NCBI GenBank assembly: GCA_025716815.1
Contig: JAIXMN010000011.1
Coordinates: forward strand, 558,001 to 622,000
Reading direction: 5' to 3'
From: Dichotomocladium elegans
Lineage: Eukaryota > Mucoromycota > Mucoromycetes > Mucorales > Lichtheimiaceae
DNA length: 64,000 bases
Shown here one piece after another: positions 1 to 64,000 of this stretch. The notes beneath the pieces were generated by a model. It was not told the DNA's origin, ran no database searches, and saw nothing but the letters and a program-made list of their open reading frames with translations. The position numbers and the translations under genes are program-made. Each line of letters begins with the position of its first letter. The stretch's first letter is position 1.

Positions 1-790
1 CAGTGGTAGTGATGTGGATATGCTATCATCCGACATACATATTGAGCTGTACAGACGATCACACGCCAGAAAACCCGATAGCGACACTTACATCATCCTG
101 AAGATGCTGAAATATGCGTAAGGATGGAGGACTTTCATACATTATACCACGATTTGACGGGATGAGTTTTCTAGTATCGAGGAACTTCGCCGGTGGTCTC
201 CACTGGACGACGATGTCTAATATAGGAAGGACAAATAAATTGCCGCGAAAGGAATTAACGTCCAAAGCTCCAGGTCATACGCTCCTTTTGCATTGACATG
301 CATTTGAGCCCCTTTTAGGATGACATTGAGCACAATAATGATGATTTCAACGAATATCGATCTCGAAAGAGGTGCAATATACCTATTTAAGACGGTAGTC
401 AGAAGATACTGCACCGGCCTGTAGTCGAAATGCATCATGTCAATATTGATACCGCGGCTGTCTGCTGTAGTGATACGCCTTATTCCAACCAAGCCAAATA
501 ACAATAGCGACATACCTTATGGCCTAAGAAAAAAAAGAAGATACCGCATTTTCCATTAAGATGGTTATACCAAAATTGCCCATAATGGAACATCATTACA
601 GCGACTGCTGTATCATCAGCCTTCAGGAGACAAGAAGAAAAGAGTGTTGTACTACAGGGTCCAGGTGCAGTTTCCCACAATGGTTTATTGGATTCGGGGA
701 GACAACTCGCGTGCATTAGCAAATTAGTTATTAATCCATGCTTTACCGAAATTAAATCAGCCGTCAAGACGCGGACATTGACATAGTGAT
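1..790 (-). other. Possible decayed or spliced coding remnant, unidentified
   Basis: Three open stretches lie on the minus strand in shifting frames: about 767-480, 513-217 and 265-59. They read like protein (for example LLMHASCLPESNKPLWE and LTTVLNRYIAPLSRS), and splice-like signals are present: a GTATGT donor near 513 and a GTAAGT donor near 104 with a TGTACAG acceptor about 45 bases on. I could not join the pieces into one frame without meeting stops. The stretch may be a pseudogene, a gene cut by the window edge, or chance. No family was recognised. Confidence 0.25.
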
Positions 791-1500
791 TTGCGAGTCA
801 GCCGGAACACTGCAACAGACGATAGCAGCAATAAAGTATAACGTTACGTGTCATAGTATTTTGGAAATGCTTTGGATGAGTGTGGTATAATACAATGTCC
901 AAGAACCATGTAAGGGAGAAAAGCAGAAAGTATTCAGCCTCCCCAAATGCGCATTATTTTTAGTAATTAAAACGTCCGCTCCATGCTTCTTCATCACATA
1001 ATACTGGACTTTGTCTTCTCAAACAAGTATTTTGTAGAATTTTTAGCCGGCCTATTGAACAAGAAACGACCTATAAAGCTTTCTTGAAATGATATTTTGT
1101 CGATTTGCTTTTCATTGCTGATATCCCATCTATTGATTAACGTGCACATGCTTAATTAACTACGCTCGGGAGAGGATAAAGGTTATAAAAAACAATAAAT
1201 ACGATATATGGGATGGTTCATAAACATCTCTCTTAATTCACAGATCGCCCGATTTCGTCATCTATTCATGTAGTGCTATTGATTTCTCAACCTGAAGTGG
1301 AAGGGAGCTGTATTTTCAGAGCGGTTCTGACAAAGAGATCGACCTCCTTGGTCGGGCCTTGAAGCTTCTATCATAATATAGGGCGCTTGTATCACCCTGT
1401 GCAGCCCGCGCGCGCGCAATGAAAAAGCTTCTAGAGGCACAAGGGTGTGAAGCAGTGTCCCCTTTCATTCCTTTTCTCTATCTATTTGAAATCAATCGCC
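791..1500. promoter_or_regulatory. Intergenic region and likely 5' leader of the DOCK gene
   Basis: No gene is seen here. The last 100 bases hold a (CG)n tract at about 1407-1417 followed at once by an ATG at 1419. That ATG opens a 79-codon upstream frame (1419-1658) which overlaps the DOCK start at 1501 in another frame. A pyrimidine-rich stretch at about 1457-1485 could be part of a 5' leader intron that would remove the upstream ATG; this is not resolved. Confidence 0.4.
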
Positions 1501-4500
1501 ATGAAGTGGCAGCCACTGCCAAAGATCGCTCATGGCATTGCTATATATCCCTTCACTCCGTCCACTCAACAACCATCGTCAAACACATTACTCTCGACCT
1601 CGCGACCGACCACTGCCTATTCAGTCATTCAATCGCCTCTTCTATCGCCCGGCAATGATGCTGCCTCCATCTTCACCGCTACCTCATCCTCATCCACAGC
1701 AGTACAGGATGTCAATTCCACCAATCCTGCTGATTATGCGTGCCTAATTTCGCTTGAAGTTGGCGATGAGCTGTTCATCTTGGAACAACAAGGTCAATGG
1801 TATAGGGGTTATGTGTTTTCAGCACTGGAAGAAGGGAGGAAACCCAATACCGCCCCGATCGGATGCTTCCCGCGATCGCATGTACAAATCAAGGAGTATA
1901 TCGATTTGGACCCAGCCGAGACAAATGTCGCTGCTCTCCACCCAACCGACTCATTCATCGATGATAGCCCATTCTCCCCTACAGCTCCCTGGTCTCCACC
2001 TGACCTATCACGGTCTTTGTCAGAGTCGCACATCAGAAGAGTCTCCAGTATCGTCCTAGAACCACCTATCTTCGGCAGACCAAGAAGCATGATCGACCGG
2101 ATAGATGAAAATATGGCAGGACAAGTACCTCCCCCCTCACTAATGCTAGCTCGCTTTGATCAGTCAACAATCACTGGTAGCTCCGAGCCACTGGTCGACG
2201 AAATTGGCGCATGTGTTAGCGAGTGGAACTGCCTTTTATATAAATATCTGGAAGAGCGACGTTACAGCGCATTCAATTCCATTCGCGACCACATCAACTA
2301 CCTCTTTCAAACTCGAAGGCAGTTGCTTGATCAAGCATTATCAAAGGAGGAACTCTCACGGCTAAGAAAGGATATCATTCATCGGATGGTTATGGTCAAC
2401 CTTTCACAAAGTCGCGAGATGATAATTCGACACCCTGAACGAGGGTACATCCTTGATGCGAACAGCACTTCATTACCCATGCTACTTCGTATGCACTGGA
2501 AATATGCTCTTGCAGAACACATCCCACTCACAAGCACCTTCCACGCCGCATCGCGTCCCTCCAACACTCCCTCCATAAAGGCACAAACACCATCTATTGA
2601 GATACAATCACCGCAACTACAGCAGACACCATTACAACTCGCACACAACCAGCAGCAGCAGCAGCAACAGCAGCAACAACAACAATCACAGCAGCAGCAA
2701 CAACAATCGTCCATGCCTAAAGGGGCCAAGTTTCATCACCTGTTCTTTGAATATAAGGCGTGTGTGGCACATATTTGTCAGCAGGGTGAATTCAGCGAAT
2801 TATACTTTTCACTCTACAACGGTGCTGAGAACAGATGCTTGACCGAGCAATTCTTGGTTGTCCTCACTTTCAATGGCATGCCAACGGACGAGCGGCAGAT
2901 CGGCAAGCTTCAAACACTTTTTGCTGACCTGACGTCCCATGATCTCAACGAGCATCTTTATTTGGTATGCCGAATTGTTCGACTAGGCAACATGAAATAT
3001 AGCGATAAAGAAAAAGATTCTCTCGCCAACATCGGTAATCACGCAAGCACCTTCTTTGGAGGGGGTATGACTGACCATCAGCGGATGCTGAACAAGAACC
3101 AGGCGATAAGGCGCCCGTTCGGCTGTGCGGTTCTTCATCTCGGATCATTCCTGCAAAAATCAGAGCAGTCGCCCGGCGGGGCGTCTGAGCTCATGTCTCC
3201 TGGCGGGGTGACCAGTAGTCATGGCCCAACGACGACCGCAGGCCCTTCTACATCAGTCAGTTTTATGCATATTACGCAGGCCGAGCATGACATACCTATT
3301 TACACTGCCACATCCGAATCAACGTTTCACAGCCTCCATGAAGACATTATTCAGAACAATGTCAAAGATTATGTCAAAAATCCGCGTGCAGAAATGGTGT
3401 GCATTTCGCTTCGTCTGTTCTTTGGGCAGCTCGATGATGTGCTCAAAACAAACGCGGCGTTGTTGCAGGATGTGCCTCGAACGCTACGCCTCGGGTTCCC
3501 GGATGTGGTTTTCCCGGATGACAATCGGAATGATCTGTACATCACCCTTAATACTGGGGACTTTGTGCAATTTGCAAGATCAAAGAATATACAGGTCACG
3601 ATCTGCGCGAAGGACAATATTTCAGGCGATGTCATCGAGAATGCGCTATCAGCGGGCGCAGGTGCACAACACATGACTTACTGGGATAGCATTGTGTACT
3701 ATCACGAACAACGGCCGCGTTGGAATGAGATGCTCAAACTACAGATGAAAGACAATCGACAATGGGAACGAGCGCATCTCTTCATTACTGTGAAACACCG
3801 CAGCAAAGGTAGCGCATCGTCGACAGCATTATCACCGGGCGAGACAGCCGGAGGTGACAAGATTGTGTGCATGGGCTTCTTGCCGCTCTTCTTACCACCA
3901 TTCCACCGGTATTTTGTCGCGGACGGAGTGCACACGCTGACGATGTACAAATATGAGCGGCACCTAGCTCACCCGCGTGTCTATCTCGACAATGTCACAT
4001 GGTGCCAGAAGTCGTCAGCGCCCTTCAATCTACAGAATCACGAGCTAGTGGTGAATTCTAAAGGAAAGCATCAACATTCCCCGTCTATCAACAGTCTGAA
4101 GAGCTCCCACAAAGCTTTCTCCTCTACAACGTCTGTGCACAATAGTTCCAGCTCAAACAGTATCACGTCCGATTCACAGCAGTCCATCAGCGACACCTCC
4201 GCAGCTTCTAAACTTGTTGTTGTCAAAGACACCCTGACTGTTGCAACATTTTTATGTTCCACACGCTTTACGCAGAATGAGACACTCGTCAAGCTGCTCA
4301 ACTGGCGCTCCGTGTTGAATGATAAGCTAGATGGTTATGATGAACTGCTTCAGATACTCGACAAATTCACATTCGTGGGCGAGGCCGAGGTCGTCAAATT
4401 TCTGAACGATATATTTGATGCACTGTTCGATATAATGACTTATCGGCACAAGGACTCTAACAAGGGCGAACGGGTGTGCGATGAAGCTCTAGGCGCAATC

Positions 4501-7500
4501 ATCTGGGTCTTGGGTATCGTTCAGGACAGACGCTTTAGCAATTTCCGTCCTGTGTTGGATGTCTATGTTGAGCAGCGTTTCTCATTCGAGGAACCCAAAG
4601 CAGAGGCTTTTGGCAGCGGCAGCGGTAACAATAGCAATACTGGCAGTATCAGCAACAGCAACAGCAACCGCCACCTTCGGTTGGTCAAGGACGACATGGT
4701 ATACGATATGATGCTTAAGGGCATGTTGCGTCTATGCGCAGATCCAAGCGACCCTAAAAAGGCAAAACGTCTGAGGAGCGCAATGAAAGTATGGGAATAT
4801 CTCTTTCGCTTCATCGTGAGATCGCGTGGGATGCAACAGCAAAAGGAGGAGGACGGCGAACGCGGTCTGCGAGATATCATGTTCAAGGAGGAGTTGCAGC
4901 AGCTCCTCAACTCCATCTCTGCAATGATGAGCCCAGACCAGCCAAGCGTCATGATTGGCACTCAGACTTTAGCTCTCCAACATTTTGCTGATATTCTTGG
5001 TGAGCTGAGGCGTGTTTTTTCACCGAAACAGCTCGTAGAGACTACAACAGCATTTGTGGATGGATGCGCTCATGTCACAGGAAAACTGGTTGGTTACCGC
5101 CTGTGCATGATCCTAGCGATTGTCAAGGGACCTGTCTTCAATGATCACACATGTCGGTCAGGTTTGGCTAAAAGCGTGTTTCGATGGATTAACGTATGGC
5201 TGAACTCGTACATGGCAACTGCAAAGAATATCATCTTTTCGCGACAAAACGAAGGAAACGAAGCAGATCATCAGCAAATGCGGTTGCCACGTGTTCAATG
5301 GCTCGAATATCTGCGATTATCATTGACTATTATGAGTGAAGTACTGGACAAGGTGCGCAAACTATCAGGCATGTCGTCGCTCGGGCTATCGTCAGGTTCC
5401 ATGTCGCCGTCTTTATCGACCTGGTCACGTCCCATATCGATGGCAACAAGTGGTGATGAAGAGATAACAGAGGAGTCACAGCTTGAGCTCATGAGTATTA
5501 CTGAGATTGCGCTTCAGCTTATGCCTCAGCTCTTGAATGCCTACAAGGACCTGCAGCGATTGACAATACAGGCAATTCACGCGACAGGTATGGGAACAGC
5601 AGATGTATCTGCCGGTTTATCGCAGCCAATACGGACAAGCTCGAGGCATTCGATCAATATCATGAGAGATCGATCAAACTCATTGAATATCCGCAACCCG
5701 CCCTCTGTTGTCGTCAAAGATGCAAATGAAGGCTCGTCCAAATTTTCAGTCGTACTCCAAGCGCTAGCAACATCACCGACAGTCCCTTTTCCAGCCACTT
5801 ACCCCTTCCAGGCGACTTCTACTAAAAATAATCCATCGCTTGTGGCGACAGGAAACCTTGCAGCTATGGTGACGACCGGCTTGTTTGACATTACAGTGGT
5901 TCTCCTCGAGCTTTTTCACCTCACGCCTCGGCAACAATGGATCGATTATCTCCACAGTATGTATGACAACGAAGGCCCAGAGAAAATGTCGGTGTTCTTG
6001 CGCCAAGTGGTTCACGTGTGCATGGGCATCCTCTTTGGTGACAGTATGCAAAAGCTCGAGGAATCAAACGCAAAGGATGATAGTATGCACCATGAGCAGG
6101 ACGAAGCGGCAGATACTCGCAAGCTGCCTGACAATTGGCTCAATCTCTCTGTGATTGCGCATAGAATCGTACTATGTGATGTGCTCGGACCGGCGGTGAG
6201 CGTCTTTGAACTATCCGGGCTTCAGTCTGACGAATCTAAAGAAGCTGAAACAGCTGTTGAGGATTTATGGCGTACCTTCTTTGTGGGTTTATTACGAGTC
6301 ATGTCGAGTCCTAGGCTGGAGATCGAGGATTTTCTCCCGCAGACGCAACATGTGATTTGGAAACTGGCGGACAACATCAAGGGATCAGTAGGCGCTAAAA
6401 GCCTCTTGAACCTATGGAAGCTAGCTGGACCTAGGGAGACACAGTTGTTTAAACAGGCGGAGAGAGTCAATGGAATGGAAAGCGTAACTACGATCAAAGA
6501 AGAGGACCAGTTCCAATCGGCAGAAGAAGGCACAGACGACGATAAAGACCGCGATAGTCCAAAGATGCGAATGAACCGGCTGAATGATGAGCAAAAAGAG
6601 AAAAACGAGCGGGAGGGGAAGATCCAGGTGTCGTATCTCCAGCTCGCACTCATTCCCGTGATTTTGAGGCCCTTGTGCGGTGTGAGCCTGACGCTTCATG
6701 ACAAAGTCCGTTCAACGGCGGTGACAATTATTGCGGATATCATCGCAATTGAGCTCCATACGTTTGGCGAATTGTCCAGAGTGCAAAATTTGTTGATTAG
6801 TACAATTGACCTGCTTGTCATGACGGATCACAAAGGCGACGAGACCATCAAAAACAAACTGATACCTGAGCTGTATGGGTCACTCGAGAAACGGTTGCGC
6901 GAGCAAAATTCAGAGGATCTCTTGGAAAACGGATTGAAGGTTATTGACTCGATATACAAATTCTTGGATCTGTTACTCAAGATCCGAGGATTACCGCTTG
7001 ACAATGACGAGTTTGTCGAAGACCGTATCAGTGCCACGTTGAAGTTGATGGAGTTCATCCAGGTCATTAAACGTGAAGATATCTACATCAAGTATGTACA
7101 TCAACTTGTGGCGCTCCATTTAAGCAGCAACAATTATGTTGAGGCGGCTTTGACGCTCCAATTCCACGCGAACCTAATCGCATGGGAGCCTTACGAAGAG
7201 CAGGACCCAATCGCAGAGCTACATCTTCCAGCCCAGACAGCATTTTCACGCAAGGAAAAACTTTACAAGGAAATGCTTGGGTATCTTGAAAAAGGGTTTG
7301 CATGGGAGCTATGCATCAAGCTCTGCAAGGAGCTGGCAGTCCAGTACGAAACAGTGGTTTTCGATTATGCTAAGCTGAGCGAGATTCTCCAGCGACAGGC
7401 GCAATATGCTATGAACATTTCCAAGAAGGAACGGTATTTTCCTGAATACTTTCGGGTGGCATTCTATGGACGAGGTTTCCCGGCGAGTATTCGCCACATG

Positions 7501-8866
7501 CAATTTATCTATCGCGGCTTGGAATGGGAAAAAATGGCGTCCTTCGTGGAGCGGATGCAGAACCAGCACCCTAATGCGCAGTTGCTGTCCGGAAAGTATG
7601 CGACAGCTACGATTCTGAGCGAAGAACAACTCCGCGAACTGGATGGCGAGTTAGATGCGCAGTTCTTGCACATCACTGCTGTGACTCCCGAACCAAGTAA
7701 TGCTGCTGTGATGGAGAACCCGTTGGTTCCTGAAAATATTAAGAAATACTACGAATTCAATGATGTATGGCGCTTCTCCTATTCACGGCCGTTTGACAAG
7801 GGCCATGTGGTGCAGCAGGCGCCGCCGGACGCAACCAAGCCCGAGATCGATTTTCTGAACCTCTGGACACTTAAGACTATATTCACTTGCGAGGAATCAT
7901 TTCCTTCTACGGCAAGGCGAAGTAAAGTAGTCTCAGTGGAGGAAGTGGAAATCTCGCCCATCGAGAACGCAGTACTGGCCATGGAGAACAAGAATGAAGA
8001 GCTACTAGCGCTTTCAAAGAAATATGGGGCGTATGTAAACCAGAAGCAACGATCGGTTAATGTCAGTCCTTTCTCGATGGCCCTGAATGGCGCGGTTGAT
8101 GCTCCTGTGAATGGCGGTGTATCCCTCTATAAAAGAGCCTTCTTGACAGATTGGTACTGGGAGAAGAACCCGGAGATGCGATCATGGGTACGCCGTCTCA
8201 AGGCAGCGATTAATGATCAGGTAAGATAAAGGATAAAAATGATTGAGAGGAGGCCTAACTTCAAGCATCCAGGTCAAAATCATCGAGCAATGTTTAGAAA
8301 TCCATCGTGACCTTGTCTCACAGGATATGCGTCCTTTCCATAAGACAGTTGTTGAATGTAAGGCGAGATAAATGCGATATTCTCGAGATTAATAAGCTAA
8401 CACATGCATTTAATAAGTCTTCAAAAAGAACTTTAAAGAGGAAATCGAATATCTTCACAAGTTTAAAGATACCCAGCAGCAGAACCAATACCAACAACAG
8501 CACACTCAACAACAGCCGCTGTTTTCGCATGAATCTGATTCCCAATATGTGGATTCCTATGGGTCTGGCAATGTTAACGTTTCACCATTTTCTCGAGAAC
8601 CTGCCCAAGAACAGCAACGGCCGCCACTCCTTCGCCAGAATTCGACTGTTAGCTCCATCTCGATAGGGCTACCTCCATCCCTACCCATGTCTCCTGTCTT
8701 CTCGTCCATGGGCTCGCCGACAATTGATGCAAGGTCTCCTAGCTTTATGATGGATATTCCTATCCCACCTGATGTACCAGAACCCGCCCAGCCCCCATCC
8801 CGTGCTGAGAGCCTTTCTCGCAGTCTGAAAATGTCTCTCAGAAAAAAGAAGCGGCCTCCGATTTAA
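1501..8866 (+). CDS. DOCK-family guanine nucleotide exchange factor (SH3 - DHR1 - DHR2)
   Basis: Three exons are inferred: 1501-8220, 8273-8357 and 8418-8866, giving about 2417 residues. The open frame extends upstream of 1501 without an ATG, so the first in-frame ATG is used. The N-terminus shows an SH3-like module (ADYACLISLEVGDELFI, then GQWYRGY). A glutamine tract lies near residues 385-402. The C2-like DHR1 lies near 665-820 (NDLYITLNTGDF, then MTYWDSIVYYHEQ and LPLFLPPFHRYF). DHR2 lies near 1860-2290 (EMLGYLEKGFAWELCIKLC, ERYFPEYFRVAFYGRGFP, VWRFSYSRPFDKG). The two short exons supply the end of DHR2 and a proline/serine-rich tail ending in SLRKKKRPPI. Family knowledge: DOCK proteins activate Rac or Cdc42 GTPases, DHR1 binds phosphoinositides and DHR2 is catalytic. 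A role in polarity or actin is inference. The length is normal for the class. Confidence 0.93.
2651..2706 (+). repeat. CAG/CAA repeat coding polyglutamine in the DOCK gene
   Basis: Mixed CAG and CAA codons give a glutamine tract of about 18 residues, interrupted by Ser, between the N-terminal and DHR1 regions of the DOCK protein. Confidence 0.95.
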
Positions 8867-9674
8867 TTGGTTTGGTGCGTATGTTTTATACGTCTCTCTT
8901 CTCTCTCGCAGGTCTTTTGTCGTCCCGATCTCCCTCTAGTTGACTAGGCCCCTACCAACATCTCCTTCCATCCTCGCTTGTTTTCTTCCTTAAATATTTA
9001 TTGAATGCTATAGATTTATTATTTAGTACTCACGCCCGATGGGGATCTTACTCTGCTGTTATTCTCTTATATCTCAGTGGGCGAATGAACATGTTGGCAT
9101 GTTTATCACGTAATGTTTTTTGTTACAAGAGATCGTGCAAAATGACCCGAAAAGAGTATTAGTAGATTTGCATCTGCCATGACTTTGGTGTTTATTCGAG
9201 TCCAGTTGATACATGCTTTTGAAAGACTCTTTTTATTCTGTTTGCAAAAAGTAAAGGATGGGGAGAGAGAGAAACGCTACAGCTGGTTCAATACGAAGAG
9301 AAGACTAGGAGGAAGCCAGTTATAGGGGGGAAAGAACGAAGGAGCTAGCGACCATGAGGTTGATGATAGCGTAAAGGAATATAGAGGAGCAAAGGCTGAT
9401 TGGTTTAACATGACTCAGTAGCAGGTTTGATCCGAATGGCATCCTTCCCCCGTTTTTTTGGTGAACGTTTGATGACTTCTTTACAGGATCGTGGAATGTG
9501 TGGCGTCTCATGAGAGGATTGGGGTACAATTTGGGGCAATGGATCTCGTGAATTAAAATTTGATGCCTTTGCATTCCTGATTCTTAATCTTTCTTTCTCT
9601 TCCCCATATCCTGTTTATGTTTTAATCCTCCTTTCGACGCTTGAATACAGCATAAGCCAGCCTATTCTTTCGCC
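8867..9674. other. Intergenic region, no gene seen
   Basis: About 0.8 kb of 3' flank of the DOCK gene and 5' flank of the coiled-coil gene. It is rich in T and CT runs. The short minus-strand frame at 9320-9574 has no recognisable features. CTTTCTTTCTCTTCCCC before 9675 is a plausible promoter or leader element. Confidence 0.5.
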
Positions 9675-12062
9675 ATGCCGTCCACTACCGCTCCCGAGAT
9701 GCTCTCCTTTGATACATGCTGCTGTGGACAGCCCAATTGCCCTCGCTTAAACCACTGGGCCACAATGCTCCATAAACTTGAGACGGATGGCCGTTTGGCT
9801 GCCGGTAAAGGAAGAAACAAGGATTGGGCGGGGGGGGGGAGTAGAAAGGATTAGGGAGGAAACCTCTCACTCTTTTGTTTGTGCGTGTGTATATGTGTGT
9901 TTGTGTGGTTCCCCTTCCCCTTCTGAAGCAAATTTCTTCCTTGCTTTTCTCGTCCTCTTCCTCCACCCCTTGATGGTTTTATTTTTCTATCCTCCTTAAG
10001 AAAGAACCACTGACCTCTTTGAGTCTATATCCAGAAATCGGCCAGAGCTTGCTCCAGAAGCACGAAAAGTACGTTATAGAAACTGACCAGACAAGGAATG
10101 AATTGCAATGCAAGGCAAGGCCCATGATCGTAGCACTCCATCTGTTGCACAACGCATGCACATATATAAAAATATGTGTGTCTCATAGTGATCAACAATA
10201 ACACATTGTACATGTCTGTTGCTGCCATGGCTCTCCTTAGGTGCAAGAGTATCAAGAGCGGATCCACGCGCTTGAGAGGGCGGCAGAACAGTCAGAGTGG
10301 GAGAATCAGCAAGAAGTTGATCAAGACAAGGCGAAGTGGTATTGGAAATGGAAGCGGACACAAACAGTATGTATCGAGACCTCTCATTTCGACAGCCGTG
10401 TAAAAATAACGATATTTTTTTTGTTGGCCAAAAAAAAAAAGACTCTGGATGCGACCGCTGCTGATTTGGATGTGGCAAATACGAAATGTGCGCAGCTTAG
10501 CAATGCCCTAAGAGATCAAGAGGCAGAGGCAGAAAAGCTTGGGATGTACAAGGCCTTGGCGCGTGAATCAAGCACACGTGAAGAATCCCTGCGTACAAAG
10601 GTAAAATCATGCCGCACCATGTCACACGCCCTGTATCACATCGTGCTTAATAATCAAATCTAGCTCGATGAAGCACTACAGGAGATTGAGGCTTTACGCA
10701 AGAATGAAAAGGTGTTGGAGACACGATATAGGCGGATGAAGGAGAAACATGGTGAGTTTGCGGTGGCTGCGAAATAGGGGAGGGTCGTCCGTTGACCAAA
10801 GGGGATATCGTTAGAATCCTTAGTTTCGGCATATGAGCGTTTGGAAACATCTCTTGCCGTAAGACAAGAGAAGCTGATAGCGGCAGCAAAGGCAACAACC
10901 ACGAAGCCAAGAGCGATCTCCAAGCCAAAGGTTAGTGTTACGGGTGGAGACCATTGCCTGAGATGGATGAGACTCACCCCTGTGGCATATGCAAGCATGA
11001 CACGTGTGCTATGCCTAAGATTCCTCCTCCTGCCAAAGACGCAGCATCATCCGACACTGACAACATCACGACATTGACAACAGCACAGGGACGACAGAAA
11101 GAGCGAAAGAATTCCTGGCCCGATGGGACTGTAGCCATGACACATCAACCGCCACCTCAGCTGGTAACATCGATGTCCACACCGGTACCTGCTGCTCCTG
11201 CTGTTGCCACCCACAATAATTCGGTTCACCACCATCATTACCATTACTATGTCCACGCAAAACCTATACAACATCGTCTGCTGCCTCCCCAACAGCAGCA
11301 GCAGCAACCCCAAATGGGTCCTACCAGTGCGATCGAACCCCATGATGAAGAGGTAGGCGACATTCAGAGATAGTCATACAAGAGACCATCCACTCACAAT
11401 TTTAGAAGGGTCTCTTGATGAGTTTGCTGCATACAATGGTCTCTCAGGCACTTGAGCAACTCCGAGCGACAGATATTCTTACCCTGAATCGGCGGCTGGG
11501 CTGCACGTTCGACATTTCGCAAATGTGTCAGCTGAGCAATTCAGCAATTGAAGACATTCTCAGTGAGACTGAGCAATTGGATACCCAGGCTGCTAATGCA
11601 GCTACAGACGAGAAAGCAGCCATCATCAAGCTCTATAAAGAAATGCTCAGTGAAATAGGTCATTTAAGAGTCACACTTAACGATCTCCAAGTAGAATACG
11701 TCAAGAAGATTGAAGAAAAGCGAGTGTTGCTTCTCCAGCAGCAGCAGCAGCAGCAACAGCAACAGCAACAACCTACATCACCCACATTTTCTTGGTTCTT
11801 GTCAAATGTCTTCCACCGACCGACATCCCCTCCCCCTCCAGTTCCCCCTCCACTCTCGCCATCCTCATCGAGGCGACGATTTGACACGCGCAGCATCAGC
11901 AGCGGAAGCTTGTCCCCTACCCCACGAAGATCACGGTCTCGACAACAGCCGCAGCACCAGCCATACGACAGTCGTGCCGGTAGCATTCCCGCGCTATCCG
12001 AACTTGATCTCGACTTGAAAGTCCGTGGTTCTTTATCGACCAGCCTGCTCATGAGCAAATAA
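9675..12062 (+). CDS. Coiled-coil protein with N-terminal Cys motif, function unknown
   Basis: Eight exons are inferred: 9675-9804, 10035-10114, 10241-10366, 10442-10600, 10664-10751, 10815-10930, about 10972-11352 and 11406-12062, giving about 578 residues. The N-terminus has FDTCCCGQPNCPRL, then RLAAEIGQSLLQKHEKY across the first splice junction, then long heptad-type helical sequence (VQEYQERIHALERAAEQ, LDEALQEIEALRKNEK). A second Cys cluster, HPCGICKHDTC, lies near the middle, followed by His-, Gln- and Pro-rich low-complexity sequence and another helical block (ALEQLRATDILTLNRRLGC). The tail is Ser/Arg-rich. The intron at 10115 would start with GC (AAG|gcaagg), but a GT donor at about 10130 is also in frame. 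The intron before exon 7 would be only 32-41 bases, so that junction is uncertain. The architecture suggests a scaffold protein; I do not recognise the family. Confidence 0.75.
11736..11772 (+). repeat. CAG/CAA repeat coding polyglutamine in the coiled-coil gene
   Basis: About twelve Gln codons in a row, after the last helical block of the coiled-coil protein. Confidence 0.95.
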
Positions 12063-12249
12063 GACTTATCCGCCTCATCCACCCAGCATACCTCCGCACC
12101 CGGCCATTATGACCGTCCACCGTACTAAACGCAAATGGCACCAAATTATCAATTGTACAAAATAATCCAACGTGGGCTCCTATTTTGATGTGCGAGCAAT
12201 GGAATACAGGAATTGAAAGGCCACTTGGAATACATACTATCACATCGAT

Positions 12250-13037
12250 TTACATATGATCATGCCAGGTTTCGTGGAGGAATTCGTCATCAGATGAGTC
12301 ATCCGGATCTGAATCTTGGACATCCTCCTCTTCGCGTTTCTTCATGCATTTAAGACATCGTGCCTTCTCCGCGTGTCGTCGTTGATTCTTATGAGTGTTG
12401 TCAACGTGGCAACAAGTTAGAGATACTCACTCCATGCTTTCCCCATGTCTAGTTATTACCTTGGCAAATTGCTCAAGAGGTTTGGTTTTTGTACAAGTCA
12501 TGCAGGTGAGATTGACCGTCTGTTTCGCCGTGCATTGCTTGCAGACCACAGTCTTTTTCTTATTGTTCCAACCAGCAGGGGCGTAAGCTGCGCGAGTAAT
12601 CATAGCACGCCAATATTGAGATATACACATGATCAAACTTCTTCCAACGACCAAAACCTACGGTTGAACGTCGCCTAATATAAAGACACATCAGCCATGC
12701 TGCCCTTCAGATCTCAGGCACGCCTTCTGTCTAGCATTCTCACCTTCTGAACCTGGGTCTTCGAGAATGCATCGATCCGTTTCTCCTATAAAAGCGAATG
12801 GTCAGCAAGGCATCAGGCTAATCGAAAATGATTCATATCACTTGCTTGATTACAGAATACACATTTAAGGGATTTGGGAGCAGGTTGTTGATCTGTGATT
12901 TTTGCAGAGGATAAACGATCAGCAAATAATAACGACCTGCAGTAGAAAGAGATTTTACCATTCGACTTGAAAGTTCCGTGGGGGTCATTCCATGATGTCT
13001 CAAGACGGAATTTTCCAGCGGGACCTTGGCGACTCAT
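12250..13037 (-). CDS. Stc1-domain protein (RNAi-heterochromatin adaptor type)
   Basis: Six exons on the minus strand: 13037-12959, 12892-12846, 12785-12744, 12674-12662, 12587-12460 and 12387-12250, giving 148 residues. The spliced protein shows the Stc1-domain pattern of paired CxxC knuckles with FSK/FAK motifs: KCVFCNQ, then RIDAFSKTQ, then VVCKQC, LTCMTC, KPLEQFAKNQRR and RCLKC. The tail is acidic (DSDPDDSSDDEF). In fission yeast Stc1 links the RNAi effector complex to the Clr4 methyltransferase complex; the same role here is inference. The second intron starts gcaagt, and only this GC donor keeps the frame. Exon 4 is just 13 bases. The gene converges with the coiled-coil gene, 187 bases apart, and diverges from the beta-galactosidase gene. 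Confidence 0.85.
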
Positions 13038-14219
13038 TTCGTATGAACACGGAAGAAGGGGAAAAAAAGCCGGGAAGTTGGAGAATGAACCGAGTAAAGC
13101 ATTGGGGGCGTCCAGGAACCCAGTCACCTCACACAAAGGCTCATTGTTTCAGTGCGCGCTACAGGAACCCCGCTTCGCTTCTTTTTTCGACCAATGCCCG
13201 AGTGTGCTGAATCACATGATTCGATATGATCCCCAGTGAGTGAATGGGGCCGTAAACAGAACTCTTCTTTAAACTGCTCGTGCGGATGGTCGGTTCCCAT
13301 GCATCAGGACACTCACGCACACACTCAAATAAAGATGGGTGGGTGGAGGAGGGACTCCTTGCTGGTTCTCCGCATCCGATTCGGCCAAGTTCCTTTTCGA
13401 GAACGCATCTGCTTATGACCCTTTAGGGATCAAATAAATAAAAGAAGATGCTTAATTTCTCGTAGTCCCACGAAGAGCTTATCCCGAAACTCACTCGGAA
13501 CTTTTTCCAAGTTCCAGGCTTCGAATGTGCGTACGTAAAAAGAGTCGACCGCAGTAGCATGACTCAACCGGCTCGTTCAAGAATGTATACATCCGCGGAT
13601 TTAGGTCCTGGAAAATCGTCACTTTTGTGAACGTCGGCTATGGGGCACTGCAATGTTCACCCATGATAACCAGCAACTACATCTACAGAAAGACGATCAC
13701 CAGGCAGCAGAGCATCTCTCCGTCATGTATACGATAGCTTTCTCATTAGATAGGCATTCTCATAGATATACAGTCTTGCGCATGAAGGCGGGTGAGGCAG
13801 GGAAGAGGAAGAGGTATCCTGTCTATATGATGAAGCCCATAGCATCAATATCTGCGGCCTTTTTTTTTGTCCGGGAAATAGCCTCTCTTTTCTATCGAAA
13901 AACTCTCCGGGTACGACCTACCCGTGGAAAAACTTTGGCAGCCGACCCGGGAGCATTGATAATTTCGAATGCTGCACAGACGTCCTACACTCGATTCGCT
14001 CTGAACAGAGAGTCGCCGACAGTAACCTCAGCTCTAAATGGGCAGCTATAATTTTCCTTGAACCCTTCCTAATCGCACAAACTATAGGTCAGGTGGAGAG
14101 TCTGTGGCCCTGAAAGTGCAAAGCAGTTTCTCATGACGATGTTTGATTAGATAATAGTATCCCTGTATATATACAGAGAGAGAGACAGGGAGAGTCAACC
14201 TTCTTTTTCTCGATATATA
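13038..14219. promoter_or_regulatory. Divergent intergenic region between Stc1 and beta-galactosidase genes
   Basis: About 1.2 kb without a convincing gene. It contains a perfect inverted repeat at 13908-13924 (CGGGTA, five-base spacer, TACCCG), 296 bases before the beta-galactosidase ATG; such CGG-containing palindromes are typical of Zn2Cys6 regulator sites (inference). A TATA-like TATATATA lies at about 14165-14173, followed by a short GA repeat, and a CT-rich leader precedes ATG 14220. Confidence 0.5.
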
Positions 14220-17200
14220 ATGGCTCCCAAAATCTCACTGTCAAGCATCTCGCTGGCTCTGGTGGTCTTAGTATCGATTGTTGGTGCTAGCACGTCTGCT
14301 TCTGCTCCCAGACCTCTTCTATTGGACCAAAGAGATACCAATGGATTAACAGATAAAGTGACCTGGGACAACTACTCGCTGATGGTAGACGGCGAACGCC
14401 TCTTCTTGTTCTCTGGTGAATTTCATGCAAGTGCAGCCCGACATCGGACCTACAAAACATCTCTGTTTTCTAATCAAAGGATCTACATCGTATAGTATTA
14501 TCGTTTGCCCTCGCCGAGTCTCTGGCTCGACATCCTGCAAAAATACAAGGCTATTGGCATGAATGGCGTCTCATTCTACTTTAACTGGGGTTATCATTCT
14601 GCCAAGAAAGGAGTCTATGATTTTGACGGTGTCCGAGACATCACGAAGGCATTTTCTGCTGCGGAGCAAACCGATCTCCATGTTATCACTCGCAGCGGAC
14701 CCTATATAAATGCCGAAGTGGTACGTTGACTATGTACCTAACATTGGGAAAATGGAAAACTTAACCATTGCGCCCCTGACCACCCTCGACAGGATTGCGG
14801 AGGCTTTCCTGGCTGGCTAACTACAATGTACAGCATGGCTAGAAGGAATAATCCAGAAAACAACGAGAACTTTGAAGAGTGAGATTCATACTTTGAGTGT
14901 GCATACCCCCCCTTCTATGAGGTCGAGCCATATTAATTTTTTTTTGGTGCAGGTGGCTCACTCAAATAGACAAATATTTGCACCCCAATCAGATCACCGA
15001 AGGTGGGAAAATCATCCTTAATCAGATCGGTACGTACGGTTTCCTTGCATTCAAATACTCCATCATTCTTGACGTCGGTTAGCATATTAGATAATGAGTA
15101 CAGTCTTAACAGCGAACCTGCTTATCTCGAAGCGATAAAGGCCAAATTCCTCAAAGACGGGATCGTTGTGCCTTCTATTTACAACGATCCTGGACCCAAA
15201 GGACATTTTGTTCACGGGCCCGGCTCGGCAGACCTGTACGGCTGGGACAAATACCCTGCCAACTTTGACTGCAGCAATCCCATGGTGTGGCCCAACAACC
15301 GCAGCACAGACTGGCGCGACTATCACTACCGCAACAATCCCGAGCAGCCCCTCGCACTCTATGAGTTTCAGGGAGGGTCTTTTGATCCTTGGGGTGGTCC
15401 TGGCTACGAGGCCTGTCGGACGATGGTTGACGAGCGCTTTGCAAAGGTGTTTTACAAGAATAACTACGCCCAGGGCGCGACCATCCAGAATTTGTACATG
15501 GCCTACGGTGGCACTTCCTGGGGAGGACTCGCCAAGCCAAGCGTATATACATCATACGATTACGGGTCTCCTATCTCTGAACCTGGCCTGATGACCAGCA
15601 AGGCATATGAAATCAAGCTGCAGGGTAATATATGTGAGGGAAACGTGAGACTTTGGTAATGCAAAATATATGTAATCAACCAATGCAGGTACATTCATCC
15701 ATACGGTCAAACCTTTCTGGACCACCTCTAACTTCACGGTCGTGAATGACAACAGCGAGATCATTCTCGTCGATGGACTCAAGGACGTCAACTCGGACAC
15801 CAAATTCTACATTGCCCAGCACTGGAACACGCCTAGCAATGGACTAGATGAGTAAGTAAGCGGGTGCAAGCGCTCGACCTACCTATACTGGCTTTACTGA
15901 CAATCGCTCGAAGATTTCATATCACCGTGGATACCACGGACGGTACCTTTGAGATCCCTCAAAGCGGCAAACTAGTCCTTAACGGTCGTGATGCCAAGAT
16001 CCTCACTGCGGACTATGCCTTCAACTCCCAGCATCTTGTCTACAGCACAAGCGAGATTTTCACCCATCAGGACATGGGCTCCCACGACGCAATAGTGGTG
16101 TACGGCTACGAAGGAGAGGACGGTGAATTTGTAAGCCGGGTCAAAAACAACAGCAGCGGCAGGAAGATCAAGGTGAAGTCTACAGACAAAAGTGTGCAAC
16201 ATACAGTTGATGCACATGGGTTGTTACGGATTAATTACCGGCACCCGAACGGCACGACACCTATCTATATCAGCGGAACAGGCACCAAGGACCTTCTCGT
16301 ACTAGTTTCGGGCTATGAAAGCGCCCAGCGATGGTGGGCACCCGTTGTCGACGACGCGACTGGTCAGCGCGTGCTGATTCAAGGACCTTATCTCGTTCGC
16401 AGCGCCTCTGTCTCTGGCAACACTGTCCACTTCAAGGGCGACATTGACGAAACCACCGCTATCGAAGTCGTCGTTCCGACAACGGTAAAACGTTTTACCT
16501 GGAACGGCAGGGACCTCAAGTTAAAACCAAACGACTATGGTACCTGGACCGGCTCTCTGACGTTCATCGAACCGGAAATGACCATACCTGACCTGGGTGA
16601 GGTTGAATGGAACTACAGCGAAGCTTCTCCCGAGATTCAGCCAGATTTTGATCATTCGAACTGGATCACTGCTACAAAGCAAAAGACAAACTCAATCACA
16701 CTCCCGCAAAGTTGGCCCATTCTCTACGCGGACGATTATGGTACATAGAGGATGAGAGGGTCGGGGAGAATGATGGTTCAATTCCACGGTCTCATTTGCT
16801 CGGCTACTAGGCTTCCACACTGGCTGCATTTGGTTCCGTGGCACCTTCAACGGCTCTTCACAAATCACTGGATTTAACCTTACAGCTGTCTCCGGTGCCG
16901 CCTCGGCATGGGTCGTCTGGCTAAACGGCGAATATCTCGGTGGCTTTGACGTTGGAAATCAGGCGTTCACTAACCTAAACGGCACACTTCTCAAAGCCGA
17001 AGGTGAGAATGTTATCTCCCTGTTGCTCTGGACGACGGGTCACGAGGATGACTTTAGTTCAGACGACGGCTTCAAGGCCGCCCGCGGCTTCAGCTTCGCC
17101 ACGCTCCTTGGTCCCTTGAACCAGACGCTCTGGTCTATCGACTGGAAGATTCAAGGGAACCTTGGCGGCGAAGACCTCGCCGATCCTGTTCGTGGTCCAT

Positions 17201-17738
17201 ATAATGAGGGTGGTCTTTACGGTGAGCGCATGGGCTGGCATCTGCCTGACTTCCCGGACAACGACTGGGAGACCACCCGCATCCCGGAGTCGCAAAGCCG
17301 CACCGGCGTGTCCTGGTACCGCACCACCGTGGACGTTCATATCCCAACGGGTTATGAGGTTCCTATTAGCATCAACATTGAGGACACAACAAAGGCGCGA
17401 TACCGCGCATTAATCTTTGTCAATGGATGGCAGTTTGGTCGTTATGGTATAGTGGTGGGGCGCAAGGTTTGGAAATCAAGCAAGTTATTCACCCTCTTTC
17501 GATCGCTATTACTGTAGCCAATGATCTAGGACCCCAAACGCAGTTCTATATTCCTGCAGGTATCTTGAACACGCAAGGGAAAAATACATTGGCAGTGGCC
17601 GTAGTCCCTCTTGACAAGAATGCGACACTCGGAAAAATAACTATGACGCCCTACAAGGTCCTTGAATCAGCTATTCCACCCGTTGAGCTTGTCATGTCCC
17701 CCGGCTATAGCGTACGTGATATTGGAATTTCAAAATAA
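14220..17738 (+). CDS. Secreted beta-galactosidase, glycoside hydrolase family 35
   Basis: Nine exons: 14220-14426, 14496-14720, 14793-14878, 14953-15029, 15091-15624, 15689-15851, 15914-16740, 16811-17446 and 17518-17738, giving about 991 residues, the usual length for fungal LacA-type enzymes. A hydrophobic signal peptide (LALVVLVSIVGAS) opens the protein. The GH35 core follows: SGEFH|YYRLP across intron 1, RSGPYINAE, DCGGFPGWLT, the acid/base Glu in DNEY (about residue 201), the nucleophile Glu in YEFQGGSFDPWGG (about 290) and MAYGGTSWGG. The beta-gal accessory and jelly-roll domains follow (GFHTGCIWFRG, GVSWYRTTVDV, GWQFGRY). N-glycosylation sequons are frequent. It hydrolyses terminal beta-galactosides outside the cell. 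Intron 1 starts gcaagt and is fixed by the GEFH-Y/W-RLP family motif. Confidence 0.96.
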
Positions 17739-17989
17739 ATAAAAAAAATTGGCCATATGCGGGCAGCCTTGTCGGCGAATGAAAATAATGGGGGGAGGCC
17801 CTGGGAAAATGGTGTATATCTTCACGTCCCCAGTGCGCAGGCATTGTTTCAGCCCTTTTTTCGTCCTTTTGAAGAAGGTATGTGATATCCATCCATCCAT
17901 CCATCCATCCATCCATGGAGTAGTATCCATAGGATCCTGTATACAATTCGGCTCGTTTTCTTATATTCTTTGATTGAATAGTAACCACC
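17739..17989 (+). promoter_or_regulatory. Compact promoter region of the EF-1alpha gene
   Basis: Only 251 bases separate the beta-galactosidase stop from the EF-1alpha start. The stretch holds a run of seven CCAT units at about 17888-17916, CT-rich tracts (CAGCCCTTTTTTCGTCC) and a good start context (accaccATGG). All terminator and promoter functions for two genes must fit here. Confidence 0.6.
17888..17916. repeat. (CCAT)n tetranucleotide repeat
   Basis: Seven consecutive CCAT units lie about 75 bases before the EF-1alpha start codon. Confidence 0.9.
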
Positions 17990-19423
17990 ATGGGTAAGGA
18001 AAAGACTCACGTTAACGTTGTCGTCATTGGTCACGTCGATTCTGTAAGTAATCCTCGTAGTCCGTGAAAATTTGAATGATGTACTCACTCTTTCCTACAG
18101 GGCAAGTCCACCACCACTGGTCACTTGATCTACAAGTGCGGTGGTATCGACAAGCGTACCATTGAGAAGTTCGAGAAGGAAGCTGCCGAACTCGGTAAGG
18201 GTTCCTTCAAGTACGCCTGGGTTCTTGACAAGCTCAAGGCCGAGCGTGAGCGTGGTATCACCATCGATATCGCCTTGTGGAAGTTCGAGACTCCCAAGTA
18301 CTTCGTCACTGTCATTGATGCCCCCGGCCATCGTGATTTCATCAAGAACATGATTACCGGTACCTCCCAGGCCGATTGCGGTATCCTCATCATCGCTGCC
18401 GGTACTGGTGAGTTCGAGGCTGGTATCTCCAAGGATGGTCAGACCCGTGAGCACGCTCTTCTTGCTTTCACCCTTGGTGTCCGCCAGTTGATCGTTGCCA
18501 TCAACAAGATGGACTCGACCAAGTACTCCGAGGCCCGTTACAACGAAATCGTCAAGGAAGTCTCTGGCTTCATCAAGAAGATCGGTTTCAACCCCAAGTC
18601 TGTTCCCTTCGTCCCCATCTCTGGCTGGAACGGTGATAACATGTTGGAGGAGTCCTCCAACATGCCCTGGTTCAAGGGATGGAACAAGGAGACCAAGGCT
18701 GGTTCCAAGACTGGCAAGACTCTTCTTGAGGCTATCGATGCCATTGAGCCCCCTGTCCGTCCCTCGGACAAGCCCCTCCGTCTTCCCCTCCAGGATGTCT
18801 ACAAGATCGGTGGTATTGGTACCGTCCCTGTCGGTCGTGTCGAGACTGGTGTCATCAAGGCTGGTATGATCGTTACCTTCGCCCCTGCCAACGTCACCAC
18901 TGAAGTCAAGTCCGTCGAAATGCACCACGAGCAGCTCGCTGAGGGTGTTCCCGGTGACAACGTTGGTTTCAACGTCAAGAACGTTTCCGTCAAGGATATC
19001 CGCCGTGGTAACGTCTGCTCTGACTCCAAGAACGACCCCGCCAAGGAGGCTGGCTCTTTCACCGCCCAGGTCATCGTGTTGAACCACCCTGGTCAGATCG
19101 GCGCTGGCTACTCCCCTGTCTTGGATTGCCACACCGCTCACATTGCCTGCAAGTTCGCTGAGCTTCTCGAGAAGATCGATCGTCGTTCCGGTAAGAAGCT
19201 TGAGGACTCTCCCAAGTTCATCAAGTCCGGTGACTCCGCCATCGTCAAGATGATTCCCTCCAAGCCCATGTGCGTTGAGTCCTACACCGAGTACCCCCCT
19301 CTTGGTCGTTTCGCCGTCCGTGATATGCGCCAGACCGTTGCTGTCGGTGTCATCAAGTCCGTTGAGAAGGTTGAGAAGGGTGGCAAGGTCACCAAGGCTG
19401 CCCAGAAGGCCGGCAAGAAATAA
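17990..19423 (+). CDS. tef1: Translation elongation factor EF-1alpha (eEF1A)
   Basis: Two exons, 17990-18043 and 18101-19423, give 458 residues, the standard fungal length. The protein delivers aminoacyl-tRNA to the ribosome as a GTPase. Visible motifs are the P-loop GHVDSGKST, which the single intron splits between Ser and Gly, [12 protein letters not shown] and the C-terminal domain ending in KAAQKAGKK. The coding sequence has strong codon bias towards C-ending codons (GGTAAG, GTCACC, AAGGCC), unlike its neighbours, as expected of a highly expressed gene. This bias also creates a long spurious open frame on the other strand. Confidence 0.98.
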
Positions 19424-20570
19424 GCATGCCCTGTCTATTATATATAAATATATATACAAATCGTGCTTAAAAAGAGCTAGTATTCTGCTTCTTTTGTTCG
19501 AATCAAATAAAAAACAAAAATACCCCGATGGTGGGTAAAGAAAAGAGGACTGTATAGATGAGATGTGTCTGAGGGAAGTAAATCGCCCTGACAATTTGAA
19601 ATATCAATCCGGACAAAAACCTATTCACACCCTCGAAAATAGAGAGTTAAAAACTTTGAAGGGTCTACTCTGGATATTTTCCAAGATAAAAAATTTCGTG
19701 AATGACATAAAACAATGTCAAAATAATGACGCATAGAATCGCATAAAGTTTTCGTGTCAATTGGTAAAATGATTTCGGGATCCACGGATTGGAACACGTT
19801 AGACAACAAAAAACACCACCTCTTCCCGATATCCTTTAACTTACCTCCAAGAGCAGTACGTATGTCTTGGTGATAACCAGGACGGAAGATATGGAGGAGG
19901 CTAGCAGCGAAAGGGGGGAGGGACCAGTGGCGGCAGCGAAAAGGTGCAGAAGGAGCGGAAGGGATGTCCCGGATCTCCTCTTTTCATAGCTCATCAAGCA
20001 CTGGTACGGTTGGTTAATCTACAAAGAACAGCGGATGTTAGATTGCAATAAAAGAATCATAGTGATCATACCGAATAAGACCATGAAAGCGAGGGTCAGG
20101 ATGTAGTTGATGAAGAAAGCGGATTGCTCAACTGTCCATTATTTATAGGAAATCAAGGATCATCCTATAGTCCTTTTGATACACGACTTTCATCACTTAG
20201 TGATGCTTTAAGTGGTATAGAGCTTGAAACGCCTCGTTATGGGCCTTTCCATTTCCGCGGCGGAAAAAATTCAATGCAGAGGATAATAAAATTTCAGAAA
20301 CATTGCCAAACTCGCCAAAAAGCAAAGGGTGTATTAACATGAAGCATTGACCTTACGGATTATGAAGGCTCATCAGCCATGAAGACAGACATGGTTTGAA
20401 AAATCTGAAACACAACGTTTCTAAAATTTGGTTAACACAATCGTTGGAGATGGTCCTTAAATACCGATACTTTGTACCCCTTCAACATCTACAGCTACTT
20501 ACAACTCACATTCAAAAAGTAGCAATGGTTAGATATCAGAAACCGAAATATTGAGTTATCCAGTACAGAC
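19424..20570. other. Intergenic region, A/T-rich, no gene seen
   Basis: 3' flank of the EF-1alpha gene (TATATATAAATATATATAC at about 19439-19457) running into sequence next to the decayed transposon. A short plus-strand frame at 20124-20342 has no recognised features. One end of the transposon may lie here, but I could not identify a terminal inverted repeat. Confidence 0.4.
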
Positions 20571-21014
20571 ATGTCTTCACCCGCTACATCAACTATGAGT
20601 ATCTCCAGCATTCGCGATGCCGGTGATCGGGATCCTTTCGGTTTAAGTGTAGTATTCAAACCATCGGCTGGCGAAAAGAGCACCGTGAGCGGTTACTTGA
20701 GAGAGACGGGATAAACGACGGCGTGGGCGATTCCGTGGCCAGTTTAATAAAGGTAGCTAGATGCAAATGTCAAATGATCTTTATGAGATAGGCCAAGGTT
20801 CCCTCGGTGGTGGTGATGCATTGCTATGAGCTTTTCAAGACTGTTCCCAGGTGGAGTAGCCAGTTGCAAATGCGCTCTGCGAAGGCGAGCGAGCGTTGCC
20901 TGCGTAGAGGTTGTTGCCGTTCCGGCGACACTCTCTGAAGAGGACGTCACTTTTGAAGACAATGAGGTCATAAAAAAATTCCTCACTCGTAGGAACGAAG
21001 TCGACAAAGAATAA
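20571..21014 (+). pseudogene. Second, companion gene of the Harbinger-like element, broken
   Basis: It starts with ATG at 20571 (MSSPATSTMSISSIRDAGDR). A frameshift near 20685 leads to RERLLERDGINDGVGDSVAS, and an intron-like gap (gtagct...gccaag, about 20751-20796) leads to VPSVVVMHCYELFKTVPRWS. After another frame change it ends in SEEDVTFEDNEVIKKFLTRR. The text is coding-like throughout but cannot be read in one frame. Its position, tail to tail with the transposase, suggests the accessory protein of the element; that assignment is inference. Confidence 0.5.
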
Positions 21015-21030
21015 ACCCTTTTTTTTTTTA

Positions 21031-22588
21031 GTTTTTGAAGCTCCAGATGTGCTAGACAAGGTCTTGTTGTAGATCATAATGAGCATTTACGGACATCCCA
21101 GATGGACGCATGTCTGGCAAGGAATTCTGTGTATTCCTCCGTGAATTCGCGAGAAAGGACTTGGTTTTCTGGGTGGGAAGCGGAGGGGGTTACTGGGAGC
21201 GGTCGCAACGAAGTTACTGCTGCCATCATTGCCTTTCTGCGTCTCAGCCGAATTGTGTTCATCTTCATAATCATATTATGCAGGATAATGCATGCTTTTA
21301 TGAATGCGATGATATCATTTCTGAACCAGCCCCGGGCAGAGTATTAGAGGATCAACCACCGAGCTTGCAGCACGCCAAAGACCCGTTCCACATCCTCGCG
21401 GGATGCTTCCTGCATCTGCTTGAGGACCTTTGAGAAATAGGTTTGTAGCTAGACAATGAGAGCCTTATAAGTCAACCGGACCTTCACGCTCCTCTTCTCG
21501 CAAAGGTAGTACCCATCGTCTTCCCTCTCGCCTTTGACGTAATATTCGATTGGAGGGGTGCGCCCAGCAGCAAGATCCGAGAACAGCTCATACCTATAAA
21601 AAACATTGATGTCGTCCAATGAACCATGGAGGCTGAAGAAGGCATGCCAGATCCAAGTGTCCTTGGAAGCTACTGCCTCCAGGATCAATGTTGAGACATT
21701 GGACCGGCCCTTGATGTAGCAGTAGCTCCAGTGAAGAGTCATCATTGACTGACGACCAAGATTCTAAAAGAATAGCGATCACGATCAAGACCGCATCTCC
21801 GGCGACGATATTATCTGCCACATTTATTTTATCTGTAAGACAATCTTACGACAGGTCAGGAAAAAAGATCTTGTTTGTAGTTTGTCGTTCTCTTAATTAT
21901 ATGTATTGAACATACGCCTTTCGCAGATCCTTTATATCTACCACTATTATTACCCCGCTAATGCTTACTATATAAACAAGTGTGCACTCCGTATGACTTC
22001 GGGCATCCCCGCGTTGTATTATTATAATCATCGTTCTTCTCGCCGCGTTTATGCTCCCTCCACGCTGTATATCGGACGCTCTTCGTAAGTGCTCGCACAA
22101 TAGTCCTTGCACTGTTACACTTGCACTGGCCATGCCATGGCCTTGAGCAGTTCTTCCACCAACCAGTACATGCAGTTTAGGGATCGTAGCATTCCTAGGA
22201 ACCCACGTTTTTTTCGTTCTCGCTTGGAAGCCGGGCGATATACTCGGCATTTGGAGATCGCAAACGCTCGTCTCCGAAAGCGTTCAATCACGGTAGACCT
22301 GAGGCGCTAGATGCGCTCCCGTGCTGCCCGACTCGCCCCATACGGACATATTCATCCAGAGTCTGCACAGGCACCATATGCCATCGTGTGGAACGCTGCC
22401 AAAGCGCGTCGACTCTGTCGAGAAACCAAGCCTTGCGCTGCGTCGCGCTTCTGGACAAAGTATTCATCCACGCGGACAACGCTGCAGACACCACACCGGA
22501 GGAACTCTTGGCTCATCCGGAAGCGGCGTCTAAACAAGTCACCAGGATACACCGATTCCCGGGGGGGTGGTAGAGGCGAGGTAGTCAA
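21031..22588 (-). pseudogene. PIF/Harbinger-type (DDE_Tnp_4-like) transposase pseudogene
   Basis: Read on the minus strand with frame changes, the order of conserved blocks matches the family: YPGDLFRRRFRMS and VDEYFVQKRDAA (22588-22352), DEYVRMG (about 22330), GFLGMLRSLNCMYW (about 22190), then after an interruption ILEAVASKDTWIWHAFF with GSLDDIN (21745-21450), QEASREDVERVFGVLQARW (about 21430-21350), ACIILHNMI, EYTEFLARHASI and finally HYDLQQDL...HIWSFKN near 21031. Family knowledge: the motifs around LEAVAS-DLWIWHAFFG and E-DVERAFGVLQ carry the catalytic acids. Frameshifts, in-frame stops and an insertion make it non-functional. Confidence 0.8.
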
Positions 22589-22997
22589 GGTGTAGGCGCT
22601 CAGCGACTTTGAGCCGGCTGCGGTTTGATCGTACGCATTCTGGTTGTACGCCTAACTGTATCTGTGCCACACTTGCAAACCATCCCCACCCCCACCCCTG
22701 AGGCGGAGATCTCAGGGTCTTTACTCTTCCTTCTCTTCGTCTTTTATGCGAAGGAATTTGTTGGAGTGCTTGAAAAAAAAAAGATGCAAGAGCGTTACGA
22801 GGGATGCTCGTTGCGTGTGTGTGTGTGTGCGAAACGATAAAACACAGGAACACAATGGGGCATATTTGAAGTCCAGCTTTGGAGAGTCTGCTTTAGAGAG
22901 TCCGCTGTGAAAGAAGAACTCAAATTAAATTGCTAAATCTAATTTTTGAGAATGCATTGTGCAAGTACGAGTGGGCTTTAATTTGGGGAGAATGCAA
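22589..22997. other. Intergenic, no gene seen
   Basis: About 400 bases between the transposase 5' end and the stop of the small secreted protein gene. It contains a (GT)n run at about 22814-22829 and purine-rich sequence. It may include the transposon end. Confidence 0.4.
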
Positions 22998-23858
22998 TCA
23001 GATCGCGCAAGCCGTTAAGGCTGCCCATAGCAAAGATACCAAGGTATAAGGCGTGAGCGAGCGCTGCGTGAGTGCGCCCGAGCTCCACATGCTCTTTTTT
23101 GATCCGGTCGTGCTTGCGGAAGGAGAAGGAGTGATGGCCGTGTTCGCGGCGGCAATGGTTATGGGGATTGAGATATTATGATTCGTAGCTTGATTGGTGT
23201 AGACGACCTAAATTAACCACTTTATATGAGAACAAGGAGAGTATGGAGGGAAAGATGAATTACTTGCATTGTAATAGCCTGGGGCAGTATTGGATGGAAT
23301 ATCGTACTACATAGTATGCCGAGAGTGCTACATAAGTCACCTGTGCCTATCCAACACTGTCTGTAGCATAAAGAGACAGACAAACAGAGAGGGGAAGACA
23401 TACACACACACACACACATACATACATTTTCCTGATGTTCGTAAACGGTCTGGCCTCCCTGATTGACTTGCTCGCTGAACCCTTTGGCAATATTGGCATT
23501 CTGTACCATCACGATACTGTTCGTGGCGTTTTGGGTATCTTGGAGAATGATGGAGAGCTGGAGGGCTTTTTTCCGAATGAGAAGGGTTTGTTTGAGTTAG
23601 GTCAACCAGCCAGCCAGTGGGTTTGCCAAACCCCTTTCTGCTTCTGAATAACGATTACTTACTACTCGCGGTGCTTTCAGCGGATATTCTGTAAACGAGC
23701 GGAAGCTTTTGGCCGGTCACATACAGTGAATTGGGCCCCGGTTTGGAGACGTTATAGTACCGAGCGTCGTCATGGGCTTGCTGCTGCTGCTGTTGCTGGG
23801 CTTCTGCTCCGCGGAGACAGATAGCTATGCACATTAGAATAAGAAAGGAGAGCCACAT
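22998..23858 (-). CDS. Small secreted, probably GPI-anchored wall protein (Kre9/Knh1-like region)
   Basis: Four exons: 23858-23663, 23565-23426, 23306-23268 and 23207-22998, giving 194 residues. The first exon codes a signal peptide (MWLSFLILMCIAICLRGAEA), a short glutamine run and PGPNSLYVTGQKLPLVYRI, the kind of opening strand found in Kre9/Knh1-type Ser/Thr-rich wall proteins. Later blocks are TLQLSIILQDTQNATNS, YDIPSNTAPGYYN|VVYTNQ and HNISIPITI. The C-terminus has a Ser/Thr linker and a hydrophobic end (TPYTLVSLLWAALTACAI) suiting GPI attachment. Secretion is strongly supported; a beta-glucan or wall role is inference. The third intron starts gcaagt. The second intron contains a (GT)n run and the first intron ends in an adenine-rich acceptor. 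Confidence 0.82.
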
Positions 23859-25586
23859 TTTGTAGCGCAGTATAGAAGGGAAGGCGTACTAGATACAGCA
23901 AAACGAAAAAGAAGCACCCGTGTCTTCTTTATCCTTAGTTCTTGTATTTAGGACTATGCTTGCGGATCCATTGAACGGATTTGCTGTGTACATTGCTATC
24001 GACACGTACTTATTATGATCCGCTTCTGCTGCAAACTTCCCAACAAACCTCCTACCCCCTGGTTTCTTTTTTTTTTTGCATTATTTCATTCTCCCCTGCG
24101 TAAGCGATACAAAGAACTAAATGCGGTGTCCCAGACCCTTTCTTTTCTTTTGTTGGAAAAGAGACGTGGGCCATGAGGAGCCAAAGAAGATTGGAGAACG
24201 GGTATAGCTCTCTCCTTCAAATAGAAGAAACGTACGTATGAATTCCTGGAAAATGGAGAGCCAAAGATCACAATGATCAGATGATCAGCTGCAGAAGCAA
24301 CAAAGAAAGTATTAAAAAGAAAGAACATCGTTCTGCACGCCGATTTTCCTGACAAACGAAGAAACCTCGCATAGGTGAAAAGCTACATACTTTCAAGAAG
24401 AAAAAAAAAAGAGAGAGAGATGGAAAGACCTTATCCGGATGCACATGCAGTAAATGCTTTCTACTGCTACAGACGAAAGCGCATGCAAAATCGAAAAATG
24501 AGTCCGTTCTGCCCGAATGAACGGGAAATTATGTTGCGATCTCTTGTATCCTTAATGACATTGCGTATGCTCTAGAAAAGGAGCCTTTGTTCCGGAAACC
24601 CGGTTCGTGCACATATACGTCTGACGAATATGTACACGTCCCGTCGTTAGCCCTTTGTATCCCTCGATAAGCGCCTGCCCCAAGCTAGCACAGACATTTA
24701 ATAATTATACTTCACGGACGGCTATATACTCTATACTAGCGAGCAAAAAATGAAAGCTCCATAATGATTGGGCCTTTCTTTGTAATAACCGCTGTGGCTA
24801 CTCCATAGGCAATATAACATTCCCGATCTGTATATGCGTAATATATAGCTGGAAATAATCTGCTTGTACTCGATGTATGGTGCATAAAAAGCTTGTCTTT
24901 GACGATGCTGTTGTGAAAATCATATACATTATATATCCCCTTGGTATGCAGGATCCATGTATTCGGGTGATCATATCATAATGAAAACCTGGAAGGGGAG
25001 CGTAGAACTTTCTCTGGTATGCTGAGCAAAGAAGAGCAAACAACTCGAGTGTCTGAAACATGAAAACTCCTCTCTTTTTTTTTTTTTACGGCACGAAACG
25101 CGCCGCCAAAGTAAAAGTTTTGTGTAACTAGATATCGGTGGACACAGGCACCTTAAATGGCTATCATCCGACACCGCGTTTATACTAAATACGTTGGTAG
25201 ACGGCGATGATTCCGTCGTCATAGAACCTCAGGAACATGGCGTACCTCCGATCTATTCCTATACTCGGCATCGGAACGCAGATGAAGGAGAGCTTCTATA
25301 GCATTAGTACTTCAAGGAAAAGAAAAAGATTGATCACGATATGCTGCGGCTTGATCACGCCGCGATAAACATGGACCAATGGTGGCGCTCAATGCGGCGA
25401 AGAGCTATGGGAGATGACAGAATGGTGACAACAAACTGTCATTGGATCGGACCGGTTTAAAGAGCTGATGATAGCCTATTTGGGAATACGAGGAGTAATC
25501 ACGGTTGACCGCAGCCGTCATCAATCCATATATAAAAGACCACAATGTTCATCTTTTAATCTCTTGCATCAGAAAACATTACTCCC
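23859..25586. other. Intergenic region, no convincing gene
   Basis: About 1.7 kb of A/T-rich sequence with homopolymer runs. Short open frames (for example 24086-24355 minus and 24375-24575 plus) show no signal, domain or codon bias. TATATAAAA at about 25530-25538 is a good TATA box for the ORF at 25587. Confidence 0.5.
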
Positions 25587-25905
25587 ATGGTCCATCACCT
25601 TTTAGTCGATCCATTTGGTTTACACACCTTCAAGAAGGTAACAACAACAAAAAAGAATGTAACTGGAATATGCCGTGATCCCTAAAGTGAGCCTTCTCTT
25701 GCCATGGAAGTCTCCGCCTCCGCCGGCGCCTCCGCCAGCGCCTCCGCCAGCAACGCCTGCAGCGCCGGCTGTCTTGGTCGGTTACATTCCTGTACCGTCA
25801 ATCAGTTACGTTCAGGCGGTCCCTTTTCACTATAACTGCCTGTCGGCTTGCAGTTGTTCATCTCAATCCTTGGTGGCAGTACCAACTCCAGCAGCTCCAA
25901 AGTAA
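25587..25905 (+). CDS. Doubtful small proline-rich protein
   Basis: A TATA-like box lies about 55 bases before ATG 25587. Exon 1 (25587-25637) codes MVHHLLVDPFGLHTFKK. A gtaaca donor and an acceptor at 25710 keep phase 0 into exon 2 (25711-25905), which codes a PPPPAPPPAPPPATP tract, then VGYIPVPSISYVQAV and a Cys/Ser segment. The product would be 81 residues. The spacing and frame are consistent, but there is no family match and the proline tract could be a simple repeat. Confidence 0.35.
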
Positions 25906-26183
25906 TAGTTGGTATAGAAAACCTCATTTGATATATTAAAATCATATTGTATGTTATCGCTTCCGTAACATTTTCGAGTGTGATAATATATGGGTACTCG
26001 CAATGCGAGAGGTGAAGTTCAACATAGAGATTGGCGTACATGGCGGATAGGCGTAAATGTTGCAGCATATATGGCGTACCATGCCTTGAAGAAAATTGCA
26101 GAAAAATGGATTGCTTTAGTATGACCTTGTATATACAGTATTCTTGCTTTTTTTTTTATATGTCATGTGCCACTGATATTTAG

Positions 26184-28262
26184 CTACTGAGGCTTAGGGG
26201 AATATAGGCTAGGCTTGAGCCGAAGGCTCATAATAAATGTGACAGCGGCGATGCAACTGAGCACTACCCAGCTCAGGTGTGCTCGCACAGTGAAAGGGAG
26301 CCAGAGAGCAGCAATAGTACTATAGTAAATAAATCAGTCGCGTAGTCTGCTGAAGACATATATGCTCAACTTACGAGGACCAAATAAATCCGCTTGAAGC
26401 AGGTCCTAGAGCGCGGGCAGCACTTGAACAGCCTGATCGTTTTTGAAAGGATAGAAAGCCAATAAAAGAAAACACAGCGTGGAAAATTCCCCTCTTTTTT
26501 TTAATCCTCTTTGCTCTGCCGCGGTTGTATTCATCGAATCTCTTACATTGCGATAATGCATTGATAGTTGCCAGGGTGTTTGGACGCGTTGCGGCATTAT
26601 TCACGAGAATGATAGCACAGGTCATCGCAAGTGTCTGGAGCATTGCTTTCAAGCCCAGCTGAAGCAGCAGGCCGGCAAACAACCACACCTTGGTCTGTTC
26701 GCCATCCCAATTTGGGATATCATAGAGGTACCGCGCGGATCCTTGAGTTGCAAACAAGAAGATAAGAAAGAACAGCGAAGACTGAAACAAGGGGATTGTC
26801 CCAAGCCAATGCGTCAGGCGATGGTTGACAAATGTTTGTACAAACAATGTGACAAGACCGCAAAATGACAAGAGACCGCCGATCTCGCTCGAACCGAGCC
26901 CCAATCCGCCATCCTCAGGACGGGTTGCAGACCACGTTGGAAACAGCTCTGTTTGGACATATGACATTTAGCTGAGAAAATCATAGACAGGTGCACGCAC
27001 GTGACAAAGATCCTGAACAAACAAACCATCGTTAAATACTGTTTGATAAGCTAACATGCTATACGTCAGACAGATCGCCACCACAGCAGGGCTCAGGGCA
27101 TCAGAGAACGACAATGTTCGGGTCACCGCAGCCGATGCTCCATCATCCAACAGCGGTGTTTCCTCGCTTGGTTCGGTTGGGCACTCCACCACGAGGGTCT
27201 CCTCGAGATACAGATACCCAGCAATCCAACAGACAATGTCAATTATAGCAGCAGCAAAGCATGGCAGAAAGTATGGGTATTCAGTCAGAAAGTCGGTCAC
27301 CTGACCTGCATTGCCAAATAAATTTGGGTATTTTCGGACAGGCTCAGAGAGATAACCTTTCGGAAGAAATGGGTCTGAACAACTCCCCTCCGTCGCATCC
27401 TTCCACGTTCTACGAACACTTACCTCCTAGGGATGCGCCGACGATACCCCCCAAGCCATATACAACCTGTAAAAGCGAAAATGCCCGTGCCCGTTGAGTC
27501 TCCGAATAGCCCATGCTAAGTTCGGATACCATGCTCTTGATAATTGCAACGTTGTTGTCCTAGCAAACGGATCGGTTTTCGATTGGTCAGCTATATATCC
27601 ATTGGCTATGAGTAGATGGCATGTCCTTTTTTTTTTTTTTACCAAGAGGCCCGACAAGATTTTTGTTGTGATTGCCCACGCATATGTCTTTGCAAGGCCA
27701 AATGACAATACACTTAGGATGCCAATGGCCAATCCTGCCAGAGCTACGGGTCGCCGTCCTAGCCTATCGGAGATCATACCCAAGGGTATTGCTTGTTATT
27801 CTCACTTATCAGTCTTACGCACCAACTTTTTTTCTTCGTCTTCTTTTCCTTACCGGAAATGACCTGAGAGACCGCAAACGCTGTTGTGATTAAACTCACA
27901 TAATATCCTATGGTCGCTTCATCGCCTATATGAAAGTCGCGCACCATCTACAGTAACGGGCCGCGAAGAGAGAGAGAAAAATAGGGGCCAGTACCGTATA
28001 CCAGTCAGATAGGGCGTGTGCTTGCTCATACTCCAGATGGCTCAGCGGGTTGGCTTACAAAATAAATGAAGGGCGTGTGGATCGAGAAACTAACAGGTTC
28101 CTTGTGGGCGCGGATGGATGTGTAGTTACGGAGGATGTGGCGAATCAGTATGTGAGTAAGGAGGAGAACGCCATGGCACCGTCAAAGCTATGAGCTTACT
28201 GCAAATCGCACAACGCAGACCAGAAAGAGCTGTCTCGCAGGCAACGGTTTTTCGCCCTCCAT
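26184..28262 (-). CDS. MFS transporter, TetA/ZIFL-like (drug:H+ antiporter type)
   Basis: Nine exons: 28262-28200, 28100-28059, 27947-27854, 27791-27643, 27559-27424, 27356-27027, 26948-26547, 26432-26375 and 26319-26184, giving 469 residues. The order of motifs is that of a common fungal MFS group: LPARQLFLVCVVRFA|EPVSFSIHTPFIYF, then MVRDFHIGDEATIGYY, the MFS signature PLGMISDRLGRRP, SETQRARAFSLLQVVYG, a long central loop after helix 6 (SEPVRKYPNLFG, LEETLVVE), QTVFNDELFPTWSA and NALSQCCSSAARALGP in the second half. About 12 membrane segments are predicted by eye. The substrate is unknown; related carriers handle drugs, zinc chelates or peptides. It lies in tandem downstream of a sugar-type transporter on the same strand. 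Confidence 0.9.
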
Positions 28263-28574
28263 TGATCACAGAACAGGAAAAGCAAAGGTTTCGAAAAAGC
28301 TCTGCCCCCCCCCTCCTCGCCTTTCTTTTTGTTGTGCGTGGTTTTAAGGTTTAAGGTAAATGCTTCCGGAACCCTTTAGCCAATTCTCCCACCCCGCAAC
28401 CGCTTATCTGTCACTCCGCCGTTACACAAGAACTCGTTATCTCGTCTCTCAATTAGCAAGGAGACCAACATGGTGCGAGGTTGTAAACAATATCATTTGA
28501 TGAAAGGAGAAAGAAAAAAGAGTTGGAACTGAGCATTATGACCCTAGGTGATTTGAAGCGGTCGAATGAATCCG

Positions 28575-30139
28575 CTACACCTCGGAAGTGGTTGGGGAGA
28601 ATATGGGTTGATAATAGCTGGAGGATTTTGAGTATATCGAGTAGTTTGATCGTATGAGCTCGTCAGCACTTCTGCCTTTTGTTTCCGGTAAGATGTACCA
28701 CGCGATCACGCAGAGCGTCACAAGGAAGCAACCAAAGAGATAAAAGGTACGATGGAGCCCAATCCAGTCGCACAGAGTCATGAAGCCAGCAGATACGACA
28801 AAGTTCGAGGACATGTTGGATGCAAGGCTGATGGAACCGGCCACCGAAACGGCCTGAGTTTCGACCAGTTCCGGGATAATTAAAAACGGAATCGGCCCCA
28901 GACCAATCGCAAAGGCTGCCACAAATCCGATGATCGCGACTGCCGAGGTCATTTCTTGACCATCTGCTCCTAGACTCCATCCTAGCAGCACACTCATGAA
29001 CGCCATGCCCGATGCAGACGCTAAAAAGAGAGTGCGTCTTCCAGACCGATCCATCAAGTAGGCCGAGACAATGGTCATGATGAGATTAACAACCGATATG
29101 TAGACCGTTATGAGATCGCAATACTCAGGGAACACGGGGGACAGGATGGACGTCGAATAGAAAATGACTGCATTGATTCCTGAGAACTGCTGGGAAAGCT
29201 GGACGAGGAGCAAGAGCGCAAGAGGGCGGCGATATTGGGGTGCAGTCAAAAATCTCATGACGCTGACTTGTTGGCGTGCTGGCTCGGCAGTGGCCACGAT
29301 GTGGCCATCCTGTTCCTCGCGCCATTCGGCAATTTCTGCCTCAACGGCCTCCATGGGCGGCCCACGGAGCTTGAACAGCGATGCCTTGGCGCGGTTTAAA
29401 CTGCCTGGGATAGTCGCAAGGTACCGGGGTGAATCGGTGCAGAACGGCAGCAGCGTCAGCTGCACCAGCGCCAACAAGACACCCACTGCAAGGATGGCCC
29501 GCCACGCCGCCGGCGTCGACCATGAAAGACCTGCAATTTGCGAAACAAGAATGCCGATCACCACAGCCAACTGCGTAAAGACCCCAAAGAAGCCTCGGCT
29601 TGCCTTGGGCACACATTCCGCAATATAGGCAGGCGCCACTACCACTACAATGCCTACTCCCATGCCCGTCACAAAGCGACCCACCATCAGACCTGTCACG
29701 CTCGCCGCGGAGGACATGACCAACGACCCAAGACCCATCAGCACAGACGTGCCAAACAGTGACTGTCGCCGTCCGTATCGATCGCTCACAAACGATGCCG
29801 AGAGGGCACCAACAAGGCCACCCGCCGTCAGCAACGCCACCACAAGCGAGTATTGGCCATCAGACATGCGAATGCATCCCGGTAACCCCGCAATGCCATC
29901 AGATGGATCGATGAGCACACCCTCCTTGGTTTGGCATTTTGAGATTACAGCCTGTGGAGTGTTGAGTTCGCCATTGTGATAGCCATACTGGAATGCGCCC
30001 TGGAAAAGAAAACCTTTCTCAGTTTCAGGGTCTGTTGCGTAGCTCGCTTGCTGCTATTGGCTGTTTATGATGCAATTACCAAAACGATTGTGAAGATCAC
30101 AAAGGCGAGATATAAAGTCAACCGGCCAGAGGGTACCAT
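28575..30139 (-). CDS. MFS sugar-transporter family protein (SLC2-like, Vps73/YBR241C type)
   Basis: Two exons, 30139-30080 and 29999-28575, give 494 residues. Exon 1 codes the start and first half of helix 1 (VPSGRLTLYLAFVIFTIVL); exon 2 continues GAFQYGYHNGELNTPQ. Sugar-porter motifs are clear: SDRYGRRQSLFGTSVLM, GRFVTGMGVGIVVVVAPAYI, AECVPKASRGFFG, QLSQQFSGINAVIFYSTSI, MDRSGRRTLFL, GLGPIPFLIIPELVETQA and PETKGRSADEL. Twelve helices fit. The FQYGYHxGELNxPQ opening resembles the yeast Vps73/YBR241C group, some members of which are vacuolar; substrate and location are inference. The MFS gene next to it lies 313 bases downstream, same strand. Confidence 0.93.
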
Positions 30140-30715
30140 GAACTTAACCGGAAAAAGCGACTATGATTAGCTTAGCTGTTGCGATCCGCCCGGGTGGGGG
30201 CTAATGAGGTGCATTTCTTATTTCCATATTCGTAATGTTTGGGGGGTGTCCCACGCATGAACATGGCGTGTTGAACAAAAAACAATAGTCCTATCAGTTC
30301 GCTCTCTCCTCTTTGATGCAAAACATAAGACAATATCGTTTATGAACGAAAAGCCGGCCGTTCTTTGGCTCGGGCAGTATGAACAAGGAAAAAAGATGCA
30401 AGCAATGATCCAAGGCTGCAATGCACCTCACTGACGCTACCCCACCTATACAGGTTACAGGACGCGCTTACTCCGCTCCTTGGATACTAGAGAGACGAAG
30501 TTCCCCATCCTGCATGCAACTTCCATCACCCACGTCATTCTGGGTACAGCATTGCACACTTGCGCGCTCTCGCCCCCTTTTCTATTGCTTAATACAAGAC
30601 CACCAAGAGACAAGCTACCAGGAACACATATCCAAGTCCTTCATGCTGTTTGTATATATATATATATATATATACGATACTAATAAGACAATAATAATAC
30701 TACGAATGGGGCGCT
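30140..30715. other. Intergenic between serine-rich and sugar-transporter genes
   Basis: About 575 bases: 3' flank of the serine-rich gene and promoter of the transporter gene. It contains a (TA)n run at 30652-30674. No gene is seen. Confidence 0.5.
30652..30674. repeat. (TA)n microsatellite
   Basis: About 11 TA units downstream of the serine-rich gene. Confidence 0.95.
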
Positions 30716-31319
30716 TCAACGCCAAGCAGTTGATATATACATTGGAGCTAAACTGGGCGCAACCGTCCTTTTGCGATGCGCTAAAGACTGTGAAGATCCT
30801 GTTGGGCTTTCAGTCATTTTCTTCGCCTGACGCCAATCGGTATTTTTTGTCTGGAAGGACAGGACCCGACGGTCAGAAGCTGTAACTAATGAGACTTGTC
30901 TCCGCGTGCTTTCAGATTTGGTGGACGACGGTATTCGAAGAGAGCCCATGACAGATGCTGGCTGCCACCGCTTTGAAAGCGACTGATGCTGCGTTTTGGA
31001 AAGTGAGGAGGGTTCTGGCTTCGAATACAGATGTGCAGGTGTTGTTGCTGCTATTGTCGTGGGAGGCACTATTTTGCTATCTTTTTTCTCTTTTGTGATG
31101 ATCTCTTTCGGTTTAGTAGATACGGATATCGACAGTCGGCCAATGTATGATGGCCGAAACATACGACTCAACGAAGGCCGTGGTGTCTCATGTGTTCCGC
31201 TGGGTGACCGCCGGGTGTTGCTGCTGACGGATCCACTGGCTGCCTTGCGCAGGAAGGTGGTAAGGGTTGTGCTGAAGGACGCGTTCGGTTGTGGTCTGAT
31301 GGTATTGGTGTTGTTGTTA

Positions 31320-31355
<36 letters not shown>

Positions 31356-31924
31356 CTAATACTGCTGTTGCTGCTAGTGTAGCAATTTCTGCTTTGAATA
31401 GATAAATCCTCGGTGGAAGAAGCTGACTGTCGCCGTGAGGGCATGTAACCTGGAAAAGTAGTAACAAGATAAAGCTGTTAATTTCTCCTCCAAATTCGCG
31501 ACTCTCCTTTTTTTTCTTTTACATCACCTTCCAATACTGGGGTCGGCGGCCCCTTGGCACTGACGCGCTTGACCCATTTTATCATATCGGAATCTGCCTT
31601 TGCATAACACTTGCATTGGTTCTCAAGATAGATCATTCGCTGTCGCGCGTCAGGTATACGGAGTTTGGTATCCTCAAAGGACCGGGTCGGTCGTTTAGTG
31701 ACCGGACAGCGGTCAAAGCTTTGTACATTGGTGAACGAAGATTCCTGTGGCAAAAGTGCTACACAATGGGATTTCGGTCGCCGGTTACGCGGAAGTGGTC
31801 GTTCAGGTGGTGGTGCCGATAGAGCGCTGACAGGTCGTCGCGGTTGGTGACGCTGTGGTAATGGCGGTGGCATATGCAATAGCAGTCGTTGATGTTGATT
31901 CATATCAAGTTTGGACGATGGCAT
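30716..31924 (-). CDS. Serine-rich protein of unknown function
   Basis: Two exons, 31924-31528 and 31449-30716, give 376 residues. Exon 1 is basic and proline-rich and ends with a helical block, RQRMIYLENQCKCYAKADS, followed by MIKWVKRVSAKGPPTP, the only stretch that looks folded. Exon 2 is very rich in Ser, Thr and Arg, with a poly-Ser/Asn tract coded by a (CTG)n-type repeat on the plus strand (31316-31372) and several RRxS sites that suit kinase phosphorylation. No signal peptide or membrane segment is seen. The family was not recognised. Confidence 0.7.
31316..31372 (-). repeat. Trinucleotide repeat coding poly-Ser in the serine-rich gene
   Basis: CTG-type units on the plus strand (AGC on the coding strand) coding the run of serines and neighbouring asparagines. 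Confidence 0.9.
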
Positions 31925-34619
31925 GGTAATGAAAAACTTTTTTTTATAGAAATAAAAAAAAACGAAAACAGAAACAGGCTAGGTAAAAACAATTTATTAC
32001 AAGAAAAAAGGCTTCCCAGAAATCACTCCCTGGATTTGGCTCATCGTTTCAACAAGTCTCCTTGGATTCTCCTTGCGCGTAAGGGAACAACTCCATTTAT
32101 GTAAAGCACCATAGAAGCGAACGAATGAAAGAAAAAATGCGTGCGTGTAGGCACCTGCAAAGCCTGTATAAATGACACTTCCCCTTTCTTCAGCCTCTCT
32201 CTCCCCTGTACATAATCCCCGTGACACAGATAATGGGCTCATAGTCTTTTCTTCTTAATAAGCTGATATATGCTATTCTTAGCTGCGTTGCATTGCGATC
32301 CAGATGTTGCAGCATAGCACGCAGCACTATTTGACATATTTGACTATTGCATTAGAGAAGGACCGCGTAATCTTATTTAGTAATGATATCAGTCAATAAA
32401 TACGCCGTGTTTTATCAATGTTAGTAGATCGGCAAACGCCATCTTTCTATGTTGCACGACAAAGGACAGTTATATTAGATATTTTAAAATTGTCATCAGA
32501 TGACGACTATGACTATGATGAATATTCCTCCTGCAACTGTTGCCGTGCGTCACTTCGATGCGCTAAGTAGCCGCATAAAGGGAAGACCTGCATCTTATGA
32601 TTCCTTTCCATAGCACCTGCGCCTTTATCTGTTACCCAAATCATGGCGCGGGTGCGTGGAAACGCAAATACAGTACTAATGTACCGTTGTCAAGATATTA
32701 GCCCCTGCAGTGACATCCAAAACAACCATCGTTATCGTCATAATGCCAAAATTGGCCACTGCGCAATTCATTGTTAAAAAGGGATGCTATTGCACAAATC
32801 ATCACAGGGAGCAGCTTTCCAAGATTCATATATATAAAAACAGGATAGTCATCGTGCAAACATCCAGCAAAGATTGAAAATTTACTTCTCCAGACCTGGT
32901 TTACTCTAGGGGTAATAAGTTAATTTTATCAGAGCTAGGGAACCGCTGGGAAATGTGGCAATGATCGTATATAATCATAGAAACTGCAATCGTTTAACTC
33001 TCTTTTCATACAGTACATGATTATGACTTGTCACGTTATTTGGTGCTTCCGAAACGTCCAAGCCAGCAGCAAACATTGATTTACCCCATTGTAAACCATC
33101 CATTAAACTCAGCATCATGCTCAGGAGAGATTTTCTATTCTGCGCAATTTTGTCCGATAATCTGGAACGCCTTAATGTCAACTTTTTGCTCATTAAACAA
33201 CTCTGGACTTATTTTTGAGTTTTGTCCATATGCACCTGATCTACTTGATTATCACGTCCTTATGGCCAACTTTCCTGTCTGAAATATTGAACGGCGGTAT
33301 CCGCACCGAAGAAAGGTACTTTATGTTTTCCACGTTGGTCACAGTATGCCTTGAAACTTTAGTTCAACAGAGAAAAACGTATGTTTTTTCCCTCAATATG
33401 ACTGAGATTAACATCTATGATCGTACCAGTTCAGATTAGGTCGACTGTAGCAGTAACGTGAATGACACTGTTATATATTAAGATAATCATATTCGGCAGA
33501 GAAATATAAACCCTGTGAGGCACGTTAAATCTCTCTGTAATTATTTTAGAACCCTTATATACAGCATGCCTTTATGATTTTGTATATCAAATTATCAGTG
33601 CGCTCTCATTTACGCTATCATGTCGACTGATGTATGATAACGGTTTGATAGAACCCCTCCTTTTTTAGGTGCCAGATACATGTTAATACCGAGTGCAAAA
33701 TGCTGCATTTACCTGATGCTATATTATTGATCTGGGCGACTCCTTTTTTTGCGGCGGCAGCTATATATGTCAGCCAACATTATACAGCAGAGATCCTCCT
33801 TCCCTTTTTTTTCCCCACTGATGCATATCTGAAAGAGTATTAATTGTGCGCCAATAAGCATGATCAAATTCATGCATATACGCACATTGACCAAAGCAAC
33901 TTTTCTGCACATTTCTCGCGCATATCTCGAGAGATCTGATGCGTTGATTTAGGAGGATCCCTGACGGATCTGTATCTCAGATATAAGCATAGTGCTCTAT
34001 CGGTGATAAAATCTGATTTTAGAACTGATGTAGAGTGCAATAGACTGCATCATGTGCATGGAAAAGTCATCAGATTAGGAACTTGAGAATCCCGACCTTG
34101 TATGGATATAGCTATGCTTAGAAAAAAAGATTACAAAGAAAAAAAAAGAAACCGCCATTCTCCGTTAGACGATGATTACGAAGGGCCTACATATTGGAGC
34201 TTTTATACGAGACGTATGATGGTTTACTGCCCAAGTTCTTTTTTTTGCTGCACGATTGGGCATAGCGCACGTTACGAAAGGGGTTCATCGCATGTACGCT
34301 ATGATCAGTTCCTCTCCACCTCCTTTTTATAGGTCCAATCGCCGGCTACAGATGATTAATAGTAAGGAAATGAAATGCCCTATTATAATGGCATAAATAG
34401 ATCGAGACGTCTCATTACTTTATCGTTTATTTCTCTAAACTCCAGGGCAATGCCTAAAATGTCTAGGTAAGGGTTTTTTATGCAGTTAGACTGTGATTGG
34501 TTCCGCGACCGAAATTGGTACCTGTGCATTGTGACTATTTTCCGATTAAAAAAAAAAGATAGATAGACAAAGTCAATGAGTGGTTTAGGCCCTGTTCCAA
34601 CAGCATAAACTACCTGAAT
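31925..34619. other. A/T-rich intergenic region, no recognised gene
   Basis: About 2.7 kb. Small open frames on both strands (for example 33193-32975 minus, LLSMMLSLMDGLQWGKS; 33028-33282 plus) show no recognisable domains and no splice-joined continuity that I could find. The last 200 bases form the Nog2 promoter. Confidence 0.5.
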
Positions 34620-36824
34620 ATGGGACAATTCAAAAAGGAGAAAGCACGTGTGGCTCGATCGAAAGCGGCAGGCGATGATCGCGCTACGAACATTCGTACC
34701 AAAGGAGAAAACTTTTACAGAGATGCAAAAAAACTTCGCTATATCAACATGCTCAAAGGTGGCAAGGCGATCCGTGATGCGAACGGCAATATCGTCAAGG
34801 CTGCCGAATACCAGAGTAGTGAAGTAAAAACAGCTCGTATTGCGCCCAATCGCAAGTGGTTTGGTAAGTTGAAGGATTCCGATCGAGCGAGATCGAAGTT
34901 CATGATCCAATCATGGATTGCTTATGGTGTCTTATTATGTTGTTGTTACGATCAATAGGCAACACCCGTGTGATCGGTCAAAAGGCGCTCGAGGATTTTC
35001 GTGAATCGCTGGGAGCAAAAATCCACGATCCTTACCAGGTGCTTCTGCGCCAAAACAAGCTGCCCATGTCGTTACTCCAGGATCCAGCAAAGCAGGGACG
35101 CATGCATATTCTCGAGACCGAATCATTTTCGACCACGTTTGGTAGCAAAGCACAGCGAAAGAAACCCAAACTGGCCATTGGCTCGATGGAAGAGATGGTT
35201 ACGAAGGCGGATGAAGAGCAGGGTAAGCGTCGAAAAGAACAATTGTATGTTTAGTGCTTCGAATGCTCAAGGTTTATTTTATATACCTCATTCAGAGAGC
35301 TATCAACCTTCGAAGGACACCAGTTTATTAGCAAACAAGGAGAAGGACATGGTTGACGAGGTTCGCGCCTGGTACCTGAATGCTGGGCAGTCGAAACGTA
35401 TCTGGAACGAGCTTTACAAGGTCATCGACTCCTCGGATATCCTCATCCACGTTCTCGATGCCCGCGATCCTTTGGGCACCCGCTGCCGCAAGATCGAAGA
35501 GTTTATTCGCAAGGAGAAACCTCATAAACATCTTATTTTTGTTCTAAACAAGTGCGATCTCATTCCTACCTGGGCCACGGCAAAGTGGGTCTCACACCTC
35601 TCAAAAGACTATCCTACGCTGGCATTCCACGCATCGATTAATAACTCGTTTGGTAAGGGATCGCTCATCCAGCTCCTGCGTCAATTCTCCAGCCTGCATA
35701 GCGACAAAAAGCAGATTCAGGTCGGCTTTATCGGCTATCCTAACACCGGCAAATCGTCCATTATCAATACGCTGAAGGCCAAGAAGGTCTGCAATGTTGC
35801 TCCCATTCCCGGTGAAACCAAAGTGTGGCAGTATATTACGCTCATGAAACGCATCTATCTTATTGATTGCCCGGGTGTTGTGCCTCCTAACCCGGAAGAT
35901 ACAGAGACGGATATTATTCTCAAGGGATCTGTAAGTGTGAAATGATATGATATTTCTGAGAAGACTGGTGAATTGATCTTGAAAACATGCACACAACAGG
36001 TTCGTGTTGAGAATGTTCCCAACCCTGAAGATAACATTCCTACTATTCTGGAACGGGTGCGCAAGGAATATATTCAACGCACATACAACATTATGGACTG
36101 GGAAGATCCCAACGACTTCCTGGAGCAACTTGCGCGCAAGACTGGCAAGCTGCATAAGAAGGGTGAACCGGATTTCCACAACGCAGCCATGCTAGTTCTC
36201 CATGACTGGCTTCGTGGCAGAATTCCTTACTATGTCGCGCCTCCAGAGACCGACCGGACCGAAAGCGAAGGCCAGGAACGAAATACCAAGATTGGTGTTG
36301 AACAGATCTTTAAGAAGATCAATGTGTCCAGCAATTTCTTGGAGGACGATTTGAAGAAGGAAGAATTGTTAGATGAGCACAAAGAACAAGAGGAGGCTGT
36401 GTCTGAGAAAGAGGCTGAAGAAAAGGGTGAAGAAGCCAAACCTGCGGAGGAACCTGCAGATTGGGACGAGATTTTCGAGAGTGTGGTCGGAGAAGAAGGA
36501 CCTGTGACGAAGGCCCCGATCATCGAAGGCGAAGAGGAGATTGAGGAGGAGGAAGAGGAGGTCGACAGTGAACTCGAGCTGAGCGACATGGGTGAGGAAG
36601 AATTCAGCGACGAAGAAGACGAACAGGCGTCAAAGGCGAAGAAAAAGAAGAATTCTGATGGCTCTAGCAGCTCAAAGAAGAAAAAGATCGGTGTCCATTA
36701 CTACGAGACTGCGAACGTCAAGAACAAGAACCGGAAAAAGACGAATCCCAACGATGCTGCAAAGAAGGTCTTGCATAGTAGGCTGAAGGGATCTGCGCAA
36801 GCCGGTAGCAAGCGAAAACGTTAA
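34620..36824 (+). CDS. NOG2: Nucleolar GTP-binding protein 2 (Nog2/Nug2), 60S ribosome assembly
   Basis: Four exons, 34620-34863, 34959-35222, 35296-35930 and 36000-36824, give 655 residues. The N-terminal NGP1NT region is intact ([61 protein letters not shown]). The GTPase is circularly permuted as in the YlqF/YawG class: [10 protein letters not shown] and NKCD (about residue 255) precede the P-loop GYPNTGKSS (about 315), then PGETKVWQ and DCPG. A C-terminal acidic stretch and a basic tail ([12 protein letters not shown]) follow. In yeast Nog2 acts on late nuclear pre-60S particles before export. All junctions keep frame with GT-AG introns. Confidence 0.97.
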
Positions 36825-37162
36825 CCTATATAAACCAACATATTCGTTTCCTGTTTCCCTCTTCCCTTTCTTTGCTTCAATTGTGTAGATAACACATTCA
36901 TTATTTTGCATAAGTCTTAACTATTATATATATCACGTATAAACATTGTACTGCTTCTTCTTCACATTAATCTTAGGCTTTCCCCCACGCTTCCTTACGG
37001 ATGCTAAACCATAGAACATAGACAGCGTTACTAAGCATCGGGTAATATTGAGACGAATGGACCGGGTTGGGTGGGAGATCTCCATAGTGCACTGGGGGAT
37101 TTTCGAACTCCACTCCACTTTTAAAGCCTTGTCATCCTTCGTCTCGTAAACACTACACTTCA

Positions 37163-37636
37163 ATGTCAGCATTCAAATCGCAGTTGGGCAAGGGCCTCAA
37201 AGAACTTCGCATTCACTTTTGCCAGACCTCACCGGCAAGTAACGGTCTTAGGTAAGTAAGAGAGACGTACCTCCGCGTCTCTTTTTTCTCTCTCTTTCTC
37301 TTGTTTTGTCGCAGAATCGAAATACCATTGCCTAACGCGATTCAATCGATCCATCGCCACCGTCCATCGTACCAGAGAGTTTATTTCCAAAAACTACACT
37401 GCCATCAAAGCAGCCAATCCCCAACTTCCTATCTTGATTCGCGAGGCCAGCGGTGCGGAGGCTCGGGTATTCGCCCGCTTTGGTAAGGCATCAAGAAAAG
37501 AAAGAGAGAGGGAGAGAGAGTCAGTTTTATAATGGCTGTTCATGTAGACAAAGGTGTTGAGCGCAAGGCCATTCTCCAAAATGATTCGGCACACGAGATC
37601 GAGAAAAAGCTGGAGCAGCTGATCAAGTCGAACTAG
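37163..37636 (+). CDS. NADH dehydrogenase (complex I) subunit NDUFA2 / B8, 10.5 kDa
   Basis: Three exons, 37163-37251, 37376-37482 and 37548-37636, give 94 residues, typical for this thioredoxin-fold accessory subunit. Visible features are LGKGLKELRIHFCQTSPAS near the start, then REFISKNYTAIKAANPQ, PILIREASGAEARVFARF, DKGVERKAIL and a helical end. It belongs to the peripheral arm of mitochondrial complex I. The first intron is 124 bases; its acceptor (accag before 37376) was chosen because it gives the conserved R-F-x-x-KNY-x-x-IK-x-ANP text. The gene follows Nog2 by 338 bases on the same strand. Confidence 0.93.
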
Positions 37637-38619
37637 ATAGGGAGAATAAGTTTACCCAGTCCATAAATACATGCATTCTCTCTCATATGTGTGCGCATCA
37701 AACTTATCAATCTAATCTTGACATTCCCGACCTCAAAGCAATGAGAGAAAGAGAGAGAGAAAGGTTTATCGATTAAACTAAATTATTCAACAGTAGCACG
37801 CAATCCTTTAGAAATCCTGTGTCTTTCGGACGTATCAATTTTCTAAATGGCATGTATTTTTGAAATGCTTCATTTGGACACAATTATTCTCTCCCTCTAT
37901 TTATCGGCTTTCGGGCCCTTCTTCGTCTGAGGATTTGCAATGGCTTACTTTTCACATGGTCTCAGCACAAGCATGCACACACACACACACACACACACAC
38001 GCGTTTGTGTGCAGGTGTATGTGTCGCAAAATTGATGTGATATTTCCCTCCCGCATGTGCTCTTTATCGACTTTGATATTGCAACCAAACAAAAAAATGA
38101 GGACTGTCTACTTCCCATATATGGATTTTCCAGCCTAATGAAATCGGAAGGAAAGCGAAACAGGTGGGCAATGAGCACAAGCCAACATGATATTTAAAGA
38201 GCCGGTCGGACAGTTATCAAAAAGCTCGTTTGCGGATAGATACGGAAACGAAATCGCTAGAAGCCTTCCCTCCAAGTAGAGTAAAGCAAAATAAAAACGG
38301 ATACCTTTGATAACTACGCACTCGACGCAAGTTTGCGGTTGACGACTCACGATCCTTGCTTGCCTATGAATTACTTCCCATCCTCGATTAGAAAAGAGAA
38401 TACACGAAAAAAAAATTAGAAACTAGTTATCATCTGCCAATCAGGATTTCGGGAACAACTTATTTATCACACACCAGCAATGTCCTTTTTCCCTCTTCTT
38501 CCCTCTTTTAGTTCCTTGCGCATCCTGTTAATCAACAACTGAGGACCTCTAGTTTGCCTCTTCACCCTCCAGTGCACTTATTCTCTCTGCTACGTATACG
38601 AATATATCAGATAAAGATT
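37637..38619. other. Intergenic, GATA gene promoter and leader
   Basis: About 1 kb with a (CA)n microsatellite at 37975-38000 and CT-rich tracts. No gene is seen. The frame of the GATA gene is open upstream to 38554, but with no ATG before 38620. Confidence 0.5.
37975..38000. repeat. (CA)n microsatellite
   Basis: About 13 dinucleotide units in the intergenic stretch before the GATA gene. Confidence 0.95.
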
Positions 38620-40464
38620 ATGGATGATACCACGGGAGGAACACAAAGCCAACGGAAGCCCAAACAAGCACCAGCGTCATTATCGGTACCAGCATCGGTA
38701 CCGCAGTATCAACAACAACAACACCTTCGTCAATACGCCTCATCTTCTGACCCCGAGGATTTCAATACGAGAAGGGATAATATGTACCATCTATCATCAC
38801 CGCCGATGATGAGTCGACATAAAATGGAGATCGATAAAGTAAAGCACAAGAACAGGTTTCATCGATATATTCCCTCCCATCCCTCATCACTTTCTGATCA
38901 TCGCGACGTATCTTCTCAGCAGTGCCACACATCACCAACGTATGTTACTGATTGCAGCATGAACGAGGGTCATGAACATAGTAGCCATTGCGAGGTGTGT
39001 CGTTCGACTGATGCTAATGATGCTTCGGTTGCTATTACCGAACCGTCCTTACCAATACCAAATCCACGGTGGGTCGAGGGCCCAGTGACCGAGTGCTTTA
39101 ACTGTCGCACCACCACGACACCTCTTTGGCGGAGAGATGAGAATGGGAACACGATATGCAATGCGTGCGGCCTCTATTATAAGCTCCATAACATCCATCG
39201 ACCAATTACCATGAATCGGAATGTCATCAAACGCCGCAAGAGATTCAGTATGAAAGTTAATGCCGGCAGAAGCGACCATCTATCCCCGCCTCTATTCCCA
39301 GAGGATGATCCTTGCGCTTATCAACGCTACAACGACAAGGATGATTTCATCATTGATATCGACAGTAGAAAACATGCAACCCACAGAGGGTTTACTGTTG
39401 CCCATAATTTCGATCCTAATGCTGCCAGTTCCAGCCGCCAGCGCCGCTCGCTTCCGTCAGATAATCTCATGTACGATCATCCGCTGCTGAAACGGAGGAG
39501 GAGCAGTAACTGCAGCAGCATCAGCGCCAGAGGTGCTAGTAACAGCATCGATCCTATTACACGGATGACCAACAGATCTTTTCCCCTGCCAAACCATACT
39601 GCAGCCTCAATATCACATCGAGCACCGGTATCGAATGGATTTTCTCCTTCTCCTTCTTCTCCTCCTCTTCCAGAAGGGAGCTCTACGATACTGCAGGTTC
39701 TCCGGTCAATTTTGGCCAATCACACAACGCCCGAGACCCCTCCGAAAGAACCACTGACCTCGGCTCAAATCGAATCGCTCGTCAACACGTTGCTTGCGAG
39801 CGATATAGATGCAATTCGACATCGATCTTCGTCGTCGTCCTTAGCTGCCACCGCCGCTGATAATAATGATCCAGCTTCGCCGCGGATGGTCACCGCAGCC
39901 CTGGCGAGCCTGGTAGTTGACCCAAAAAGGTTTCGCCATGTCCTGCAGACAAGGCGCGATGAGCTGCAAGCCCAAGTTTACAGGATCAATGCCCTCCTGT
40001 CGTGTTTTCCCCTACCGCAGTCTCTGTCACGTACGAACAATGGCAATGGAGACCCCCAACATCGCCTGTCATCTGTTATGACGCCAACGCCCCTTCATCT
40101 GCCGTCACCATTAACTCTTCCCGACCCAACTGCAAGGCAACAACCACAGCCATCTGCATCATCATCATCACCACCACCACCATCACGACCGCGCCATCGG
40201 TCTGCATTCACGCCATCCAGTTCATTCGCAACTGGTGGTTTTCATAAACGAGCGGCTAATATTGCCACTTGTACTTTTGGCGACAATGAACTAAATAGCG
40301 ACCGCCCTAGTACGCCGCCATCACAACCTCAGCTCCATGGCGGTGATGGTGCAACTTCCAATTATGGCGAATCCCTCCCTTTTCCCGCAGCTACTTACCC
40401 GCCCTTACAACAAAACGGCCATCGTCATCAACAGCATCACCATGAGTCCTTCAAGCCACGATAG
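38620..40464 (+). CDS. GATA-type zinc-finger transcription factor
   Basis: A single exon of 614 residues, with the first in-frame ATG at 38620. One GATA finger lies at about residues 159-183: CFNC, 17 residues including TPLWRRDENGNTICNACG, then the basic tail HRPITMNRNVIKRRKR. The remainder is low-complexity with a C-terminal helical block near residue 425-470 (VVDPKRFRHVLQTRRDELQ), found in many fungal GATA proteins. The finger and tail resemble the second finger of iron regulators (SreA/Fep1/Urbs1), but the first finger and the Cys-rich linker of that group are missing, so an iron role is not supported. A single-exon gene of this size stands out among intron-rich neighbours. Confidence 0.92.
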   Translation: MDDTTGGTQSQRKPKQAPASLSVPASVPQYQQQQHLRQYASSSDPEDFNTRRDNMYHLSSPPMMSRHKMEIDKVKHKNRFHRYIPSHPSSLSDHRDVSSQQCHTSPTYVTDCSMNEGHEHSSHCEVCRSTDANDASVAITEPSLPIPNPRWVEGPVTECFNCRTTTTPLWRRDENGNTICNACGLYYKLHNIHRPITMNRNVIKRRKRFSMKVNAGRSDHLSPPLFPEDDPCAYQRYNDKDDFIIDIDSRKHATHRGFTVAHNFDPNAASSSRQRRSLPSDNLMYDHPLLKRRRSSNCSSISARGASNSIDPITRMTNRSFPLPNHTAASISHRAPVSNGFSPSPSSPPLPEGSSTILQVLRSILANHTTPETPPKEPLTSAQIESLVNTLLASDIDAIRHRSSSSSLAATAADNNDPASPRMVTAALASLVVDPKRFRHVLQTRRDELQAQVYRINALLSCFPLPQSLSRTNNGNGDPQHRLSSVMTPTPLHLPSPLTLPDPTARQQPQPSASSSSPPPPSRPRHRSAFTPSSSFATGGFHKRAANIATCTFGDNELNSDRPSTPPSQPQLHGGDGATSNYGESLPFPAATYPPLQQNGHRHQQHHHESFKPR

Positions 40465-41005
40465 ATACTTACATGCTTTGAATAACTAGAATACATATAT
40501 GTTTCTCCTCGCTACTGTTATTTTATTTGCTTGTATTATATTTATTTTTCTATTTTCTTTTTTTTAAAAAAAAAGAATAAGATGAGCGTTTGGGCAAAAG
40601 GGCCACATGGGAAGAAAAAAAAAGAGATAAGGATGGTCCCTAAAATGGGATTTTTGATAAGGGATGGTTGTTAGCTCCCGTTATCTTTTTTTTTTTTTAG
40701 AGCATGGGAAGGTTTGGAAGTGACCCTATCTGTTTCCAACCAAGCAGAGTGTGCAATCGGTCATCTACAAAACTGACTTGTTGTACTTTTACCTAAAAGG
40801 CATCGAGTTCCATCCTGATGAAGAGCTGCCTACGCTGGTGATTCCCTGCCCCCTTATTCTTTATCATTCATACGTCCCACTATCATCTAATTGGATTTTT
40901 CTCGACTATTCAGCCAGTCGAACTTTATTTTGTTCGCGGAATATGAATATAGCTTAGCAGTGGAGTAAGCCAATGAAATTGCGCGACATCGCAAATGGTT
41001 TTGGA

Positions 41006-41452
41006 TTATGCCTTGCCATCATTGCTGCCTGCCACTGCTGGATACGTCGTCGTCGTTATCATGACATGAAGAGAGGCATCGAAATCGCTGCGTGCCTCAG
41101 AACGCATCATTGTCAGCAGTGAGGGCAGTGTCTCTTTGTGCTTCAATGATTTCTCGTTGCATGCTTTGTTAGTAGCAACATTGTCAGCCACTATGTTCAC
41201 ACCATAAACAAAAGCTCTTCTCCATGGATGACAACAGACGGGAGTTCCAACACATGAAGGTCTTTGTTGTGTGATAATATACTGTGCTGTACTTGGGATG
41301 GATACTTCACTCATCAGTAATGTATGTTTGATATTGACCCAAGTCATATGCTGCTCAACTTGTTGCTTGGCGAAGGCAGAGTCTACGGGTGGAATTTTCT
41401 CGCTGGCAACCTTTTGGTAGGGGAACACTATATGCGGTTTGTTATATTCCAA
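41006..41452 (-). other. Unassigned open reading frame, no ATG at its start
   Basis: An open frame of about 148 codons that stays open upstream to about 41500 (through LTKKSRAIFLEYNKPHIVF) without an ATG. Text such as PVDSAFAKQQVEQHMTWVN looks protein-like and codon use is unremarkable. It may be an exon of an unrecognised gene, a transposon remnant or chance. No family was recognised. Confidence 0.25.
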
Positions 41453-43093
41453 GAAAATCGCTCGTGATTTCTTTGTTAAATAATAAACCCATAGGAATGC
41501 TTAGCAGAAGGCACTAGAAATTACGAGTGAATTGCTAGCGCAAATGCCGACTCCCGCGATCCCCCTAAAGAACTTTCCGGCCCTGTTATCGCAGGGTCAA
41601 GATGCGATAAGCAAGATATTTGGGTCACTATCCATTCGATGAATTGAGAAGGAGGCACCTTGTAGGTGAGCCGGGTGGGAAGAGTGCCATACACCCTGCT
41701 ATGTGACAAGAAATAGGCTCGAACTGCTAGCATTGTATGTTCGCACATAAATTGCCTCTATTGAACCGCAAATAATATATACTGATGGCGTGATATCCAT
41801 GATCGCATGACGCAAACTTGATTGAAAAGAAACGTAGAACCATGTTCGGCTTACCTTATAGGAATACAAACGGGTTACACATTTGACTGTCAGCGGATAC
41901 CGGTGAAACGCACACGATTTACAACATTGCAGAGAGAGAGAGAGGAGCATGCGGGGGCATCTCTGTTTCATTGACCCTTTCAGAAAGGAAGAAGGGCATA
42001 ACACATGGACATCGCGGTGTTAAGAAGGAAGAGGGAGGAGACACATTGGCGTCCCCTAACTTTGGCTTGGAACGTGGATGTTTCGGGGCATCAAATTAAC
42101 ACGTGTCAGGGGCCAAGGACAGATGTTCTTTTCCCATGTGCACGCTGATCTGTCAGCCGTAGCTGATGTCCCATCCTGACCAACGTGGCTCTCGCCAACA
42201 ATGGCCATGGCTCATCTTATCATCTTCTACCACAACACTTTTGGTTTTTTTTTTTGGGGGGGGAGCTTGTGCGTGAGCATAGAACCTTATGTGTGCTTTT
42301 TATCAAACCTTTCTGACATTGTAGGACAAATAATGCGCTCTTGTTTTAAAAAAAATTGACGTGCCTGTCTTTGAGTCGTTGTGGAAATAAGAGAAAGCGA
42401 AATAGATATATCGTGCATCAGTTGGAATAAAAACGCATAGGTCAACCCGCCGATGGATTGAACCCACAGAAATATAAACGCCATCCTCCACAGCGCCTTG
42501 ACTTATCGCTCGGTTCAGCATCAGATGGATACGTAACTATCACTACAGCACATTGGTGGAAATAAACGTAAAAACAAATGCTGAACCAATGTCGCAATTG
42601 CGGACGAGACAATCAATAGGCAGGTCCATCAGCAGGACGCGGGCTAGATGAATCGGTTATATACCCGCATCTTTGCGGAACAGCAGCAACAGGAAGCAAG
42701 AGGCCCTATGACCGTGGAGAATGTGTGCCCGATTTACGCTTTCATTGGTGTAACATCCTTCTATGAGCCCCAGTCGGCACCCTCTTGATTTCACATTGAA
42801 CTTCATTAGTGCTTTTTATCGATATGCACTGACTGTTTATATCCTTTCATTTTTCTCCATCTATCAGCGTGAGAAATATATCTTCCAGGCCTTGCCCTTT
42901 GAGTTAATCGCTGCTTAATTTGCTCTTTACAAAGGGTTTGAAAGGTTCAGCAATCTTAAGGATTCATCTATTTAGATTTTAAGTTTAAGCTTGTTGACCA
43001 ATAAACCTGGCGTATGTTTCATATTCATATATGTCTCGTCCATTGCAATCTTAAGGAAGCTGATATGATGGCCATAAAGTGCTGCTTCGCTTG

Positions 43094-43252
43094 TTATCTA
43101 GATTGACGGGCACTTGCTCTCGCTCTTTCTTGATGGTTGCGAGAGATCCGAGCCATATTAGACAAAGACTTCTTGCCGAGATTGCTCCCAATATTGCGGT
43201 CGAGCTTGTCCTCAGCGTCGTTATCGACTAGTGTCATGGAGCGGCGATCCAT
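43094..43252 (-). CDS. Possible small basic protein, 52 residues
   Basis: An ATG-initiated frame with strongly coding-like text: MDRRSMTLVDNDAEDKLDRN, then SNLGKKSLSNMARIS and a basic RARASARQSR end. An in-frame stop lies just upstream (43258-43260), so it is either a short protein or the terminal exon of a gene whose acceptor I could not place. Upstream on the same strand (43500-43760) there are splice-like signals (CCACG|gtaagc, GCGAA|gtaagc) and further coding-like text (LVPACIPKPKCTDIWESKGE), but the pieces do not join cleanly. No family was recognised. Confidence 0.3.
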   Translation of the reverse strand: MDRRSMTLVDNDAEDKLDRNIGSNLGKKSLSNMARISRNHQERARASARQSR

Positions 43253-45865
43253 GTCAAGTTACGTTCTTTTCCTCGCAAATGGATGGAGCATCGCTTTGGT
43301 TACTTTTTAGATAACTTCCAATCTCTAGAGCAATTACTATCCAGGTTGCTCCATATAGGAAAAGCCGATAGATTGAAACAGAGAAAAAAGAACATTTCCT
43401 GGGGCCCTCTTCAAGGCTCTCTTCATTTAGTCTAGTGCTTTTCGCTGCAGCCGATATACTAAAAAGCTTACTTCGCCCAGTGTATACTGTAACTCGCCCT
43501 TGGATTCCCAGATATCCGTACATTTTGGCTTGGGGATGCATGCAGGAACAAGTCTAGAATTCGACGGCCCAAGGCGTACACCACTGGGATTTGTGTGCGA
43601 ATATCCTTCCGTGAAGCAGCTCGGCTTCCATGCCAACGCCATAATTTTATATGCCCAGGAAGCTCACGCTTACCGTGGACATGATGCAGACTGCAGTAGA
43701 CATACAAAAAATGGTTTTTTGTGTGAGACCATTGCCCCATGTAAACAAGCACATGAGAAAAAGATCAACACCAGACCCTGTCTTTCTATTCCCTTTTTGC
43801 CATGGAAGGAAAAAAAAAAAGTTCTAAATCGCTGAAAATATATGTGTATGTACGACATCGCGATAGAATGGATGTCTTTGGTATCTCGAGAACAGCGCCA
43901 TCATTTTTCTCTTGTGCGAGGTAACGACAAAAGAAAATGTTTACGTCTATACGTCCACAGCGATGTGCTGTGGATGAGGCATCCGGCCCAGTGCCAGTCA
44001 AACTCACTAACGGGTGCGCGCGAGACAAGGCAAGCAACATGTTTCTGGTAGCTGTCGACTTATGAAATGACGGAGTGGCGCGCTTCTCACTGCGCTCACC
44101 GTGACTTTTGTCTGAACGCGCGCGCGCATGCACGCGCGTCGGCACCATCCCCCGCCAGCCCCTCATCGCCGTTTCCGAACAGAGTTCGAGATCTTGGTTA
44201 CACCTCTACTCTATCTTACGCAAGAACAAACAAAGATGCAGTCAAACAAAGAGAACATGTGGAAATGATTATTATTGACTGCATATCTTACATGGTGACA
44301 CTTGAGACCAAAGATAATGATCGACTGAGTGATCGTGAACCCACATGGCCAGAGAGTCCGAGAGCGCTTATTTCTCACCCCCCCCCCACCCACCATCAAG
44401 TTTGTGTCACTTGGATTGCCATGTGGTGAATGAACTCAGCTCGTGTCACAGCCGATGTGTCGGGCCAAAACAAATATTGGATGAGCACACACACAGAGGT
44501 ACACGTCCCCTGCTCGCTTGCTCGTGCTCTCACTCACTCACACATCCTTTCTGCTCACACATGCCGTTAAAAACTGTGGCACAGAGGGTGGGTGGGCGAT
44601 AACGAAGAGAAGGGGGAGATGGGTTGGTCTCTTCAGATAGGACTTGGGGAGGGAGCTGTCGGTGGTTTGTGTCGATGGTGTCCAACCCTTCTCCCCCCCC
44701 CAATGAAGCTCACACCAATCTCTTGGCAAATAAATTAGGTCGGCGACTAGTGGTTTTATTTCTTCCGGGTCACTGGATAACAATATAGCGGGAACTCTAA
44801 AACAGCATCTGGGGGCATGTGCAAAAGATTGCTTCTGTCGGCTATGACGCCAACATCGAACGCTGATCGGGCTGAGACATGTGTTGCTTCTTGAATGCTT
44901 CCTTAATGTTACACAAGATCAGTGCTGTCGCACAGACTCTGTCCTTGTTTTTTTTTGGAGAAGAAAAAAGAAAAACCAGGTTGACATGGATTCTTGATAT
45001 AAGTCTAGACATGGAATATTGCCATCCCTCCACACTTCCTTGCAACAACAATGGTTAGAAGAGCGAAAAGAGAGAAAGAGAAACAACGCCGACACAGGTC
45101 ATGCGAAACTGGTTAAAGTGGAGAGTGGGGGTGAGTGGAGGGGGGGAATCCTATTTATTTAGTGGCTCGTGCCCCCTGCTTCCCGATAGGTGTTTTTGTC
45201 ATCATATATTTCTTTCCGTGTAAATTACGTACGCAGATACATATATACTGGGGGATTACCACGGTGAAAAGATATCCTTCTAATAACTTTACCATCGCAC
45301 TGTCGCACTATCCAATTACTGCTGGCATTGCTGAGAAGGATAAAGCAAGCAGTGTCCATTAAGCCATTTGAGCGGCCATTAATGAGAAAGAAATTAAACT
45401 TATTTCTACAGGATTAAGCAAGTCGATTTTTTCACTTATTGCCTAGCGAGATTTGTTCTGTTGCAGACTCCAAAACTTTGGAGTCTTATATAGTGTATTA
45501 TATAAAAAACCGCCCGAGGGCACGGCCCCTATCCTACCGTAGCAAGCAATTAGCCGTCTAACAACCCCGACGCTCAATACGGCAGCAGCAGCAGCAGCAT
45601 CAATAGCAGCATAGACTAAAAGGGTTGAGCCCTTAGAAGGGCGGGGAAAGTGTGTATGTATCCACACGCACACAGAGATCTAATCCTTAGTCTAACCGTC
45701 TATATAGTCAATTTTATGAGATCTCAATATGGCATTGAATTGGGCTAACCCGATTGATCGGGGTAATAAACACAAGGCTTTGATAACAGCCGATGTCATG
45801 TCGGCTGACAATCGGGCCCCTGTTAAGTTGGAACAGACAGACGCCCACGCGCAAGCCGGGGTAAA

Positions 45866-45890
45866 GAGAGAGAGAGAGAGAGAGAGAAGA
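45866..45890. repeat. (GA)n microsatellite
   Basis: A run of GA units in the 6.2 kb region without recognised genes. Confidence 0.9.
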
Positions 45891-46701
45891 AAGAAAGAAA
45901 GAAAAAACCTTTAAGTTTGGTGTCCTTCTTTGATGTGAATGTTGCTTTACAGCGTGAGTCCCTTACAGCTATCGTATACATCTTGGCCAGCTCCATACGA
46001 AGTTGCCCATGACTAGGCTCGTTTCGAGACACTAAATTTAGCAGTGTAATTATATAATGACCAAGCCAAGGTGCATCGAAAGAAGCATGCGTCTAGCGTT
46101 TTTCTTGGTGTGTTGTAGCGAGACTCACGTCAATTTCTTTTTAAAAGAACATCGTTGCATTTTCGATCTTTTTTTTCGAGATGCCCCCCTTTTTTGACTT
46201 GCAGAAGAAACACAATTGGATTAAGAAAGGGGGACAACCGTGGTTCGCGAAGGGGGGGGAGGTAAGGGCGGGAGGTGGTCGAGAGCAGGCAGTGGTGTGC
46301 GGGATGAGAGGGAGAAACTGGAAGAAGGAAGCAGGAGTAGAAGTACGCAAGAATGCCAAATCGATAGTTGAAGTGGGTTTGGGGGAAAAGGAGCCCAATC
46401 TTGGGGTGGGGGAGAGGGGAGAGGATAGGAAGAAGCTAAAAGCGATATGCTTGTCAGAATTAAGGCAAACGGCCATTAACGGTGCTGCGTGTCATTCCAA
46501 AAGTGTTTGTGCCACCTGCCTTATGTTAACTCAAAATATTGCCCTTTGGGCAAATGCAAACCCGTGGGCACCCCTCCAATCTTGACCACCGCAACTATAT
46601 AAACGGAGCAACAAATCATTGTCTCACTTCCTTCGTTACCAAATTCCAAATCTTTCTTCTCTCTCTCTTTTCCTTTTACAACTCTTCCTTTTTTTATATC
46701 A

Positions 46702-47699
46702 ATGGATATCCGCAACCTGCTTAACCAAGAGCATGACCATGCCAACCATTGCCATCAATACCAACACCAGCGCCAAAACAGCCAACCTGCCGTCTATGAT
46801 GTCCCCTCCAGCGTCAGCGACAGACAGTATGTATGCACATGGGATGATTGCACCAAACGCTTCTCGCGGCGTTCGGATCTGTCGAGACACCGTAGAATTC
46901 ACACGGGTGAACGCCCTTACCACTGCGAATGGAGCGGCTGTGGAAAACAGTTTATTCAACGTTCAGCCTTGACGGTTCACTACCGCACCCATACGGGCGA
47001 ACGTCCCCACGTGTGCGAATACGAATCGTGTGGAAAATCATTTAGTGACGTATGTACCCCATTTCCTTTTTACTATTCGTCATTCGACTAACATGCCATT
47101 ATCAGTCATCCTCCCTGGCGCGACACAGACGCACCCACACCGGCAAGCGGCCCTATGTTTGTGAGGTCCCAGATTGTGGCAAATCTTTTACTCGAAAGAC
47201 GACCTTATCCCGCCATCAGCGCTGCCACGACCCCAACTGGAAAATTGTCAGGTATGCAATTACTCGCTGTGTATACATCCACCTCATGCTAAGAAACTGA
47301 ATGACGTTCCTATACACATATAGTGCAACAACGAAATCCCCGCTCTCATCGCCTTCTACCAGCGAAGATTCCGAAGCCGACAGGTCCCCAAGTCCTCCTA
47401 CCACTCCGATCGATCATTTTTCGCAATACCGTACCTCTCCGCCATTGGTTGCCCCCATGGTTTACCGGCCCAGTCAGCAGCAGCAGCGTGTCACTGAACA
47501 TCAGCATGCGTATCATAACCGATGGTCTGCTCCTCAGTCAGCCTTCACTTTCCATCATCCTGTGGCGGTTGCTGAAGACCGCACCTACATCATGAAGAAC
47601 AACACCCTCTCGGCTGCGCCTTTTAGCCCTTATACGCACCATCCCGGGCCCCGAAACTCGCTGCCTGCAATGCCAACCTACACCATCAAGATCAAGTAA
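46702..47699 (+). CDS. C2H2 zinc-finger transcription factor, four fingers
   Basis: Three exons, 46702-47049, 47106-47251 and 47324-47699, give 289 residues. Four tandem C2H2 fingers span about residues 43-155: [60 protein letters not shown] and [20 protein letters not shown]. They are joined by canonical TGERP/TGKRP linkers. Intron 1 falls inside finger 3. The Cys-x4-Cys spacing with aromatic and acidic residues is of the GLI/ZIC-like or Azf1-like fungal style. The N-terminus is His/Gln-rich and the C-terminus Ser/Pro-rich, presumably the activation region. DNA binding is secure from the sequence; the targets are unknown. Confidence 0.93.
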
Positions 47700-50490
47700 A
47701 CGAGACGGCATTCAGTCTTCTCATCCTTCATCTTTACATTTTCTCTTTCTTACGACGTATCTCAGCTTCCATATTACTCTGCAACTGGCGTGCCGCGCGC
47801 TCCACATCACTCAACGGTCACACACAATCTACAACTTCTTGCTCTTCATGCACAATCATTGTGTGCAATAATATGTGCGCCTTCTTTCATTCCCTCGCTC
47901 TCTTTCTTTCGCTCTCTTTCTTTCTTTCGATCATTCCCCATTTTCCCACTCTCACCGTCTTCTTCGCCCTGTGCGAGATCCTTATCTCTTCACCTAAAAC
48001 ACATCATATTTTTGCATGTTTGTATATATTCATGCCATCGCCTGGTCCGTGATGCATTCCATCAATTCCTCTATGCTCTCACATATGCCATATTCACCCA
48101 ATAATTTCTTCCATCTTTTTATCATGCATTGTCTGAACGCACACCATCCTCCTTCCCTTAACCTTTTTTCCTCTCCTCCCCTTTCTTGATGCTTCTATTT
48201 TGTATGCATATGACTTCCTACATACAGCTACATACACACACACAGACACACAAAACATATACATCTACATTTCTCTCTCATTCATTGACACAAAAAAGTA
48301 GTAGTTTATTATTAGTATTAGTTATTATTATGTTGAATTAGAGACCATTTGCTTTTTTGCTCATATCTTTTCTTTTTTTTTTAACTGTAATACATCAGAT
48401 ACATTTTATTTTAAAAAAGTGACATGTACTGTCCGTATTCTAAATTTGAAAGCTATTGTGATGGTCCGGACCGTGCACATATGTAGCAACATTGATTGAT
48501 TACAATTGCTCGGCGCTACTTCATGCACTGTTCTTAAGTTCTATGTTCAGCTGAACAGCGGCATGGCATTTTTTTATGTCACTGACTCTATAAAAGGCAA
48601 ATTATCGAGCTACGTTACGTCTTGTATCTCTTTTTTTTTTTGTACGCACGATAGAAAGAGTATTTCCCCGACGTGTGTACGGATATGTGCATGTGCATGT
48701 ATATATGTTTTGGGAATATGTATGGTGTGCAAAAAAAAAAAAAGATGCTAAGACTTCTCGTGATGGGTGAGATGACGAGGAGGAAGACAGAGGGGAAAAC
48801 CATGCTCTGCAAGATCCGGGACCTTTTGAGACGAGGTAAATGTCAACGGGCAAAATCATATGAGGATGGACCCCATCCTCGATGTGTTGCTTATTTTGTA
48901 AACGGATGAAGGAGGCTAACCCCCTTCCCGTTATACAACCCACACGCACCCGACCCCCTCAATGCCGATGTCAAGGTGATAAGCTGTTTACTGCCAACCT
49001 AGCCAAGCAGGTGCTTGTCATTAAGGGAGACATCCCGACAAGAAGGATCGTCTGCAAACATAGCAACAGGCCCTCTCCAATCCCTCTGTCTCTCTCTCTC
49101 TCCCGTTCCCGAAATGATAATAAAAAATGTCACTTGTTAAATGATAATATTTATTTCATTGGATGACACCATCATGTTGCACCTTTTATTTCATCCATTG
49201 TGGCGAGTAAATACAAAGAAAGAGGAAGGTCCGATGCGATAAACTCCTCATTGGTGGTCCTAATCAGGAAGTGGACTGTGAGAGGTCCAGACAGTCCCCA
49301 TGACAACCTAGGTCTCTCTCACGTGGCATGGTTTGGGAACACAAGGACAAGAAGATCTCACAGTCTCCATAGCGAAAAAGGAATAATGCTGCAGTAGCAC
49401 TTTAGGCTTACCAGCGTCAGGCACTGACATTGCCTCTCCTTTTTCCTTTCTCACGATCGCTCCCAGTTATTCCTAATATGGTATCTTAAAGCAGCAATCT
49501 ACACGGTAAGTGAAAAAAGGAGCGACGCGTATCCATTTCCAAGTGAACGCACAAAGAGAATAGGGAGTCATATGTTAAAAACTTACTTGTCACGGAGAAT
49601 GATCCCGATGTATTTTTTAGTAGTGCTATTCTAAAAAAAAAAAAAACCAATGGGGCGAGTTATGGGTGATATACAATTTTATTTTCGCGGATGAAACGGT
49701 TTTCTATTTCTGCTGCCTATTATAAGATGCATGCATGCACGTTTAAAAAAGGAGTCATGCGCGGTTGCTCTCCTCTTAATGTTATTGCGTGTTTATCTCC
49801 GCTGTCCTCTTTTATCATCATGGATCGTCAAAGTGCGAAAACCACATATGGGATAACATGCAAACCGTGCAATCTTTCCATATCGCCGAATGCTCAGCCT
49901 TTTACTGTATGTACTTCCTATGACTAAATAAAGAAAGGTGCAAAATGTTCTGAGTTGAAGATCTCTATTTTTTTTATCAGCTCCTTTCTTTATAATGATA
50001 AGGTCTATGTCAGTACACCGGGGTCGGGATGTACTTCATTTTCAAAAGCAAAGGAGGAAAATGGTAATACATATAAGATAAAATAACATGTCGCATGGAT
50101 AAAATAGGCCGGAGACATACCCGTTAGTCAAGAGAGAATATCACCCCTCTTCTTACTCTTTAACTGACCCCGAAGGTAGTGAGTGTGCCATTGCGGTAAG
50201 AAATAGGCAGAACTGGGAGGAAAGGAAAGGTCCGGAACTGTTGAACATTAATGTGGATGCCGCAGTGGAGGGGTTGGAGGAAGGAACGGGAAGGGACGAC
50301 GACGGACCAACGATAGCACCAGTGGCAAAAGCAACGGAGGAAGCAGACAAAGATAAAAGCACCTCGACGAAGCCATGGTGGGAGACATGCGCCGGTGCAG
50401 CCAAACCACGGTCCCATCCAACGCCCATAGCCTCTCCTCGCGAGGCACTTGGGTTAGGCTGATATCGTTATCTACAGAGGATCCGGAATA
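47700..50490. other. Intergenic region without a recognised gene
   Basis: About 2.8 kb. The first 500 bases are CT-rich 3' flank with a (CA)n run at about 48234-48250. Short frames at 48602-48949 and 48506-48751 cover homopolymers and look spurious. At 50103-50462 a plus-strand frame of 120 codons lacks an ATG (AVRNRQNWEERKGPELLN, then acidic text), while the minus strand has an ATG frame at 50428-50153; neither can be assigned. Confidence 0.45.
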
Positions 50491-50830
50491 TTAGAAGATT
50501 GCAGATTGGAACAAGGGTAACCTATTGCCTTTTACTTTGCTCTTGACAACTGACCAAAATTGCCCAATCAAATTGAGTTCAGGCGAGTAGGGTGGAAGAT
50601 AAACACATTTATATCCTCGACACTCGATGTATTTAGAGATATCCTGAGCCTTATGGATAGATACATTGTCCGTTACCAAACAATGGCCCGTCATAGGTTC
50701 ATACCTATCCGTCTGAGCCAATGTATGATAGCCTTAAGAAAGCTGAGATAATGTCCAGCTACTGTTCCTCTGCTCGCAGCTTCAGATTGATCTGGCCTCT
50801 TCCTTTTCTTGGTTAGTGGCTGCTGGATAT
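50491..50830 (-). pseudogene. Tc1/mariner transposase remnant (DDE_3-like C-terminal half)
   Basis: On the minus strand, LTKKRKRPDQSEAASRGTVA with GHYLSFLKA (about 50820-50743) is followed after a frame change by GHCLVTDNVSIHKAQDISKY and then IECRGYKCVYLPPYSPELN and QFWSVVKSKVKGNR. This is the C-terminal DDE/D part of Tc1/mariner transposases: the second catalytic Asp is in xDNxxIH and the third acid sits in the PYSPELNPIEQFWS block, here changed to NLIGQFWS. Stops and frameshifts are present, and further decayed sequence probably runs upstream to about 51200. No inverted repeats were found. Confidence 0.85.
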
Positions 50831-53423
50831 AAAAGAGAAAGAGTCAAAAGGAAGAGATGGATTTGCCGAGCTAACATCTTCCGGTGGATCCATGTGCGAC
50901 ATATGATTTGTCACCATGCGTATTCTGGGCAAATCACGATTTATTTTTGTGATCCTGCGACTTTTGATTTTGCAAAATAGCGCATGTATCCATTGTGTCT
51001 ACCATAACTTTCAATCTCGGCCACAAGAATGCCAATGCGCGTTAAAAGACAACTGCACGATCTGCAGAATTATTTGGTATCCTGTTATTACAGATGTGAG
51101 CTGAGCAGGAACCTTCAAATTGAGAAATGCATTGGCCAGTTTATCACGTAGTGTTCCATCTTTTGATTTGAGCACAAATACTGTACACCAGGACTCCTCC
51201 CTCAGCTTCATATACTACCCGCTTCTCCCCTTGATTCCTCAACATGTGGGTCAGTCGCATGTCTAATAGTTTATCTACTTGCCTTTATCCATATACATGT
51301 GGATAGTTCGGTACCCTGCCGTCGATATTCCCCACCACCATCAAGTTCAGCCGTTGAAGCATTCATGAAACGGGACATCCACTTAGGTATATATATCCTG
51401 GGAAACCTGTTAACTCAATGACATCACGTTCATCACCGTAGCAGACCACAGAAAGTTTGGAGTGTGCGCGCGTGGGCTGCGCGCCTTTATCCCTTGTTCA
51501 CTTTTCCCCTCCCTCCCCATCCAACAAACCATCTACCTGATCTATCTCTTGTACCTTCCCACTCCCAACCACCTCCGTCTTCGTGATGATAGAGCATCAA
51601 GCGCCGGGTGAGCTTCAATAAGTATCATTGCGCCGTCATGAAAAAGTACTTGGTTCAGATGAGGAATAACCGAAAGAGGAGAGCAAGCAGAGCGATGTTA
51701 CACCATGACAAGTAGAAGGGAAGAAGAGCTGTTTGCATAGTGCATGCATGCAGTTCTTGTTGTCATACATCGTACCGAAAGAATGTACAAGTGTTTTGCT
51801 GACGAGATACCCATGTTTCTGTCATGGATGCATGCCTCGCTACTAAAAAGGCCTAAGGATGGCTACGATTACCCCTGCTCCCAGCACAGAGAAAGACAGA
51901 GCATGTGCTGCACATATGTACGTACGTATGTAGCGGGGGAAGATGGGGGTTTTCTCCCCCTCTTCCTGCTGGCGAGTGAACGTTCATCCATAGATGGACA
52001 TTGTCGGGAACGGGGTAACGGCACCTCTTATTCCCCTCCATCCATTTTATGGCTAAAGGCCGACGATCTGCAGTATTTATTTGTCAGCGAAGGGAGCATC
52101 TCATCGAGACCAGCGAGAGAAAAAGGAACGAAGGAATAATGCTTAGAAAAGAATTACGTACTCGAGAGGGAGACGAGCTCAGATTGGGCGACATCTCAGT
52201 TTAGATGTGACCCTGATTCATCTACGTAGCATGTTGATGGCTCGTCCAATTGTCCGGGCACAGACATTTAGACTATAAGAAAATGCTGAGGTATGTTTGC
52301 GGGCGGAGGAAGGAGGGGGGGGTGTTTGCCGATGCAGGGGTCGAAGCAGTACTATCGTGCATCTACCAAATGCTGCTGCTGCTGCTACTGCTGTAATCAT
52401 TTCTCCGCACATTCTGTCCGATGTAGTTTTTTCGACGGGGATGGAGTTGAGGGGAATACATATTCCCAAAAACGTCTCATAAGAGGACGAGTCTTCCTAC
52501 CTATTAAATAAAAAGCAGACGTGATAGGTAGGAGTGACCCTTGCCCATCACTTTGTAGGGAGGCTCTGGGATCCACGCTTTGCAGTATGGAATAGAGGAG
52601 CCATCGCGTTCTAATTTCTTTGTTCTATTGGAGGTTATTCAGGGTGTTTCACACTTTTCTCCCTTTAATAAGTAGAATATGAATGTAATAAGATTGTCGT
52701 CTGAGGTGGAAAGAAAGAAAAAAGGAGAGGAGGGAGAAAGAGCTGACAAACGGTTGCTGGTAGATTTTGCTAGACGATTGAGGCATTCTGAATGACTTGA
52801 AGCACATGTTTGTTCCAAGTGCCACGCCTACCGCTTGTTTATTTTTAACCACTGCCTTGCTGTCAAACTTTATCTGTGATTCCTGGGATCTGCGTGACAA
52901 GAGCTGTCATTCATGGATGCCCCGATCTCAAGAATAATCTTTTGTGATTTTTGGCATAGACACGGCTTAGAACTGAAAACGTTTGTTCATGCATTGCTGT
53001 TCGAATGATAAATTGTGCTATTTAAAGGAAACCTGACGCGAGTCGTGATTCGATACAAAATGGATGGGGGCGAACTTTCCAAGATCTGAGCTTCATGTCG
53101 CCCGAACGGGGGGGGCGGGGAACCATAATCACCACTTATGACCCTAATCGCCGCTGCATTGAGCGGATAAAAGAAAGACGGTAACTTTCAATACAAATAG
53201 CAAACAGGAAAAAAAACAACAACGACACAATGGATAAGCTGCATTATTTTCCAGATGGGGAGGGGAAGACCATGCTTTTTTTTTTATGGGAACGCAAGTG
53301 GGAGTTTTTTTAACTTTTTTACATCTGTCGCTATTTCAATTTCGCTGCCCAGGGCTGCGCTCGCCCTTACAATAATCTCGCTCTTTCTTTGGCTTTCTAA
53401 ACTCGGAGAAACCTTACCTTTCA
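50831..53423. other. Intergenic region with transposon debris, no recognised gene
   Basis: About 2.6 kb. The first 400 bases are probably decayed 5' sequence of the Tc1/mariner copy. An ATG-initiated plus-strand frame at 51744-52139 (131 codons) shows no domain or signal. A GCT-type trinucleotide run lies at about 52371-52393. T runs before 53424 belong to the next promoter. Confidence 0.45.
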
Positions 53424-54553
53424 ATGGCCCCACCATCATCTCAGACTTTGCAAGAACGTGCGTTGGCACTCGTCAAAGTGAGTGAAAACTATGTCAACCT
53501 ATTGCCTTCGCTGATGGAACTGCACAACCTTATCGTGATGGAGTCCTTGTGCACGGCATATCACTCACGCCTACCTCACCTATATATTATATAGACTCTT
53601 CAGTTCGCTTGGTTCGCCGGCCACGTACTCACGTTGCTCGGTTCAGCATTCCATTTCCTCTCGGTTGTCACATTACGCTCGGCGTCCAAGCCATATAGCA
53701 TCGCTTTCCTGGGCGCTATCGTCTCATATGGTGTCGTGATTTATAAGACGCACGGTGTAAGCGAAGAAAAAAAAACGCGTAATCGCAACGTAGTTTAATC
53801 TTCTCACACTACGGCCCTCCATCAGGTACCCAAACTCAATGCCGCCTATGCGCAGCGTTTGGTAATGGACGAGAATATTCAGTATTTCCTGTTGGCCTTG
53901 TACTGGTTTTTCTCGTATCCAATTACAGGTACTTAGTAGGGATGGAGGATGGAGTGGAAAATGGTGACTAATACGCATATATCCCACGTATCCGCATGGG
54001 CGATTAATAGTGGCTCTCTTGCCTTATGCCACGTTCTCCACGTTTCACGCCCTCGGGTACTTCCGTTCAAACATCATCCCTACTGTTTTCCCTGCCCCAC
54101 CCTCATCTGGTGCTTCATCATCGAACGCACCTACCTCATGGCAGGTTAAGACCCAGCAGCAGATCAAGGGATGGACGGACAAGAATTATGAATCTGCGAT
54201 GCGTTTTGTGGCTCAGATCGAGGTTGTGGGTATCATGGGCAGATTACTTCTTGGTATCTTCAAGTAAGAATGGGCACACGTGGAGTGAATGGGATTCTTT
54301 TTTAAATCCTTCCCCCGCCTCTTTTTGCATTAGGCTTCAGATCATGGCCATCTTCTTGTACGCCCAGTTCCTTCGATTCCGCTACCATCTTTCGCCTTAC
54401 ACTCGCCAGGCTTTCTCATCGTTGAAGCATACGCTGGATCACTACAGCGCTGATCCCCGTGTTCCTCCCGCTGTGCGACAGGTTTATTTGACAGTGCAGG
54501 GCATGGTCACGCGCTTTGGGCAGGCTGTTGTTCAGCAGCCTGGTCAGCGTTAA
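53424..54553 (+). CDS. TMEM33/Pom33/Tts1-family ER and nuclear-envelope membrane protein
   Basis: Five ex­ons, 53424-53477, 53595-53756, 53826-53928, 54011-54263 and 54334-54553, give 263 residues, normal for the family. Membrane segments are visible at FAWFAGHVLTLLGSAFHFLS, YSIAFLGAIVSYGVVIY, YFLLALYWFFSYPI, and a last hydrophobic pair from VGIMGRLLLGIFKLQIMA through IFLYAQFLRFRY. A soluble helix ending VTRFGQAVVQQPGQR follows. Relatives (yeast Pom33/Per33, fission yeast Tts1, animal TMEM33) shape ER tubules and assist nuclear-pore distribution. The same role is likely by family. It converges with the exonuclease-like gene, 145 bases between stops. Confidence 0.9.
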
Positions 54554-54698
54554 AAACACAGCACATTACAAATAGCTAAATCAGCATAGTCGTATAGTGT
54601 AGCCTTCGCGAAACCTTTCGATAAGGGTTTAATGATATATTTTTTTTTAAAAAAAGAGAAAGCATATATCGATCTCTTCCCCCCCCCGCCCTTCCTCT

Positions 54699-55854
54699 TC
54701 AATCGTTGGTCTCGTTGAGCTTTGCAACGAGTGCCATAAGAAGTACCATGGTATAATGGGCATCATTGCCTAGGCAGCAAACGCAATTCTCGTTAGTTGA
54801 AGAAAGCGGGTGTTCCCAAACATATCCACTTTACCAGCATTGTGCAGGTACCAATGATCAATGTCCAGCAGGGTGAGAGTTCTTCCGAGGGAGGGTGGAT
54901 TATGCAAGTTGTCGATGGATGCTCCATAGATAATGTCGGTATTGAGGGTTGCGACGATCGCGCTCTGCTGGATATCGAGGACGTCTTGTTGGCCCGGTGG
55001 GCCTGGCCACATGAACTTCGCCTTCTTGAGATACATGAGATCGCTGTCCATGCCGTGGCCGACAAGAACAAATCCGCCGTCGCGCTGAACGCACCAGTCC
55101 AGGTCCTTCTTGAGTTCCGCGAGTGCCTGGTCGAGAGTACACCACACAGAGGTGCCGAAACAGAAACGGAGTTTCATGTCATCGACGTATCTCCCGTTCC
55201 TGAGATGCCTGTAGCTGTTGATCAGATAGTGTTGATCCTTGTAGCGGTTTGTCTTGCTGTCGTAGAGCGTCCATCCGATCTCCAGCAAGACGCTGTGGTC
55301 CTGCTCCCATGCTTCAATGTCAATGCTGCACAACACATGCTGGCCAGATTGCGTGAGCTCTCGCGCCATTCGCCAGCTTTTCTTGGCGTTCAGAAGCCGT
55401 TCCCTTTGGGCATTGAGTTTCTTCACGCTCTTGAAGAGATTCTGGAACTTCCTCTTCTCCTGGACCTCGAATGCCACTGCATCCTTGTACACCGCAAGCG
55501 GCACCGGCATCTCCGGTAAAGGCAGACGGGAATCAATGCGCTGCATCAAGTCGGCCAGCATCGAATGCAAATGCCCGCATGTCTCTTCCGAGATTACCAC
55601 CTGGAAGACGCCGGTGCTCGTGTTGAGGGCTAAACAATAAAAATGAAGATATCGCGTTTAGAAGAGGAAGCATTTCCCCTTGCTCGTAAACCGAACTCGC
55701 ATTTACCTTTATAAAGTGTAATGGTCGCCCCACGAGAGAAAAGACGATTCGGATCAAAGAAGGCACACAGAGCCTTCTTGGCTAATTCGCCTTGGGATGC
55801 ATATTGCGTGGTCCAGGTCTCTTGAATTTCACGCCAGCCAAAAAAGGATTCCAT
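54699..55854 (-). CDS. DEDDh 3'-5' exonuclease-fold protein, Gfd2/YDR514C-like
   Basis: Three exons, 55854-55707, 55629-54835 and 54769-54699, give 337 residues. The ribonuclease-H-type exonuclease motifs are in order: ExoI in SIDIEAWEQ (Asp-x-Glu), a HYLINSYRHLRNG block, ExoII in VGHGMDSDLMYL, then DIDHWYLHNAG|NDAHYT, where His-x4-Asp completes the DEDDh set. The final Asp comes only from exon 3, so the unspliced frame would lack it. Fungal relatives (Gfd2/YDR514C) are poorly characterised; catalytic competence is inferred from the retained acids. The N-terminal part (WTTQYASQGELAKKALCAFF) is of unknown role. It diverges from the SAM gene over 444 bases. Confidence 0.87.
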
Positions 55855-56298
55855 TTTGGCTGAGTTGGCATTCGTCTTTTCTCTCTCGCTTTATTTTTCT
55901 GCATCGGGGACATGTTCTTTCCTCCCTTTCAAAGGCAGGCAAGCAATCGAATGGTATTTAAATATAGGACCATGCGCTGCCCTCTTATAATAGAACTAGT
56001 TGCACCTTTTCCCACCCAAGATAACTGTTTTCTTGTGAACAACTCGATATAATGGTAGTAGCATTGGGCATTGTCTAATACACAATTGCGTGGTGGGAGA
56101 AAAAATTTATGACGTCAAAAATTTTGATAAGAAATTTTTCTTCGCTGTCTCGGGGGGAACGGGGGACGACGGGGCGGAGAGAGCGGGATTTTTGCTGCAA
56201 ATTCGTCTGCGAGAGGTTCGTGCGTTTTGCTTTATATAGAGGCCCGACGTAAAAGGCACATTTGCGTTCTTCTTTAAAACACTGCATTTTCTCCTGCT
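55855..56298. promoter_or_regulatory. Divergent promoter region, exonuclease-like and SAM genes
   Basis: 444 bases shared by two genes transcribed away from each other. It contains a TGACGTCA palindrome core at about 56110-56116 (ATGACGTCAAAA), a CRE/ATF-type site, a G/C-rich block near 56150-56180 and CTTTATATAGAGG at about 56229-56241 as a TATA-like element for the SAM gene. Site function is inference. Confidence 0.55.
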
Positions 56299-56647
56299 AT
56301 GCTACCTACACTCCTCGAGTTCCTCCGTCATATTCAATTGGATCAGTATCATCATGATTTTTGCACTGCAGGCGCCACTGACAATGACCTACCCCAGCTG
56401 GTCGCCTTCGACGATGCCGAGCTAAACGACATCATCAGCGCCGTCCATATGTTGCCTTTTCACGCCATCAAATTCAAGAAAGCACTTCGGGACCTACGTG
56501 TACGGCCATCGATTGGCGCTCAGAACGAGCATCATGCGCTTCCGGTCCTTCCTAGCTTGCAACATATGCTAGGCACTGTTGAAGATGTAAAAAAGATACT
56601 AATGGAGCAAGTCGATCGAGGATTGGGTGTATCTGACAGCTCTCTAT

Positions 56648-56697
<50 letters not shown>

Positions 56698-57289
56698 GCC
56701 GTTCTTTTCATGGTCTGGTTTTAGTAACAGCAGTAATAAGGATCTTTCTTCTCGAGAAGTCGTCATCTCACATGCGAAGATCTATGGCAAGCGAAGCACG
56801 CGGTCGCTGACGAGTTACGAAGAAGCCATCAACGCCGCAGCGGTACAACTCGCTCTCCAGGACCCTTCCCTCGTTGTTAACAAGGGCAAGCTCTTTGAGC
56901 GTGCCAAGCACGCACTTCTTGCGAATGGATACCAATATAAGCGTGGCAAAAGCCGGTCAAAGCTCACCAGACAGTTGCCGTACCACCACCCCCAAACGAA
57001 AAGGAACACGGAGTGGCCAAAGATCAAGCGGCGGTCGGATGCCCTACAAAAGTCCGTTGAGCGTCTGCAGAAAATTGACGTACTCCAAAACCGAGTGGGG
57101 GTCCTGGCTGCGTCGTCCGATCCAGAGGCGATCTCGGAGACAAAGGAGCTCATGAAGGAACTCAGCAAGCTCAAGGCCAAGGAGCGGAAGCACCAGTGGT
57201 ATGAGCGTCGCAAGGCAGAGAGGTCTGATAGCGGCTTCTCTGAATGTGGCAGTTCAGAAGAAACAGAAGAAGGTTGGAGTAATGATTGA
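56299..57289 (+). CDS. SAM-domain protein resembling NAB co-regulators
   Basis: Two exons, 56299-56606 and 56725-57289, give about 290 residues. Exon 1 is a SAM-like domain (LLEFLRHIQLDQYHHDF, TDNDLPQLVAFDDAELN, FHAIKFKKALRDLR) similar in layout to the NCD1 region of animal NAB proteins. Exon 2 starts with REVVISHAKIYGKRSTRSLT and YEEAINAAAVQLALQDP, then a basic stretch and a long charged helix (SETKELMKELSKLKAKERKH). The only donor that joins the two frames is gcaagt at 56607, a GC-AG intron. That intron contains an (AC)n(AT)n microsatellite. Protein interaction is likely; a transcriptional role is inference. Confidence 0.78.
56650..56697. repeat. (AC)n-(AT)n compound microsatellite inside an intron
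   Basis: About 15 AC units followed by about 9 AT units, wholly within the intron of the SAM-domain gene, ending 27 bases before its acceptor. Confidence 0.95.
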
Positions 57290-57485
57290 CCATCCGTGTT
57301 TGTCTCTTCACCATCGCTTATCGATCGTCCACAAAGGTTCTACCGTAACATGTCCTTCTCACAGACTGTCTACTGCATGACTTGCATCTATTCCAATGGC
57401 TTGGTGAGTTCATTTTTGGCCTTACGGGTCTGTGTGTATGTATATGAATAAAATCGGTGTACATAAGATACAAAGTTAAAATAGC

Positions 57486-59994
57486 CTAAAGAATAATACA
57501 GCGGCGCGGGAAGCGGCGCTGTTTACCGCGCTTCCGTCGCCTAGGACCGGCTCCCCCTATTGCCTCCACCGGTGGCACTGCGGCGGGTGCAAGGTGCGGT
57601 TGTGTCCCACCAAAGGCCCGGTCATGTCGTTGGATCCTTTCAGAAGCTTTTGCATTTCCTAGTCTGGCTGCCTTCTGATACATTCGAAGGGATCGGTCAA
57701 AGTCCCTAATTGTTCCAAACCCTTTCTCGTAAAACCATCTAATATCACTGTCAGCAGCCTACCTTATACAACCCCACACTGGTTTTCCAGCCCTTTCCCT
57801 TTGTCATACCCCAACATGAAAATAGCATCAGCCAAGTTTAGGTCAGCCGCGCGCTGACACCATTGAAATGAAGCATCTTCGTCGAGACGATTTTCATCGA
57901 ACCAGTGGGAAACATCTCTTCTTCGTCGCTCCTGTTCATCACTGCCACCTGGACCATGGATACCGCCGTTGTAAAGACGACACAGGCCTAGCATGGCATG
58001 CGGATCGCCTGCCTGAGCCGCAAGGTTGTAGTAGTGGAAGCTTGTAGAAAGATTCATTTCGCTGCCATACAGGCCATGCTCGTAAATATCAGCTATCTGG
58101 ACCTGAGCCTTGACATGGCCCATATTGGCCGCTGCCTCAAACATGTCCCGTGCTGCCTCACGTCCACCGTACTGCTGTACCAGCTCAAGAGGAATATCAG
58201 CCAGTGGATAGATATTGAGGAGGGCTTGGCCAAGGACAAAGAGTGGCTCGGGGTACGTGGCTTCAGCCGCTCTCTCAGCAGCTTGATGAAGAAGCGCCAG
58301 GCCCTTTCGTAAATTTTGGCGACAGCCTAGGTGGCCGTGGATGTATGCCTGGGCTAGACGCTAATAGAGATACTGTAAGTACTCCGGAATTTTGGAGACT
58401 GGATCGTACTTACAAACAGAGAGGGTGCGTGACCGCTTGCAGCAGCATCGTTATAGTACTGAAGGAGACTTATCGGATCCCCGGTGTTGTTGCGCTCCAT
58501 ATGCTGGGCCAAGGCATATTTCGACGCCGGGAATTCCCCACTACTCGCCGCAATTGAGTGGAGTCGGTTGATCTTTTCAGAGTTACGTATGAAGCCGTAT
58601 TTTTGCGTCTCCATCCAGGTCGCTTGCAAATAAGCTGCTTCAGCCACACCTTCCTTGGCAAGACGCTTAATACATCGAATTCCCTCCATGGTGAGCGCTG
58701 TTTTCTTGTCTAAGGATGAAACATATTTAACGACACAGACGAGAGATTGGGAGAAGTAAAGCGACATACCTTCATCTTCAGGATTTTTATACAACGATGC
58801 GATATCCAAGAGATATTTTGCAAACGCGACCTGGACTTTGGGATCTCCTGTCTTTTCAGCCGCGGCTATGTATTTTCTGAGTGCATCGGGATCGTTCGTT
58901 AGACTATACGATGCCTTGCTGTATTTCGATTGCATCGCATGAGCAATGGTGGCTGACTTGTTTTTGTTCCCATATAAGTATCAATATGACCGCAATAGAG
59001 GCAAATCTTTTCTATTACCATGACACTTCCGCTGGCTGTCGAAGAAACGGAACGATTGCCACACAGCGAGCCGATTGTTGGACTCTCTGTTCTGAGCCGC
59101 GATGATTCGGCTGGAGGCAGTCCGCTCGACTGACAAGGGGCGCGGCGTATGTTATCTCCCTCATTATCTTGCTCTGGGTCGTCCTTAATGCTGTTGTTAC
59201 TGTTGTTTTTGCTGTCGCTGCTATTGCTGCTGCTGCTGCTATTACTGTTGTTTTTGTTGTTGTTGTTGTGATCGTCGTTGTTGTTATTTTTGCTGCTGCT
59301 ACTACTACTTCTATTATTTTTATTTTTGTTGCTAAGCACAGGCAGATCATCCGTTTCTGGTGGGGCAGATACCCGGCCCTGTTGTTGGACCCCAGCCATG
59401 TGTGGCGGTGACCAGGTATGTTTTTCTTCCGAGTTTTCAACAACTGTCTTTGGGGCCAGCACATCATCATTCAGCGTATTGGATTTTGATGGTGATGTAG
59501 TATCTGAAGCGGAGGCAGAGTCGTGCGAGTCTGATTGTCGGAAAGGCGGCGATAGGAACTGTTGTTGCGTTTTTTCACTGACTCTCTGTGGCATTTCCTC
59601 CCCATTTTCCGACGATGAGGATGACGAGGGGCCTTTGACATCAGGATTGACAACCCGTAGTGTATAGCTGTTCTTGGTATAATCCATATCGTCCCCATCA
59701 TCATCATCATCGCCCTCATCATTGCTATAATAATTGCTCATGGATTGCCTTGGATTCGCTGATGACCTATACATATTTCTGGCACCAGACTGTTCTCGAA
59801 AGTAGCCTTCCATGGTATGATACCCTGGGTCTGATGAGTTTTTTTTATCATGATATATAGCGCGTGCAACAACACCCCGTCCTTGGCGTACCTCTGGGGT
59901 CAGCTGGCTCTCCAGAGATGACTTCAATAGCTGAGCCGTTGGATGGTAGCGTATGTGAGCGAAAATGTCGTGTAGAATAGCGATGATGCTGCAT
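57486..59994 (-). CDS. Skt5/Chs4-like chitin synthase regulator with Sel1 repeats and CaaX box
   Basis: Six exons: 59994-59892, 59830-59019, 58956-58770, 58709-58414, 58360-57810 and 57738-57486, giving about 733 residues. The N-terminal third is low-complexity (Ser/Asn tracts from a trinucleotide repeat near 59200-59335). The C-terminal part has Sel1/TPR-like repeats: YIAAAEKTGDPKVQVAFAKY, RLAKEGVAEAAYLQATW, RLAQAYIHGHLGCRQN, ADIYEHGLYGSEMNLS, YYNLAAQAGDPHAMLGLCRL, LGWFYEKGFGTIRDFDRSL and MYQKAARLGNAKA. The tail is polybasic and ends CIIL, a CaaX prenylation box with Leu (geranylgeranyl type). Yeast Skt5/Chs4 activates chitin synthase III at the bud neck and is also prenylated. The start ATG at 59994 follows a pyrimidine-rich leader and is likely but not certain. 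Confidence 0.9.
59200..59335 (-). repeat. Trinucleotide-rich tract coding Asn/Ser in the Skt5-like gene
   Basis: Mixed AAC/AAT/AGC codons on the minus strand give alternating Asn and Ser runs between the N-terminal region and the Sel1 repeats. Confidence 0.9.
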
Positions 59995-60832
59995 ATTGGT
60001 TGAAGAAAAAGAAAAAGAAAAAAGAGAAGTGCTCGCTTTATGGGAAATGAAACAGGGTGGGCTGAATTGGTCGAGCGTATGTGTAACGCTAACTCTGCAA
60101 CCCTCCTGTGATATGAGTGTGCTCTCCCCTTGCCAGATCCAGAGTTGACTAAAATCATGCTCTTTTGGATCAGTGCAGCAACATTCAGAGAAACATAGCA
60201 AGGTCAACACATGACGCATAGGCCAGGAACCGGGCTGACTTTCCAACGAATCCCGGTCATAGAGAAGAGACCCAATAGAAACTTTGTTGTCTTTGATGAC
60301 TTTGGAACGCCGATCCCCTTTATGCAGAGATCGTCCCAAGTCATACCTCTTCATCTTTTTCAAAAGACGGAACTTGAATTGTTTAAATCTCCAGGAAGTG
60401 CCCTTAAAAAGGGACCAGCCCTATGGAAACATCGGTACGTTAGAACAGTTAGGGTTATCATTCACCGAAAATGCCTGACGTCCGCTTTTGCATGACCAAA
60501 AGGTCTGGTTAGGATCTTTGATACTCTAACCTCCAGAAAACTCACTTATCAGACCGCATTTTAAATTACCATGGAAACATTCCTGTTCAACTTCGTTACT
60601 CGATACGATGCTCTGAAAGGAAGCAGGCTGCATGGGATTCATTGTATTCAAGCTCTCCATTCAGGCACAAAAAAAAGATACGCACACGCACACATACATA
60701 TGCACACATACACACAGACACACACAAACTCACACACTCACACTCATATATATATATATATATTCATGCACACATAGGTGGGAGAAATATGAGAACACAT
60801 GCCAAGTGGCTTTCATTGTTGCGATGTTGGTT
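59995..60832. other. Intergenic region with microsatellites
   Basis: About 840 bases. A pyrimidine tract (minus strand, near 60001-60025) precedes the Skt5-like start. Open frames at 60211-60495 (+) and 60363-59848 (-) overlap each other and show no domain. (AC)n and (TA)n runs lie at about 60680-60765. Confidence 0.45.
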
Positions 60833-61216
60833 TTAATAACGGTGGGAATATTCGGGCGGAGGAGAGTCAGGTTGCTGGTATTTGTCTAGAGTCGGCGATC
60901 GTTGAAATGGTAACCGTTCGTATCCCTTCAAATTGCACGTCTCCTGTTCATTTGCCAGTGCGAGTCGTCTACGCATGTCTTTGACACTCCTGACAATGTA
61001 CCACGTCAACAGGATTACCACAAAGAGGGTAGCAATGATGATCAATAGCAGTTGCCAGTTGCGTTGCAGCCAGGTCTGTCGCTGGATATGCGTGGCATTA
61101 TCGCTATCACTGAACCCGTAATTATTGACGGCTGACTGGGCGAACACGGAAGGATAAGAGCCCGCAAGAACGAGAGTTGTTAAAAGTTGGGTTGCTGAAG
61201 GAGTGTATAGTTTCAT
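60833..61216 (-). CDS. Small single-pass membrane protein with signal peptide and PPxY motif
   Basis: A single exon of 127 residues with ATG at 61216. A signal peptide (LLTTLVLAGSYPSVFAQ) is followed by a short outer region with one N-glycosylation sequon (DNATH), a strong membrane segment (QLLLIIIATLFVVILLTWYI) and a basic cytoplasmic tail (RSVKDMRRRLALANEQE). The tail ends in PPPEYSHRY: the PPxY motif is the standard binding site for WW domains of Rsp5/Nedd4 ubiquitin ligases. The layout, short ectodomain, membrane span and PPxY tail, suits a ligase adaptor or an endocytosed cargo; this is inference. No close family was recognised. Confidence 0.78.
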   Translation of the reverse strand: MKLYTPSATQLLTTLVLAGSYPSVFAQSAVNNYGFSDSDNATHIQRQTWLQRNWQLLLIIIATLFVVILLTWYIVRSVKDMRRRLALANEQETCNLKGYERLPFQRSPTLDKYQQPDSPPPEYSHRY

Positions 61217-61459
61217 CTTTTATAGTAGAGAAGGGGAAGGGGGAAAGAAGAGAGAAAGAGAGAGAGAGAAGACGAGAGACGGAGGAAGAGAGTCGACTAG
61301 TACTTTTTTCTGCAGAGCATTTCCTACCACTTCAGTTCAGCCAAAAGCCTTCTGGCACGTAAGATGACCCAGGTAAAAGACCCCGTGTTTTTCATATTGC
61401 CCCGATAGTTAAAGAGAAAGAAATGTCAACAAGTTCATAAAAATAGATTGGTAAGGTTA
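61217..61459. other. Short intergenic stretch with (GA)n tract
   Basis: 243 bases between two minus-strand genes, containing GA-rich sequence at 61226-61290, the leader of the membrane-protein gene. Confidence 0.5.
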
Positions 61460-62786
61460 TTAATTGAGTTGCTTTTTCCGTTCCTGCACCTCATTTAAAA
61501 GCGGAACGGAGTCCATCGAGCCTTCACGCTGCACTGCTATGGATGATGCAATATTAGCTTCTTCAAGCGCATGCTGAACCCGTGTAAAATAATCTTCATT
61601 TTGTGCTCGGACAAACGCCGCCAAAAAGAAACCCTAAAAGCATACAAATGAGCATTTAATGGGTCTTGCTTTAACTGATCTGCATCATCACTTGCCACAA
61701 ATGTATCACCAGCACCTGTCGTGTCTTTGACCTTGACCTTTTGAGCAGGTACTATGAAGTCGCGATCCTTGACCTTTCCATCTCTGAACTTGGCCACCAC
61801 GCCCTTGCCGCCCAGCGTCAGTACCATCCCCTGCATGGTTGGAAACTTCGCCATCACTTTTCCGACCAGTTCAAGCTCCTCAGCCTCCACCTTTTCGTCC
61901 GTGATTTGCTCATAGAGCGATTTGGCCTCAGTCTCATTGACGATCAGAATCGACACCTTATCAAAAGGGAACTCCTTGATGATATTGGGCGTCATAGGTG
62001 CAGGATTGAAAAGCACTGACAGGCCCTTGTCAGCAGCAAGACGCATGATGTCGCCTCCGTGGCTGATCTCGTTCTGCAGGACGACCCAGTCGCCCTTGCC
62101 AAAGTCCTTGAGCACCTCAGCTGCGTCCTCAGGCACATACTTTGCATTGGTGCCTGGAAACAAGACGATACAATTCTCTCCAGTTTCGCTGCACACCTGG
62201 ATGAATGCACGTCCATTGCCCTGAAATATCAATTTAGTCATCACGTCTTCTTTGTCCTATCTCTCCCTTACCACGTTCTCTGAGATTTTGGTGTAGGTCA
62301 TATCTACGCCACGCTCCTCCATGTAATTCTTGACCTATAATAGACATATCATTGAGTCCAGCCTTGCGTATCTGAAATCACCGCCTTATGATTGAACTTA
62401 CCCAAGCTGCATCATATCCAATGAGTCCGGCGTGATATACATGCGCTTTCGCCTAACGAATCATAAAAGATCATTGGGAATGAATAAACGCGAGCGCCAA
62501 GACACGATGGTATACTCTGCTTACCCTGGCCAGAGCGGCTGACTGGTTGGCGCCTTTTTGGTCATTTCTCGTCAGTGAGAAGCAGAAGTTTCGGACGACA
62601 CCCCATATACACACACAGACACCCCGCTTCTGTTCTTCCTCCGCCTCGGAGAAGTCCCATACCTTTACCACCGGCTCGTTCAAAAAAACCGGTGGCCGAG
62701 AGCGTCTCGCCCGGCTGAACAATATGGGGAACAGGGAATGTCTGGTCGAGATTGACAGAGCCGTAGTTAAGAATCTTGCCCACCAT
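61460..62786 (-). CDS. Ribokinase (PfkB family)
   Basis: Six exons: 62786-62663, 62553-62525, 62452-62402, 62334-62272, 62220-61696 and 61633-61460, giving 321 residues, a normal length. It phosphorylates ribose to ribose-5-phosphate with ATP. Motifs: NYGSVNLDQTFPVPHIVQPG, the substrate-site GGKGANQSAALAR across introns 1 and 2, HAGLIGYDAAW, GNGRAFIQV, NPAPM, LTLGGKG and the catalytic-site DTTGAGDTFV|GFFLAAFV. The last intron starts gcaagt directly after Val and is fixed by the conserved GDTFVGFF text; without splicing the protein would lose its C-terminal ATP-site helix. The second exon is only 29 bases. It diverges from the quinone oxidoreductase gene. Confidence 0.96.
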
Positions 62787-63442
62787 GGTGTATGTTCAGA
62801 GTAAAAGAAAAATAAAAAAGATCCAAAATTCACACGATGTCGTATTTAGCGGGAATTTTTATTCCGAGCCGGAGTCCTGAGCATCCCTTTCTCTGCATCT
62901 GGGCATTTTTGGGGTCTCCCACTCTCACCCCCCTTTTTTTTCCCGCGCGCCCGGACGCGTCTTCCGGACCTCACTTCAGCTGCGTTTGCATCCATTGCTC
63001 GCCTTATCCGCATTTTGTGTGTCTGCCTTTGTATTTTATCCGAAAGCTTGGTCCGAGACTGGGAAGGGCTCTCTCCTTTGCATGCTAATGTCTTTAACGA
63101 ACTATGCTGCTAGGGTGCTGAAAATACAGCAAGGTCAGATGTCAAGTTCTGACATATAAAGGCTTAAAATGAGTACCACCGTAATTGCCCGAAAAACCGG
63201 CCTCTCCGTACTGAGAAGGCATCAGATACTGGAGCCGAACTGGTCCTGGGTCACTAGTTTGGGCATAACAATGCATCATCCCTTCTCATCTTTGATCCAC
63301 TGCTGTAAGATTACATAAGCACAAGAGGACAAGGACATGTTCAGCTGAGACGGAAATAAAGTGACTTTTTTTAAAACGGAGCATAAATACGGAACATTAG
63401 GATTGCATTATACTCCTTGCATTTCCCTTTCAACGAAACACT
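62787..63442. promoter_or_regulatory. Divergent promoter region, ribokinase and quinone oxidoreductase genes
   Basis: 656 bases shared by two divergent genes. There is a CT-rich block near 62927-62950. CATAAATACGG at about 63382-63392 is a TATA-like element for the plus-strand gene. No gene is seen. Confidence 0.5.
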
Positions 63443-64000
63443 ATGAGCCATATGAAAGCAATTGTTGTGGAGGAGACTGGCGGTGTCGATAAATTACTCT
63501 ACAAGGACGTGCCCATTCCTATTCCAAAAGACGACCAGGTGCTTGTCAAGAATCACTTTATTGGTATTGGCTAGCGATAAGGAACGCGTCACCTTCATCA
63601 CCAATTCACACGGACAATACAAACACACACACACGCCCTTTTGATAGGTATCAATTACATTGACACGTACCATCGTACAGGCCTTTATCCGCTTCCTCTT
63701 CCGTTTATCTTGGGCCGCGAGAGGTATGTGTTTATGCGAACACGACTGTATGTTTTCCAGAGAAATCGATGCACTCAAATTTACCGGGCTGGGGTGGGTA
63801 CAGCGCGGGTGAGGTAACTCAAGTCGGCCCTGGCGTCACAAACTTCAAGGTCGGCGATCGCGTCGTCTGCGTTGGCGGCGATACGTATGCTGAATATACG
63901 CTCAACAAAGCCGAGCAAATACAGAAAATTACAGCTAATGTGTCCTACGAAGATGCTGCAGCAATTGCCATCCAGGCTTTAACAGCATGGACCATGGTGC
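63443..64000 (+). CDS. NADPH:quinone oxidoreductase (zeta-crystallin/Zta1 type), cut by window end
   Basis: Partial gene with exons 63443-63563, 63648-63723 and 63804 to the window end. The N-terminus reads MKAIVVEETGGVDKLLYKDV, then VLVKNHFIGINYIDTYHRTG, LPFILGRESAGEV|TQVG, VGDRVV and SYEDAAAIAIQALTAW, the medium-chain reductase pattern of the zinc-free quinone oxidoreductases. The usual GxEGAG motif here reads GRESAG, with the Ser codon formed across the second splice junction. The nucleotide-binding domain lies beyond the window. Relatives reduce quinones one electron at a time with NADPH. The 3' part was not seen. Confidence 0.93.

Follow-up and report, generated by a model that had tools for sequence, protein, structure and literature searches.

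Six introns that appear to start with GC in one stretch of Dichotomocladium elegans DNA (the window, that is, the whole 64,000 nucleotides that were analysed) raise the question of whether GC-AG introns are unusually frequent in this fungus and, if so, how C comes to be accepted at position +2 of the donor. A first-pass annotation had placed GC donors at 10115, 12845, 14427, 23267, 56607 and 61695, nearly all of them gcaagt, and had proposed a share close to 10 percent under a relaxed donor rule, compensated by perfect pairing of the remaining donor bases to U1. The intron type itself is already known, but its rate here would be unusual for a fungus, several-fold above the average. Judging from sequence comparison, we consider it likely that these are ordinary U2-type introns with C at +2, found genome-wide in D. 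elegans and amounting to about 6% of its introns.

GC donors in the window

All six donor strings are present at these coordinates and on the expected strands, and the encoded proteins back five of them: those at 14427, 61695, 10115 and 12845 well, and that at 23267 weakly. In the GH35 beta-galactosidase gene (14220-17738, forward strand), intron 14427..14495 begins with gcaagt after cat; the GH35 domain scores 279.7 bits in Pfam with the GC donor against 251.6 for the best GT-only model, and the gene finder picks the GC donor. It does so too in the pfkB/ribokinase-type gene (61460-62786, reverse strand), where intron 61634..61695 opens with gcaagt after gtg and the PfkB score is 131.0 bits, compared with 82.2 for a GT-only model. 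Intron 12786..12845 of the Stc1-domain gene (12250-13037, reverse strand; gcaagt after caa) raises the Stc1 score to 72.9 bits from the 65.9 obtained with GT donor 12860, the only GT donor there that keeps the frame; GT donor 12862 leads to a stop. The first CxxC of Stc1 is retained only by the GC form. Continuity of the protein fixes most of the supported GC donors.

The coiled-coil protein gene on the forward strand (start codon at 9675 and, according to the gene finder, stop at 12062) contains intron 10115..10240, which starts with gcaagg after aag. Aligned with three homologues (from Lichtheimia, Fennellomyces and Zychaea), the GC-spliced protein runs without a gap over the junction, and the seven frame-keeping GT alternatives give a protein 14 to 33 residues shorter. 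Intron 23208..23267 (reverse strand, gcaagt after aat) is a probable case; its gene (22998-23858) encodes a small protein of the secreted type. DUF4625 reaches 21.4 bits with the GC donor, under the cut-off of 27, against no match without it, and the gene finder picks this donor in a gene of score 12.

The sixth donor, 56607 on the forward strand, did not hold up. The disputed region spans 56587..56724, and its junction lies inside a linker that is poorly conserved in the alignment; GT donors at 56545, 56578, 56587, 56611, 56627 and 56629 preserve the frame as well, and one of these, 56587 (gtaaaa; intron 56587-56698), corresponds to P0124, the protein deposited for D. elegans.

Share of GC-AG introns in the genome

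Within the window, GC donors make up 5 of the 50 introns in our count, or 5 of 63 on the total of the first-pass annotation; the former ratio is too high, because the GT introns of the genes at 10115 and 12845 are largely absent from the 50. For 32 Ras-family genes located elsewhere in the genome (out of 52 gene clusters, hand-listed from 149 exon matches), spliced alignment gave 90 GT, 6 GC and no other donors among 96 introns when the 15 non-GT dinucleotides were penalised equally, so that the excess falls on GC specifically. Six arbitrary 10-kb pieces, on which a gene finder with a donor matrix was run as in the window, contributed 64 GT introns and four score-supported GC introns. For chitin synthase, both GC introns together bring the Pfam score to 266.1 from 248.5 bits; for an RNB-type ribonuclease, its two GC introns bring Rrp44_CSD1 to 29.2 from 19.2 and OB_Dis3 to 76.1 from 65.0 bits. 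Another donor on the reverse strand, L016 4856 (GCAAGTTG after aag), was picked only in the run that allowed all dinucleotides and was left out of the count.

Pooled, 10 of 164 introns outside the window are GC-AG (6.1%, 95% CI 3.0-10.9%), clearly more than the mean of 1.009% given for 130 fungal genomes (PMC7072748; P = 8e-6). The excess is genome-wide, as anticipated, with a share nearer 6% than the suggested 10%.

Context of the GC donors

The two donor classes differ at positions +3 to +6. AAG at +3 to +5 is found in all 15 supported GC donors as against 69 of 199 GT donors (P = 3.5e-7), and AAGT at +3 to +6 in 12 of 15 as against 33 of 199. GCAAGT is the donor text in 12 of the 15; compensation through U1 is strong without being perfect, as a mean of 5.3 of the 7 other U1-pairing positions are matched in GC donors, compared with 3.9 of 7 in GT donors. 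Seen from the other side, 15 of the 84 donors that have AAG carry C at +2, and none of the 130 that lack it do. At four of the six Ras-family GC introns, a paralogue has an intron at the same codon and in the same phase that starts with GT; GT and GC therefore interchange.

A U12-type origin was set aside, since all 15 supported donors read GCAAG and do not resemble U12 donor text, which is of the RTATCCTT kind (PMC2846911). The four GC introns counted from the arbitrary pieces exclude one candidate that is probably false, L013 (AGC followed by GCACACGG, in a gene of score 12); it would be the sole GC donor outside the AAG context.

Spliceosomal RNAs and alternative explanations

A high GC-AG share for a fungus, with C in so many AAG-context donors, would fit a change of the spliceosome itself in this lineage. 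The change could lie in a U1 variant, in U1-C, in Prp8, in a U6 factor or in a Luc7; it would let C at +2 be recognised nearly as well as T, and the high share would be its trace. Nevertheless, scoring 41 of 785 candidates yielded three U1 copies, each with a normal 5' end, atacttacctgag, and none of them pairing to C at +2, and of four U6 copies the two that were read both carry acagaga. In addition, the absence of GC outside the AAG context argues that recognition is not freely relaxed. A changed spliceosome is therefore unlikely, and the normal look of the U1 and U6 genes favours ordinary U2-type splicing that tolerates C at +2 in strong sites. Searches for U1-C, by family or by sequence, returned no match, but lacked a positive control and are thus uninformative. 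The motif YRQYM presumably contains the residue corresponding to human SNRNP27K M141.

A chance cluster, with a genome-wide GC-AG share of about 1% and several such introns falling in the window by accident, might be entertained from the small window counts (5 of 50 to 63), but the 10 of 164 found elsewhere make it very improbable. Still more remote is the idea that high genomic G+C drives GC donors, a link reported for the most GC-rich algae (PMC3033335): the sampled pieces have 45-52% G+C and the window 46.7%, close to the fungal average of 47.1% given in PMC7072748.

Equally hard to credit is an artefact in which the GC calls, and the context around them as well, are products of a donor matrix trained on AAG-rich sites; such a matrix was indeed used by the gene finder, in the window and in the arbitrary pieces, but the Pfam score tests are independent of it and the Ras set returns the same sites with a flat context. 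Specifically, under a flat context, treating GT and GC as equal brought back those six sites, all of them AAG, together with one GCTGAA; treating all 16 dinucleotides alike brought them back together with one GCGCTC; and a flat context combined with a penalty of 0.02 returned only three of the six. With no dinucleotide preference, the Ras set gave 85 GT, 6 GC and nine others spread over six dinucleotides. When dinucleotides were tried one at a time, others than GC were picked one to three times each in the Ras set (gains of 1-39, compared with 67 for GC) and zero to three times by the gene finder; one or two GC calls may therefore be false. The score gains at Ras loci L022 and L029 are only 3.6 and 2.0.

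Relation to known GC-AG introns

Strong remaining donor text is characteristic of the GC-AG introns of fungi, and U2-type introns of this kind were reportedly treated by Rep et al. in 2006. The D. elegans introns are like them in their GC...AG ends and in that text, and differ in share, about 6% against the fungal mean of 1.009%. Elevated shares have a precedent in a related fungus, Phycomyces blakesleeanus, in which 446 of about 13,950 EST-supported U2-type introns are GC-AG (3.2%), as are 71 of about 5,591 in Rhizopus oryzae (1.3%; PMC2846911). Both are Mucoromycota as well, and their GC-AG introns have EST support. Our estimate is about twice the Phycomyces share, a difference that is only marginally significant (P = 0.04), so that a true share near 3.2% is only marginally excluded. 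No paper linking 'GC-AG introns' to Mucoromycota turned up in our literature search, and none linking GC-AG to Mortierella.

Further afield, the nematode Globodera rostochiensis resembles D. elegans in combining a raised share (3.46%) with moderate G+C and an AAGT donor consensus (PMC4901422); it is an animal, and its share is lower and has RNA-seq support. In Aureococcus and Micromonas pusilla the share is also raised, at 39.6% and 22.2%, but the genomes have 66-70% G+C (PMC3033335), while that of D. elegans is ordinary.

Returning to ordinary U2-type splicing, a normal U1 would accept the mismatch at +2 because the remaining positions pair well, and the AAG text may aid the hand-over to the ACAGA box of U6. 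Selection against C would be weak in the AAG context, as the 15 of 84 and 0 of 130 donors suggest, and under such weak selection mutation and drift may maintain a standing share of GC donors. A bolder proposal, which we hold to be rather doubtful, concerns Dichotomocladium and possibly the whole family: donors that pair with U6 (AAG at +3 to +5), about one in six of which carry C, could nearly dispense with the U of GU. The GC-AG share is above any fungal figure in the sources consulted, and on this view a spliceosomal protein, and not U1 RNA, would have become less strict about +2 in this lineage.

The GC-AG rate matters mainly for correct gene prediction, since gene callers that allow only GT would plausibly mis-splice many D. 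elegans genes at such a share. If true, a GC-AG share of about 6% in a genome whose base composition is ordinary would make D. elegans a handy natural case for studying what determines how far C is tolerated at +2, and one that could show whether this tolerance depends on the donor class that pairs with U6 at +3 to +5.

GC donors in the window

All six GC donor texts listed by the first-pass annotation, at 10115 (+), 12845 (-), 14427 (+), 23267 (-), 56607 (+) and 61695 (-), are present in the sequence. Three of the junctions, in the beta-galactosidase, ribokinase-type and Stc1-domain genes, had been regarded as fixed by conserved text, and domain scores together with the first CxxC of Stc1 favour GC in each. 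The GH35 match spliced at 14427 reaches 279.7 bits, against 251.6 bits for the best GT-only model, and the PfkB match at 61695 reaches 131.0 against 82.2 bits. Splicing at 12845 gives the Stc1 domain 72.9 bits, against 65.9 bits with the sole in-frame GT donor; the first CxxC of the domain is retained only in the GC-spliced form. In the coiled-coil gene, whose first intron ends at 10034 in the homologue alignment, donor 10115 gives a gap-free alignment through the junction with homologues of Lichtheimia, Fennellomyces and Zychaea; GT alternatives in frame shorten the protein by 14 to 33 residues. For the small secreted-type gene, a DUF4625 match below threshold appears with the GC donor at 23267 and none without it, which hints at protein support for this donor.

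The GC donor claimed at 56607 was not supported. It lies in a NAB co-repressor-like gene (56299-57289; domains NCD2 and SAM_NCD1, weak), where the junction falls in a poorly conserved linker and is not fixed, since GT donors at six places also keep the frame. P0124, the deposited protein of this gene (a predicted gene model), corresponds to a GT donor at 56587 and is identical to the window locus except at the intron; it represents a third reading of the linker intron. Elsewhere in the window, 1435-8229 is a stop-free frame of 2264 codons for a DOCK-family protein (DOCK_N, C2 and DHR-2 lobes).

GC-AG introns outside the window

A small self-trained gene finder was built and applied to the window, to six 10-kb pieces chosen arbitrarily and to two more loci. 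With 15 non-GT donor dinucleotides at an equal penalty of 0.03, it picked GT 124 times and GC 7 times, always as GCAAGT, with 0-2 picks for every one of the 14 remaining dinucleotides. When dinucleotides were permitted singly, GC was picked 8 times, raising the total score by about 45, and the others 0-3 times, the best being CG (about 26). Four score-supported GC introns came from pieces outside the window: two in a chitin synthase gene (locus L013, 8097-9775; 266.1 vs 248.5 bits for both jointly) and two in an RNB-type ribonuclease gene (Rrp44_CSD1, 29.2 vs 19.2; OB_Dis3, 76.1 vs 65.0). One more GC row from these pieces, likely false, was left out of the counts. D. elegans' own protein is absent among the best 120 of 2,769 matches listed for the chitin synthase and among all three listed for the coiled-coil gene. 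Both absences fit broken gene models, although there may be other causes, such as length limits of the search.

Ras-family genes provide a stronger test, because most of their junctions are fixed by protein conservation. The test covered 32 of 52 hand-listed gene clusters; genes were spliced by alignment to a profile made from the same Ras genes. With 15 non-GT dinucleotides at an equal penalty of 0.02, the 96 introns, certain of whose GT calls look doubtful, comprised 90 GT, 6 GC and no others. With all dinucleotides unweighted, GT was picked 85 times, GC 6 times, and nine others were spread over six dinucleotides. Permitted singly, each non-GC dinucleotide was picked 1 to 3 times and raised the score by 1 to 39, where GC raised it by 67; therefore, one or two of the six GC calls could be false, and the gain is only 3.6 at locus L022 and 2.0 at L029. 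For four of the six, a paralogue intron at the identical codon and phase begins with GT.

Taken over the Ras set and the arbitrary pieces, GC-AG introns account for 10/164 outside the window (6.1%, 95% interval 3.0-10.9%), with P = 8e-6 against the fungal mean of 1.009% (PMC7072748). The share near 10% proposed initially was thus right as to an excess and somewhat high as a figure. The window itself gives 5/63 with the first-pass intron total, or 5/50 by our own count; the latter is an overestimate, since two of the five GC-intron genes were not called whole.

Donor context

AAG at +3 to +5 is found in 15/15 supported GC donors vs 69/199 GT donors (Fisher P = 3.5e-7), and AAGT at +3 to +6 in 12/15 vs 33/199 (Fisher P = 5.7e-7); the three GC donors lacking T at +6 are each preceded by exonic AAG. 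Across the seven U1-pairing positions beside the dinucleotide, matches average 5.3 at GC sites and 3.9 at GT sites (P = 2e-7), so that the compensation proposed for the remaining donor bases is supported as stronger, though not perfect, U1 pairing. GC makes up 15/84 donors with AAG and 0/130 without it. If mutation and drift are in balance at intronic base composition, the scaled coefficient of selection against C comes out at roughly 1.3 for AAG donors and no less than 3.5 for the rest.

Because the donor matrix helped choose the sites in the window and the arbitrary pieces, context there is not independent evidence; in the Ras set it is independent of the matrix. In that set, with context off and GT equal to GC, the six original sites return together with one GCTGAA. 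Giving every one of the 16 dinucleotides the same weight brings the six back with one GCGCTC (GT 76, 16 others). Under a flat context with the 0.02 penalty, 3/6 return.

Splicing machinery

In the 39.4-Mb genome, three U1 copies were found among the 41 of 785 candidates scored, every one with atacttacctgag, and therefore no U1 able to pair with C at +2 was seen. Four U6 copies were found, with a normal acagaga box in the two read. The U6 genes stand in two pairs: the members of one are oppositely oriented and separated by about 8 kb (G000:C68:1032973-1041002), while those of the other share an orientation and are separated by about 25 kb (G000:C50:177521-202641). SNRNP27, including its YRQYM stretch, and a METTL16-type domain match were also found; both are reported to accompany a +4A preference in yeasts (PMC10581693). 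In D. elegans, +4 is A in 119/199 GT donors. A genome-wide search with the PF06220 zinc finger and a human U1-C N-terminus gave no match to U1-C, whose gene is perhaps split by introns; this negative carries no weight as to its presence.

Discussion

Our results support an excess of GC-AG introns in the D. elegans genome. In the portions of the literature available, EST-based shares are 3.2% for Phycomyces, below the 6.1% of D. elegans (P = 0.04), and 1.3% for Rhizopus (PMC2846911), for which one single GC-AG intron is recorded elsewhere (PMC1973085). Values reach 2.97% in human fungal pathogens (PMC6176087) and 3.46% in Globodera (PMC4901422), and are far higher in GC-rich algae (PMC3033335). 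We found no fungal share above ours in these texts, supplements aside, and the D. elegans figure may be high among fungi.

These introns are best read as ordinary U2-type splicing that tolerates C at +2 in otherwise strong sites. C would be tolerated where the remaining site pairs well, first with U1 and then with U6, and because of this tolerance GC donors would persist at a few percent of introns.
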